Source: Deroplatys truncata
Taxonomy: Eukaryota > Arthropoda > Insecta > Mantodea > Mantidae
Length of the DNA: 64,000 nt
Reading direction: 5' to 3'
NCBI GenBank assembly: GCA_030765065.1
Contig: CM060989.1
Location: 55,504,001 to 55,568,000, forward strand
Shown: piece by piece, positions 1-64,000 of the stretch
How positions within the stretch are numbered: the first letter of the stretch is position 1
How the letters are laid out: each line of letters starts with the position of its first letter
Made by a program: the position numbers and the translations under genes
Notes under the pieces: generated by a model
What the model was told of the DNA's origin: nothing
Seen by the model: the letters and a program-made list of their open reading frames with translations, nothing else
Databases searched by the model: none

Positions 1-402
1 GAACGACTTTTCCATAACTGGTAAACCATAAGAGATAGACAAAATTTTACTACACAAAAAATGTAGATCGCCCTAAAATGCACAATTTGTCATTTTTGTT
101 GTTGAGTGAACCATTTTCGAGATATTGCTTGTTATTCTCTTAAATTTTCCAATGCTTATCCTTTTCTCAAATTCGTTATTCATTTTTTTTGTCCTGGTAA
201 TGCAAGGAGAATGGAATACTCCACATAGCAACCAGTTCTTAAAATATTTGACTATCGCTTAAAGTCTACCAATTCCCCTTGCACCTACAAGAAAATTAGC
301 AATAAGATTAACATCTCGATTAACATGAAGCATATGGAGAATAAGCGTTTATAAAAATAGTTTGTACAAGAGTAGAGAGTCATGTGAGTGTGGAACACAT
401 AC
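1..402 (-). mobile_element. HLE (Helentron-like) repeat copy, cut by window edge
   Basis: Reverse-oriented copy of the dominant repeat family of this window. It carries the family's TTACCAGTTATGCAAAAGTC region (here as its complement at the very start) and ends at 402 with the complement of the 5' terminus (CAAGAGTAGAGAGTCATGTG). The 3' half lies outside the window. No protein is encoded. The family is defined by shared termini and internal order across about 25 pieces; assigning it to the Helentron class is an inference. Confidence 0.8.
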
Positions 403-940
403 TTTATTTGCTTGTAATATTGAGAGTATTGTGAGTGAATTGAGTACAAGAGATTATTCAGTTTTTTAAAGGATTTGTTGGCGAATCTTTCCAAGTTAAA
501 GAATTAAATTTAAAAGAATTTTTATCTGTACGCATTATGATCAAGAGAAGTTGTTACTAATAATCCGAAGCAATGCACAAGGGAAGCTATTAAAATCTCT
601 CTCAATTCCATGGTTTTCAAGCGACGCATTCTGACTGACGTATGTCATGTTCCCTCGCTCATGAAGCTTTGGATTTCATCCAGCTTTTAATAACTCGTTG
701 CAGGCTTACTGGAAAACGTTGGCAAACACCCACATTGTGAAAAATATGCCATAAGTGACATACTCACTGTTTAGTGCTGCCCTCAACTATATTGGATACT
801 GCACACTACTGAATATTTTCTCCTTGGCAAAGATGTAATAATTAGAGCTGTCGAACAAATGGCACTTGCCATTTTTCTCCAGTAGGCCAATGTGTAAATG
901 TAATATGTTATTGCGTAACTCTTTAACAGAGAAAAAAAAA
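403..940. other. AT-rich spacer, no gene recognised
   Basis: No motif, tRNA box or transposase homology is visible. Short open frames here have no recognisable sequence. Confidence 0.5.
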
Positions 941-1298
941 TCTGATGTGTTGTACTCGCATGACCTTCTCTACTCTTGTACAAACGCTTATTTTCCATCT
1001 GCTAAACATTTGCAGAAACATCTTATTGCTAATTTTCTTGTAGATGCAAGGGGAATATGGTAGGCTTTAAGCGATAGTCAAATCTTTTAAGAGCTGGTTG
1101 CTATGTGGAGCATTCCATTCTCTTTGCATTACCAGGACATAAAAAACGAATAACGAATTCTCATTTGAGAAAAAGTATAAGTATTGGTAAATTCAAACAA
1201 ATAACAAGGAGTATCTCTGAAATGGCCCACTCGACCAAAAGAGGTGACAATTTGTGTATTTTAACGAGATCTACATTTTTTGTGTAGTAAAATTGTAC

Positions 1299-1335
<37 letters not shown>

Positions 1336-1772
1336 CAGTTATGCAAAAGTCATTCAGAATGAAGAGGATTGCTGGGAACATCCCCAGAAAATTCAAGATA
1401 TACATTTCATTTGTCATGAAAATATCTTAAACGTATGATATTTTAATCAAAATCGTTAACCATTTTTGAAAAAATTAAAATTTTCGAAAAATGTTCCATG
1501 TAGTAAAGGGTAATGTGGGGTGGGGGGATTTTCTTGAAAACCTTCGTGTCGCATCTCTGGAAGATCCTGAACGTAAGTACCAAGTTTGGTATGTATCCAA
1601 CTGTTCGTTTCTGAGTTATGCTGTTCGCACACACACGGACATGTTTCCAAAAATGCTTTTTTTTGGATTCAGGGGGTCTCAAAACATGTATTTCCGGTGA
1701 AATCTCTGTATCGAATTTTTGGGTGGAATGCAATGCTTCCCCTACTTACCTACTATACGTAGTAGAGAAAGT
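941..1772 (+). mobile_element. HLE repeat, full-length copy
   Basis: Complete copy running from TCTGATGTG to AGTAGAGAAAGT. It holds the family's internal landmarks in order: GACCTTCTCTACTCTTGTAC near the start, the 'element of A/T-rich stem' around 1140-1330, the GGGGATTTTCTTGAAAACCT segment near 1525, the CACACACGGACATG site near 1630, and the 3' hairpin TACTATACGTAGTA at 1751-1764, eight bases before the end. The TCTATCTCTTATGG spot of other copies is replaced by a (TC)n array at 1302-1333. It is followed directly by a second, 5'-truncated copy. Confidence 0.85.
1302..1333. repeat. (TC)n microsatellite inside an HLE copy
   Basis: About 16 TC units occupy the place where other copies read GTCTATCTCTTATGG, so the array appears to have grown from that short pyrimidine seed. 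Confidence 0.9.
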
Positions 1773-2327
1773 AAAAAAAAGAAGAAAAAGGAATAACGAA
1801 TTCCCAATTTGAGAAAAAGTATAAGCATTGGAAAATTCAAACAAATAACAAGGAGTATCTCTGAAATGGCCCACTCGACAAAAAGAGGTGACAAATTGTG
1901 TATTTTAACGAGATCTACATTTTTTGTGTAGTAAAATTTTATTCTCTCTCTTACGGTTTACCAGTTATGCAAAAGTCATTCAGAATGATGAGGATTGCTG
2001 GGAACATCCCCAGAAAATTCAAGAGATACATTTCATTTGCTATGAGAAAATCTTAAACATATATTTTAATCAACATTGTGTTTTTTTTAAAAAATAAACA
2101 TTTTCGAAAAATGTTCCAGGTAAAGGGTAATCTGGGGTAGGGAAATTTTCTTGAAAATCTTCATACCGCATATTTTGGAAGGTATTACACCTAAATACCA
2201 AGTTTGGTACACACACCTTTTTCTAAAAAAGCTTTATTTTTATTTAGGGGGTCTCAAAACATGCGTTTCCTGTGAAACCTCGGTATTGAATTTTTGGGTG
2301 GAATGCATACTACGTAGTAGAGAAAGT
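1773..2327 (+). mobile_element. HLE repeat, 5'-truncated tandem copy
   Basis: Starts in the A-rich junction right after the preceding copy and joins the family internally at AATAACGAATTCCCA. It continues to a normal 3' terminus (TAGTAGAGAAAGT). The head-to-tail arrangement without spacer resembles the tandem copies at 43508-46049. Several internal deletions shorten it relative to the full copy. Confidence 0.8.
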
Positions 2328-2585
2328 AGGAAGTGATTCTTTTTGATTCAGAATATATGGTTTCGTGGTCATTTTAAACTTTGTACTTCTAAACATTTTT
2401 AGTAAAACTCAAGTATCTCAAAGCGTGTTATCTGCTGATCCCAGGTCAGAAGGCAACAGAGGGTGGAGGTAATGCCTACTTCAGCGAATGCACTTTTAGT
2501 GATACCTTAGAACTTAAATTTCAAATGCCAGTATCTCAAAACGTTTTTCCAAGCAATAATACTTCTTTTTCCCTAAACCTTAAAA

Positions 2586-3335
2586 GCTGGTTCACAACCA
2601 ACGAGAACGGTAATCAGAAAAAGAGCGAGAAACCTTAAATACATGTATTCAAATGGGAGCGTTCACAATTGACGGGAAGCTCGTTCTCGGACATGGCATA
2701 TTAGTTCCATATTGTGCATATTAGACTCTTCACTGTAGAGGTTATTCTAGGTGGCCGTAACATGAAACAGCCGCTAGTGCTCTATAGTCGTATGTTGGAA
2801 ACACGAAATTAGTAGTAAATGTGCTACCTAATCTGACACACACACACACACACACACAAATCCAATAAGCGTTGGTTCCTCTGGTGAAAAGGTTATCTGT
2901 AATGTGTTTATGCAACTCAATACTGGCTATTAACTAAAAAAAAACAACTGCAAAAACTACAAAGAACAGCAAAAACTGGTGGAAATTAAACAAACAACCA
3001 CAAACAACTTTAATATATGTCATTAAATAAAGGAATGAAAGCTTGCTACGACTAGAGGGATCGGAAATGTAATGGATATGCATTTAGATAATGTTTACTC
3101 TATCGAATTTTGACGTTGGCTAACCCGCATTATGTTGGCTAAATTGGAAGTAGGTGAAAAAATATCATTGGTCAGTTAAAAACAAACGAAATCCCAATGC
3201 GCAAAATCAACTTTCACTTTGTGATCGATATGCATTCTCGTTCTCAGGTTGTTGTGAACCAATATCTTGTATGGTGTATTGCTTCCCGTTCTCGTTTCCG
3301 TTCTGGTTACTGTTCTCGGGCGGTTATGAACCAGC
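2586..3335. mobile_element. Non-autonomous TIR element (MITE), class uncertain
   Basis: The ends are imperfect inverted repeats: GCTGGTTCACAACC then GAGAACGGTAATCAGAA at the left, and the complement of GCTGGTTCATAACCGCCCGAGAACAGTAACCAGAA at the right (shown here only as the shared core GCTGGTTCA-AACC). A further inverted piece (GGTTGTTGTGAACCA) lies at 3247-3262. The 750-bp interior has no transposase homology. No clear target duplication is visible, so the superfamily is open; the end sequence would suit a hAT- or Harbinger-derived MITE. A (CA)n tract lies at 2836-2857. Confidence 0.5.
2836..2857. repeat. (CA)n microsatellite
   Basis: Eleven CA units in the interior of the TIR element. Confidence 0.9.
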
Positions 3336-4704
3336 AGTAACTCCAGATTTGCCACTGGAGAGGACGCGAGGTTTTCTACGAGTATTAGCACTGTGCCGCC
3401 GTAAAGTCCGACCACCCCAAAACATGAAGCTGGCAGGAGAGTAACACTGGTGTTACAAAACGGCATATCTGCTGTAAACCCTACAATTTCACACATGTAA
3501 ATCTATTACGTGCACTGAACTAAAATACAGTGCATTTTTTTAAAATTAAGATTTTGTTAAAAAGTTTACATATAAATTTTACCAAAGAAAATGCTGCATT
3601 CTTATGACTCTCACTACAAACTATTTTTTTCAAAAAGCTTAGTCTTCTATATACTTCGTAATTGAGATAAAGTTTCATTGCACATTCCGTTTTAGGTATA
3701 AATAGAATACGTAGGCTAAACGGAATCAAGATTTTTAAAAAGTAGATCGCTTACTTCATCTCTTTATATGCAACAGTGTCTCAGCTATACCTCAACTGTT
3801 TTTGGAGAAAAAGTAATCTAAAGATATCCAACTCTTGCCCTTTATCGAGCAAACGTATTTTAGAAGTTAATTTTTTTTCATGCAAACAAAACGCATAATT
3901 GTGAAAATTTAAACAGATCTGTATACTGAAAATTTAGTAATTGGAACGGTGGAATCAAACTAAACAAACCAATACCATAGCCGGGATTTGAAGCACAGAT
4001 CTTCCGCTAACAATAATTGCTTTACATTGATCAGTCAATTGCAGCCAGAGATATCTATGTTTCTTGAATGCTCTCTCTTCCAACTCCCCTTAAATAAACT
4101 ATGTATATAGAAATGCACATTTTAAAGTAAATACCCCTATTTCATCACATCTATATTACGTCATGTACAAGAATTCAACAATATTACCCAATGACGTGCA
4201 TTGCAATATCTATTCAGAGAAGCTAACGATTTTGCAATGCAACATTACTATCTGAGAGATGCAGTGACATGTCTCAGACATGCGCTGAAGAATTCAGGGC
4301 TTCCACTTCTGATGTCGAGAGGTATGATACCCGTAACCATTTGCATTATCCATTCAACAGCACGTGCGAGTAACTAGGTGCGCCAGCAATACGCTATGCT
4401 AAAGAGTTGGAGCACGCAAATAAAGGCATTCGCTGATAACTTGAGCTTAAAAGTTGGTATAAAATAATTTTTTCTCCGCATTTGCGCAAGTGCGTTCCTG
4501 CTTCTTTGAATATATCTAAACTTAAACAGCGAAGTCTTTCCAATTACGTCGCTCTGTACGAGAGTTTTTCGGTAAATTAACCTCTCTAAACGTTTATCTT
4601 TGTTCACCTAAGTTGAAACATGTTAAATTAGAAGCTTAGATTCAGCCGACATTAGAACAGTTTGTCTTGAGGGATACTCAAATCACACTTGAGTAAGAGG
4701 GGCA
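3336..4704. other. Unassigned AT-rich region
   Basis: No transposase, SINE head or LTR feature was recognised in this 1.4 kb. Short open frames (for example 3520-3729 and 4374-4607 on the minus strand) look random. It may hold old unrecognised repeats. Confidence 0.45.
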
Positions 4705-4706
4705 TA

Positions 4707-5956
4707 TTTATATTTTGAGCCTAATAATTAAAACAAAGTAATTTCTGATTGAAAACTGCTTTATTGCTTTTCAAAATATTCTCCTTTATGATCAATACAC
4801 TTTTGCTCCGTTTGAACCATTTGTCAAAGCATTTATTCCAGTCTTCTTGAGACACCTCCAAAACATAGTTTTTGAAAGCATAAACGGCTTCTGCCAACGA
4901 AAATCGTTGTCCACGCAATTTATTCTTTATGTTCGGGAACAAAAAGAAGTCAGTGGGTGCCAAATCACGACTGTATGGCGGATGACCCATCAATTCGATT
5001 TTTTGAGCCTTCAAATACTGTTAGACGAGATGTGTGTGCGCTCGCATTGTCTTGATGAAAACGATCCTACGGTTCTTGTTGGTTTTCCTTACTTCACCGA
5101 AGACTTCCAGCAAACAAATGTTTGTGTACCATTCAGCATTTTCCGTTTTACGTTCCTCTAAAGGCACTGTTGCCACATGGCCAGTTTTGCTGAAAAAGCA
5201 GGCGACACCATTTGCTTCGAAGTGCTTCGAGTGCGAACTACTTTTGTTGGATTTGCTTCATCTTGAAACACCCATACAGTCGACTACTGTTTACGTTCCG
5301 GCTCATACGCATAGATCCATCATTCGTCACCTATTACAATCTTATATACCTATTTTGAGGCACCGCCATTGTATTTCTTGAGCATTTTTGTACACCAATC
5401 GACACGAGCATCTTTTTGAGATTGCGTCAAATTATGTGGGATCCAACGAGAGCAAACCTTTTTCACGGCTAAATAATCATGTAATATTTTATATATGCTG
5501 GTGGAACTAATGCCTAGAGTTGCCTCAATCTCACAATATGTCGCATGACGATCTTTCATTATTAGTTTTTGCACAGCATCAATGTTTTCTGGCACAACAA
5601 CTGATTTTGGACGACCTTCACGAACTTCATCATTGAGCGAACGGCGGCCACGATTAAATTCGTTATACCAGCGTTTCACAGTGGCAAAGGATGGAGCTTC
5701 GTCGTCAAATGTAGTTGTTGATCGATGCACTCGTCTTGATAATCCACGTGAAAGTCTTAATAAATCATTGCACGAACACTTTCACGAGTTAATTCCATGT
5801 TTTTGTTGACACACAATTTTCAAGTTAGTGTAAACAAAAAAATGACGCTCTATTGACAATGTTTTAAGTAGATTATGGTCAAAAACGTCAAACTTTTCCT
5901 TGGAAACGTCAGATGGCACCTACAATATTCAGGGTTGCCAAGGCTCAAAATACCAA
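4707..5956 (-). mobile_element. mariner-family DNA transposon 1, broken
   Basis: The element is bounded by 15-bp inverted repeats, TTTATATTTTGAGCC at the low end and the complement of TTGGTATTTTGAGCC at the high end, each next to TA, the usual mariner target duplication. The minus strand encodes a mariner transposase over most of the interior. At about 1250 bp the size matches intact mariners. The reading frame is broken in several places, so it is not expected to make transposase. Confidence 0.88.
4721..5798 (-). pseudogene. mariner transposase pseudogene (DD34D)
   Basis: Starts with ATG at 5798 (MELTRESVRAMIY), which matches the family start. The frame shifts in the next 20 codons, then a good mariner helix-turn-helix region follows at 5730-5350 (SFATVKRWYNEFNRGRRS, GRPKSVVVPENIDAVQKLI, TYCEIEATLGISSTSIYKIL, CSRWIPHNLTQSQKDARVDW). 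The catalytic part is split among frames: GDEWWIYAYEPERKQ carries the first Asp, QDNAS the second, and HPPYSRDLAPTDFFLFP the third. All three catalytic aspartates are therefore still visible. The C-terminus ends near 4721. At least three frameshifts or stops separate the pieces. Confidence 0.88.
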
Positions 5957-5958
5957 TA

Positions 5959-7124
5959 TCAGATTGAGAAACAAAACTCGGAAAAACTTTACTATTTTTC
6001 AAGTTAAGCCTGTCGTAGACTTAATTACTGAACATAATTTTTAATGACTAAGTATAATGCTCGTAGGCGACGTTTCCCCAGCCGGCTACAAAGCGAACGC
6101 AACAATTTGAAACCTGCCCATGAACCCACCATAAACGATTAATAGGGTCTTACCATCCCGCAACTACAGCACGTGATCCTGTCACTAGCTTCACCAAAGC
6201 AAAGAGTTGTTGCAATGTCGTTTCTGTTGTTTCTTAGATTTCAGCACGTTTTAGCAGCTGTGACTGTTTGCACGTGCTTTTCTTTCGTCCTTTAGACAGG
6301 CTTGTATACATATGCATCTTCAGATAAGTTATATAGTTTTATCTAGTGCAGCTTTGTAAGGTTAGCAGTGTTTAATAGTTTTGCTTTTAAATACTATTTT
6401 AAACCGTTGCAACAACGCGCATGTGCACATGGATGTCACTAAGATGTTTATGGTGGTTGCGGCTAGGGGAGGTAGTGAACAAGTATTTGGCTATGTACAA
6501 AGGTCGCCGGTTGGGGATCCTTAGTCTGCGATTTCTATACTTCAAAAGGTGCAGAAACATTCACACTTGGAAGTAATGGTTAAAATTAATGTGAATACTG
6601 GTGTCATTGTGTACTAATTTAGAATCTGCAGGATATGTTCATGCTAAAAATGATGAAACGAATGAACCCTAAGCCTCGTGATGCATGATAGTTAGGGTAA
6701 GGTTAACATACGTCCCAATTTTGTGCGCCCAGAAAAGTGTCCTGCTAGAATTTTGTAAAAATGATCTTAAAAATCCCGATTTTATAGTTAATGGTAAATT
6801 ATATAGTCAAGGGAAGCAGGATAATACATTTTATTTAACAATTTAACACTTATTACCGTAACGGGAGAGAAACAACATCGAATAACACGTTTTTCTCAGT
6901 TGTTACTAGAAATCTGTCTCAAGGTATTACATGTTACTTGTGAAAAAGTTTGAAACGTATTTTTGATCTTTGCATTCCATCAGGCTGCCTTTCAATCACC
7001 TATGTAAACAGAAAAATAGAATCTAGAGTAGAAGCTTTCTTTTATCCGAAACGACCGAAAAAATTAATATTTTTAGTTAAAAAGAATTTAAGAAGCATCG
7101 TTGGAAAGCTAGAATCAGAAGACT
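5959..7124. other. Unassigned region
   Basis: No coding or repeat homology recognised. It is AT-rich with scattered GC-richer stretches near 6080-6200 and 6420-6540. Confidence 0.45.
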
Positions 7125-7260
7125 GAAAATTCAATGCCCCATGCCGGTTTCCGTGGTTCAAATCCCGACTATGGCATTGAATTTTTCAGTTGTTTGATTC
7201 TACCTTTCGAACCCTATCCTACACATGGCTTGAGTGGAAGAACAATTAATTAATTAATTA
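7125..7260 (+). mobile_element. tRNA-derived SINE fragment (family S1)
   Basis: Contains a box B-like GTGGTTCAAATCCCGAC followed by the shared body (TTGATTCTACCTTTCGAACC, CACATGGCTTGAGTGGAAG, AACAATTAATTAATTAATTA). The same body appears at 10925-11072 and, reversed, at 10729-10800. The 5' head is missing or diverged. The ATTA repeat forms the tail. Confidence 0.65.
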
Positions 7261-7740
7261 CCATTGAAGAAACATCGTTTAACTTATGTTAGGAATGACA
7301 AAGGAGATGCATAACAGAACGCGTTGCCTCTGACCTTGGCTGTTTCTATCCCTTCTCTAGTGACACTTTTGGCTCTTTCGTTAATTGGCAGACTGGCTCT
7401 TCCTTAGCTGTCAATCATTTACGGTCAGTCACAGCGGCGGACTGTCATTACTGCAGCTTATGTATTCTCGTGGGGGAGCATTGTATTGTGGACAGCGAGA
7501 TACAGACCATTTCGCCACTTTTTCATGGAAGGGATTTCCCAATTGCCGTCAAATACACTGACTTCCATTTATTCCGTCCCTGTAGCTTTGGGAGTCATTC
7601 TACTGGCCTTCACCGGTATGTATCTGTTTACGCGCATGCAGTGGCATCCTGTTTAACGTGTACACTTCTAGATTATTCTCATTTCTCACAATTTGGCCAA
7701 CAGCTTTACTCACCATTTACATATAATAACCATGTTTAAA
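7261..7740. other. Unassigned region
   Basis: No feature recognised. The open frame at 7470-7739 has no recognisable domain. Confidence 0.4.
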
Positions 7741-7742
7741 TA

Positions 7743-8698
7743 TACAGAGTGGACCATTTAAGTTGAGATTGTACAATATCTCAAAAACTAAGCGTTGTAG
7801 AAAGAAATGTCTTTAATAAAAGCTGCTTGATATTCTTCTTCTTCATCTGTTTAACCTCCTCTTATGTAGGACTTGCACCCCCTAGGACTTACAGGCGGGT
7901 GCCTGGGGTCAGAGGCCCGTCGAGGAGCAGACACTCATGGATCAGATAGAATATCCAGTATGGGTGATCAGCCCGATGACTGGTATGGGATGAAGGAAGT
8001 AGATGAAACGAAATGGTGAAATGGATGAAAGGAAAGGTGATGGAGCAGTTGGTGGAATGAATAGCGGGGGGAAACCGGAGAACCCGGAGAAAACCCGCCC
8101 AGACGCCGCTTTGTCCACCACAAATCCCACCGCTTCGGTGAGAGGCGAGCGGTCTAACCACTCGACCACGGCGCCGCCTCCTGCTTGATATTATGGGGGA
8201 AATGTCATTAGTCGTGCTTTGTTTGGAGGACCTTGATAGTCATTTTAGGACCAATTTAATTTTTTTTATATGGGAACCAACATTTTGTATGTTTTCTCAT
8301 TAGAAAATTGTTTATGAAAAGCTGTTTTCTGTGATGAATAAGGGAGCAATAACAAAAAACAAATTGTTGGTTCCCAACTATGAAACTTAACTTGACCCTC
8401 AAATGACCACTCATTGAGTTCTTCGTACACAGCCATTCAAGATTTTCGTTATTTACGTTGGTGTAAGAACTGCAAAGTGCTTTATAGTCGTTTTTTTTAG
8501 TGAGAAAACAAAAAGGGTAGGTTCCCATTTAATAAAAACTAAATTGACCCTAAATGACCAACATACTCCAAATAAAACACGTTTAATGGCATTTACTTGC
8601 CCCCATAATATCAAGCTACTTTCATTAAAGACATTTTTTTCCTACAACGCTAAGTTTTGGAGATATTGCATAGTCAACTTTAAATGGTCCACCCTGTA
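7743..8698. mobile_element. TIR MITE with ~110-bp ends, hosting a SINE
   Basis: The ends are long inverted repeats: ACAGAGTGGACCATTTAAGT at the left and the complement of ACAGGGTGGACCATTTAAAG at the right, with matching inner segments (AGCGTTGTAG, ATGTCTTTAAT, GCTTGATATTATGGGGG). TA flanks both ends, as for Tc1/mariner/IS630 elements. The centre (8256-8530) is itself partly palindromic and recurs at 55640-55955. A SINE at 7835-8180 interrupts the left arm. No transposase is encoded, so it is non-autonomous. Confidence 0.78.
7835..8180 (-). mobile_element. tRNA-derived SINE with 12-bp target duplication
   Basis: On the minus strand it begins with a tRNA-like head (box A-like GCCGTGGTCGAGTGGTTAGA) at about 8178. 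It ends at 7835 in a purine-rich GATGAAGAAGAAG tail. The flanks CTGCTTGATATT at 7823-7834 and 8181-8192 are perfect 12-bp direct repeats, as left by LINE-driven insertion. The shared 3' part (complement of TGTAGGACTTGCACC) recurs at 42600, 62578, 63728 and 40800, defining SINE family S2. Transcription would be by RNA polymerase III if active. Confidence 0.88.
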
Positions 8699-8700
8699 TA

Positions 8701-9186
8701 GCAAAAAGGACTGTTTGCACAATTTCTCCATGAAAAAGTTTTAATGGCAACATAATGTAAAACTGAAATACATACTTTTACTCTCAAATAGGACACATTC
8801 ACTAAACATTATTTTAATAAACCGTCCAATATCTGATTTAGCTGCCTATGCACTGAATCACTTGTCGCCCTCTGGGAATACTAACATGAAATGTGGGAAC
8901 ATACCTGTGCGTTTAGAATCAGAATTCTTCCAGCATCTAAGCGATTAGGTAACTAGGCGGCTAAATCAAATATTGGACAGATTAAAATAATGTCTAGTAA
9001 ATGTGTCCTCTTTGAAAGTGAAAATTATAATTTATTTCAGTTTTAGATTATACTATCATTAAAAATACTTTTTCATGGAGATAGTGAGCAGAACAATGTT
9101 CTATTTAGATTGGACAGATTCCAATAATGTCTAGTAAATGTGTTCTTTGAGAGTAAAAAGTGTAATATATTTCAGTTTTACATTGT
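8701..9186. repeat. Fold-back element with a partial extra arm
   Basis: Arms of about 140 bp at 8711-8850 and 8950-9093 are inverted copies of each other (for example CCATGAAAAAGT against ACTTTTTCATGG, and CAGTTTTA/TAAAACTG). The roughly 100-bp loop is unrelated. A third piece at 9100-9186 repeats the right arm in direct orientation (GGACAGATT, AATGTCTAGTAAATGTGT). No coding sequence is seen. It looks like a hairpin-type MITE with a later partial duplication. Confidence 0.7.
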
Positions 9187-9201
9187 TGATATTAAAAAAA
9201 A

Positions 9202-9891
9202 TCTGATGTGTTACACTCACATGACTTTCTCTACTCTTGTACAAACTATTTTTACAAACGCTTATTCTCCATATGCTTCATGTTAATCGAAATATCGAGA
9301 TGTCAATCTTATTGCTTATTTTCTTGTAGATGCAAGGGGAATATGGTAGGTTTTAAGCGATAGTCAAATTTTAAGCGCTGGTTGCTATGCGGTGCATTCC
9401 AATCTCTTTGCATGTACAGGACATAAAAAAAATGAATAACGAATTTGAGAAAAAGTATAAGTATTAGAAAATTTAAGGGAATAAAAAGCAATATCTCGAA
9501 AACGGTTCACTCAACAAAAAAAATGTATATGGCATAAATTGTGTATTTTAACGCGATCTACATTTTCTGTGCAGTAAAATTTTGTCTATCTCTTATGGTT
9601 TACCAGTTATGCAAAAGTCGTTCACAATGCAGAATACTTTTGGAGACATTCCCAGAAAATTGGAGATATACATTTAATTTCTCATGAGAATATCTTGAAC
9701 ATATGATATTTTAATCAAAATGGTTAGAGCCATTTTTGAGAAAATTAAAATTTTCGAAAAATGTTCCATGTAAAGGGTAGTATAGGATGGGGGGATTTTC
9801 TTGAAAACCTTCGTGTCGCATCTCTGAAAGATACTGAACCTAAATAGCAAGTTTGGTGTTTATCCGACTGTTCCGTTTCTGACTTATGCTG

Positions 9892-9935
<44 letters not shown>

Positions 9936-10059
9936 TTTCCAAAAATGCTTTTTTTGGATTCAGGGGGTCTCAAAACATGTATTTCCGGTGAAATCCCGGA
10001 ATCGAATTTTTGGGTGGAATACAATACTTCCCCTACTTCCTATACGTAGTAGAGAAAGT
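9202..10059 (+). mobile_element. HLE repeat, full-length copy
   Basis: Runs from TCTGATGTGTTACACTCACA to AGTAGAGAAAGT with all internal landmarks. It abuts an A-run at both ends (ATTAAAAAAA before, AAAAA after), consistent with insertion in an A/T run. The CA site has expanded to a (CA)n array at 9894-9933. Confidence 0.88.
9894..9933. repeat. (CA)n microsatellite at the HLE CA site
   Basis: About 18 CA units between GCTGTT and CGTTTCCAAAAATGC, the same position as the arrays near 15353, 17641 and 44236. Confidence 0.92.
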
Positions 10060-10728
10060 AAAAACTCGGAGATATTGTGCAAAACATGGCTTAATTTAGT
10101 TATATATTATTTTAATATGGTTATAAGTGATGAATAATGCTATTGCTCAAAGTTATACATTCATATGTGAATAATCTAGAACTGTGCACGTAAAACAGGA
10201 CCTCCTGCTTGTTATACATATTCACCTGTGAAGGCCAGTAAAATATCTCCCAAAGCTGCGAGGACGGTATAAATGTAAGCTACTGTACCTAAACGAATGA
10301 AGTGAATTTACCTTTCTCTTCCTAAAAATCCTTGCCAAATAAAATCTCTCACTCTTTCAATATTCTAATGCGCTAGTAACTGTCCGTGCAGTGTATATAT
10401 AATGCCTTCATTTACTTTCACCTAAAACTTCAAAACTAGTTTCTTAACCCCTAAAAGTGACATTTTTATCCGAAATTTTGGTTATCTGAAACAACTTTCC
10501 CCCTCTCCTTTATTCCAGTTAGCAGAAGTACTACTGTATTTGTGCTATATCGACTGTACTTGCTATTAGTATATTCTCTAATCTACATTAAGGTCAAACG
10601 CATTAGACTATGAAGTAAGCTATTCAAGAAAAACCACGTTTGACAATGTACGCCATGCATGTGTTGAAAAGTGGGTGTCATATTTTCAAATTGTTTTAAG
10701 TGGTGGGATTTTGGCGAGTTACTTCAAA
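10060..10728. other. Unassigned region
   Basis: No recognisable motif. AT-rich with no sustained open frame. Confidence 0.4.
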
Positions 10729-10800
10729 ACATTGCAAAGTTTGGAAAGGTAGAATCAGACGATTAAAAATTCCCCAGCTGATTCGCATTTTTCCCGGTAA
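10729..10800 (-). mobile_element. SINE S1 body fragment, inverted
   Basis: GGAAAGGTAGAATCAGACGA is the complement of the S1 body seen at 11010. It is a short piece without a tRNA head. It lies head-to-head with the next S1 copy about 125 bp away. Confidence 0.55.
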
Positions 10801-10924
10801 ACCACAAGGCGATGTCAAATTGTAATGAGATGATATACCCCAATGTCGACTTACATTGCTGCAAGTCCCGGGTTTCATAGTTCCAATCACTATTAGGTCA
10901 CTTAATGCACACTTAAGGTACCGG

Positions 10925-11072
10925 CATGTCGCCATGGTAGCCAGTGGTCAGAGCAAGAGGACGGAAACCGGGAGATCCGTGGTTTAAATCCCGGCAATGG
11001 CATTGAAATTTTCAGTCTGATTCTACCTTTCCAACCTTGTCCAACACACGGCTTGTGTGAAAGAACAATTAA
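10925..11072 (+). mobile_element. tRNA-derived SINE (family S1)
   Basis: Box A-like GTAGCCAGTGGTCAGAGC near 10937 and box B-like GTGGTTTAAATCCCGGC near 10980 are spaced as in tRNA-derived SINEs. The body (CAGTCTGATTCTACCTTTCC) and tail (GAAAGAACAATTAATTCC) match 7125-7260. At about 150 bp it is close to a full short SINE. Confidence 0.7.
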
Positions 11073-12327
11073 TTCCAATGTAAAGTTTTGGATTTATTTG
11101 TAATTTGGGACATTAGATTAAAGCTTGAGACAGCTGCAGGCGTAGATGGGGAGAGAGAGATTTCAAAATAAGCATACTGAGACTAGTGGGTATGGTTTTT
11201 TCAACCATGCAAATCCTCTAGCATTTTCAGAGCTACTGAAAGTAGTGGAGTCCCTAGCCACAATGCTTAAGTTGAGAGGATATTTGAACACTAATGAACA
11301 TTGTATCATAAAACAATTTTGTTATTACAGTATAAATGAAAAACGTTTATTTTCTGTCAATGTTATGGCCAAATAGGAAATCCTTATGCAGTTGGTTTCA
11401 AGGTATCTGCACTCAAATCATTACAACAAAGAATGCAAACAGCAGCCAAGGGCCACTGACAGGCAAGTAAAACCGGCCTGAGTGCTGCCTGCAAATGCCG
11501 AAAGATTGTACGAGAGATGCGGGGTTTACCTGCAACGTTCCTGTCTTTAGATCAGTTCAACCATATTTCCTTCCGCCCTGCTTTAACGCTTGGAAATCCC
11601 TAAGACTCGGAACTTGGGGCCTTGTGTGCCTGAGTAAGCGTATTCAATGTCAACAAACACCTCGTACTCTTCGACCACGGCGTGTGCTTTCTTTGGGAGG
11701 AGGAGTCAGGTATTCACAGTTTCGAGTTGCACTTACTAGTGAGGCTAAGGCGTGTAATTTTAGTACTGTTTTCATTATGCAACTGTACATTCACACGAAC
11801 ACCTTGATCCTCACTTCTCTCGGATCGCAAGCCTTGAAGTTGCGCATTGTCAACAAAACAATGGCACTCTCCGCCAAACGCATTCATATCGTGGCCGACT
11901 AGTACTACTCGGGACATTTAGGAATATCGTTGGTTTGGGGGCGCTATTAACGTGTTTACATCCAAGTAGCCTGTACTCGTTAGTTGCCGAGTTGGCTCTG
12001 CTTACATTACATCTTAACTCCACTTGACCGCAAGGCATACCGGGTCCTAAGTTCCCAACCTTTCAGAGAGAGGGGAATGAAGCGAGTTTCCCTTTCCATT
12101 CGTTCTACCAAGGACTGAAACTTAATTGGTTTAGTTTTATCAGTCTCTTCAAATATAGTAAGTGGGGTAACTATGGACTTTGGACCTTAGCTCTTAAGAG
12201 AAGTCAGGCTTCACTGGTTACCATTTTGAAAAACTAAGAGCCTCCTAGGAGCCAAGAAAGTCTCCGGGGGGGGGGGGGGTTTACAGGTAATTACCGGAAC
12301 TCCTGCTTCAAATCTAAAAGGGTAAAC
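11073..12327. other. Unassigned, relatively GC-rich region with a poly-G tract
   Basis: The stretch at 11470-12060 is GC-richer than its surroundings, but no domain or known repeat is recognisable. The 135-residue frame at 11495-11902 lacks recognisable motifs. A run of about a dozen G lies near 12267-12279. A promoter or CpG-rich remnant is possible but not shown. Confidence 0.4.
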
Positions 12328-12519
12328 TATGAGGGCTGATCAATAAAGACAGACTGATGTTCTCCTGTAGCTTCCTTGTTAGTTTCCTGTCTCTACCATG
12401 ACTATTTGAAAAGAGCAGGGTTTCATGGATAATGTCCATAGGCGGCAGCACTCTCGTATCGGTAGGTTGGTAGTAATGCTGTATATTGTTGACCCTATTT
12501 GAATTTGGCATACCACAAA

Positions 12520-13708
12520 ATGGAGGTGACACGAGAGGAGCAATACAGCGCAATAAAATTTTGTTTTCATTTAAATCATACAGCCTCTGAAACTTTCGAA
12601 AAGCTGAAGCAAGCATACGGTGAAGATGCACTACCTCGTGCAACAGTATTTAGGTGGTTCAACGTGAGCCTGGTGTTTCGGAATGGAATGGTGTACAAGC
12701 ATGCAGTTCCCCCTTACACTACTGTTACAGCAGCATACTACAAGTCAGTATTGGCTACACTGAGGAAGCACATTGCAAAGAAACGTCCAGAACTACATCG
12801 GAATGGGTGGCGACTTCATCGCGACAACGCGAGGCCTCATGTCGCAAATCAAGTCCAGGAATCTTTTCTTCTACTTCACGGTTTTAGGCCGTCCTGGGTT
12901 TCTGTATCCTTGGGGTCCATAGTTATATGTTGCTCGGGGTATTCTATTTAATGGCATTCTTTCTAAATGTTTTCCAGTTCTATATTCTATTATTACTTTA
13001 TTTAATTCTTCTATTTTTAACTTTTACCTTATTTGGTTTTTTTTTTTTGTTTTTATCCAGTCTTGTGTATCCTGCTTAGGTCTGAGAAATTTCATTTCAG
13101 CTGTCTGTATTCTTTTATTTTCTGCTGTCACTGTCCATGTTTCAGATCCATAAGTTACTGTGGGGATGGCCATTGCTTTATACAGTTTTATTATTGAGTC
13201 TTTTTTAATATTATTATAGTTCCCGTTATGCAATTAAATTTAACTTCTTATTAATGTCTATTTCAGACCCATATGTTATTTCACATCCTAGAAAATTAAA
13301 TATTGACACTTGTTCTATGCTTTTATTTTCTATAATTATTTTAGACCGGACCGAGTGAGTACCTTTAAATGCCATAACTTTAGTTTTTTCAGTTGAAATT
13401 TCCATGCTGTATGTTTTTTTATATTAGAATTTAGTAACTCCAGGAATTTTCGGCTAAATTCAACATTACCTGTGTGCCGCATCCCCGCTATAGCCCCGAT
13501 CTTGCCCCCTGTGATTTATTTTTATTCCCATTACTAAAGACAAAGCTCCGGAACATTAGATTTGAGAGCACTGAAGCAGTGCTGAAGAAAAGTGAGGCGA
13601 TTCTCAAAGACCTTGCAAAGAATGGCCTGGCAGAGACGTTATAAAAAGTGCATACAAGCAGGAGGGGACTACTTTGAAAAAGATCATGTCAACAATGAAA
13701 TGGAGTAA
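12520..13708 (+). pseudogene. mariner transposase pseudogene, internally deleted
   Basis: The start ATG at 12520 gives MEVTREEQYSAIKFCFHLN, then ETFEKLKQAYGEDALPRATV and FRWFN, the mariner helix-turn-helix. The frame then jumps to PPYTTVTAAYYKSVLATLRK and WRLHRDNARPHVANQVQE, which contains the second catalytic Asp. After the LINE insertion the protein resumes at about 13469 with PHPRYSPDLAPCDLFLFP (third Asp in PCDLF), then KTKLRNIRFESTEAVLKKS, ending at 13708. The segment holding the first Asp (usual VDETW) is absent. Confidence 0.87.
12885..13468 (-). mobile_element. Non-LTR retrotransposon (LINE) fragment inside mariner 2
   Basis: On the minus strand, 13233-13024 reads KLYKAMAIPTVTYGSETWTV and then RIQTAEMKFLR, the hallmark C-terminal segment of insect LINE reverse-transcriptase proteins. 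Further on (about 12960-12890) RMPLNRIPRATYNYGPQGYR is the matching downstream part. The fragment is 5'- and 3'-truncated with several stops. The clade cannot be set from this short piece. Its junctions coincide with the break in the mariner reading frame. Confidence 0.75.
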
Positions 13709-13761
13709 TAAATATCTGTGGAAAAAAAATCATTCTTAGTCTTTATTGATCAGTCCCCGTA

Positions 13762-14496
13762 TTTGAGAACAAATTCGTAACGTGCACGATTGTAGTGTGG
13801 ATTGTGGATTTACTACAACTAGAATGTGGAGATGAACTCGCTGTCGCTTGTCTGGTTAAACGCAAATGCAACTGGATGTCATTCGAAACGATAGGTATTG
13901 TGGTCGAACAGGAAACACGATGAGTAAAAATAATAATGCCCTCTCAATGTCATTTCTTTGATTCAGCATAATCTAGTTGAATCAGTATTTCCAACAGCGT
14001 AACGAGAATGGCTACGTTAATTCTAATGTACTTGTTTGCTGCTAACGGCTGCTTAGCAAGTGGTTTACCAGGTCACTAGGGTCAAGATTTTAATGCAAAT
14101 GCACATTTCTTCTGTTGTCAGTATGCTCACTTACTGGTCGTAGCCGTTCCCTCACGGTGACTTGTCAAGAGTTCTCGGAAATGAGTTCCAGTTGGTGGTT
14201 ATACTTACAGGTAAATATCCAACCATTAATAGTTCTAGAAATTCAATTCCTGTATTCCTGTACATCCTGTCATCCAATTCAATGATAAGGAGTTGAAGGT
14301 CGTGTTTTTGCATAATCATGCCAAAAATAAAAGTGAGACAAAATTACAGGAGTATATTGTATCTTTAATATTAAAGATACATTTTGACGAGTTAAATAAC
14401 TCAATATTACTTCCACAATAATTTTGATCACGGAAAGGTTACATAAAATTGCCTTAAATTTTTATTTTGTGTCACTATCATAACAGTTATAAAAAA
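13762..14496. other. Unassigned region
   Basis: No feature recognised between mariner 2 and the first HLE composite. Confidence 0.4.
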
Positions 14497-15222
14497 TCTG
14501 ATGTGTTACACTCACATGACTTTCTCTACTCTTGTACAATCTAATTTTACAAACGCCTATTCTCCATATGCTTCATGTTAATCGAGATATCGAGATGTCA
14601 ATCTTATTGGTAATTTTCCTGTAGATGCAAGGGGAATATGGTAGCTTTTAAGCGAGTCAAATATTTTAACGCTGGTTGCTATGCGGCGCATTCCATTCTC
14701 TTTGCAAGTCAGGACATAAAAAAATGAATAACGTATTTGAGAAAAAGTATAAGTATTGGAAACTTTAAGGGAATAACAAGCAATATCTCGAAAACGGTTC
14801 ACTCAACAAAAGAAATGTGTATGACATAAATTGTGTATTTTAACGCGATCTACATTTTTGTGCAGTAAAATTTTGTCTATCTCTTATGGTTTACCAGTTA
14901 TGCAAAAGTCGTTCACAATGAATACTTTTGGAGACATTCCCAGAAAATTCGAGATATACATTTCATTTCTCATGACAATATCTTAAACATATGATATTTT
15001 AATCAAAATCGTTAGCCATTTTTGAGAAAATTAAATTTTCGAAAAATGTTCCATGTAAAGGGTAGTCTGGGGTGGGGGGATTTTCTTGAAAACCTTCGTG
15101 TCGCATCTCTGGAAGATACTGAACCTTAATACCAAGTTTGGTTGTTTATACGACGGTTCGTTTCTGAGTTATGCTGTTCACAGACACACAGACACACGGA
15201 CATGTTTCCAAAAATGCTTTTT

Positions 15223-15364
15223 ACTTTCTCTACTACGTATAGTAAGTAGGGGAAGTATTGCATTCCACCCAAAAATTCGATACCGAGATTTCACCGGAAA
15301 TACATGTTTTGAGACCTCCTGAATCCAAAAAAAGCATTTTTGGAAACATGTCCGTGTGTGTGTC

Positions 15365-15412
<48 letters not shown>

Positions 15413-16117
15413 TGTGTGTGTGTCTGTGAACAGCATAACTCAAAAACTAACAGTCGGATAAACACCAAACTTGGTATTTACGTACAGTATCTTCCAGAGA
15501 TGCGACACGAAGATTTTCAAGAAAATCCCCCCACCCCAGACTACCCTTTACATGGAACATTTTTCGAAAATTTTAATTTTCTCACAAATGGCTAACGATT
15601 TTGATGAAAATATCATATGTTTAAGATAATGTCATGAGAAATGAAATGTATATCTCGACATTTCTGGGAATGTCTCCAAAAGTATTCTTCATTATGAACG
15701 ACTTTTGCATAACTGGTAAACCATAAGAGATAGACAAAATTTTACTGCACAAAAAATGTAGATCGCGTTAAAATACACCACTTATATCATATACATTTTT
15801 TTTGTTGAGTGAACCGTTTTCGAGATATTGCTTGTTATTTCCTTAAATTTTCCAATACTTATACTTCTTCTCAAATTCGTTATTCATTTTTTTATGTCCT
15901 GGACATGCAAAGAGAATGGAATGCGCCACATAGCAACCAGCGATAAAATATTTGACTATCGCTTAAAACCTACCATATTCCCCTTGCATCTACAAGAAAA
16001 TTACCAATAAGATTGAGATCTCGATATCTCGATTAATATGAAGCATATGGAGAATAGGCGTTTGTAAAAATAGATTGTACAAGAGTAGAGAAAGTCATGT
16101 GAGTGTAACACATCAGA
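15223..16117 (-). mobile_element. HLE repeat, complete inverted copy nested in an HLE
   Basis: Begins with ACTTTCTCTACTACGTATAG (complement of the 3' end) and finishes with ACACATCAGA (complement of the 5' end). It lies inside the T-run of the outer copy. The CA site is expanded into a GT array on this strand (15353-15428). Confidence 0.88.
15353..15428. repeat. (GT)n-rich compound microsatellite at the HLE CA site
   Basis: GT units broken by a few TCTG interruptions, located at the family's CA site on the minus-strand copy. Confidence 0.9.
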
Positions 16118-16304
16118 TTTTTTTGGATTCAGTGAGTCTCAAAACATGTATTTCCGGTGAAATCTCGGTATCGAATTTTTGGGTGGAATACAATACTTCC
16201 CCTACTTACTATACGTAGTAGAGAAAGTAAAAAGGGAATCGAGCATCAATTTGGTGATTAACTTATTTTATTAATGTTTGTTATACAAATATGTACAGAT
16301 TTTT

Positions 16305-17049
16305 ACTTTCTCATAGTAAGTAGGGGAAGTATTGCATTCCACCCAAAAATTCGATACCGAGATTTCAACGCAAATACAAGTTTTGAAGTGCCCTGATCCA
16401 AATAAAGCATTTTTGGAAACGTCCGTGTATGCGTCTAAGACTGCGAACATCATAACTCAAAAACGAAAAGTGGGGTAAATACCAACTTGGTATTTGAGTT
16501 TAGTATCCTCCAAGAATGCGACACGAAGATTTTCAAGAAAATCCGCCCCCTCCAGAATACCCTTTACATGGAAATTTTTCGAAAATGTTTATTTTCTAAA
16601 AAAAATGGCTCCTACAATTTTTATTAAAACATTATACGTTTAAGATATTTTCATGGCAAATGAAATGTATATCTTGAATTTTCTGAGAATGTCCCCAAAA
16701 GTCCTCTTCATTCTGAATGACTTTCGCATAACTGGTAAACCGTAAGAGATGGACAAAATTTTACTACAAAAAAATTTAGATATTGTTAAAACACAACTTA
16801 TCATACTTTTATTGGGGGGGGGGTTATGCCCTGGACTTGCAAAGAGAATGGAATGCTCCAAATAGCAACCAACTCTTAAAAGATTTGACTATCGCTTAAA
16901 GCCTATCATATTCCCCTTGCACCTGCAAAAAAATTAGCAATAAGATAGTTTCTGCAAATGTTTATCTCGATTAACTTGAAGTAGATGGAGAATAAGAGTT
17001 TGTAAAAATAGTTTGTACAAGAGTAGAGAGTCATGCGAGTTAAACACAA
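16305..17049 (-). mobile_element. HLE repeat copy
   Basis: Minus-strand copy from ACTTTCTCATAGTAAGTAGG (3' end complement) to AGTAGAGAGTCATGCGAGTT. The terminal bases of the 5' end are diverged. It contains a GGGGGGGGG tract near 16815 and the usual internal landmarks in reverse. Confidence 0.8.
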
Positions 17050-17540
17050 TTTTTCTTATTTAATAGAGGTCGTGAATGAAATGTTCTTGTTTTTCCTTGG
17101 CATGTTCAATTTGATACCCAGTAATGTAATCAGAGCAATGATGTTGGAGATCATTGTTATCTACTGGTAATATACTTTATTTTTCTATCACAATATCGTT
17201 TCGAGTATCATCAGGCTGAGTTTCGTCATACCTTGACAAGCGACAAGGACATTGTAAACCGAGAGTGCAAACATGGACGATAATAAATTTGTTCTCAAAA
17301 ACACTTTCATCATAATGCCTGTGGTGCTGTTAGCTTCGTACTGTTAAACTCACACATAACCTCCTAACTTAGCAAATTACGCAGAATATGACCACTTATA
17401 CTTAGCGATTTGAGTATGAATGGCTCTTAAGGACGGTGAATCTGACCGTACGAATATAAAGAACGAAGTTTTCTCAAGTCGTGGGTTAAATAGAGCTTCG
17501 CTTGTTATTAACAACTTTAAATAACAGAAATGTTTTATCC
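17050..17540. other. Unassigned region
   Basis: Unique-looking AT-rich sequence between HLE copies; nothing recognised. Confidence 0.4.
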
Positions 17541-17637
17541 TTTACTTCCAAAAATTCGATACCGAGATTTCACCGAAAATACATGTTTTGAGACCTCCTG
17601 AATAAAAAAAAAAAAAAAAAGCATTTTTGGAAACATG

Positions 17638-17695
<58 letters not shown>

Positions 17696-18465
17696 CAGCA
17701 TAACTCAGAAACGAACAGTAGGAAAAACACCAAACTTCGTATTTAGGTTCAGTATCTTCCAGAGATGCGACAGGAAGGTTTTCAAGAAAACCCTCCCACC
17801 CTAGACTACCCTTTACATGGAAAATTTTTCGAAAATTTTAATTTTCTCAAAAATGACTAACGATTTTGATTCAAATATCAAATGTTTAAGATATTTTCAT
17901 GATAAATAAAATGAATATCTTGAATTTTCTGGGAATGTCTCCAAAAGTATTCTTCATTGTGAACATTTGCATAACTGGTAAACCATAAGAGACAAAATTT
18001 TACTACACAAAAAATGTAGATCGCGTTAAAATATACAATTTATGTCATACATTTTTTTTTTTTTGTTGAGTGAACCATTTTCGAGATATTGCTTGTTATT
18101 CCCTTAAATTTTTCAATACTTATTTTCTCAAATAGGAATTCGTTATTCATTTTTTTTGTCTTGGATATGCAGAGAGTATTAATCTGTGGCAAAGAGAATG
18201 GTGCTGCACATAGCAACCAGCTATAGAGATATGTCTGTGCTTATATTGCCCTTGCAATTACGAAACAAGGGGAACATAGTACGCCTTAAGCGATAGTCAA
18301 ATATTTTTAGAACTGGTCGCTATGTGTAAAATGTAATTCTCTTTGCATGTCAAAAGATCGTTTCTGCAAATGTTTAACTCGATTAATATGAAATAGATGG
18401 AGAATAGGTGTTTGTAAAAATAGTTTGTACAAGAGTAGAGAAAGTCATGTGAGTGTAACATCAGA
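17541..18465 (-). mobile_element. HLE repeat copy, 3' end shortened
   Basis: The minus-strand copy begins at CCAAAAATTCGATACCGAGA rather than at the full 3' terminus, so the last 50 or so bases are missing or altered. It ends with AACATCAGA. It has the longer middle segment (TATTAATCTGTGGCAAAGAG) shared with the copy at 59425, marking a subfamily. Confidence 0.82.
17641..17693. repeat. (GT)n microsatellite at the HLE CA site
   Basis: About 26 uninterrupted GT units. An A-run of about 17 bases lies just before it near 17603. Confidence 0.92.
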
Positions 18466-18570
18466 TTTTTCAGATTAGTTCGGTAATTTCGCACTCTGAA
18501 AGAACTCGTCTTTGGTTTCGTTGTCATCACTTGGGACTGGTTATACAAAGCAAATAAACCTTACATTTTT

Positions 18571-19240
18571 ACCTTCTCTGCTACGTATTTACAGTAAGTA
18601 GGGGGTAAGTAGAGGAAGTATTGCATTCCATCAAAACATTCGATACCGAGATTTCACCGGAAATACATGATTTGAGGCGCCCTGAACCAAAATAAAGCAT
18701 CTTTTGAAAACGTTCCAAACAAAAAGTCGTATAAATACCAAATTTTGTATTCGAGTTTAGTATCTTCCAAGGATGCGACACTAAGATTTACAAGAAAGTC
18801 CCCCATCCCAACTACCCTTTAGATGGAACTTTTTCGAAAACTTATTTTCTAAAAAAATGGCTCTTACGATTTTGATTAAAATACCGCATATTGAAGATAT
18901 TTACACGGCAAAAAAAATGTATATCTTGAATCCTCTGGGAATAGCCTAAAAAGTTATCTCCATTCGGAAGAAATTCTGTATAATCTTTTATACTGGCAAA
19001 CGTTAAGCCACAGACGAAAACACAAAATAGATCTCTTTAAAACACACAATTTACTTAAAATAAGTTTTTTTTTGGTGGCATAGGCCGTTAAAGTTTTCAA
19101 TTGCTTCTCGCGATTGCATGTAAATAGTATGCAACTTAAGGCCAGCTTATAGCGCACAGTTCTTAAAACATTTGACTATCGCTGTTCTCTTTGTATCGAT
19201 AACGAAATGTGTAACGTAGCTGTTTCTGCAAACATTATTT
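18571..19240 (-). mobile_element. HLE-related repeat, diverged subfamily 2
   Basis: Starts with ACCTTCTCTGCTACGTATTT and keeps the order of HLE landmarks in reverse (GATACCGAGATTTCACCGGA, AACTACCCTTTA, ACATTTGACTATCGC). It differs much more than the other copies. The 5' terminus is not recognisable, so the right boundary is approximate. Confidence 0.65.
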
Positions 19241-19893
19241 GTTGTTACTTCACTTCCAAGTTATTGAACCGAGAAGAATGCAAATTCAATTTTAGAACTT
19301 GCACAAGATGCCTCGAAGTAACTTGCAGTTACGTGTCTACTTGATTCCACATTTAACGGTGAATTGGAGGCATGTACAAAAAAACTAATTTAAATACGAA
19401 ACTGGATTATAATCGTACAAGAATATTACAGTCTAGAAATCTTGTTTTAATTTACACGATAGACAACCCATGGATCATTTACAAAACAGGTGGTGCTAGG
19501 CAAATTGTGTCAGAATAGTACTAAATGCACAAACTATTAATTCTATATATTTACAACTTCCTTTAGATGCAGCGGAAATAAACGTCACAGCAGTAATCTT
19601 GCCTCGAGTAGCTTATCTCAAAAGTGAATACAAAGATATTTCCTTCTCAAAGCCCAAGGTTACTCTAAGAGTAACTTGTTTTTTAAACTTACATTTGGTA
19701 ACCTGACATCTTTAGATCCTCTTATTTACGTATTTGGCATACCCTCAGTTTATTTATTTACTTTAAAACCAACTCACAGAACAGTTGGTTATTCTTCTTT
19801 GAAATACAATTCGGAGATAATTGGAGTTAACACTTCTTGAAAATTGTAATCTTGTAATCCTTAGAGACTTTTACTTCATTTAAGGTAATTTTT
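19241..19893. other. Unassigned region
   Basis: No feature recognised. Confidence 0.4.
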
Positions 19894-20310
19894 ACTTTAT
19901 CTACTACGAACGTTTATTAAGTAGAAGTATTGTATATCACCCAAAATTTGATGTCGAGATTTCACCGGAAATACACGTTTTAAGGTTCGCTGAACACCAA
20001 ACGCACACTGTGTGGCCGAACAGCTAACTCAAAAACGAAAAATGGGTTAAATACCAAACTTGGTATCCAAGGATGCAACATGAGCATTTTTAAGTAAATC
20101 CTACTACCCCAAACTACCCTTTAAATGAATAATTTTTCGAATTTTGATTTTCTCAAAATAGCTAACGATTAACATTAAAATACCATATGTTCAAAATATT
20201 TTACAAAATCTATATCTTGAATTTTCTGGGAATAGACTTAAGCCCTCTTCATTCTGAACCACTTTTGTATAATTGGTAAACCGTAAGACAGACAAAATCT
20301 TGCTTTTTTT

Positions 20311-20590
20311 AAGGGGGATAGCGCAGTGGTCTCGTTTCTGGCGCTCGTACCGAGGGTCCGGAGTTCGATTCTCGGTTCTAGGGTGGCGATTTTAAGTCGG
20401 CCAAACTCACCCTTCACCTTTGACTTGCTCATGTGAAGTAGCCCCAAGGCCCAACGTGGTTCAGAGTCTACAGTAAAAGCTGTAGCTCCTCTCATTCCAC
20501 CCCCATCATCACGCTACCATAGGAGGCAAAGAATTACGCCCGCTGGGTGGAAGGAAGTATCCCCCGAAGGTCATAGGCTATATGGGGAGC
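20311..20590 (+). mobile_element. tRNA-derived SINE (family S3)
   Basis: The head has box A-like GATAGCGCAGTGGTCTCG and box B-like GGAGTTCGATTCTCGG, spaced as in a tRNA. The body (AAGTCGGCCAAACTCACCC, GGCCCAACGTGGTTCAGAG) has the length of a typical 250-280 bp SINE. It lies within an HLE copy at a T-run (CTTTTTTT on both sides), which may be the target duplication. Confidence 0.75.
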
Positions 20591-20761
20591 GTTAAAAACA
20601 TCTTTTTTTGTGGCGTTAACCATTTTCGAGATATTATTGGTTTGAATGTTCAGATTGAATAAATTCCTCAATTGTAAATTGCTATTTTCTTTTCTTTTTC
20701 GTATTTGTGCAAGAGAAGAGACAGCCATTACACAGCGACTAGCTTGCTTTAGCTTAGTATG

Positions 20762-21775
20762 TGATGTAGTAATTTGTATCACAAATTACTTAAATGGAAA
20801 GAATGATTATAGCATGAATATGCATTTTTATGTGACATTGATTTGAGATGTTTGTTGATTGTAATTATTGTTGAGAAGTAAGTTTATACTGCCTTACTGA
20901 AACTGACAATAATAGCGCAATAATGCAGCGAGGGGGTGAGCTGTTTATCATTATTAGAGACGAGGAAGTTACGTAATGTTGGCGCGTTTTTTCTTTAGAA
21001 TCTTCTGGAACAATCTCCCTAGAGCATATGTATTCATAATTTTCATTGGATATTAAAATAGACGCTAATGTTGGCGCGTTTTATTAGCCAATAGCAACTC
21101 AGTTATAATCTTTATGCATATCGGGGTGTACGAGTATAAAAGGGCTAGGTTAGAGATAGACCCCGTCAGTTCGTCGAAAATATTTGTATGCTACACGTCG
21201 CCTTCAGTCCAGCAGAAATATTTGTAAAGTATACCTCTATTATCGATTCGCAAGTTACGCGTAGCAGAGTTAGGAAAATTCTCAAGTGTTGTAAAGTTAA
21301 TTATACAAAAGGTTGAAGTACGCGAATTAAAAGTAATCAGTAAGAAGTTATTATAACAGTTTCAGTTTGGCGGGTGTCAAGATCAATGTGTAAATTGTGA
21401 TAGTGAATTTGTTCGACAATAAAAAGTGTAAAACAAATTCCTTCATCAGTGTTATCTTTGGATAAAAGATTCCTTTCCGTTTACACAACCTGTATAAAGA
21501 GAAGTGCTCGACCGAAAAGATCATAGTTAGCCGGAGGACAGTAAACCAAAATTAAATAAAATAGCAGTAGCATTCTTTCAAACAAACACTAATACTACCG
21601 CAAATTGCTAACACCAGATGGAGCTACAAACCTAACAAAGAATTACGTCACAAAATGGCATCACCACGTGAAGTAAACACACATACACAAATAACATTAT
21701 AAATTTACCATCGCAAATTGGCTCCCAAACGTTATATAAATAAATAAATAAATAAATATAACAAATACCGCCGCA
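20762..21775 (+). mobile_element. Solo-type LTR, copy 1 (LTR retroelement fossil)
   Basis: Starts TGATGTAGTAATTTGTATCA and ends TACCGCCGCA, so TG...CA as in LTRs. It contains a TATA box (GTATAAAAGGG near 21134), a downstream AATAAA-type signal near 21418, and two TTGGCGCG motifs in the upstream part. Near the 3' end there is a primer-binding-like TTGGCTCCCAAACG. No internal coding region follows. No matching target duplication was seen at this copy. It is a remnant, younger than the HLE copy it interrupts. Confidence 0.8.
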
Positions 21776-21902
21776 TGTCATTCCTACACAAATGAGTAAC
21801 GGGAGGTTTATCTGCTTTAACAAGCAGTCAATATAACAGTAAGCTTATGCAACAATAATTTGTAGTAGAGTAGATAAAGTCACGAGAGTGCAACACAACA
21901 GA

Positions 21903-22382
21903 TTTTCCTGTTTATTTGGTACTTCTGGCACGTACACCTAGAGCGATACCGTTAATATGAAACTCCAGATGGATATAAACTGGACCGACAGCAAGTTTCC
22001 AGAACAGGTTGGTAACGTGTTCGTCGGTTAAGGAGACGTGTGTCACATGGCTAAGGCTTCCTGGATGTTCCCTTTCTGTTTGAACAAAACCATCACCACC
22101 AAACACGTGACGTCCGCATACCGAATTATGTCGCATCGATATTTAGCACGATTCGTACAATGTTCAAATCTCTCGCACAATGCAAAAATTAAATATCCAA
22201 TAAGATTCTTGAATATTCTTACTTAAGGATATTCTAGGCCTAAAAGTGACAAAATTAATAAATGAAAATTTTATGTTATTAAATTCTATGTAGATTTTTT
22301 AGCTGTACAACCTTACAAAGCACGCCAATGCCGATTTAAATTCTGTTTGTAAGCCTAGCTTCCTATAAAAGTTTAGTAAAAC
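21903..22382. other. Unassigned region
   Basis: No recognised feature; possibly old repeat sequence. Confidence 0.4.
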
Positions 22383-22741
22383 ATCCGATGCGCTACTTTC
22401 TCTACCCTCTATCGCTTATTAGTGGGTATACACATTATTCTTACGAACGTTTATTTTCCTTCTACTTCATTTTAATCGAGTTAAACTTTTCCGGAAATAG
22501 TTGCGGTATACATTTGTTATAGATGCAAAGGGAGTAGCGATAGTCAAATGTTTTAGAACTGGACGCCTGTTTCCATAACATCGCGAGAAACAACTGAAAA
22601 TCGAGGACTTTATTGAACTCGAACCATTAATACCTATCGGATATCTTGCAAATGGCTGATGCCACAATACTTATTTTATGTAAATTGTGTGTTTTAAAGA
22701 GATCTACATCTTCAAAAGATATTGAAGATGACTAAATTAAG
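22383..22741 (+). mobile_element. HLE-related repeat (subfamily 2), cut short
   Basis: Begins near ATCCGATGCGCTACTTTCTC and carries subfamily-2 landmarks (CCCTCTATCGCTTATTAGTG, GCGATAGTCAAATGTTTTAG, AAGAGATCTACATCTTC). It stops at the IS630-like element, which interrupts or replaces its 3' half. Confidence 0.7.
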
Positions 22742-23763
22742 TACAGAGTGAACCAAAAAACTCCGAACTGCCTGCGCAGTGTTTTTCCTGCCCGCGTCTT
22801 CGGTGCTTGTGGCCGTCTGTCGCTATCATAGAAAAGGCGCGGATGAAACCATACAACATTTTTAAAACTACTTTTAAAGGCTTTACTTACCAACTTTATG
22901 AAAGGAGATGCTGAAACTGGCCACAGTGGTTGTCCATACATTTTGGACATTTAGGAAACTATCCATCACTCGCCGTAGTTCACGGTGAGAAATTTTCTGG
23001 CGGATATTTTGTTTTGATTCTTCCAGGGTGTGTGGGTTTGTCTTGTACACTTTATGTTTTAAGTTACCCTGGAGGGGTATTTTATGAACAATATTACCGG
23101 CTGCGCGGTGTTTTTCCGCTGGGCGTGTAGAAATGTGATAAAAACATGATAACGCACTGCTGCTATAAACAAAGTCACGTTGTTGAGGTTTTACTGTGCA
23201 GTGTGAAGTTCAGTTTTGAGTTGACGGTGATGTGATGTAGTTCAGTTATTACGAGTTATTTATTATTTTGCCCTGCACTTAGTCACAAAGAATATTATGG
23301 CTCAGTATATGTTTTCTGCGGCACAGCGTGTATTTATGATGAATGTGTTAACTCGGTCAGCTCGCCAAGTGAAGGTAGGATTTGCAGAAAGATTTCCAAG
23401 CGTGAAAGTTCTAGGCCGTACAACCATTCATGAGCTTTACATAAATTTCAGGCACATGAAATGTTCAAGCTAAGAAATCTTAAGAGACTGCGTTCGGGTC
23501 TTACCGAAGAAACATTAGACGACATAGTGTAATAGTTGATGTATAGTTTCCTAAAGAGGTGCCAAAAATATATGGACAACGATGGTGGCCAGTTTCAGTA
23601 TTTCCTTTCATAAAGTTGGTAAGTAAAGCCTTTAAAAGCAGTTTTAAAAATGTATGGTTTCATCCGCGCCTTTCTATGATAGCGGCAGACGGCAACGAGC
23701 GCCGAGGACGCGGACAGGAAATACACCGCGCAGGCGGTTCGGAATATTTTGGCTCACCCTGTA
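22742..23763 (+). mobile_element. IS630-like (DUF4817) transposon, rearranged
   Basis: Bounded by TA and inverted repeats (CAGAGTGAACCAAAAAACTC and the complement of CAGGGTGAGCCAAAATATTC). The left 340 bp (22742-23085) is an inverted copy of the element's 3' end. It is followed by a 5' leader (from 23090), the start of the transposase (23297) and, after a large internal deletion, the 3' end in normal orientation (23535-23763). The outer inverted repeat therefore reaches about 230 bp. A related fragment lies at 58816-59250. Confidence 0.75.
23297..23607 (+). pseudogene. IS630-like transposase remnant with DUF4817-type HTH
   Basis: ATG at 23297 opens MAQYMFSAAQRVFMMNVLTR, then QVKVGFAERFPSVKVLGRTT and IHELYINFR, the N-terminal helix-turn-helix seen in insect DUF4817 proteins. 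LRSGLTEETLDDIV follows, then a stop. The next recognisable piece is the extreme C-terminus, FLKRCQKYMDNDGGQFQYFL, ending near 23607. The whole catalytic core is deleted. Confidence 0.75.
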
Positions 23764-24551
23764 TTAGGACGATAAAAGACCTTAAGTGCTGTTGATCTAC
23801 TAAGGTAATCAGGTTATTTATTTTTCAAAAAAATAACTGCTGATAAATTTTAATCAAAAGATGATATAATTAAGAAAATAATAAGCCTATTATATACAAA
23901 CAGGTTAGTGAAATAAGGAGGCATACCATCTACATCGTGCAACATTTTCAGCCCATAATCTTAAACAGTTTGAGATAAATAGATCACGGATTTAGTAGAT
24001 TTAGCCTTGGTGGGATGAGGATTTTATCTCCACTTAAGGAAATATTGAAAGCGGGTGATTCGTTAAAAACGGCTTACAGGATTATAATCTCAATCCGCTT
24101 TCTGGCGGTTTATCAAGACAAAAGTAAATTCTCACCACTAGCTAATTTTGGCCCAGTCAAGCAACCAGTATTTTCTAGCTTTCACTGTGCTTATGCTCCG
24201 ATATTTTTTAAATGAAATTGATTTCCTAAGGTCAGCGATGAAATGCCAGAAATCTCCCTTAAAGGCATAAGCACAACAATGCAACTGCTGGACCCGGCGT
24301 GCGGCGGAAATTTGCTTACCGGCTGGCTATTTTGGAACAGTGTCGCAATAGTTCCCTACGTGCCAAAATACTTGGTCACTAACAAACACTGCTGTGTGTG
24401 AGGCGTAGATTCAAACACTTGAAGGCATGCAGCGAACTCTTCTGTTTCCTTTTGAAAGAAATCTCAAGAATATCGAGAATCGTGTGCGCTCTGCAATTCG
24501 ACGGAATGACTACCGTCTAACTTATCTACAATTGAATCCCATGAAAACTTT
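23764..24551. other. Unassigned region
   Basis: A short unidentified coding-like stretch near 24415-24545 reads IQTLEGMQRTLLFPFERNLK; I do not recognise it. Nothing else stands out. Confidence 0.4.
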
Positions 24552-24555
24552 ACCT

Positions 24556-25554
24556 TGATGCTGTAATTGTTATCACAAATTATTTAAATGTAAAGAGTGA
24601 TTATAGTATGAATATGCATTATTATGTGACATTGATTTGAGATGTTTGTTGATTGTAATTATTGTTGGGAAGTAAGTTTATACTGCCTTACTGAAACTGA
24701 CAATAATAGCGTGCAATAATGCAGCGAGGGGGTGAGCTGTTTATCATTATTGGAAACGAGGAAGTTACGTAATGTTGGCGCGTTTTTCTTTTAGAATCTT
24801 CTGGAACATTTCCCTAGAGCATATGTATTCATAATTTTCATTGGATATAAAAATAGACGCTAATGTTTGCGCGTTTTATTAGCCAATTGCAGCTCAGTTA
24901 TAATCTTTAGGCATATTTGGGTGTAGGAGTATAAAAGGTAGGTTAGAGGTAAAGACCCCGTCAGTTCGTCGAAAATATTTGTATGATACACGTCGCCTTC
25001 AGTCCAGCAGAAATATTACACGTCGGCTATAGATTCACAAGTTACGCGTAGTAGAATTATGAAAAATCTAAAGTGTTGTAAAGTTAATTATACAAAAAGT
25101 TGAAGTACGCGAATTAAGAGTGATCAGTAATGAAGTTATTATAACAGTTTCAGTTTGGCGAGTGTCAAGATCAATGTGTAAATGTGATAGTAAATGTGTT
25201 CGACAATAAAAGTGTAAAACAAATTCTTTCATCAGTGTTATTTTTGGATAAGAGACTCCCTTCCGTTTACACAACCTGTATAAAGAGAAGTGCTTGACCA
25301 AAAAGATCGTAGCTAGCCGGAGGACAGAGAACCAAAATTAAATAAAATAACAGTAGCATTCTTTCAAACGAACACTAATACTGCCGCAAATTGCTAACAC
25401 CAGATGGAGCTAACAAGCCTAACAAATGAATCACGTCACGATGGATTCACCACGTGGAGTAAACACAAATACACAAACATTATAAATAATACCGTCACAA
25501 ATTGGCTCCCAAACGTAGGGCTCAATAAATAAATATAACATAAATACCGCCGCA
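24556..25554 (+). mobile_element. Solo-type LTR, copy 2 (LTR retroelement fossil)
   Basis: TG...CA ends (TGATGCTGTAATTG and ACCGCCGCA) are flanked by perfect 4-bp duplications ACCT (24552-24555 and 25555-25558). It has the same internal order as copy 1: paired GCGCG motifs, GAGTATAAAAGG TATA box near 24929, GACAATAAAAGTG, and a primer-binding-like ATTGGCTCCCAAACG near 25500. No gag-pol region is attached. The intact duplication shows a genuine single insertion event. Confidence 0.88.
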
Positions 25555-25558
25555 ACCT

Positions 25559-26104
25559 GCAGCTGGAAAATTAAGTATAAATAACAGAATTACGACGAAA
25601 TTAGATTTCTACGTATCAATAAAACAAATAAATAAAAATCCCTTCTATTTTAACTGTAAATGGATTTATAATTGTTATATGTCTTATTGTATTAACTGTA
25701 ACTACTGTATATTCTAATATACACATAATTTTAGGCGAAATAAATATTAAGACACTTCATTTTGCATGCCCTATTATACGTTTCAAATGCTCACTGGGGG
25801 AAGGCACAACAGGTCTAGCTATGGGTAGTAAACAGTCCTATGTAATCAAAACAAACAGTACAGTTTGGGGCGTAGAGGTAAGAATACGACCTTTGAGCGA
25901 AGGTAGGAAGAATTGAACGATACGTAAATGAGAAAACAATCGACTTGATCCTCAAACTGGTCGTCCAAAAACATTTACGGACCGATAGGAAACACTAGAG
26001 ATTATGATTTTCCACCCTGGAGGTTAACTATTCCTAGAATTAATATGGACACGAAAACTCACCAGAAATCACATACAGATTCTTTCATATATAAACAAAT
26101 TTAC
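25559..26104. other. Unassigned region
   Basis: AT-rich; nothing recognised. Confidence 0.4.
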
Positions 26105-26900
26105 CAGGAAATTTCGTAACACATTTGCTAAACACATTTACGACAAACAGTGATTCTAACTGACTCACTAAGCACTCTTCAGAGTATCCGAGACCGCTCT
26201 ACTGACTTAACATTAATCCAAGATATCCAAAGTCTTTACAACCAAATTACTATCAAGAAGTTATATTCTTGTGGATTCCGTCCCCACTGTGGAGTATCAG
26301 GAAATGCGGAAGCAGAAGGGAAGCCAAAAAAGTAACTTTGCTACCTCCAGTGGAAGAATTGCCAGTGCTATACAGAGATACTCAGTTATTTTACTAGCAG
26401 ACCAACTGTCAAATGGAAGCAAGACTGGACCATTAAAACATCAAGCAAACTCCACATAGTTAGGAAAGGCTCCACATTGCAGACTCTAAAAAGAAAAGAT
26501 CACGTTTACGAATAGGCCATTCACGCCTAACCCATTCCTTCTTACTCGCCAAAGAAAATGCTCCTCACTGCGAGACCTGCACCATCGAACACCTCATCAC
26601 TAAATGCACAAGTTATACCATGGAGAGAAGAAGACATAACATCACTGAAGATATATTTTTAGCTTTAAACAACCCTACTCATTTCAAAAACATTATTTCT
26701 TTCTTGAAAGACATGAAACTGTATAACAAGATTTAAATACAACACATAAAATAAAAATGTATACTAGGTTATACTGTAATAGATGTGTTCAAGACTTCAT
26801 AATGTAAAATATACAATGTATTATTATTATGGATGTATGGATGCAAGTCGCGATATAACCTAGTAGTCAAAGCGAGTATAAATAAAGAAAAATAACAAAT
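26105..26900 (+). mobile_element. LINE 3' end with RNase H remnant (I/Jockey type)
   Basis: The frame at 26145-26335 reads ILTDSLSTLQSIRD and IQDIQSLYNQITIK, typical of the RNase H domain of I/Jockey-like elements. Downstream, RLRIGHSRLTHSFLLAKEN, then CETCTIEHLITKCTSY, matches the Cys-rich C-terminal segment that follows RNase H. The protein ends near 26737. The 3' part ends in an A-rich stretch with AATAAAGAAAAATAACAAA near 26880-26900. The element is 5'-truncated, with frame breaks, so it is inactive. Confidence 0.75.
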
Positions 26901-26954
26901 ATTGTTAGGATTGTGAAAAAAATATCCTAAATTGAGTGCCCCCAAGCTGTGTGC

Positions 26955-27805
26955 CGAAGTAGGGTATACTACTGCCAAGAAAGTAAACCCCCAAACAATT
27001 AGGAATTTACTGAAAAGGAAGGGATTCCATGGTCGTGTGGCCAGGAAGAAGCCTTATGTAGCTGAAAAAACAGAAGGAAAAGGCTAAAATATGCAAACAA
27101 GTTCATTCATAAAGAAGAAAACTGGTGGGAGAACGTTCTTTTTGCAGATGAAAGCAAATTTACGGATCAGTTGGAGGAAACAAAATAATCTTCGACCTAC
27201 TGTATAACATGATGGTGGGAGTGTGATGGTCTGGGATGCATGGCGGCATCTGGAGTTGGAGAATTGGTTTTCATCGAGGGGAAAAATGGATAAAATGAAA
27301 TACTTGAACCTTCTGAAGGAGAACCTACACACATGGTATCAAAGTTCTCTGAAAATAATGACCCCAAACATACCTCCGGGGTTGTGCAAGAATGGCTACT
27401 CTACAACTGTCCACATATCCTTCATCCACCTCCAGAATCACCGGACTTAAATCCAGTTGAGAATTTTTGGGATGAATTGGATACTAGAGACCGCAGTCGG
27501 CTAATATCTTTAGAGGAGCATTTGAAATGGAGACTCAGTGAAGAGTGGGCCAACATTTCAGCTGCTAAACTTGTAAGTAACATGCCCAATCATCTGAGAG
27601 AGGTCATAAAACGCAGAGGAAATCCAACGATGTATTGAAACTTCTGGTTTGGTGCAAAAGATACACTTTTTCTAAAGGTGTCCCAATATTTATTTTGCAC
27701 AGAAATATGTAGTTGTTTATGTATTTATATTATCTGTAAACAGCTTGTTATGCATTATAAATAACTTAGAATTGCAAGTTGTCCCAATAGTTTTTTACTC
27801 ACTGC
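26955..27805 (+). mobile_element. Tc1-like DNA transposon, 5'-truncated
   Basis: The plus strand encodes the C-terminal two-thirds of a Tc1 transposase. The right end carries two direct repeats, TGTCCCAATA at about 27680 and again at about 27780, about 100 bp apart, followed by ACTCACTG. That is the right half of an inverted-repeat/direct-repeat terminus. The left end is missing. Confidence 0.82.
26966..27638 (+). pseudogene. Tc1 transposase pseudogene (DD34E)
   Basis: Readable pieces in order are TIRNLLKRKGFHGRVARKKP, then KEENWWENVLFADESKFTD (first catalytic Asp in ADES), GGSVMVWDAW-like sequence near 27215, YLNLLKENLHTW, DPKHTSGVVQEWLLYNCPHI, and SPDLNPVENFWDELD (catalytic Glu). The motif usually reading QDNDPKH is ENNDPKH here, so the second catalytic Asp appears replaced by Asn. 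The end ...RRGNPTMY at 27638 is normal for the family. Two or more frameshifts occur. Confidence 0.85.
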
Positions 27806-28383
27806 GTGTACTTCATGTAGCATTGCTTTCAACCAGCAATTTCCTCAACACTGGTGTGGTTTTAGTGTGCTTTAAGCCATTATTTTTCTTTCTTGTTTCA
27901 GGCTTTCTCTCTTATTACTAAACGTGTGTTTTCTCGTGTAATTCTGTAGACTATTTACTTATGAAACAAACATTCAATGTTAACCAATACAATTCCCAGC
28001 CCGTGTCTGTTTGAATCCATCACCTTAGATTAGAAATTTTATCGAAATGAGATTGTCGCACCTGATTCGCAATTGTTTATTATATTGTAAGCTGACGAAG
28101 CGAAGAAAACACGTGTAACTTTATATGTTTAATAAAAAATGATATTACATATGAACACTCCTAGAAATCTATTATTGTTCAACCACCGCTGTATTAATGT
28201 AAGAGTAGCGAATAGGCCTTTGTGAATTAAACCGACTTAAAATAAATAAATTTTTAAAAAAAAAAACTTAGGTCGTGCCGTTATATTGTAATGCATTAAA
28301 CTCAATATTAAATACAATATGTTTTCACTTTATTAATATTGTTTTTAGACAGCATGGCCTAAAATAATAACTTCTAACACGGA
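27806..28383. other. Unassigned region
   Basis: No feature recognised. AATAAA-like words near 28130 and 28245 are common in this AT-rich DNA. Confidence 0.4.
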
Positions 28384-29339
28384 GGGCGGCATGCACCAAC
28401 CTAGAGTGAGCTTACTCTACTGCTATTACTACTCTCGTAGTAAACTATTATTCAAGTCAACACTCGGCGACTTCCATACGCGAGTTAACTACTTCCCAAG
28501 CATTTTGCTCCTTTCACTCGCAGATTAAATTACCGTAGAAGTAAATGTCCGAGAAAACCGTCATGTAGTATGTTACTACGGAACTACTGTCCATTCCAAA
28601 CCAGAGTTCCCTCTGATGTAAACAGAAGCACGTGTTTCGGCTTGTCACGAACCCAAGAATATACTCTTACGCCAACGTAAGTAGTTCCTTAATACATTTA
28701 TTGTATTATGAAATATTAGAGCAGGAAAGGTATAGAACTGCACATTTTATTGCGGTTATTATAAGAACTCATCGTTAAAGGTAATGCATACATACTAGCT
28801 GTTAAGAGATTACAAAATATTATTTTCGTCTGCTTTTGCGCTAACGCCGAGAGCATCTTGCTTGTTAATACCAACCGTAATGCATGACTGCCACTCTCTC
28901 ACATATACAAGAAATGCAGCAATGAATTCCCAGAGGTGATATCTGAGTACCGAATAAACACTTTGCGTAACACAGGATATATAAGCGAACAGTCATTCAT
29001 AATACACTAACACACACATGCTCAGCTCAGGTCAAATCTTGTGATTTAGTCAGTTGGTATTTGAGCTCACTGGCAGAGGAAGGTGCGTGTAGTGCGAATA
29101 AACTGTTCAAACACAGAAGCGGGAAACAGTTAAAAAGTGGCTAAAAACAAATAATACTTCATATATTCAACTCACTATTACAAAAATACCCGACACTTGC
29201 ATTATTGCATATTACGAAACTAATATCGGATTTCACAGACGTTTCAGTGAGAAGTGTAACCAAAGCGAGCAGGGAATATAAACAGACATAATACAACATA
29301 GAAGAAGGTAAAATGTGGGAACTTGTTTTAAGTGCGACA

Positions 29340-29473
29340 GTGCTGTGGAATTGTGGATAAGCTTGTCATTATTTTGGAGAGTAATTCTGATTCCGATATG
29401 GCAGCTGAGTCATCTTTGGAGGATTCGGATTTGGGTGTTGCACTTTTGCCCGAGGATTGTGTTCAACGTAAGT
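29340..29473 (+). pseudogene. Acidic exon-like segment in the Harbinger element
   Basis: A frame reading KLVIILESNSDSDMAAESSL then EDSDLGVALLPEDCVQ ends at a consensus 5' splice donor (GTAAGT at 29468). Acidic N-termini and introns are known in Harbinger proteins, so this could be a first exon. No closer match can be named. Confidence 0.35.
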
Positions 29474-30513
29474 AAAGTGTTCATTGCCGCATACTTATAA
29501 AATAGATTGTTACCTCAGGTTGCATTTTGAACTATGATTCTCATGCAGGGCGCCTTTTTATAGATTAAATAGTGTTCAACAAGCACGTGGGAGAGGAACA
29601 AGCAGACATTATGGACGGGGATTGCGAACTACTTTCGCGCGGATAATACAAAGAGTTTGTTTTCAGTGAAAGGCACTCTGGTTTGGAATGGACAGTAAAT
29701 AGAACACAAATATAGGTTAGAATTTACTCTTGGGACCTGGATGGAGTAACTAACCTGTCGAGTGAACTAGAATATCGTATGTTTTGGGAGGAAGATATTT
29801 TGAGTGTTCATTTATTACTTAGGTTACGTTGATCTCGACGAAGAAAACGAGAATGCTATAGTGGTTTGTGAGAACCATGATACTTATACAGAGAGAGTTC
29901 AACGAACGTTTCGGTATTGGAAACTCTTTTACATGCCCTTTTAATCTGCTTGGAGAGCATTAGCAACAAAACTCACAGAAATTCAGCTCTATAACCCAAA
30001 CTGCAATTATTGTTATGCGTCCTAAGAGTGTTTCGTACTGGTACATTTCAGATAAAGCCGGAATTATGATGAATTTAACGTAACGTGACAGTTTAACACT
30101 ATTAAATGATATTTAGGATTGACTTAACGCGACGTAACTTAAGAGTTTAGCAATGCGTTTAGCGTTTCCTTCCCGTTACGTTAAGTTTGATGTCATATGG
30201 TAATTAGAACCATAGAAGCACTAACTCGAAGTAACAAAGAACTATCAATCAAGTCATTCCCAGTACGTTAAGTGCATGCAACTAGACTTATTTTACAATA
30301 CAGCATTTCCTAACTTCATGTCACGTTAGGTAAAGTTTATCGTAATCCCAGCATTACAGGCGATCTTATAAATAAACATTCACCATACGTCTACTGGCCA
30401 TGTGTTTCACCGCGTTGTTAGAGCACTTTTGAGGTTAAGAGCAAGGTACATATCTACACACATAAATATATATGAATGTTTAGAAAATAAACGGCAATTC
30501 CTTCACTTTTGCA

Positions 30514-30690
30514 GATTTCCCATACATTGTGGGTGGAATTGACTGCACGCATGTTACTATTTTGTGTCCATCCGTGAATATGGTGAAGTTTTCCGAAATC
30601 GGAAGGGGTATTTCTCCAACACGCAAGTGATCTGCGATGCAAAATGAAGATTAGAAACATTGTTTCCAGAATTTTAAGCTGCCCTTCAGA
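30514..30690 (+). pseudogene. HARBI1-like nuclease fragment
   Basis: Preceded by a possible splice acceptor (CTTTTGCAG). FPYIVGGIDCTHVTILCPS carries the first catalytic Asp of the DDE nuclease. After a frame change EYGEVFRNRKGYFSNTQVIC then DAK carries the second Asp (codon near 30636). RIRNIV-like sequence follows. The third acidic region is not identifiable. The remaining protein is lost. Confidence 0.75.
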
Positions 30691-31263
30691 AGGTTTCCCG
30701 TCGCTCGAGGCATTAAACTCGTCCGTCACGACTTTCCAGCATCTTTATAACACTTTTTTTTACACTCGCTGTTTAAATGGATTTTCTTGATCAGTAGCAA
30801 CAAACATTTCTCTGTCGCTCACGTTTCCCCGCTTTTTCCTATAGCACATAACCTTAACCACGATTGCGTCAAGTAAATCGCGCAAACAAAACAATACCTC
30901 CGGGAGTAATGAGCTCTAAAACGTTACTTCCGGAGTAAATTGCTTCCATAGTACGGGCTTCTTTAGTAAACGTTACTTCCGAAGTAATTTACTCCAACAT
31001 GGTGCACACTGCCCAGAGCACACGAGCTTTAGTTATCGCACTAGATAAACTTCGGTGTGACCAGCTATGGTTTCATGTCCAATCACACGCAATTATTGTA
31101 TTTGTATTTACACATGTTTAATAACTCGACTTGGTTTGATTAGGTTTTACTTTTCATTACGAAAAGGGATATACCCCCCCCCCCCCACACACTACATATA
31201 CAAATAGACATAAATCAATATTAAACAAGAATTGTACACAATAATATAATTCACCAAGAAAGA

Positions 31264-31900
31264 TGTTAAATATTTAGCAGCCAAGAAATGTAAAAAGCAG
31301 ATTGTAACCTAGAGAAGGGTCGGGCGAGCTAGTTAATTCCACATAAAAGATAATTAGAGCCCACCTTTCACCAAACTAATGAGCAAGGAACTGGAAGCAA
31401 TAAGGAGAAATAGACACAGATAGAGAAAGGAAAAAGACAGATATTGAAACTGCTTCCGGACGCGTCACCAGGAGACGTAAGCGAAAAACTTTGGAGCAGA
31501 ATATTTTCATGCATAATAAGGTAACGCGGTCTGAGGACCAATTAGAAATGTGGTTGCATTTTGCGGCGCGAAGGTGAGCGTCACTAGGCTAAGTATAAAA
31601 GGGGAAAGTCCCAGATTTTCACTCATAGAATCGCGTCGACACCGTGATATTCTCTGGACGACAGATGCACGTTGTGTGCACAGGGGTGGGAAGCGTGTGC
31701 AGGTAGACTAGGTTGCTAATTTATAATGGTGGGAATTGTTACAATGGGAAAAAGCTAGCCGCCCCTAAGTATTTATTTGGTAATAAACCACACCTTCATG
31801 GGAAATGCAGTATACTTTAATTTGCCTCATCTACTAAAACCCTGAGCAGCAATAGCCGGAGACCAGGACACTGCAGTAGAGGAACGTTTTCCCACTACAA
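31264..31900 (+). mobile_element. Candidate second LTR-type fossil
   Basis: Starts TGTTAAATATTTAGCAGCC and contains a TATA box (GTATAAAAGGGG near 31593) with initiator-like sequence after it (CCAGATTTTCACTCATAG). A poly(A) signal follows about 190 bp downstream (GTAATAAACC near 31781). That order resembles U3-R-U5 of an LTR. No matching flanks, primer-binding site or coding region are visible and the right boundary is arbitrary. A host or other promoter remnant is an alternative. Confidence 0.35.
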
Positions 31901-32030
31901 TGTCTTTTTACATGATTAATTTCTCATGGCGTTCGCATTCTGTTCACAACACAAATCGTCATACTTCAATTTATTGCAATTCGTTGTAGGGTTAAAATAA
32001 ATACGTTATATTGACAGCTTTCTTTGATCT

Positions 32031-32180
32031 AAAACGTGTAATGTTATTTCTGCAAAGGTTTATTTGGATTAAAATAATGTAGATAGAAAAATAAGTTTCA
32101 GTTAAGGATAATTTGTGTACCCACTAATAAACGAGAGGGTAGAGAAAGTCATAAGAATATCGCGTCAGATTTTTAAGAAT
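32031..32180 (-). mobile_element. HLE subfamily 2, 5'-end fragment
   Basis: Complement of the subfamily-2 start: AATTTGTGTACCCACTAATA, then GAGAGGGTAGAGAAAGTCAT and CGCGTCAGA. Only the first about 150 bases of the element are present. Confidence 0.65.
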
Positions 32181-32760
32181 CGTTGAATGGAACGCGTCAG
32201 TTTGTTTTCACACTATAAACTTATTATATCTGAGCGGAAACAGTTTTTGAAGCAGTAAAGGCTCCCCCACCCTCATGCAACGGGCGCACATGCGACTAAA
32301 ATAACCAGACTGTGCTGCAGTTAATCAGGAGAAACAGTTCCTATATGCAGGGTAGCCTGGGATGGATGTAAGAACCAGATTTCATTGCGGCTTGTTCGAT
32401 CTCTGCTCGTTGCAATCTCACTAATATTCCGTTACAATACGAACTTCAAAATTACATTATCAAAAGCAATACGGTCTCTATACTCAAAAGAATTGAACAT
32501 GAAAAGCAGCATCCGCTAGGCTGTAACACCACAAAAAAACACGTGGAGAAGCAACATGTACTAAATGGAAACGAGCCAACCACCAAAATAAAGTTCTACA
32601 TCCAGACGGTCAGGTATATAAACATTCCCCCTCTTCACATGACGTCACCTATAACAATTAGGTCGTAAACATCCGGCAACCATAGAATTTTGGCAGCAAT
32701 ATTAAACAAACCACCATTATGCATTACATGCACATGGCTTTCCCCACCCAGAATAATGTT
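32181..32760. other. Unassigned region
   Basis: Nothing recognised. Confidence 0.4.
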
Positions 32761-33380
32761 TACACAGTTTCTACGTAGGTAAGCTTATTTTTCTATCTAT
32801 TTCATGTTAATCGAGACAAACCTTTACAGAAATAACTTTTAATCACACATTTCGTCATAGTTACAAAGGGAATAGCGATAGTCAAATGTTTTAGAATGGA
32901 TGCTATATGCTGGCCTTCAAATTCCATACTCGTTCCACATCACGAAACAACTGAATAGTGACAGGACTTGAAAACAATGACGAACAATTCAAAACAATTA
33001 CGAATATCTCGAAATAAAGTATCTTACAAAGAGTCATTTGAAATAAATTGTGTGTTTTAAAGAGATCTACATTTTGTGCAGTAGTTTTCGGCAATCGCTT
33101 AAATTTACCATTTAAATAGAATTATATCAAATTCCTTCCGAACGAAAGGGCTTCGCAGGCTATTCCCAGAAAATTAATGATATACATTTTAATAAAAAGA
33201 TGGTGAGCTTCAATACGAAGTTTTGTGTTTAACCAGCTTTTTCGTTTTCGAGTTATAAATACAAATGGAACTTCTAAAACTTTTTTGGAAGGTTTCAGGT
33301 GGCCACATATTTCCGGCTTACAAGGAATTTTTAGATGAAGTACATTTCTTCCCCTACTTTACTAGTAAAGCAACTAAAAA
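32761..33380 (+). mobile_element. HLE subfamily 2 copy
   Basis: Follows the subfamily-2 order: TTCATGTTAATCGAGACAAA, GCGATAGTCAAATGTTTTAG, AAAGAGATCTACATTTTGTG, CTATTCCCAGAAAATTAATG, and a degenerate 3' end (CCCTACTTTACTAGTAAAG). The 5' terminus is unclear. It abuts the second composite. Confidence 0.65.
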
Positions 33381-33744
33381 AAATCTTATGTGTTACACTC
33401 ACATGACTTTCTCTACTCTTGTACAAACTATTCTTACAAACGCTTATTCTCCATCTACTTCATGTTAATCCAGATAAACATTTGCAGACTCTATCTTATT
33501 TCTAATTTTCTTGTAGATGTAAGGGGAGTATATATTTACAAGGGCAATATAGAAATACAGTAGCCTTTAAGCACATACATATCTCTTAATAGCTGGTTGC
33601 TAGGTGCAGCACCATTCCCTTTGCCACAGTTTAATACTCTGCATATCCAAGACACAAAAATGAATAACGAATTCCCATTTCAGAAAATAAGTATTGAAAA
33701 ATTTAAGGGAATAACAAGCAAAATCTCGAAAATGGTTCACTCAA

Positions 33745-33745
<1 letters not shown>

Positions 33746-33797
<52 letters not shown>
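33746..33797. repeat. Poly-A tract of 52 bases inside an HLE copy
   Basis: Occupies the spot where other copies have eight or so A after GTTCACTCAAC. It is a homopolymer expansion inside the element, not a retroposon tail. Confidence 0.92.
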
Positions 33798-33800
<3 letters not shown>

Positions 33801-34219
33801 ATGACATAAATTGTGTATTTTAACGCGATCTACATTTTTTGTGTAGTACAATTTTGTCTCTCTCTTATGGTTTACCAGTTATGCAAAAGTCGTTCACAAT
33901 GAAGAATACTTTTGGAGACATTCCCAGAAAATTCAAGATATACATTTTATTTGTCATGACAATATCTTAAACATATGACATTTTAACCAAAATCGTTAGA
34001 GCCGTTTTTGAGAAAATTAAAATTTTCGAAAAATGTTCCACGTAAAGGTTAGTCTGGGGTGGGGGGATTTTCTTGAAAACCTTCGTGTTGCATCTCTGAA
34101 AGATACTGAACCTAAATACCAAGTTTGGTGTTTATCCGACTGTTCGTTTCTGAGTTATGCTGTTCACAGACACACAGGCAGACACAGACACACACACACG
34201 TTTCCAAAAATGCTTTTTT

Positions 34220-35069
34220 ACTTTCTCTACTACGTATAGTAAGTAGGGGAAGTATTGCATTCCACCCAAAAATTCGATACCGAGATTTCACCGGAAATAC
34301 ATGTTTTGAGACCTCCTGAATCCAAAAAAACCATTTTTGGAAACATGTCCGTGTGTGTGTCTGTGTGTGTGTCTGTGAACAGCATAACTCAAAAACGAAC
34401 AGTCGGATAAGCACCAAACTTGGTATTTAAGTTCAGTATCTTCCAGAGATGCGACACGAAGGTTTCCAAGAAAATCCTCCCACCCCAGACTACCCTTTAC
34501 ATGGAACATTTTTCGAAAATTTTAATTTTCTCAAAAATGGCTCTAACGATTTTGATGAAAATATCATATGTTTAAGATAATGTCATGAGAAATGAAATGT
34601 ATATCTCGAATTTTCTGGGAATGTCTCCAAAAGTATTCTTCATTGTGAACGACTTTTGCATAACTGGTAAACCATAAGAGATAGACAAAATTTTACTACA
34701 CAAAAAATGTAGATCGCGTTAAAATACACAACTTATGTCATATACATTTCTTTTGTTGAGTGAACCGTTTTCGAGATATTACTTGTTATTTCCTTAAATT
34801 TTCCAATACTTATACTTTTTCTGAAATTCGTTATTCATTTTTTTTATGTCCTGGACATGCAAAGAGAATGGAATGCGCCACATAGCAACCAGCGTTATAA
34901 TATTTGACTATCGCTTAAAAGCTACGATATTTCCCTTGCATCTACAAGAAAATTACCAATAAGATTGACATCTCGATATCTCGATTAACTTGAAGCATAT
35001 GGAGAATAGGCGTTTGTAAAATTAGATTGTACAAGAGTAGAGAAAGTCATGTGAGTGTAACACATCAGA
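34220..35069 (-). mobile_element. HLE repeat, complete inverted copy nested in an HLE
   Basis: Runs from ACTTTCTCTACTACGTATAG to ACACATCAGA on the plus strand (that is, 3' end to 5' end). It is very similar to the nested copy at 15223-16117, with a much shorter CA site. Confidence 0.87.
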
Positions 35070-35198
35070 TTTTTTTTATTCAGGGGGTCTCAAAACATGT
35101 ATTTCCGGTGAAATCTCGGTATCGAATTTTTGGGTGGAATACAATACTTCCCCTACTTACTAAACGTAGCAGAGAAAGTCATAAATGAATAAAAAAAA

Positions 35199-35927
35199 TC
35201 TGATGTTTTGCATTCACATGACTTTCTCTACCCTCTATCGTTTATTAGTGGGTATACAAATTATTCTTATGAAAGTTAATTTTTCATTTCTATTTCATTT
35301 TAATCCAGACAAACCTTGGTAGAAATTACATATTTCTTATACACACAAAGAGAACAGCGACAGTCAAATGTTTTAGAAATGGACGCTATATGCTGGCCTT
35401 AAAATTCCATACTGTTTCCATGCAATCGCGAGATACAACTGAAAATCGATGGGACTTAAAAAGAATGACAAAGTATTGAACAATACCAACCAATAGCGGA
35501 TATCTCGGCAACGGCTGATACTACAAAAAAAAGTTGTTTGAAATGTTTTCCCCTTAAAGAGATGCAGTTTTTTGTGTGTAGTACGTTAAGTTTTACCAGT
35601 TGTAAACATCTTTAAATGTGGCATTTTAAACAAAATCGTTAAGAACCATGTTTTAGAAAATCAAACATTTCTAAAAATCTTCCATGTGAAAGGTTGTTTG
35701 GGGTAGGGGGATTTTCTCAAAAATGCATCGTTATAAAGTACTAAAACCTAATACTAAGTTTGGTATTTATCCGTGTTTTCGTTTTTTACTTGTGCTGTTC
35801 ACAACGCTGACCTATTTCAAAAATGCTTTGATTCAGGGAGTGTCTCAAAATATGTATTTCTAGTGAAACCTCGGTATGAGTGGAATGCAATACCTTCTGT
35901 ACCTACTAGATACGTGGTAGAGAAAGT
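35199..35927 (+). mobile_element. HLE subfamily 2, near full length
   Basis: Starts TCTGATGTTTTGCATTCACA and ends GGTAGAGAAAGT, flanked by A-runs. It has the subfamily-2 markers (CCCTCTATCGTTTATTAGTG, CGACAGTCAAATGTTTTAG). This copy shows that subfamily 2 shares both termini with the main family. Confidence 0.8.
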
Positions 35928-36283
35928 AAAAAGCAGAATGAATAAACTCATTTCCAGGGAGTGAAGCGTTCTTTAGCAAAGACTCAAGAGTTCATATACT
36001 GCGCTAATGACATGAAACACTCGCATGGAGATCGATATAAAGAAAAATATCGTAAGCATGTGGTCGCGACGGTATGCGGGCGTGATAAGTACAGTCACAG
36101 GTCGGAAGAGTGACCTCTTGGCCATGTTGGCAGACAGCCATGCATGCACTGTGCCTGCCGGCTGCTAGGGTTGTCCAATAAACCTGTCAACATTAGCTCT
36201 TGTTTTCACCATCTACAGAATCAGTAATAATGTAAGCTTTCAGCCGCCCCCCCTCTCTCCTCTCTCAAAATCTATCATTTATA
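35928..36283. other. Unassigned region
   Basis: GC-richer near 36060-36180, with CCAATAAACCTGTC near 36175. No further support for an LTR or gene end. Confidence 0.4.
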
Positions 36284-36900
36284 CTCGTCAAACTTAGTAT
36301 TTAGGTTCAGTACCTTCCAGAGATGCGACACGAAGGTTTTCAAGAAAATCCCCCCACCCCAGATTACCCTTTACATGAAAATTTTTGCGAAAATTTTAAT
36401 TTTCTCAAAAATGGCTAACGATTTTGAATAAAATATCGTAAGTTTAAGATATTTTTATGGCAAATGAATTGTATATCTCGAATTTTCTGGGAATGTCTGC
36501 AAAATTATTCTTCATTGTGAACGACTTTTGCATAACTGGTAAACCATAAGAGATAAACATTTTACTACAAAAAAAACGTAGATCGCGTTAAAACTCACAA
36601 TTTATGTCATTGATTTTTTTTTTTTTTTTTTAGTTGAGTGAACCATTTTCGAGATATTGCTTGTTATTCTCTTAAGTTTTCCAATATTAATGCTTTTTTC
36701 AAGTGGGAATTCGTTATTCATTTTTTTGTCCTAGTAATGCAAAGAGAATGGAATGCTCCACATAGCAACCAGCTCTTAAAATATTTGACTATTGCTTAAA
36801 GCCTATTAATTCCCCTTGCACCTACAAGAAAATTAGCAAAAAGATTAACATGAAGTAGATGGAGAATAAGCGTTTGTATAAATAGTTTGTGCAAGAGTCA
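36284..36900 (-). mobile_element. HLE repeat, 3'-truncated
   Basis: Minus-strand copy beginning at TCAAACTTAGTATTTAGGTT (internal) and ending at GTTTGTGCAAGAGTCATCAG. The 3' third and the final 5' bases are missing. Confidence 0.78.
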
Positions 36901-37217
36901 TCAGACGTTTAGTGATAGGAACCTCTAGCGTTGCATATGAATAAGAGACGAAAGTGATTAAATTAATATAACTGGTGTAATGAATTTGATAAGTTATCTA
37001 CTATAGCAATTGAACCTTAAGTAGAATTTTGATAGAACAAAAACTAATCCAACTCAATTTTCCCTTCGACTTTTATCCATTTAATGCGCTCACTACACTC
37101 GCCAAAAATGAACCGTTTTCTAACATTCAATTGTGACCTATGATGTCATTTACCTTAAACGCCCGGAGGGGTCACACTGACCCCTTTATGCAAATCTGTG
37201 TTTGTTACTTTCCCTAC
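36901..37217. other. Spacer with a piggyBac-like end motif
   Basis: TTAA at 37155-37158 is followed by CGCCCGGA and the perfect palindrome GGGGTCACACTGACCCC (37168-37184). TTAA plus a subterminal GGGGTCA/TGACCCC palindrome is reminiscent of piggyBac-like ends. No transposase or second end was found. Confidence 0.35.
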
Positions 37218-37989
37218 TAGGTACAAAGGCGGACAGAAGTATTCAAATCTATGGATATGCAGCTTTAAATGTTGAATTAATCGACACAACAGGTGGAATT
37301 ATTTACTATTTTGTGATCCCATTTATGCGTTATTGTGTGTTTCACACACATATACAGTATACGAATGATAAGAACACGTTATGTATTATTTAACATGTGA
37401 TTTCCCTTAAAAACGTTACCTTACGACACACAAGTATCCAAACGCGCTCTACGATACAGTAATAAAACACAGTAAACGAGGGAATGTTGATGTTTATACC
37501 TTTAGAACTCTTTATTCGTGTCTGCTGTCATACAGTACACATGCAATTTTAGCTACAAGTGGCCCCACTCCAAATGGGGAGGAAGGGAAAGGAGAAGACT
37601 AGGAGAGAATATCATCTTGCGTATGCATGAACAAAATGACATTTCAGAAATCTGTTCATGTGTGGTGTGTCATCCAGCACTATAAAATGCTGAATACCAT
37701 TGTTAATCAGCCTAAACTATATTCACTCTTATATCCGCGGCAAAACAAACCCACGTGGTCAGTGCACCGTGTTGCAACACGGTAGCAACGCCCCCAGGAA
37801 ATTAGTCTCGTGCTAATCTCTGAATTTTAGAATGCATTTAAACTTAAATAGTGTAATACTCTATACAAATACCTAAGGTTTTATTTAACGCTGATTTATA
37901 CCGTAAAACAGAGCTACAAGTCCCATGACGCAATTCGTATGAGTCACCGGACATCCGGGTAGGCGCAGAATATTGTTTACAGCCAGAAA

Positions 37990-38430
37990 CGAGCAGTTGT
38001 GTTTAGTATCATGGCGGACGGTGAATTTGCTCTTGTGTTTTCCTTCGAATTACGTAAAGCATTAGCATTGACTAGTGGTGAAAACACAATAGCGTTGAAT
38101 CTTTATTATAAGTTATGTGAGAAATATCCAACACTTTCCGCGAAAGAAATGGCGAAATTAACTTCTGAGTTCACGGGTGTTTCGAATACAAGTATAAACA
38201 GTGCTTGTGGAGAAAAATCTGAAACGAGAAAACTGGCTACCCCCGGAAAAAAAAGCATATGAAATACGCGATGCAAGAATTAGTGATTTTAAGAAGAATG
38301 CAATTCGCGTAACAGTGCACAATTTCTTTTTTAAAATAAGCCGCCAACAGTTAATGAAGTGCCGCTTCCAGAGAGCGAATAAATTAGGTGTTCGTATACC
38401 TGTTACTTTATTTTTCGCTTATTTATTTTA
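37990..38430 (+). pseudogene. IS630/Tc1-like DDE transposase, N-terminal fragment
   Basis: An 87-residue frame (37999-38262) begins MFSIMADGEFALVFSFELRK and continues LYYKLCEKYPTLSAKEMAKL. The next frame reads ARISDFKKNAIRVTVHNFFF. The pattern of a variable N-terminus followed by an IR-TVHNF-F segment resembles the N-terminal part of the DDE protein at 54122 (IHNFYVEEKN). The catalytic part is absent. I could not exclude a host-derived gene fragment. Confidence 0.45.
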
Positions 38431-38616
38431 GAATTAACTATATGTACAAACGTTTCTTTTGTTACAACTATCAATCTTATCATCTTTAACCCTAAACAGA
38501 ATATGCTAGTCACCGCACATGGTCTGAAAGTGTGACAGTATTTCTAGTGCGAATGGCGGAAGGATACATCATAGCGGTGCACTGGTCACCAGGGGTTTGT
38601 TTTGACGCGGATCAAG

Positions 38617-40425
38617 AATGAGTAGGAAAGGTGCCCCACCAAAATTTACTTCTAGAGATTAAAAGGTGAAGCAAACTCCCAGAATAACAGCAACAGCAAT
38701 TAGAGCACATCTGGAAGAACGGTTCGTAGGGTTCTGAATAGTACTGGGTACAATTGCAGAACACAAGAAGAAAACCTTATGTAAGTAAAGTAAACAAGAA
38801 AGTTTAGTATTTGCCAATGAGTATGTAACGAAGAACAATGAGTTCTGTGATCGTGTGTTGTGGTCAAATGAAAGTAAGTTCAATGTATACCAAAGTGATG
38901 GCAATTAAAGGTGTGGAGACAGAAGAATACTGAGAGGGATACTGAAAACATGGAAGCTACGGTCAAACATGGGGGCGGCAGCGTAATGGTATGGGGATGT
39001 ATCGCGTCAAGTGGTGTGGGTGAGCTAGCTTTTATTGATGACAACTGCGGGTGTTTAACTTGTATATGTTTGTATTTGTTTACTCAACATGTTGAAGCCA
39101 TCTTGTGACGTGATTCATTTGTTAGGTTTGTTAGCTCCATCTGGTGTTAGCAATTTGCGGCAGTATTAGTATTCGTTTGAAAGAATGCGACTATTTTATT
39201 TAATTTTTGTTTACTGTCCTCCGGCTAGCTATTATCTTTTTCTTGGGTCGAGCACTTCTCTTTATACAGGTTGTGTAAACGGAAAGGAATCTTTTATCCA
39301 AAAATAACACTGATGAAATAATTTCTTTACACTTTTATTGTCGAACACAGTCACTATCACATTTACACATTGATCTAGACACTCGCCAAACTGAAACTGT
39401 TATAATAACTTCATTACTGATAATTCTTAATTCGCGTACTTCAACTTTTTGTATAATTAACTTTATAACACTTGAGATTTTTCATAACTCTGTTACGCGT
39501 AACCTGCAAATTGATATCCGAAGTGTGCCGTACAAATACTTTCGACGAACTGACGGGAATGCGACGTGTAGAGTACAAAGAATTTTGATGAACTGACGGA
39601 CCGAAGGCGACGTGTAATGTATTGCGATTTTCGATGAACTGTGGGCGATCTACCTCTAACCTACTCTTTTTATACTCCTTCACCCAGATATGCCTAAAGA
39701 TTAAAACTGAACTGCAATTGGCTAATAAAACGCGCCAACATTAGCGTCAATTTTTATATCCAATGAAAATTATGAATACATATGCTCTAGGGAAATGTTC
39801 CAGAAGATTCTAAAAGAAAAACGCGCCAACATTACGTAACTTCCTCGTTTCCAATAATGATAAACAGCTCACCCCCTCGCTGCATTATTGCACGCTATTA
39901 TTGTCAGTTTCAGTAAGGCATTAAAAACTTACTTCCCAACAATAATTACAATCAACAAACATCTCAAATCAATGTCGCATAATAATGCATATTCATATTA
40001 CAATCATTATTTACATTTAAGTAACTTTTGATACAAATTACTGCATCACAACATGAACAAGTATGATAAGAACATACTACAAGAACATCTGAAGAGAAGC
40101 GTTCAAAAACTAAATCTTGGAAATAATTTTTATTTCCAACAAGACAATGATTCTAAGCACAGCTCAGAAGTTGCTAGGTTATGGATCATCTACAACACAC
40201 CCCATACACTCAAAACACCACCTCAATCACCCGACTTGACCGATCGAGAAGAATTGGAAGATAGGACCAGGAAACACCGCATCACAAGTAAACCTAAACA
40301 AAGACATTATTCGGCAAGAATGTAGTGTACCCGATTTAGACTTAACTAGCAAGCACGTACATTCAATGCCAAGGTTTTTGGCAGCAATTATTCATAGGAA
40401 AGGCATGGCAACTAAGTACTAGAGT
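38617..40425 (+). pseudogene. Tc1 transposase pseudogene, interrupted
   Basis: MSRKGAPPKFTSRD opens near 38617. Readable parts are RTVRRVLNSTGYNCRT, FANEYVTKNNEFCDRVLWSN then ESKFNVYQSDG (usual DES reads NES, so the first catalytic Asp seems lost), TVKHGGGSVMVWGCIASSG then VGELAFIDDN. After the LTR it resumes MNKYDKNILQEHLKRSVQKL, LGNNFYFQQDNDSKHSSEVA (second Asp present), and TPPQSPDL, after which the catalytic-Glu region is disrupted. The final recognisable end is KGMATKY. Confidence 0.85.
39046..40048 (-). mobile_element. Solo LTR, copy 3, inside the Tc1 element (fossil)
   Basis: On the minus strand it runs from TGATGCAGTAATTTG to CACCCGCA, flanked by the 4-bp duplication CAAC (39042-39045 and 40049-40052). 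The Tc1 reading frame is continuous on either side (FIDDN then MNKYDKN). TATA box and paired GCGCG motifs are present as in the other copies. The primer-binding-like tail of copies 1, 2 and 4 is absent, so this is the cleanest solo LTR. No internal region remains. Confidence 0.92.
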
Positions 40426-40649
40426 GCTGTGTTTTGTTTATTTGAATACTTATGTCCAACTGGGAGAACTTTTTCAGTTTTCATTATGAAAATGTATTTG
40501 TTTAATTTAAGTAAATACACGTGACATTTCAAATGAAATAAAGGTGTGTTAAAAACATAGAAGAGATTTGTTTATTTTATTGTGTATGTTTTGGTATTTA
40601 AATGTCCTCTTTTAGTAACTATGTTGATATTTGAATAGTTCTGCCCCCT

Positions 40650-40760
40650 TTGTACATAGTAGGTAGATACGGTATTGTGTATCAACCAAAAATTCGAGAG
40701 AGATTTCACCGTAAATACAGGTTTTGAAACACCTGAATAAAAAAAAAATTGTAGAAAAAG
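40650..40760 (-). mobile_element. HLE-related 3'-end fragment
   Basis: Complement of a diverged 3' end: ACATAGTAGGTAGATACGG, then CCAAAAATTCGAGAGAGATT. It stops after about 110 bases at an A-rich tract. Confidence 0.6.
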
Positions 40761-40794
40761 ATCTTTATGTAAAGGGTTTTATACTTAATTAGTA

Positions 40795-41320
40795 ACACAC
40801 ATGTAGGACTTGCACCCCAATGCTTTGGGTCAGTACCATGTTGAAAAGCATGCTTTTTTTTATTTTTTTCCCCCCGAGTGGAGGAGAAAAACACTTCTTA
40901 CGTGCCAACCTCAGCTCCGATGGGGGTCCGATGGCTGAGTGTGGGGCTCGCCAGTAGGTGACCATACCCACTAAAAACTCCTCCACCGGAAGGAAACATG
41001 AAGAATGAAAAAGAAGTAATTCAGTTGAGGAAATGCAGCAGTACCGCTATTGCACCTGCACATTCTGGGAGCGGATGTAATGGCCGGTTCAAGGGACCTC
41101 AACCAAGAGAAATGAGAGACAGGACGTAAGCATGGTCTAGGCCCTGCTTACGCCCTTGGGAATTCAGAATGAGGTATTAAAGGAATTAGGGTGATGCATC
41201 TCCGGATGGAGACGCATCACCCTAATTAAACTCTGGATCATATTATATACCTAGGGTCAGTGATCATCCCAATGCCTGGTACGGCGGTGAAGAAGGAAAA
41301 TGAAGTGGTGATGAAAGGGT
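40795..41320 (-). mobile_element. SINE S2-related composite with other insert
   Basis: Shares TGTAGGACTTGCACCCCAAT and GGTCAGT (40800-40835) with the S2 tails at 7860 and 42610, and later GATCATCCCAATGCCTGGTA (41268-41290) with 63748. The middle (40840-41250) is a different sequence, including the hairpin at 41184-41227. The simplest reading is an S2 SINE interrupted by an unidentified insert. Confidence 0.5.
41184..41227. repeat. Strong hairpin: 20-bp stem, 4-base loop
   Basis: AATTAGGGTGATGCATCTCC, loop GGAT, then GGAGACGCATCACCCTAATT. The stem has one G-T type mismatch. Confidence 0.9.
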
Positions 41321-41542
41321 AGTTTGGGGTGGGGGAATTTTTAAAAAATATTCGTGGCGCATCTTTGGAAGGTACTGTACCTAAATATCAACTTCTCGCT
41401 TTTGAGTTATTCTGTTATCACACACATTTAGCTAAAAAGGTTCTTAAAGGTGCCTAAAAACATTTCTGGTAAAATCTCTATCAATGTTTTGGTGGAATGG
41501 AATAATTTCTCTACCTACTGTGTGCATGGTAGAGAAAGTAAA
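41320..41542 (+). mobile_element. HLE-related 3'-end fragment
   Basis: From AAAGGGTAGTTTGGGGTGGG to GGTAGAGAAAGT, with the CATTTCTGGTAAAATCTCT segment. It contains only the last about 220 bases. Confidence 0.7.
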
Positions 41543-41847
41543 AAATATATTTAAAAAACATACAAACAAAACAAGAAAATATGCAGTATAATTTGCAGCT
41601 GTTGAAATATGCTTATTACATGGCAAATGAGCATACTTTGACAGCAGAGACGAAATATGCATTTGCATTAAAATCCTCTCCCATACATTAGATAGAAAAT
41701 AATTTATATGTTCATAGAACACACACACAAATATTAAGATCGTTAAATTCGGAAACCACAGGACCTAGTGAATCACTACGCTCGCCTCCTATTTGCTTCT
41801 GGATATTTAAATACCAGCGCAGTTATTAATGGCGTTTCTTACAAATT
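41543..41847. other. AT-rich spacer
   Basis: Nothing recognised. Confidence 0.4.
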
Positions 41848-41855
41848 CTCTAACC

Positions 41856-42490
41856 CAGCGGTTCCCAAACTTCTTGCACAAAAGACCCCCTTTTGATAAT
41901 GAAATCATTGGCGACCCCTCCATTCACTTCGCTGCTTACTCATTAATTTGCAAGTTTTCGTGCGAAGTTAAAGGATAAATTAATTGAGCTTTCTTCAGAC
42001 CAAAGTTTAAAACTGACTTTCCAGAAGGAAGATGTGCATCAGTTCTGGCTGGCAAGAACAGAATACCCTGGTGACTTATTCCATTCTGCACCTCATATCT
42101 CTGCGAAATTGATTTTCGTCAGTGATGAACATCAAGACTAAATTTAGGAATACATAATGTGTGCAACTAATATACAACCAGACATCGAACGATTAATTAA
42201 TAGCAAACAGGCTCATACTTATCACTAAATCATCCTGATGTGCAGTGTAATAATTAATGATTTACATAAAATTGTACATGTGAAATTATAGTATTAATAT
42301 GCTTCTTAAATACAAAGCATGATTCTGTTTAAATGGAATATGTAATAGGTGACTAAATACCGTTTTCCCCATTGTTATAATAATAATTAATAAAAATGAT
42401 TTATTAATTATTCCAAATATCTACTGCGACCCCGCAGTTAGAATACCGCGGCAACCTTGAGGGTCACGACCCACCGTTTGGGAACCGCTG
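41856..42490. mobile_element. hAT-family MITE with 8-bp target duplication
   Basis: The ends are inverted repeats CAGCGGTTCCCAAAC (left) and its exact complement GTTTGGGAACCGCTG (right). The flanks CTCTAACC (41848-41855 and 42491-42498) form a perfect 8-bp duplication, the hallmark of hAT transposition. GACCCCCTTTTGATAATGAA and CGACCCC motifs inside resemble Charlie-type hAT elements. The 635-bp element has no transposase frame and is non-autonomous. Confidence 0.95.
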
Positions 42491-42599
42491 CTCTAACCTA
42501 ACCTCTAAAAATATAGAAACCACTGGATCGAATGGTTCCTGCGGCTCGTTCAACGTACGCCTAAGAGACGAATAACTTTATACTTCTTTTATTAATCAC

Positions 42600-42868
42600 C
42601 CATTTCTTTGTATGACTTGCTCCCCCCAAGGACCTACAAGTCAATACTTTGGGTCAGTAGCCTGTCGAGGAGCAAGCAAACTCTAGATCATATCAGGAAA
42701 TGTAGTAATGATGATAGGAAAATTCACGGATCAAATTATCCAACCCAGCATTCGCTTAGCGACCGAGGAAAAACCTTCGGGTCAGATTGGTCGGCCCCAG
42801 GAGAGTTTGAACCCTAGTCTTCCAGAATGCGGGCCACAGAGTTACCACCTGAGCCATTCCGCTCGGTG
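42600..42868 (-). mobile_element. tRNA-derived SINE (family S2)
   Basis: On the minus strand the head has box A-like TGGCTCAGGTGGTAACTC and box B-like GGGTTCAAACTCTCC. The body includes GGCCGACCAATCTGACC and CGCTAAGCGAATGCTGG, and the tail is the complement of TGTATGACTTGCTCC. The same family occurs at 63728-63955. Confidence 0.82.
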
Positions 42869-43507
42869 AATAAATTTATATACAGTAAGCACATACGCAG
42901 TCTCCAGAACAGTGTTGCCAACAAGTTATTCGTTTCCCCGTCATTCCAACACCCAAAAATCCGCCAAAATCGGTCAAAATAAAAATAAGACATACGCCTT
43001 ATTTTCATGTAAAATATAATGAAAACTTAATTTAAATATACCACCCGTTTCTTTACCTGTCGGATCGGCAAAACATAAATAAATAAAAACTAATCAATAT
43101 TTTCAATAAAAATAGAAAGCAGATTTAAACATATTTTGCTTACCGATTGAATTTTCACATTGGCTTAAAATCTGAGGTCGAAGGCGTAACAAATGCTGAA
43201 CATAAATAACGTTTAGCTCACTTAAATGTATCGCAAATGCCAATACCGTATGTTATGCAACTATTCTAAGCGAAGTAGGCTTAGGGTATATAATTATCAC
43301 AAGCGCTTGGTCTAGCAGTATAAACATTATATTCAGTATACAGAACAATAGCCGAGATGTCAGCAAGTTTATGCTAAGATAACCTAATCTTCAACTTAGG
43401 CAGCACAGTGAAACATTCTTTGATGCACTAACACAGTAACTTGTGAGGCCATACAAGAAATTCGTAAATAATATCATGGACCATGTAAGAGATAAAATAA
43501 AAAAATA
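42869..43507. other. Unassigned region
   Basis: Nothing recognised. Confidence 0.4.
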
Positions 43508-44236
43508 TCTGATGTGTTACACTCACATGACTTTCACTACTCTTGTACAAACTATTTTTACAAACGCTTATTCTCCATATGCTTCATGTTAATCGAGATG
43601 TTAATCTTATTGCTAATTTTATTTAGATGTAAGGGGAATATATATTTATAAGGGCAATATAGAAATACAGTAGGCTTTAAGCACATACATATCTCTTAAT
43701 AGCTGGTTGCTAGGTGCAGCACCATTCCCTTTGCCACAGATTAATACTCTTTGCATATCCAAGACAAAAAAATGAATAACGAATTCCCATTTGAGAAAAT
43801 AAGTATTGAAAAATATAAGGGAATAACAAGCAATATCTCAAAATGGTTCACTCAACAAAAAAAAATGTATACGACATAAATTGTGTATTTTAACGCGATC
43901 TACATTTCTTGTGTAGGAAATTGTGTCTATCTCTTATGGTTTAGCAGTTATGCAAAAGTCGTTCACAATGAAGAATACTTTTGGAGACATTCCCAGGAAA
44001 TTCAAGATATACATTTTATTTGCCATAAAAATATCTTAAACATGATATTTTAATCAAAATCGTTAGCCATTTTTGAGAAAATTAAAATTCTCGAAAAATC
44101 TTCCATGTAAAGGATAATCTGGCGTGGGGGGGGGGTTTCTTGAAAACCTTCGTGTCGCATCTCTGGAAGATACTGAACCTAAATACCAAGTTTGGTGTTT
44201 ATCCGACTGTTCGTTTCTGAGTTATGCTGTTCACAG

Positions 44237-44324
<88 letters not shown>

Positions 44325-44469
44325 TCACACACACGGACATGTTTCCAAAAATGCTTTTTTTTTTTGGATTAAGGGGATCTCAAAACATGTATTTCCGGTG
44401 AAATCTCGGTATCGAATTTTTGGGTGGAATGCAATACCTCCCCTACTTACTATACGTAGTAGAGAAAGT
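43508..44469 (+). mobile_element. HLE repeat, full-length copy (long-middle subfamily)
   Basis: TCTGATGTGTTACACTCACA to AGTAGAGAAAGT, with the long middle (AAGGGCAATATAGAAATACA) shared with composite 2. The CA site has grown to a compound CA/GA array. It is followed head-to-tail by a truncated copy. Confidence 0.87.
44236..44336. repeat. Compound (CA)n(GA)n microsatellite at the HLE CA site
   Basis: About 17 CA units followed by about 24 GA units and a short CA stretch, bounded by GTTCACAGG and CGGACATGTTTCC. Confidence 0.92.
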
Positions 44470-46049
44470 AAAAATGTATGACAAATTGTGTATTTTAACG
44501 CGATCTACATTTCTTGTGTAATAAAATTGTGTCTATCTCTTATGGTTTACCAGTTATGCAAAAGTCGTTCACAATTGATGCAGTAATTTGTATCATAAAT
44601 TACTTAAATGTAAAGAGTGATTATAGTATGAATATGCATTTTTGTGTGACATTAATTTCAGATATTTGTTTATTGTAATTATTGTTGAGAAGTAAGTTTT
44701 TAATGCCTTACTGAAACTGACAATAATAGCGTGCAATAATGCAGCGAGGGGGTGAGCTGTTTATCATTATTGGAAACGAGGAAGTTACGTAATGTTGGCG
44801 CGTTTTTCTTTTAGAATCTTCTGGAACATTTCCCTAGAGCATATGTATTCATAATTTTCATTGGATATAAAAATAGACGCTAATGTTGGCGCGTTTTATT
44901 AGCCAATTGCAGCTCAGTTATAATCTTTAGGCATATCTGGGTGAAGGAGTATAAAAGGTAGGTTAGAGGTAAAGACCCCGTCATTTCGTCGAAAATATTT
45001 GTAAGATACACGTAGCCTTCAGTCCAGCAGAAATATTTCACGTCGGCTATCGATTCGCAAGTTACGCGTATCAGAGTTATGAAAAATCTCAAGTATTGTA
45101 AAGTTAATGATACAAAAAGTTGAAGTACGTGAATTAAGAATGATCAGTAAATAAGTTATTATAACAGTTTCAGTTTGGCGAGTGTCAAGATCAATGTGTA
45201 AATTGTGATAGTGAATGTGTTCGACAATAAAAAGTGTAAAACAAATTCTTTCATCAGTGTTATCTTTGGATAAGAGACTCCCTTCCGTTTACACAACCTG
45301 TATAAAGAGAAGTGCTTGACCAAAAGATCATAGCTAGCCGGAGGACAGTGAACAAAAAAATTAAATAAAATAACAGTAGCATTCTTTCAAACGAACACTA
45401 ATACTACCGCAAATTGCTAACACCAGATGGAGCTACAAACCTAACAAAGAATCACGTCACAAAATGGCTTCACCATGTTGAGTAAACACATACACAAATA
45501 ACATTATAAATAATACTACTTCAAATTGGCTTCCCAAACGTGGGGCTCAATAAATAAATATAACAAATAAAACTACTTCAAATTGGCACCACAACGTGGG
45601 GCTACACAAAAATGTTAAATATAAATAACAAATACCGCCGAACAATGAAGAATACTTTTGGAGACATTCCCAGAAAATTCGAGATATACATTTCATTTGT
45701 CATGAAAATATCTTAAAACATGTGATATTTTAATCAAAATCGTTAGCCAGTTTTGAGAAAATTAAAATTTTCAAAAAATGTGCTATGTAAAGGGTAATCT
45801 GGGGTAGGGGAATTTTCTTGAAAACCTTCGTGTCTCATATCTGGAAGATACTGAACCTAAATACCAAGTTTGGTGTTTATCCGACTGTGCGTTTCCGAGT
45901 TATGCTGCCCCCCCACACACGTACGTTTACAAAAATCCTTTTTTTTATTCAGGGGGTCTCAAAACATATATTTTCGGTGAAATCTCGGTATCGAATTTTT
46001 GGGTGGAATACAATACTTCCCCCTACTTACTATACGTAGTAGAGAACGT
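44470..46049 (+). mobile_element. HLE repeat, 5'-truncated tandem copy, split by an LTR
   Basis: Joins the preceding copy at its terminal A-run and starts internally at TGTATGACAAATTGTG. At GTCGTTCACAAT it is interrupted by the LTR (44576-45642), then continues with CAATGAAGAATACTTTTGG to AGTAGAGAACGT. This is the second head-to-tail tandem in the window. Confidence 0.85.
44576..45642 (+). mobile_element. Solo-type LTR, copy 4, inside an HLE copy (fossil)
   Basis: Starts TGATGCAGTAATTTG and is flanked by CAAT duplications (44572-44575 and 45643-45646). It has the paired TTGGCGCG motifs near 44796 and 44886, a TATA box near 44950 and a GACAATAAAAAG signal near 45224. The 3' part repeats the ATTGGC..CC..AACGTGGGGC primer-binding-like word twice about 65 bp apart. 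No coding region is attached. Confidence 0.88.
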
Positions 46050-46989
46050 AATAAGGATTTGTATGCAGAAGAATTGTTCCAAAGAAAATACAACAAATTT
46101 TAAAAATACTACCCAGCAAACTCATTCATTACTAAGTTTTTTTACCCGCAGTACAGCTTAAAAAATCCGTCAACTTTGACGAAAAGTCCTCATATTGGCA
46201 ATTCTGCTCTAGAGAGACTATACGACGTGCTAACTGGCGCGTTATGCGGCAATAATCCGATCCTCCGTATTTTGAAATTCAGCTGGCGCCATAACTTAAA
46301 AACTTATCCAATAGATGTCACGCCAAGCTTCCTGAGGAGTTTTCCCGCCACAAAAAGATGTCAGAGGTATTCTTTTCAGAGCCGCCATAAACACGTGGTT
46401 ACCGAGTGACACAGGATACTGGCCAACATTAACATTTCCACGAACATACGTCCGGTAAAAATACATATGGAAACTAATTCAAGCACAGACTCAAAACTGT
46501 GAAGGGTATCCTCATATTCTCATGTTTAAAATAACACTGCCTCCAATACAATTTTTGTTATCTTTTCGTCTAAGCCAAAGATATCAGATTTTAATACGAT
46601 TTTACAGTTTTCGGGGATCTACAAAACGGAATTCTTCCAAAAGAAGGCCTTACTTATTGCAAATCCTCATTACTGTCCGTTTCCCTAGTGGAAAAAAACC
46701 TTACCTTTATCTCTTCCCAACAATCAAAAACTGGGGATAAACATTTTCGGCTGATGCCACCTTTACTATATTCTCCCCACTCCCTCTGGAGTGCTTCTTT
46801 AACTGATCGCAAAACAGAAAAACAATGGTGCTTTTTGAGAAATCAGCTTCCATTTCTTTTACTGGCCTCGTACCTAATTGAGGTCACATGCCAGTTAGAT
46901 TTATAACCACCTCTTCGACCACGGTTTTCTATTCGAGATACTATGAATGCAGCGTCCAGGAATTCTTAAGGCTGGAATAGATATTTCCA
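46050..46989. other. Unassigned region
   Basis: Several short open frames but no recognisable domain, and no repeat terminus identified. Confidence 0.4.
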
Positions 46990-47572
46990 ATTTTAATTCA
47001 ACACTATAATTACAATGAGAATGAATCTCATTCAAATAGTTGAACTAAGAATGGCAGTACTTTTCTGGAAAAGAATCACAAAACTTTCTAGCATATCTGG
47101 ATGGCGTACTCGAAAAGTGTAAACAAGAAACATCGAATATTTCGGAAACTCTAATATATGAGTAGTTGGGTATTTTGACGAGCTATAACGTCTTTTCTAT
47201 TGGGCATTTGTGTATTTCTTACGATTTCCCAGTTGTACAACATTAAATTCTATCAGTACGAAGAGTGTTTCACTATCAATTCAGAAATCAATTTATCACG
47301 CCTGTAACTCAAACATTATAAATGTAATCAAACTGTTAGCTATTTTTTGATGCTACTTTGGAGGCAATTTTCTTGAAAATCTTCGCGCACAATACGAATA
47401 ATGCACCTCAAGTAAAAACTCAATCTTTCATTTGAGTTATGCCTTCTCTCACAGGCAAGTTTTTGGGTTCGGGATCTTAAAACGTGCATTTCTAGTAAAC
47501 TCTCTATAGTGAATTTTTGGGCGGAATAAGATATCCCTGCCTACCATTGATAAGCGGTATAATAAAAATAGA
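46990..47572 (+). mobile_element. HLE-related copy, strongly diverged
   Basis: Recognisable mainly in its 3' half: CAATTTTCTTGAAAATCTTC, AGTTATGCCTTCTC, GTGAATTTTTGGGCGGAATA and a degenerate end GCGGTATAATAAAAATAG. The left boundary is uncertain. Confidence 0.5.
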
Positions 47573-47717
47573 AAGTATTGGGCCTATGTAATTTCTGAGC
47601 TACATTTTGGCTCTAATTTTAAATGTTTTCCAAAATTATCAAGAGTACCTATGTTATTAACAGCATCCAGTTTGTTAAACAAGCCCCTCACTATAGCAAT
47701 AAAACTTGCATATTTTT

Positions 47718-48520
47718 TACTTTCTGTACCACGTGCATAGTAGGCATTCCAAGAAACAATTCGAGATTTCACCGGAAAGACATGTTTTGGTGCCCCTGAA
47801 TAAAAAAGAAATCAAGAATTTTTTTTTAGTGTGAACAGGGTAATTAAACGAAACGTCGACTAAACACCAAACTTTGTATTTAAGTTCAGTATCTTCCACT
47901 GACACCAAGGCTTTCAAGAATATTCACCCCATACCCTACTACCCTTTACATGGAAGATTTCGAAATTTTATTTAGAAAAAATGTGTAAACGATTTTGATT
48001 AAAATAACATTACAGATATTTACATGACAAAACTTATATCTTGAATTTTCTGGAATAGCCTGTGAAGTCCTCTTCATCCGAATGGAATTTTGTATAATAC
48101 AATATTGTATAAGTGCTATACAGACAATACTACAGCAAAAATGTAGATCTCTTTAATACACACAAATTATTTCAAATAACTTTTTCGTGACATAAGTAAT
48201 TTCCGAGATATTCGTTATTAATGCTAAGAATTGTTCAATACTTCGTAATTCTTTTGAAGCCCAGTCAATATTCAGTTGTTTTTCTGGCGATTGCATGGAA
48301 ACGGTATGGAATTTTGGGCCAGCATATAGAATCCAGTTTACACATTCGACTATCGCTGTTTCCTTTGCATCTATAACGAAATGTGTAATTGCACTATTTC
48401 TGCAAAGGCATGTCTTATTAAAATGAAGCAGATAAAAAAATAAGCTTTCTAAGAATAGTTTATATGTCCATTTATAAAAGATAGCTAGTAGAGAAAGTCG
48501 TGTGAAAGTAATATTTTTAT
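47718..48520 (-). mobile_element. HLE subfamily 2 copy
   Basis: From ACTTTCTGTACCACGTGCAT to GTAGAGAAAGTCGTGTGAAA. Internal subfamily-2 markers (AGATCTCTTTAATACACACA, GCATTTATAACGAAATGTG-like) are readable in reverse. Confidence 0.7.
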
Positions 48521-50111
48521 TATTTAGGTTCACAATGTTTTAAGAATCATTTTAAGCTTAAATATTTCATTTTTATTCGCCAAGAGCAATTCTAATCCTT
48601 TTGAACCCACTGTAAAAGCCAAGGTCTTATTCGAGCTGCTTCTATTGCGTTAAGTGGAACACTTAATTCATTCGTCGATAAGTCATTGGAATTTCTGTTG
48701 AGGAAGACAAAGGAAGAGCATTATAGTCCAGTTACAATTTGCCGCAAACACCTGACCATTTGACATTCTTTTTACGAGAAGGAGCGCCATCTTTTTCCTA
48801 GTAATACAAGCCAAAACTTATTTTTCCACCACCAACCCTTGACAGCGCAACACGTGCCTAATACCCACAACCCTGCCTACTCCACCCCAAAATCTAGATT
48901 ACAACAAAACTGATTTCTGGCACTTTTAAAAATGAATGTTATTTAAGATTTCCCATAATTCATAAACAGAAAATAATCCACGTGCGAACTCTTAGCATTT
49001 ACAAGAACTGTTTAAAAGTGAACACAATATTTCGATAACCTACTTGACATTATCTGTTTGGCCAGCGAAGGGCAAAAAAGTGAAAGTTCCAAAACACCTG
49101 TTTCACATCGATACTAATACGTGGAGCATCGATTTATGAGCCTCTTTAATCCGTTCAACAAAAAGCTACCATCTTCATAACCTAATACACAATTGCATCT
49201 ACCAGGGCCCTGAAAGTGCTTAAGGACTAGCCACAGACGGTAATGAAAATGGGGCATTCATTGAAGTGCCAAAAGTTTGCTTCATAACGATGGAGAATTA
49301 AACCTTATTATAATAAACTGACTACCTGTAACACATACACAATAACTTAATTCCATTACTATATAACCACCATCGAATATATTCTATTTACTGAAGAAAC
49401 TTAACCAATATGAACTGATCACACGCTCGCATACATTCACCCACTGAATGAATAGAACTATAAAACCATTCAATGCTTATTAAGTTATTTCGTTACGAAA
49501 ACACAAGGCTATCACAATAACTACCGCTTCTTGGAACACCAAATATGACCGTAACTTTACTTACGTCATGAAAGTAAATCACAAGACAACACCGACACAG
49601 TCACAAAGCAACTGAATGCTTCGCCTGGGATTACGTTTTAGCTAGGCATGCGACCCCACAACACCAGCTTTCACATCTCCCCGCTAGATGGCCCCCAAGT
49701 CGAAGGAAAATCGATTGGGAGCAGAAGAGCAGGTTTGTCTCTTAGTTTCATAAATATGCAGTTTAACATTTATTACAAAGGGCTGTGAAACGTGATTATT
49801 TGACAGCGTCAAAGATCTGGCTCAGTACAGACGAAAAGTATCAGCAAAATGTGCTGGCCGCCTAGAAGTTTCGCGACGGCCGAAAGCAGAGGGAATGGTG
49901 GGAGTTGTAAAGTGGCCTGTACGCATGCTCCATCTGCCTGCCACACCCTCCCAGAAAGCTCCGCTTCGAAATCAACGTGCAATATTAGGCTTATTTATCT
50001 AAATCTGTTTACATCTTCTGCTAAACATGTGAATTTATGAAGATACCATTTTTGGACAGCATTTATGACTACCTTTAAAGAACGTTGTTTGTAAAACACT
50101 ACTAACACACA
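48521..50111. other. Unassigned region, mostly unique-looking
   Basis: At 1.6 kb this is one of the longest stretches without a recognised repeat. Parts near 49600-49960 are GC-richer. The 63-residue frame at 49849-50040 has no recognisable domain. Confidence 0.4.
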
Positions 50112-50765
50112 CTTTGTGATTAGGTAGAGGAAGTTAATGTATTGCACCAAAAAATCCTATATCGAGATTTCACCGGAAATGTCCGTTTTCAGGCTCCTTG
50201 AATAAAAAATAATTGAAAAAGGTTCCGGTGTGTGAACAGCATAACTCAAAAATCAAAAGTGGCATAAATACCAAACTTGGTATATTAGTTTAGCATATTC
50301 TAAGGGTGCGACACAAACATTTTCAAGCAAATCACCTCAACATAAGCTACCCTTTTCATAGAACATTTTTCGGTATTTATTTTCACAAAAATTGCTCTCA
50401 AAGATTTTTTTTATTAAAATGCCACGCATTACAAGTAAAATAAAATGTTTATCTTTAAGTTTTTGGGAAAAGCCTGTGAAGTCCTCTTCTTTCGGAATGA
50501 CTTTTGTATGTCTTGTAAACTCACAATTAATTTCAAATAATTCTTGTGGCATCAATCACTTCCAAAATATTCATTACTATTTGTTTGAATTTGTCAATGC
50601 TTTATTAATTTCTTTTAAAGTGCTGACGTTATTCATTTTTTTCTCGCTATGGAAAGAGCAATTTCAAGGCCCGCTTTTAAATATCCAACTATCGATTCCA
50701 TTTTCTCTATCTGCTTCAAAAAACGTGTAATGAAATTATTTCTGCAAATGTTTATCTCGATTAAC
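50112..50765 (-). mobile_element. HLE subfamily 2, diverged copy
   Basis: Complement of a 3' end (GTGATTAGGTAGAGGAAGTT, ATCGAGATTTCACCGGAAAT) through CATAACTCAAAAATC and on to TGCAAATGTTTATCTCGATT. It is followed immediately by a plus-strand copy, giving a back-to-back pair. Confidence 0.6.
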
Positions 50766-51197
50766 GAATCGGATAAGTTACATTCACATACGACTTTCTC
50801 TAGGTTTATTAGTGGATACACAAATTATTCTTACGAAAGTTTATTTCTCTACTTCATTTTAATCCAGATAAAGCTTTGCAGAAATAACTATATTCCACAT
50901 TTCGTTGGGCTAAAAAAATAATAAATAAATAAAAAAAACCGGCGATAGTCAAATGTTTTGGAACTGGACGCTATATACTAGCCTTAAGGTTCCTTACTCC
51001 TCCCATGGCATCGCGAGTAACAACTGAAAATTTACAAAACTTTAAAAGAATGAAAGCAGTGAACAAATGGACCATTAATAAAGGATATCTCGGAAATAGC
51101 TTGTGCCACATATAAAATTCCTTCCGGTGAAGAGGACTTCACAGGCTATTCCCAAAACATTAAGCTATAACATTTTATCTGTCATGTAAATATAATT

Positions 51198-51735
51198 CAT
51201 GCTCGACCATGCCAAAATGTAGTATTTATACGACTGGTAGCAGTACTTTAATGGGCCTCATTAAAGTATTGGTTTTCGACCAATCAGAAGTGGCCACGTA
51301 ACATTGTGAAAACGCAAGTATCGATTATTCTCGTTTCGATCGACAACGCTACTAGCGCGAGTTTAGAAAAAAGTCAAAATGTCTGACACTAGTAACAGCG
51401 ACATTCAACTTTCACCCCAGAAATTACGACAAAAGCCAAGAAAGATGTACGAGAAATTCTACTCGCAATTCATGGATTGGAGATTATCAAAAGGTATAAA
51501 TTCATTCTCAGAAAATGTCAAGGTCATTGTATTCTAACCATATATAAAGGAAGAACGATTGTAACACGTCACTCAAACCAGAAACGAATACTTATGAAAC
51601 TTTTAATTTAGATACATGGTCGAGCATAAACAGTCGTATGAAACTTGACTATAATGGTGATTAAACGCTCGTATGATAATTATTAACCTCGCTCGGTCAA
51701 TAATATTACTCGCGTTTTAATTAATATCATAATAG
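51198..51735 (+). mobile_element. Crypton-like non-autonomous element
   Basis: Contains a 13-bp perfect inverted repeat, ATGCTCGACCATG (51199-51211) and its complement (51615-51627). A palindrome TACTTTAATG-GGCCT-CATTAAAGTA lies at 51244-51268. A short reading frame follows. The right part has alternating palindromic words (CGCTCGTATGATAATTATTA, CCTCGCTCGGTCAATAATAT). The class is inferred from the protein only; exact ends are set by where the host HLE resumes. Confidence 0.5.
51379..51537 (+). pseudogene. Crypton-like N-terminal fragment (52 aa)
   Basis: MSDTSNSDIQLSPQKLRQKP, then RKMYEKFYSQFMDWRLSKGI and NSFSENV, ending in a stop. An acidic start followed by a 'YEKxYxxFxxWxxxKxxxxFSEN' helix resembles the core-binding region of insect Crypton-type tyrosine recombinases. 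The catalytic domain is absent. I base the match on memory of the pattern, so the call is tentative. Confidence 0.45.
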
Positions 51736-51812
51736 TCTCGTTGCATAATATACTATTCTACGTGGAATGTAAACCTTCTTTACCTACTATGTACGTGGCA
51801 GAGAAAATAATT

Positions 51813-51905
51813 AGCTTTCGCAACAATATTTATAGAAGCTACATAGAAACAAATGAGCGTGGTAGGAAAAGTCGTGTGAATTTAACAAATCACATTTTTT
51901 CACAA
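51813..51905 (-). mobile_element. HLE subfamily 2, 5'-end fragment
   Basis: Complement of a subfamily-2 start: GTGGTAGGAAAAGTCGTGTG then TTAACAAATCACA. About 90 bases. Confidence 0.5.
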
Positions 51906-52498
51906 TCTAAGGCTGGAAAACTGTATGAGGATCTAAAGAATTCAGTGCCGCGGTTTGGACTGTATAGCTAAGCCGCGAACATGTGCTATGCCGGTGGGTG
52001 AAAAGCTGAAAGTGACCTTATTCGCAGTTAGTGTCACTCTCGTATGACTCATGCCTTTATCTGGCATGAAACCGGTCGATTCACCTGCCAGCTCCGTCTG
52101 TTCTTACTGCAGTTTGTAACTGCTGCCGAGTTCGAAACCCGCTCACGGATTTCAATAAAACTGCCCAGTGAGGTTTGGTATGTAAACCAGACAAGAATGG
52201 CGACAGTGTTTTCTGCAGATCCTCGTTCGACAAAGTCCAGCGCTTTTATCGTTTAAAGGTTCAGAAGGTCAATCTGTAATTCATCATTCACGGTCGTTTT
52301 GCCGCGGGAAACTCTTTGGAAGGGATGCGTACTTTTGACCCTTAATAAATCCTGCAACTCAAGTTTATCATGGCTATTTATTAGATAATGTATTTGAAAT
52401 ACCTAGCTTATAAATATGTCAAAACAAGAAATTGCCTAAGCTTAATCCTGTCACTGTTTCACATTTCGCACACCCAGCGAACGCGTGTGTGCTGAATC
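51906..52498. other. Unassigned region
   Basis: GAGTTCGAAACCCGC near 52129 looks like a tRNA box B, but no box A lies at the right distance. Nothing else recognised. Confidence 0.4.
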
Positions 52499-52745
52499 GT
52501 TCTCCGTGGCGCAGTGGTTACCACGCTAGCCTCTAGTTCCCGAGGTCGCGCTTTCAAACCCGGCGAAGGGCGATGGATTTCTTCGGACCTAAAAATCCTT
52601 AGCATGGATTCCTTCGGAAGGGAAGTAAAGCCGGTGGGCCCGTGTCGTACATTTACAGCACGTAAAAGAACCTCAAGCCTGATAAAGAGACCTCTGAGCA
52701 AAATTACTGGTCTTTCACGCCCAATTAGAATGGGACACTAAAGAC
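52499..52745 (+). mobile_element. tRNA-derived SINE (family S4)
   Basis: Box A-like GTGGCGCAGTGGTTACC at 52506 and box B-like CGCTTTCAAACCCGGCG at 52549 form a tRNA-like head. The body contains GGTGGGCCCGTGTCGTACAT and AGCACGTAAAAGAACCTC, a core segment also seen in other arthropod SINEs. At about 245 bp it appears near complete. Family S4 occurs once in this window. Confidence 0.8.
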
Positions 52746-52759
52746 CACAGTAGTTAAAG

Positions 52760-52895
52760 AGCGTTCATAAATAAAACTCAACTTCGATTAAAATGAAGTA
52801 GACACAAATAAGCTTTCGTTAAGAGTAATTTGTATACCAATTAAGAAACGATAGAGGTTAGAGAAAGTCAGCGAATGTAACAAGATTTTTTTGGG
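52760..52895 (-). mobile_element. HLE subfamily 2, 5'-end fragment
   Basis: Complement of the subfamily start: GATTAAAATGAAGTAGACAC, ACGATAGAGGTTAGAGAAAG and GTAACAAGA. It lies tail to tail with the next fragment. Confidence 0.6.
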
Positions 52896-52899
52896 GGGT

Positions 52900-53302
52900 A
52901 TATTACGTTTTTGTTTATCTCTTATGGTTTACCAGTTATAAAAATTGCTTTTGGGGACTTCACAGGATATTCCCAGAAAATCCGAGCTATACATTTTATA
53001 TCTTAGGTATTTTCATAAAAATCATTAGCACCATTTTTGAGAAAATCTAATATTTCGAAAAATGTTCCATGTAAAGGGTAGTTTTGGGTGGGGGATTTTT
53101 CTTGAAAAGCTGCGTGTCGCATCTTTGAAAGTTGCTAAATCTAAATACTACGTTTTGTATTTATTCGATATTCTCTCTCACGGGCCTACCCCCTCCTAAA
53201 GGGGCCTCAAAACATGTAATTCCTGTGAAGTCTCGACATCGAATTTTTTGTGGAATATTCTTCCTCTTACCTTCTATAGGTAGGTGGTAGAGAAAGTAAA
53301 AA
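52900..53302 (+). mobile_element. HLE-related 3' half
   Basis: Starts internally at GTTTATCTCTTATGGTTTAC and runs to GTGGTAGAGAAAGT. The CA site is replaced by CTCTCTCACGGGCC. Confidence 0.72.
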
Positions 53303-54121
53303 TGGAAGGGAGCCAAATAATGCTTAGTTCTTTTTGCACCTGGCGATCGGAGTGCTTGCTTAAGAAAACTTGCTTTTTTGTTCTTTGCAAGCACAGTTAG
53401 TTCAGATAGATTATAACCTGAGCTTGACGAAAGTCTAGCATGCAGCATCCTGGCCAACAGCCCTTCAGTGCACAGATGGTTGGTCCTGTCATCAAGGTAC
53501 CATCTATTTCGGGACGAAAAGTGATGAAGGATGGAAACACGAACAGGGATGCAACTTCCGGTTGGAGCCTTTCATTCTCAGCAGGGCAGCTTCAGGGGAA
53601 ATTTTAGCACAACTCACGTACGAGTAAAAATTTCATTTTTGTATCAAATTAAGGCTTAAGACTTTGCGGCATAAACAAGCATATTTTTTATTTTAAATTT
53701 AAAAGAAATTGCCAAATAACCCGCATTTGGACGAAAGATTCTCGCATCCCCCGAATTTCCTGTTTCTCCATTTCAACTCAATTCTCATTTCACTTCATTG
53801 GCCTCTTACAGGGTTGGAAATGTCTGCGATGGTGTTTCGGTGCAGCGTGGCAGGGGAAAGGAATGCTCTTTGTGACTCTCTCCGCCCCTCAGCTGCCGCG
53901 GGTATAGCTAGCGCAAAACTTTTGGAATCTTAACCTGACTGCCACCCCAGCTGCCGAGCCTAGGAATGATTCATCTTTAGCTTAATCAACGAAATCGATA
54001 TAATACCTTTGTTTACTCAGTGTGCGTAACACAGTTTGCATAGTAAGTGTTCCGCATCTGGTTGTAATTTCAAACAGAGCAGTACCTAAATAGTGTTCAT
54101 TTTATATTTATATTTATAACC
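53303..54121. other. Unassigned region, possibly IS630 5' leader
   Basis: Nothing recognised with confidence. The last about 150 bases before 54122 may be the 5' leader of the transposase there. Confidence 0.4.
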
Positions 54122-54900
54122 ATGGCTTCTACGTTCTCAAAGTTAAGTGGTAAAGTATTACATAGTCAAAGCAGGGAAATAATTGCAAATGTCGACTTCA
54201 TGAAGAAGCAGAGATGAAGAAAGAAAATATATGTTCACCCGAGTTCCGCAAAAGCCTTAAGAGAGTGAAAGAAAGAGTAGCCAAAGCAACTGGTGTTTCA
54301 CTGAGTTCCGTTTCCAGAGTACTCAAATATAAGAAAAAACATATGGATGAAGGAGTACCATTTTACACACTTGGGAAGGTTCCTAAACGTATTACAGAAA
54401 TAGAGATTTCGACAAATGCGTCATCGGCGCACCATTCACAATTTCTATGTGGAAGAAAAAAACTGTGCCAACAATGTTTAGGGTTCAAGTGGAAGAAAAC
54501 GAAATCAAATAGAAGAGTTCTAATAGAAAAATACACATACGATTTCAGCTGGAAGAGTACCTTACTGAGTACCTGTTATGAAGATGAGTCATACATACAC
54601 AGCAGTCATACAACATCTAAAGGTTGGAGTAACGATAACGAATTAGGTTTGCAGGCACCTGTTTTCAAAGGGCAAAGGCTTATTACGGTTCATACTGTTG
54701 AAAAGATCGGCTTCGTTCCAAATGTCCTCATTTACAAGTCGCAACAAAAAACGGGAGATTTTCATCAAGAAATGAATGCAGAAAATTACATGGAGTGAAT
54801 CAACACCATGTTTATACCTAATACGCCTGCTGGGTCCGTTTTGGTTCTCGACAATCCTTCTTACCATTAACACTTAAACTGACAAACCACCTACCTACCT
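54122..54900 (+). pseudogene. IS630/Tc1-mariner-type DDE transposase pseudogene
   Basis: ATG at 54122 gives MASTFSKLSGKVLHSQSREI then IANVDFMKKQ. After a frame change come RVKERVAKATGVSLSSVSRV (helix-turn-helix), VHNFYVEEKN-like sequence, GFKWKKTKSNRRVLIEKY, and EDESYIHSSHTTSKGW, whose DES carries the first catalytic Asp. KGQRLITVHTVEKIGFVPNV, KTGDFHQEMNAENYME and SVLVLDNPSYH follow; the Asp in LDN is the second catalytic residue. The third acidic residue and the C-terminus are missing. The family is common in insects; I do not assign a named subgroup. Ends of the element were not identified. Confidence 0.8.
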
Positions 54901-55639
54901 AATGATTGACAGGTTTTTATATTAAGCGCTTTTTACAGTTGTGGATTTAAATACACTGTATATAACTATAAGTTTATGAGGGCAGCGCAGTGCAGTGCAT
55001 AACCGGTGTGCGGATATTTGACATTGACTGTCCCACGCACTCCTGCAGCATGCAGACGACCGGTCACCTGCTGATCTGGTAAGTAACTCGCTTCATAGTT
55101 GTCATTAAGATTTTCATATGTCTAGAACTGTTGCGCCAATTATATCCGAACCCCCTTGACGGTGTTGGACCCCCTCTGTGAGAATTGAATTCCCGGTATG
55201 CCTGACCGTCTACAGGGGAGTCTCTATCTGGAAACTTAGGGACCCTGCTATTCCTGTACCTTTACTCCTGGTTCCGGCCGCCCGGTGTCTTCTCTCGCCT
55301 CATCCTTCCTCCCGGGGACGCCCTCTAGTGGGAGTCACAACATCCCCTATGTGGACCAGTGCCCAGTCCCCTCCGTAACCAATCCAACCCAACCCAATTG
55401 CCAAATAAAACTCCCCAAACGTTTTTATAGTCGGTACAGAGGTTACTAAAGTGCAACTATGATATTTTTCCACCATTATCGAACAAGTCACTAGAATCTG
55501 GTGATATGCGGGTTGTTAGGTTCTATTTATAACCGACAATTCTTCCGCAAACACGCACGTGTTACATGTATTGGGAAGGTTAGTTATATCTCATCTGTTA
55601 CGTTGGCGCCCTCTTTTTATATTCGCAGGTGTTCAAACT
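54901..55639. other. Unassigned GC-richer segment
   Basis: The stretch 55150-55400 is clearly richer in C and G (CCGGCCGCCCGGTGTC, CCTCCCGGGGACGCC) and ends in CCAATCCAACCCAACCCAA then AATAAA. That could be the 3' end of an unidentified retroposon. No coding sequence recognised. Confidence 0.4.
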
Positions 55640-55957
55640 TTGCATGCCGAAAATTTAGTCATTAACTGACCAAGTGACTTTAGTCAAAAAACTAAACAAC
55701 ATTTGTATAAAACACTTTGCAATTGTTTGTACACCAACGTAAATAATGAAAATTCTGAATGGCTGTGTACGAAGAGCGCAATGAATGGCTGGACCCACAT
55801 TGGGCTGGACCATCCAAGGGGGTGGGTCAAGTTACGTTTCGTAATTAGGAACCAACCTTTTTTATTTTGTTTCCTTATTCCTCATCGCAAAATAAGCAGC
55901 TGTTTATAAATCATTTTCTAATGTAACAACTTAGAAAATGTAGGTTCCCATTAAAAA
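55640..55957 (-). mobile_element. Fragment of the 7743-8698 MITE family
   Basis: Matches the complement of 8256-8530: GTACACCAACGTAAATAATG, AATGGCTGTGTACGAAGA, GGAACCAACCTTTTT, AAGCAGCTGTTTATAAA and GTAGGTTCCCA. It lacks the terminal repeats. An HLE copy begins right at its end. Confidence 0.7.
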
Positions 55958-55959
55958 AA

Positions 55960-56661
55960 TCTGATGTGTTAAACTCACATGACTTTCTCTACTCTTGTAC
56001 AAACTAGTGTTACAAACGCTTATTCTCCATCTACTTCATGTTAATCGAAATGTTAATCTTATTGCTAATTTTCTAGTAGGTGCAAGGGGAATATGGTAGG
56101 CTTGAAGCGATAGTCAAATATTTTAAGCGCTGGTTGCTATGTGGAGCATTCCATTCTCTTTGTAAGTCCAGGACATAACAAAATGAATAACGAATTCCCA
56201 TTTGAGAAAAAGTATTGGAAAATTTAAGGAAATAACAAGCAATATCTCGAAAATGGTTCACAAAAAAAAATGTATATAAATTGTGTATTTTAACGCGATC
56301 TACATTTTTTGTGCAGTAACATTTTGTCTATCTCTTATGGTTTACCAGTTATGCAAAAGTCGTTCACAATGAATACTTTTGGAGACATTCCCAGAAAATT
56401 CGAGATAGGTGGGAGGGATTTTCTTGAAACCTTCGTCTCGCATCTCTGGAAGATACTGAACCTAAATACCAAGTTTGGTGTTTATCCGAATGTTCGTTTC
56501 TGAGTTATGCTGTTCACAGACACACATACACGGACATGTTTCCAAAAATGCATTTTTTGGATTCAGGGGGTCTCAAAACATATATTTCCGGTGTAATCCC
56601 CGTATCGAATTTTTGGGTAGAATACAAACTTCCCCTACTTACTATACGTAGTAGAGAAAGT
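55960..56661 (+). mobile_element. HLE repeat copy with internal deletion
   Basis: TCTGATGTGTTAAACTCACA to AGTAGAGAAAGT, but about 110 bp is missing after CCCAGAAAATTCGAGATA (56408), where it jumps to GGTGGGAGGGATTTTC. It lies in an A-run at the edge of the MITE fragment. Confidence 0.86.
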
Positions 56662-57333
56662 AAAAAGGCATATGGATGAAACAGATTCTTAGTAACACTG
56701 ACATTAAAAGAATACACTCAACATAAAGGAAAATGGTTCATCCGTTAACTTGGCTGATCACATGTTTGGCAAAACCGTTTGTCTTTCGGAAGCACTAGTC
56801 TATTATTTAAGAACGGCTCTAATGTTTATGATATGAGCATACACGTGACTTAGAAATAATGACGCAGCACAAAACGTTTCTCGCATTTATGTTATAGCAG
56901 CAATTTCATATCTCGGCAGCTGCTCTGTTTTCTTGTTCACGTCTACACGATTGTTACGGCGAGCTAAATCGCCTGCGGGCCGAGAGTCGAGTGCAATAAA
57001 GGGCCGGAAGTCGAGAAACAAAAAAGCAAAGGCGGCAAAGCGCAACAGGTTACATCTGTTCCGGGACTTTCATTGAAGCGGGGCACCATTCAAGGACATA
57101 TTACTCGCCCCCGTATCCCACAGGATGGCAACGTTCATCTTTAATCAGTCCTGGGTTCATTTCAAGAGCACAGTGGCGATGTGCCAGTGTTTATTTCGAC
57201 TAATGACGACTAAAGTTTGCATGCTTCCATAACCTACACCAATGATTCCTTACTCATGCTCAAGAACGCGCTGTCGACTGCACTATCAACGGAAATAGGG
57301 ATGCTATAGAATTATATAAAGCATACAGTTCCC
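56662..57333. other. Unassigned region
   Basis: Nothing recognised. Confidence 0.4.
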
Positions 57334-57335
57334 TA

Positions 57336-58625
57336 TACGAGGACAGTCCCAGAAGTACCCGACCGGACGTATATACAGCAGTTGTTTCAAACAAATGACT
57401 ATAGTAGAAAATACCACCCTTATAAAGCTTAAGTTTGAAGTTTGATGATGCTACGTTGCTTAGTAATTGTTTGGCAGCCATTAATAGTGAACTCTCTCAG
57501 CGAATTTGTACACATGGATAAAACTGGCCATCGTTATGTGATACAATACTTTCATTTGAAAGGTCTTAGTCCAACTAATATTAAACCTGAGCTAGATTCT
57601 ACTCTGGGGAAGTCTGCTCCTTCGTTTACAACAGTAAAATATTGAGTGACAGAGTTTAAGCGAGGCCGTACGAGCTGCCAGGACGAACATCGCAGTGGTC
57701 GACCAAATGAGGTGACCATGCCAGAAACTGTGAAGAAAATTCACAAAATAGTATTGGATGACCGTCGACTGAAAGTGCACGAGCTAGCAGACATCGTAGG
57801 CACTTCAAAACGTACTGTACATCGCATAGTAACTGAAAAAGTAGACATGAGAAAGCTATACGCAAGGTGGAACCGCGTTTACTCACAATGGAACAAAAAC
57901 AGCGTCGTGAGGAAAATTCAGTCGAGTTTTTGGCGATGTTTCGCTGCAATTAAGCTCAGTTTTTGCGTCGTTTCATAACTATGTATGAAACATGGGTCCA
58001 TCACTTCACACCTGAGACGAAGGAACAGTCAAAACAGTGGATTGAAAGGGGAGAATCGGCTCCGAAGAAGGCGAAGACAGTTCCATCTGCGGGCAAGGTC
58101 ACGGCGTCAGTTTTTTGGGATGCACGTGGGATAACTTACATTGATTATCTTCGAAAAGGAAAAGCAATCAATGGCGAGTATTATGCAAACTTATTGCAAC
58201 GTTTGAATGATGAAATCAAGCAAAAGGCCGCATTTAGCGAAAAGAAAGTTCTGTTTCATCAAGACAATACACCAGTTCACACATCCATTATCGCCATGGC
58301 CAAAATCAATGAGTTAAAGTTCAAATTGCTTCCGCATGCACCCTATTCGTCAGACTTAGCCCCCTCTAATTATTTTATGTTGAAGGTTGAAGAAATGACT
58401 TGGTGGTAAAAGATTTGCCAACAATGAAGAGGTGGAGTCTGCAGTTGATGGCTATTTTGCAGAACTCGGCGGATCTCACTATAAACAGGGTATGGAAGCT
58501 ATTGAACATCGCTGGGAAAAGTGTATCGAGCTGAAAGGAGATTATGTAGAGAAATAAAGATGTTTTTCCCCAAAATTTTTGTTTTTTCTTTGTTAGGTCA
58601 GGACTTCTGGTACAGCTCTCGCAAG
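57336..58625 (+). mobile_element. mariner-family DNA transposon 3, nearly full length
   Basis: The ends share an inverted repeat: ACAGTCCCAGAAGTACCCGA at the left and the complement of GCTGTACCAGAAGTCCTGAC at the right, with TA next to each. The interior encodes an almost complete mariner transposase on the plus strand. At 1.29 kb it has standard mariner length. It is inactivated by stops, frameshifts and catalytic changes. Confidence 0.9.
57514..58557 (+). pseudogene. mariner transposase pseudogene lacking two catalytic Asp
   Basis: Opens MDKTGHRYVIQYFHLKGLSP, then APSFTTVKY followed by a stop (TGA at 57643, where the family has Trp). VTEFKRGRTSCQDEHRSGRP, EVTMPETVKKIHKIVLDDRR and LADIVGTSKRTVHRIV form the DNA-binding half. 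A frameshift near 57870 leads to PRLLTMEQKQRREE, and a second stop lies near 57951. The catalytic half reads MYETWVHHFTPETKEQSKQW (first Asp, usual VDETW, is Tyr), FHQDNTPVHTS (second Asp kept) and PYSSDLAPSNYFM (third Asp, usual PSDYF, is Asn). After another frameshift the C-terminus ends CIELKGDYVEK. Confidence 0.9.
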
Positions 58626-58815
58626 TAACTTCTAAAACGATGTCAACCTAGCATGATGGCCAAGTTCCACCAGCACATGGTTACAACCTTAAGATAAGAA
58701 AGTATCGTACCATCACCCCATTACCGTATATTTTGAACAAATATGTTTATTCTAAACAGCTTAAACCCTGAAAATACAGGTGAAAATACCGAGGAAATTT
58801 CAATCCCATATATAT

Positions 58816-59250
58816 AATAGGGAGTGCCAAAAGACTTCAAACCGGCTGCGCGGTGTTTTTCATGTCCGCGTCCTCGGCGCTCGTTGCCGTCTGCCGCTAT
58901 CAAAGAAAGGCGCAAATGAAACCATACAACATTTTTAAAACTATTTTTAAATGCTTTATTTAACAACTTAATGAAAATGTGTTTGAGGGCAAACTTATTA
59001 GTACAGATTTGTGGCACCCTCGGTCTCCCGACCTAACCACCTGCGATTTCTATTTCTGGGGTAACTTAAAACAAAGTGTACAAGACAAATCCACACACCG
59101 TGAAAGAATTAAAACAAAATATCCGCCAGGAAACTGCCAGCATTTCTCAAAGTGATCTATGGCGAGTGATGGATAGTTTCCTAAAGAGGTGCCAAAAATG
59201 TATGGACAATAACGGTGGCCAGTTTCAGCATCTCCTTTCATATGTATAAA
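58816..59250 (+). mobile_element. IS630-like (DUF4817 family) 3' fragment
   Basis: The left part (58816-58978) is the terminal repeat arm also seen at 22742 (GGCTGCGCGGTGTTTTTC, TGCCGCTATCAAAGAAAGG). It is joined to the transposase C-terminus, which reads DLWHPRSPDLTTCDFYFWG-like sequence, NPHTVKELKQNIRQE, ISQSDLWRVMDSFLKRCQKC and MDNNGGQFQHLLSY. The N-terminal two-thirds and the right arm are missing. It supplies the coding context for the inverted 3' piece at 22742-23085. Confidence 0.75.
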
Positions 59251-59424
59251 CGTCGAAAAAGTATTTTCACGTTCAAATGGGGGTGCGGAAAGTACTCTTT
59301 CTTTCGTGAATTTTTAATCTTCTAAAACTTGCAACATGTTACACACTTGGCAAAACAAAACACAAACAGAATTTTGGAATAATACATGAATTATATATAT
59401 ATATAATTCAAAAAGTTACTTTTT

Positions 59425-60305
59425 ACTTTCTCTACTATGTAAAGTAGGGGAAGTATTGTATTCCACCCAAAAATTCGATACCGAGATTTCTCCGGAAATC
59501 TATGTTTTGAGACCCCCTGAATAAAAAAAAACATTTTTGGAAACAGCATAACAGAAACGAACAGTCGGATAAACACCAAATTTGGTATTTAGGTGCAGTA
59601 TCTTCCAGAGATGCGACACAAAAGGTTTTCAAGAAAATCCCCCCGCCCCAGATTACCCTTTACATGGAACATTTTTTGAAAATTTTAATTTTCTCGAAAA
59701 TGGCTATAACGATTTTGATTAAAATATCATATGTTTAAGATATTTTCATGACAAATAAAATGTATATCTTCAATTTTCTGGGAATGTCTCCAAAAGTATT
59801 CTTCATTGTGAACGACTTTTGCATAATTGGTAAACCATAAGAGATAGACAAAAGTTTACTACACAAAAAATGTAGACCGCGTTAAAATACACAATTTATG
59901 TCTTATACATTTTTTTGTTGAGTGAACCATTTTCGAGATATTGCTTGTTATTCCCTTAAATTTTCCAATACTTTTTCTCAAATGGGAATTCGTTATTCAT
60001 TTTTTTGTGTTGGATATGCAAAGAGTATTAATCTGTGGCAAAGAGAATGGTGCTGCACCTAGCAACCAGCTATTAAGAGATATGTTTATGCTTAAAGGCT
60101 ACTGTATTTCTATATTGCCCTTGCAAATACAAAACAAGGGGAACATAGTACGCCTTAAGCGATAGTCAAATATTTTTAGAACTGGTCGCTATGTGTAAAA
60201 TGTAATTCTCTTTGCATGTCAAAAGATCGTTTCTGCAAATGTTTATCTCGATTAATATGAAATAGATGGAGAATTAGAGAAAGTCATGTGAGTGTAACAC
60301 ATCAG
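59425..60305 (-). mobile_element. HLE repeat, full-length copy (long-middle subfamily)
   Basis: From ACTTTCTCTACTATGTAAAG to ACACATCAGG on the plus strand, lying next to T/A runs. Its middle (TATTAATCTGTGGCAAAGAG, AAGGCTACTGTATTTCTATA) is the long form shared with 17541-18465. No CA array is present; the CA site is deleted. Confidence 0.85.
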
Positions 60306-60877
60306 GTTTTTTATTTTTAAAGAGTCAACCTCCGTATGATATTTGTATGGATCTGCTGATGAATACACGATATAATGAACATGCTTAACATGCTATTGCA
60401 ATGAACACAATTATATGTCCCATAAAACGTTGCTATAAGAGTCAGTTACGTCTTTCAAACAATAATCTCTGTTTGCGACACCAACAATTCAAATCACTGG
60501 TGACAATTCTGAAATCGTTGGCAGGTAAAGTCAGCAATTCTTTGGAAAGCTGTGTGAAGAACTAGCCTACAAGGACCTTTTCCTTTATTGCTTCATCCGT
60601 TCCATGTGGCTAGCGCTCTCCATCATCACCTTGCTGCATATAATCAATTTGTCACTCTCTTTGTCTTTCCATACAATGAACATGGCCGTACTAAATCAAC
60701 TACTTCTTGCGGATGTCAACTGTTGCGTTGTTTACTTGAGGAAGCCCTGTTCTATTTTCTTTATAATCGCTTATTTGTGTCATTGTGCACACAGTTTAGT
60801 CTGCTGGCTTACTAAGGTAGTTTTAGTGTTATTCACACACTTAACTCGTGAAAAGGAAGAAGTAAAATACGGCCACC
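60306..60877. other. Unassigned region
   Basis: The frames at 60588-60957 have no recognisable domain. Confidence 0.4.
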
Positions 60878-61015
60878 TCGTGTTGTGGGGTAGCGTGTCT
60901 TGCCTCACATCAAAGAGGTCACGAGTTCGTATCGGTTTGGACGAGTTAAATGGATAAAGTTTTTCTATAGTTTCCCCTCATCCAGAACCAAGCTCTAGGG
61001 ATTCCGGGCCTATTT
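60878..61015 (+). mobile_element. tRNA-derived SINE head (family S5)
   Basis: Box A-like GTGGGGTAGCGTGTCTTGCC and box B-like CACGAGTTCGTATCGG, followed by body sequence (TTTCCCCTCATCCAGAACCA). About 140 bp; the tail merges with the inverted fragment that follows. Confidence 0.65.
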
Positions 61016-61117
61016 GACCATAATTTCGTTAATTAACCGTCCGATATAACCTACCCGAATGAAGGACGTTCCAAGAAAATACATTATTTTCACTAATGCG
61101 GATTTTTTTCCCAAAGA

Positions 61118-61262
61118 ACACAATAGTTCATTAATAATTGTTCTTTCACAAGGAATTAAGTTGGAAATGTGAATGAAAAACCGAATCCCACGACGGATCC
61201 GAAAAATGGATGTTCGATTTTCCATGGTAATGCTTTTCCTCTGTACTACCATGGCAAGGTGC
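61118..61262 (-). mobile_element. SINE S1-related copy, inverted
   Basis: The minus strand reads CTTGCCATGGTAGTACAGAG (box A-like), GATCCGTCGTGGGATTCGG (degenerate box B), then CCTTGTGAAAGAACAATTAT, the S1 tail. It is a diverged copy. Confidence 0.55.
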
Positions 61263-61278
61263 CTGCATGGGCATTATA

Positions 61279-61979
61279 CGAGGGGCGTCCAATAAGTAAG
61301 TTTCTCTATTTTATAAAACACATTACACACAATTGATCATGTTGAATTAATTTTATTTATATAGTACAACCCTTCTGTTGCTTTTCTACATAGTCAACAT
61401 GTTTTTCTAAGCGGTTTTGGGGACGTGACACAAGTTTCTCCAAGCCAGTGTTGTACCAGATCGGGTCCTGTACTCGCAACCAGCTGTTCACTTCTGATTG
61501 ATCTTCGTCACGGTGTTAAAGTGCTTACCTCCAAGATGACCTTTGAGTCAGGGGAACATGTGATAATCACTTGGGAAAGCATCTGGTGAATATGGAGGAT
61601 GCGAGAAAACTTCCCAGTTGAATCTTCTGAGCTCAGCCTGGGTCAAGATTCAACTTGGAAGTTTTCTCGTATCGTCTGTATTCACCGGAGCTTGAACCAA
61701 GTGATTTTCACATGTTCCTCCAACTCAAAGGCAAGCACTTTTAACACCGATGATGAAGTCAAATCAGTGAACAGCTGATTGCGAGCACAGGACCCGACCT
61801 GGTAAAACACTGGCTTGGAAAAACTTGTGTCACGTCCCCAAAAATGCTTCGAAAAACATGTTGACCATGTAGACAAGTAACAGAAGGATTGTACAACATA
61901 AATAAAATTAATCCAACATGATCAATTGTGTGTAATTTTTTTTATAAAATAGAGAAACTTACTTATTGGACGACCCTCG
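61279..61979. mobile_element. Fold-back mariner derivative (two 3' ends, inverted)
   Basis: Arms of about 340 bp meet at a spacer of about 17 bp near 61628. The outer ends CGAGGGGCGTCCAATAAGTA and its near-complement are flanked by TA (61277-61278 and 61980-61981). The left arm, read on the minus strand, and the right arm, on the plus strand region's complement, contain pieces of a mariner transposase C-terminus (LKGHLGGKHFNTV, LVSRPQ-like, KNMLTM). The element is thus two inverted copies of a mariner 3' end with mariner-type target sites. It cannot encode a transposase. Confidence 0.85.
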
Positions 61980-61981
61980 TA

Positions 61982-62577
61982 CCTTCAAATTGCCAGGCAA
62001 TCACTACGCCACATCAGCCAAGCATGGTATGGTATGACATGTATATGATACTGCAAGACAATTTATTGCCATTCTATGCAATAACTTAATAATTCCACCA
62101 ATTTTGGCGCAAATGTGTGCGCCCTTAAGAGATAGCCCAATAGGAGGTAAAGTATGTGAACTATATGGTGATGTGCGTCAGGACTGGCAGAAATCAGCGC
62201 CATTGTTTGGTATGCTTTTAATTGCACGCCTTCGTGTTCACAATTCGACCTATTTCTTCTAAGCTCTTAAGACTTCGCAACGGTCCCTTATATGAGCATT
62301 TGTGTTTAACCGTCAACACTGTCGTCCGTGCTCCTTGAAACGCCAACAGTCATTCAGCAACCAATCAGTTCATTCATATATACCATTCATACGCATCTGG
62401 CCTCGTGTTGGAAACAACGTGCGGAAACGATGAAGGTCATGTCTCCGTAACCTTGATTCTTGGACGATGCCTGCTTGAGAAAACTACTTGAAATGTGGTA
62501 TGACAGCATCGCCATATCCCCGTGATGCACGGGCCTTTTTACTGTAAGATTACGAGGTGATTTTGCTTTATCTTCTC
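61982..62577. other. Unassigned region
   Basis: Nothing recognised. Confidence 0.4.
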
Positions 62578-62700
62578 TTTGTAGGACTTACAAGCCAATG
62601 CCTTGGTCAGTAGCCTGTCAAGGATCTAGCAAAATCTAGATCATAGCATATCCAGGATGGGTGATGCGTCAGTCATCTCCTCCGTCCGTTGCTGTAGGCT
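62578..62700 (-). mobile_element. SINE S2 tail fragment
   Basis: TGTAGGACTTACAAGCCAAT, GGTCAGTAGCCTGTCAAGGA and CTAGATCATAG match the 3' part of the S2 copy at 42600. The head is absent. Confidence 0.7.
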
Positions 62701-63727
62701 TAACTTGATGCATCTCCCATGTTAATTCCAGAAGTTCGCAGTGTGCTGGTTCTCTGCAATTTTATCCTCGGCTAGCTGCAGTAGTTTTCTTTAAACTATA
62801 TGGGAGCCTGGACTTATCCTCGGTAAAGGAAGCGTAGATCTCGGGTGGTGATATAGGAAGACATAGACGTGTTTTGGTTATGAACAGATGACACTGCCGT
62901 TTCTTTTTATTTTACTAACCCATGTAGAATACAACACTGGTATTGCCGCTGTTAAAATACTATCCACCGCTGTTAAAATGCGGCGCGGATATGACATGAA
63001 GTTTAAATATGCTTGTTATCTCTTTACGAGTAGCGGTTCTTAGGTGTGTTTCTAAAACTGTCTTTATTCCCTTTTTGGCTCGATATCTCACACATCCTGC
63101 AGCATCTCTCCCTGATCACACATGACAAAATGCCAAACTGCCCAACTGCAATGCAATGCTAAACTGCCCAAAACTACCAAACTGCCTGGAATCTGCTCCA
63201 AACAGATCCATTTATAGTCGCAAGCTACTGAGGCTGCTTCCTTTCCTATTGGTCCATTTTTAGCGCCACTCGACGCGTCTAACTATTTCGTATTAACTCC
63301 CAGGGATCTCATTGGTCCAAGTTTAATATAAATCGCGGCTTTTCCTAAGTTTACCGTTAAGCTATCTGTCTCTCTCACTTGGTCACGGCGAATTATCAAA
63401 TAAAGGGACAAAGGCGCTACACCCTCGCTGTAGGAATAATGGCCCTGCGACCAAAGAGACGTCATAAAACTAGATTTTCTGCCTTCGAAGGCACTATTCC
63501 TGTAGCTAAAACATTTCGTCGTGGACAGCATTTTAACACAGCGCTTAAATTATTTACATTAAACCATTTATAACTCTTCTAACATTAGTAACCTAGATAC
63601 ATACATAACGTTAAATCACCTTTCTTAAAATATACAAGCAGTATAAGAAAAAGATATGTACATAGTATGATTTAACATCAATAAAAATTAATTAATAAAT
63701 TATCTATAATTACAGTTCTCGGGCTCG
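62701..63727. other. Unassigned region with promoter-like cluster
   Basis: Around 63120-63180 the word AACTGCC recurs several times in a short imperfect array. Two ATTGGTCCA words (63249 and 63311) precede a TATAAAT (63328), which looks promoter-like. No coding sequence follows that I can identify, so the role is unknown. Confidence 0.35.
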
Positions 63728-63955
63728 GCCTAGAGTTGCCGTATCAGTGATCAGCCCAATGCCTGGTATGGCTGTGAAGGAAACGAAATTTAGTCATAAA
63801 AGGGATGATAGGAAAATTCGCGGATCAAATTATCCAATCCAACATTCGCCTAGCGAAAACCGCAACCTTCGGTCAGATTAGTTTGCCCTAGGGGTTTGAA
63901 CCCGGTACCTCCCAGTAACCAGAGATGTTACTGCCTCAGCCATCTCGCTCGGATC
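63728..63955 (-). mobile_element. tRNA-derived SINE (family S2)
   Basis: On the minus strand the head has GAGATGGCTGAGGCAGTAAC (box A-like) and GGTACCGGGTTCAAACCCC (box B). The body includes CTAATCTGACCGAAGG and ends near GATCAGCCCAATGCC on the plus strand. It is the same family as 42600-42868. Confidence 0.8.
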
Positions 63956-64000
63956 TTGATTTCTCTCTCCAAGTTATAAGCTAATGCAGCCGTCGAAAAG

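Follow-up and report, generated by a model that had tools for sequence, protein, structure and literature searches.

A repeat family that occupies more than a quarter of the 64,000 nucleotides analysed here from Deroplatys truncata (the window, numbered from its first letter) very probably consists of non-autonomous rolling-circle transposons of the Helitron2/Helentron kind (HINEs), like DINE-1 of Drosophila. Its copies have asymmetric ends with a hairpin at each, sit in T-runs, lack any duplication of non-T target sequence at three sites and are nested in one another. The family is new; the kind of element is already known, and nothing in the window requires a new kind. A first-pass annotation had proposed a Helentron-type family. 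The anatomy of the elements and three comparisons of filled and unfilled sites uphold this class, but the 5′ and 3′ ends had been assigned in reverse relative to the Helitron2/Helentron/HINE convention, the layout of which is described in PMC3627910, PMC4067079 and PMC2374699. The corrected direction, used throughout, is needed for genome annotation and for the search for an autonomous partner.

A profile search returned 44 family matches covering 17,764 bases (27.8%) of the window, several of them weak hits on the element's own inverted parts. Merged by eye, they give about 29 pieces, in line with the earlier estimate of about 25 pieces and a quarter of the window. On two control sequences, the window reversed and one base shuffle of it, the profile found nothing. 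That the pieces share termini, as had been claimed, was confirmed by both terminal motifs. ACTTTCTCTACTAC, the reverse complement of the previously noted GTAGTAGAGAAAGT, occurred 27 times with up to two mismatches versus 0.62 expected, and GAGTGTAACACATCAGA, the reverse complement of TCTGATGTGTTACACTC, 10 times versus 0.02 expected; neither count was reached in 100 shuffles (dinucleotide shuffles for ACTTTCTCTACTAC). The elements are about 0.7–0.96 kb long and carry no coding matches. More than one subfamily is present, and the near-complete copy at 59425..60306 (plus strand) belongs to the second.

Terminal structures and direction of the element

The complete reference copy of 858 bp lies on the minus strand inside a non-HINE repeat (9202..10059), with its 5′ end at 10059 and its 3′ end at 9202. 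Its 5′ inverted repeat ACTTTCTCTACT (10048..10059) is flush with the element end (distance 0 bp) and follows TTTTT, as in most copies. It pairs with AGTAGGGGAAGT just downstream (10026..10037) to form a 5′ hairpin with a 12-bp stem. A (CA/GT)n microsatellite is located in the 5′ quarter (9894..9934). At the other end, the 3′ inverted repeat AGTAGAGAAAGT (9224..9235, minus) stands 22 nt from the terminus and is followed by the 3′ hairpin ATGTG-AGTGTAA-CACAT (9206..9222, minus), CAGA and a T-run. The corrected layout thus reads T5, 5′ inverted repeat and partner, microsatellite, body, 3′ inverted repeat, 3′ hairpin, CAGA-T(n). For Helitron2, PMC3627910 describes a 5′ repeat 0–2 bp from the 5′ end that pairs with its downstream neighbour, and a 3′ repeat that lies about 20–30 bp short of the 3′ end and immediately precedes a hairpin. 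The flush repeat, the hairpin built from it and its neighbour, and the distance of 22 nt agree with these features, for which up to 4 bp is also accepted at the 5′ end. Since the flush repeat pairs with its neighbour, as in the 5′ hairpin of Helitron2 and DINE-1, the end formerly called 3′ is the 5′ end. The 3′ hairpin correspondingly lies inside the end that had been called 5′ (TCTGATGTGTTACACTC). The asymmetric 12-base inverted repeat had been recognized correctly, its inner offset being 22 rather than about 25 bases. The hairpin TACTA-TACG-TAGTA exists as well, but it forms the core of a longer palindrome, whose arms measure 12 bases, and belongs to the 5′ and not to the 3′ end.

An alignment of 14 of the 17 5′ ends, comprising 11 distinct rows, had 88.9% of its 5′-stem cells paired; the three ends left aside (2327, 18571 and 19894) have a deleted, rearranged or shortened stem. 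The twelfth pair is U-A in five rows and C-G in four. An equal or higher covariation score for the stem, a structure picked from the same copies, arose in 3 of 500 shuffles and in none of six slid versions. Two of the five covariation measures, those rated by the tool as least prone to relatedness, were ordinary (two-sided-change pairs, 108 of 500 shuffles; pair types, 97 of 500). The folding energy was unusual at neither end: of 1000 base shuffles each, 108 did at least as well as the 5′ end and 285 as the 3′ end. The 3′ hairpin, with a stem of only 5 bp, is intact in 8 of 12 ends and broken or lost in those at 941, 35199, 21902 and 18465.

Insertion sites and class of the element

The earlier observation that insertions lie within A/T runs was substantiated. 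A run of at least five T precedes 14 of 17 5′ ends (missing at 2327, 35179 and 46049), and at least four T follow 11 of 12 3′ ends. The 17 remain from 20 listed ends after removal of 48498 and 32149, which are 3′ repeats, and of the doubtful 37207; the 12 remain from 18 after removal of six degraded ends (404, 17048, 36898, 48511, 22395 and 32725). In 10 of the 17 copies, the run before the 5′ end consists of exactly five T.

Filled and unfilled sites were compared among relatives in the window. One nested site reads GC-T5-[copy]-T7-GGATTC when filled and GC-T7 or T8-GGATTC when unfilled. A second reads GC-T6-[copy]-T8-ATTC versus CC-T8-ATTC and G-T9-ATTC. The reference copy in its non-HINE repeat is flanked as GAG-T5-[copy]-T8-AATATC, and the unfilled relatives, diverged at 72–74% identity, read AAAAAG-T4-AATGGC and AAAAAGTA-T5-AATGAT. 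The two nested sites carry about 4–6 T more than their nearest unfilled counterparts, a rough figure because other unfilled relatives carry 11 and 17 T; the non-HINE site carries 8–9 extra T relative to its diverged counterparts. For the remaining complete copies, searches with the two flanks joined retrieved no convincing unfilled relative in the window, with a half site only for 55960. The proposed lack of a target duplication holds for everything beyond T at the three sites, as in T-rich insertion of Helitron2/Helentron elements, but a duplication of T alone would look the same because the element brings T of its own.

Such a duplication, for example of five T hidden in the T-run, would be expected if the family were MITE-like, moving by cut-and-paste and bearing subterminal inverted repeats. 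The exact T5 at 10 of 17 5′ ends together with T-runs on both sides, and the gain of about 4–6 T at the two nested sites, are in keeping with it, and DINE-1 itself was, by published accounts, at first read as a MITE. We nevertheless regard this class as very unlikely: one inverted repeat is set 22 bp inward from its end, so that the pair does not qualify as terminal repeats, the two ends bear different hairpins, and the third site has gained 8–9 rather than five T, albeit relative to diverged sequences. Read in the former direction, the same runs appear as AAAAA after the supposed 3′ end in 14 of the 17 ends counted, with A-runs in front too, which would recall a poly(A)-associated, SINE-like retroposon. 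This is extremely improbable: beyond the A/T run nothing is duplicated at three sites, each end carries a fixed terminal inverted repeat, and an Rfam scan of the window yielded no family at gathering threshold. Canonical Helitrons (Helitron1), characterized by 5′-TC and CTRR-3′ ends, insertion between A and T and no 5′ hairpin, were considered and rejected; the ends here are ACTT...CAGA, with T-runs and a 5′ hairpin.

For a HINE, transposition would begin with a nick at the 5′ end by the Rep-helicase of a presumed, unseen autonomous relative. One strand would be peeled off and copied towards the 3′ hairpin, where copying would stop. Insertion of the copy into a T-run would then add T's but alter nothing else in the target. 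Because each copy brings its own T-runs, we propose, new insertions would frequently hit older copies or their immediate surroundings and produce nested and head-to-tail arrangements. Free A/T runs of at least six are found inside copies in 71 of 133 cases (53%) and those of at least eight in 26 of 37 (70%), the copies making up 27.3% of the window. That copies both target and carry T-runs may explain the nesting.

Nested and tandem copies

Tandem copies had been noted before, and the inventory contains tandem as well as nested ones. In two head-to-tail pairs, all on the minus strand, the first copy is cut at its 3′ end and a complete copy adjoins. At one locus the 3′-truncated copy 1773..2327 ends in its own T-run, where the complete copy 941..1772 starts; at the other, 44470..46049 (44470–44575 and 45642–46049, split by another repeat at 44576–45641) is directly followed by the complete copy 43508..44469. 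A 3′-cut first copy is mentioned for Helitron tandems in PMC7492417. In both nests of opposite direction, the outer copy keeps both ends. The outer minus-strand copy 14497..16228 (arms 14497–15222 and 16118–16228) holds the complete plus-strand copy 15223..16117 in its T-run, and the outer copy 33384..35179 (minus), which lacks its own 5′ T-run, holds the complete copy 34220..35069 (plus); both are interrupted at the same T-run of the element. The older, diverged copy 35199..35927 (minus) is arranged head-to-tail with the latter, and the old copy 32718..33372 (minus) is next in the array. All four nested junctions have an element terminus on one side and the T-run of an older copy on the other.

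The remaining pieces include an internally deleted copy that retains both ends (55960..56661, minus) and, on the plus strand, a copy of which the window edge leaves the 3′ half (1..400), a near-complete older copy (16306..17048) and a copy without the 5′ hairpin (17545..18465). Profile matches on the plus strand comprise 3′-truncated copies (18571..19101 and 19894..20304), an internal fragment (20600..20755), a 3′-end fragment (21806..21902), a copy without either end (36265..36898), a fragment (40656..40770) and old copies (47719..48513 and 50120..50768). Those on the minus strand are fragments at 22395..22712 and 47112..47546, a 5′-end fragment (41314..41539), one or more old fragments with two matches (50771..51193) and an old 3′-truncated copy (52879..53297).

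T-runs occur at the 5′ edge of each copy and at three internal places. The family may seed its own expansion, the T-runs of each copy serving as major landing sites, clusters growing by self-nesting and the outcome being sorted by direction. After nesting in the same direction, later copying would halt at the inner 3′ hairpin and produce an outer copy without its 3′ end followed by a full one; nesting in the opposite direction would leave the outer copy intact. We consider this rather unlikely. The contrast of two same-direction with two inverted nests is too small for significance. If the reading is true, the loci would preserve natural traces of Helentron copying that runs one way and depends on a terminator. 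Later recombination or deletion among copies, instead of polar rolling-circle copying, is a possible if somewhat doubtful source of the same arrangements. The two outer copies match in their 5′ part but fall into different subfamilies in the last third, and therefore look mosaic; unequal exchange could likewise yield the two one-sided pairs. Against recombination stand the four junctions, each of which joins an element terminus to the T-run of an older copy. This alternative concerns the arrangement only and is compatible with the Helentron class. Transposition of both outer and inverted-inner pairs as a single unit, in one event rather than two, was also considered. Trees of the full length (bootstrap 92) and of the 5′ part (98) place the two inner copies as sisters. 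The last third gives a different tree, in which one inner copy joins the outer copy from the other locus (84); the host arm was not resolved in this comparison. The outer copies, of different subfamilies in the last third, are 89% alike. Together with their unfilled relatives, the nested and tandem copies offer a test bed for the choice of T-runs and the stop point of copying in Helentron-type elements.

Coding content and comparison with known systems

Helentrons in the strict sense are defined by an autonomous partner that has the same ends and encodes a Rep-helicase fused to an endonuclease. Scanned against Pfam, 34 of 36 segment-frames matched neither a Rep/helicase gene, in agreement with the first-pass annotation, nor an endonuclease. 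The two other frames are plus-strand frames starting at 10065 (10065–14486) and 36899 (36899–43491); copy-dense parts were covered in one plus frame up to 15000, and the copy 9202–10059 in six frames. A 24-base end pattern and a core-stretch pattern had no match in the collection of genome contigs, nor had the core stretch in viral contigs. An exact 20-base pattern from the 5′ end hit three viral loci. All three proved to be one stretch of a phage-like gene, to which the reference copy bears no resemblance, and were rejected. Terminal and core sequence letters retrieved only unrelated papers.

As described in PMC2374699 and PMC4067079, DINE-1/INE-1 resembles the present family in its short inverted repeats near the ends with a partner beside the 5′ one, a microsatellite in the 5′ part (block A), a hairpin after the 3′ repeat, T-run sites without clear target duplication and no coding capacity. 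In these accounts it differs by 13-bp repeats (e.g. ATACCCGTTACTC; repeat table compared by eye only) versus the 12-bp ACTTTCTCTACT, a 3′ stem of 7–11 bp versus 5 bp, and a central tandem block not seen here. The Helitron2 group (Chlamydomonas, Culex and others), as portrayed in PMC3627910, shares asymmetric inverted repeats and hairpins at both ends, and that of Chlamydomonas also insertion next to TTTT; the window differs in having no Rep-helicase copy in the frames scanned and in the exact T5 before most 5′ ends. Cg_HINE of the Pacific oyster and HINE-Mo of a predatory mite are reported to have 11–15 bp repeats near the ends, hairpins, T-rich sites and microsatellites (PMC7492417, PMC4067079). 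The oyster elements are likewise inserted in other repeats, but contain satellite-like central repeats, and the mite 3′ repeat lies 38–60 bp from the end versus 22 here. Self-insertions were also studied for the FoHeli Helitrons of Fusarium oxysporum (PMC5148889), of which FoHeli1 is autonomous and about 6–7 kb long, unlike the short copies described here; a figure legend of that paper proposes a composite with one Helitron inside another in opposite orientation.

Abundance of the repeat family

G+C content of the window is 37% by base counts (33-42% across 2-kb steps), and neither tRNA genes nor Rfam matches at the gathering threshold were found anywhere in it. Both terminal motifs of the short non-coding repeat family were far more frequent than chance. 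A search with a profile built from 11 copies gave 44 matches covering 17,764 bases (27.8%), while the same search of the window reversed, and of one base-shuffled version, gave 0 matches; merged by eye, the matches correspond to about 29 pieces on both strands. The family is thus a real and the dominant repeat of the window, as the first-pass annotation had claimed.

Both ends are present in the copies at 941-1772, 9202-10059 (the reference copy), 15223-16117, 34220-35069, 43508-44469 and 55960-56661, in an older copy at 35199-35927, and in two copies, 14497-16228 and 33384-35179, that are each split by a further copy. Pairwise identity among nine better copies ranged from 84 to 97%; at least two subfamilies exist, and some members are mosaic. 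Copy 33384-35179 contains a run of 52 A (33746-33797) where the reference copy has 8.

Terminal structure and class assignment

According to a passage of PMC3627910, Helitron2 has its 5′ repeat at the 5′ end, where it pairs with its downstream neighbour as a 5′ hairpin; the 3′ repeat is set back about 20-30 bp from the 3′ terminus, and a second hairpin follows it immediately. DINE-1 is described as following this plan with an added microsatellite in the 5′ part (PMC2374699, in a passage), and excerpts of PMC4067079 give the same plan for HINEs, non-autonomous Helentron relatives, of a mite and other species. Our family matches this plan once the direction given in the first-pass annotation, in which 5′ and 3′ were exchanged, is turned round. 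In the corrected direction it starts with ACTTTCTCTACT-ACGTATAGTA-AGTAGGGGAAGT, carries a (GT)n tract inside the first quarter and ends with AGTAGAGAAAGT-C-ATGTG-AGTGTAA-CACAT-CAGA; like DINE-1, it has hairpins at both ends and a microsatellite in the 5′ part. The hairpin that had been assigned to the 3′ end forms the central part of the 5′ palindrome. The corrected direction is a layout match rather than a measured copying direction, because 5′/3′ naming is arbitrary without a gene, as a passage of PMC2374699 points out.

Alignment of the 5′ stem comprised 14 of the 17 5′ ends (11 distinct rows), the stem being deleted, rearranged or shortened in the other three. Over its 12 bp, 88.9% of cells were paired, and the twelfth pair was U-A in five rows and C-G in four. 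The covariation score was reached in 3 of 500 shuffles and in none of six slid versions, values that, as the tool cautions, relatedness among copies can yield. Two sturdier covariation measures were ordinary (reached in 108 and 97 of 500 shuffles), and so was the folding energy of one copy (108 of 1000 base shuffles at the 5′ end, 285 of 1000 at the 3′ end). With a stem of 5 bp, the 3′ hairpin is short; it is intact at 8 of 12 ends and broken or lost at those at 941, 35199, 21902 and 18465.

Pfam scans (E threshold 0.001; 0.1 in one scan) covered 34 of 36 segment-frames outside the main copies, all but one plus-strand frame each in 10065-14486 and 36899-43491, and copy 9202-10059 in six frames. 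Within this scope no match to a Helitron-like Rep, PIF1 helicase or endonuclease was obtained, consistent with the reported absence of a Rep/helicase gene; the domains that did match were fragments of mariner/Tc1-type transposases and, weakly, helix-turn-helix domains.

Judged from these features, the family represents a new non-autonomous Helitron2/Helentron (HINE) family, a known kind of element; searches of a collection of open papers, Repbase not included, turned up none that names it. The Helentron-type class proposed before is supported by the layout, the T-run sites and the lack of non-T duplication at three sites. An endonuclease in the partner is the defining mark of Helentrons in the strict sense; the assignment reaches the Helitron2/Helentron level, and strict-sense membership would depend on this enzyme in a putative partner.

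Insertion into T-runs and nesting of copies

In the corrected direction, at least five T precede 14 of 17 5′ ends (exactly five at 10 of 17) and at least four T follow 11 of 12 3′ ends; TTTTT starts at 0.65% of positions, counting two strands. At 35180-35198, copy 33384-35179, which holds a nested copy, has the bases ATTCATTTATG before its 5′ end in place of the usual T5.

Three filled sites were compared with unfilled relatives, all from within the window. Sites one and two are copies nested in the same T-run of other copies. Site one reads GC-T5-copy-T7-GGATTC, its relatives GC-T7-GGATTC (at 9939 and, on the opposite strand, at 15318), T8 (1647) and T11 (44345). Site two reads GC-T6-copy-T8-ATTC, its relatives CC-T8-ATTC (45929), G-T9-ATTC (59516) and GC-T17-ATTC (17597). 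At site three, copy 9202-10059 lies in an unrelated repeat (GAG-T5-copy-T8-AATATC); the relatives, AAAAAG-T4-AATGGC (8714-8788) and AAAAAGTA-T5-AATGAT (9009-9108), are 72-74% identical with several base differences beside the T-run. The target of this copy is one self-reverse-complementary unit of a repeat cluster around 7.1-11.1 kb, in which 8183-8616 and 8703-9106 match their own reverse complement.

At all three filled sites the flanking bases resume directly, with no duplication outside the T-run. Over the closest relatives the gains are about 4-5, 5-6 and 8-9 T, which agrees with reports that the number of T's varies in Helentrons (a passage of PMC4067079); run lengths scatter so widely among the relatives that these figures are approximate. 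The earlier claim of A/T-run insertion without clear duplication thus holds for the T-run flanks and for non-T bases; a target duplication consisting solely of T could still lie hidden within the run.

Mapped copies make up 27.3% of the window, yet they hold 71 of 133 A/T runs of at least six, 43 of 70 of at least seven and 26 of 37 of at least eight, runs at mapped insertion points excluded. This excess lies in the sequence that the copies carry and is distinct from any landing preference for these runs over equal ones elsewhere.

Four copies sit within internal T-runs of older copies, two in the same direction as the outer copy (941-1772 and 43508-44469) and two inverted (15223-16117 and 34220-35069). 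Together with a head-to-tail array at 32718-35927, they bear out the tandem copies noted before. In both same-direction nests the outer copy is without everything 3′ of the insertion, whereas in both inverted nests it keeps both ends. With two nests of each kind, this is a lead rather than a test. One-way copying that halts at the first 3′ hairpin it reaches would leave such a loss, as would deletion or unequal exchange. The 3′-less outer copies resemble the 3′-truncated inner copies mentioned for Helitron tandems in a passage of PMC7492417.

Other repeats

Another repeat family, about 1 kb long, begins roughly with TGATGCAGTAATTTG and ends with AATAAATA...ATACCGCCG. It occurs at 20760-21775, 24555-25554, 39063-40050 (inverted) and 44576-45641, the last splitting a HINE copy with ACAAT on both sides. 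The mariner/Tc1-type transposase pieces are broken and suggest a eukaryotic source for the window. Three lie at 12493-12951, 26905-27638 and 57646-58409, with Pfam hits near 12553, 26905 and 58011; a fourth, at 5350-5781, was recognised by eye and has only a weak match to a helix-turn-helix domain. An inverted repeat at 61277-61981, with 216-nt arms that are 92% complementary and outer ends like ACGAGGG...CCCTCGT, appears by eye to be a mariner-type fold-back element.
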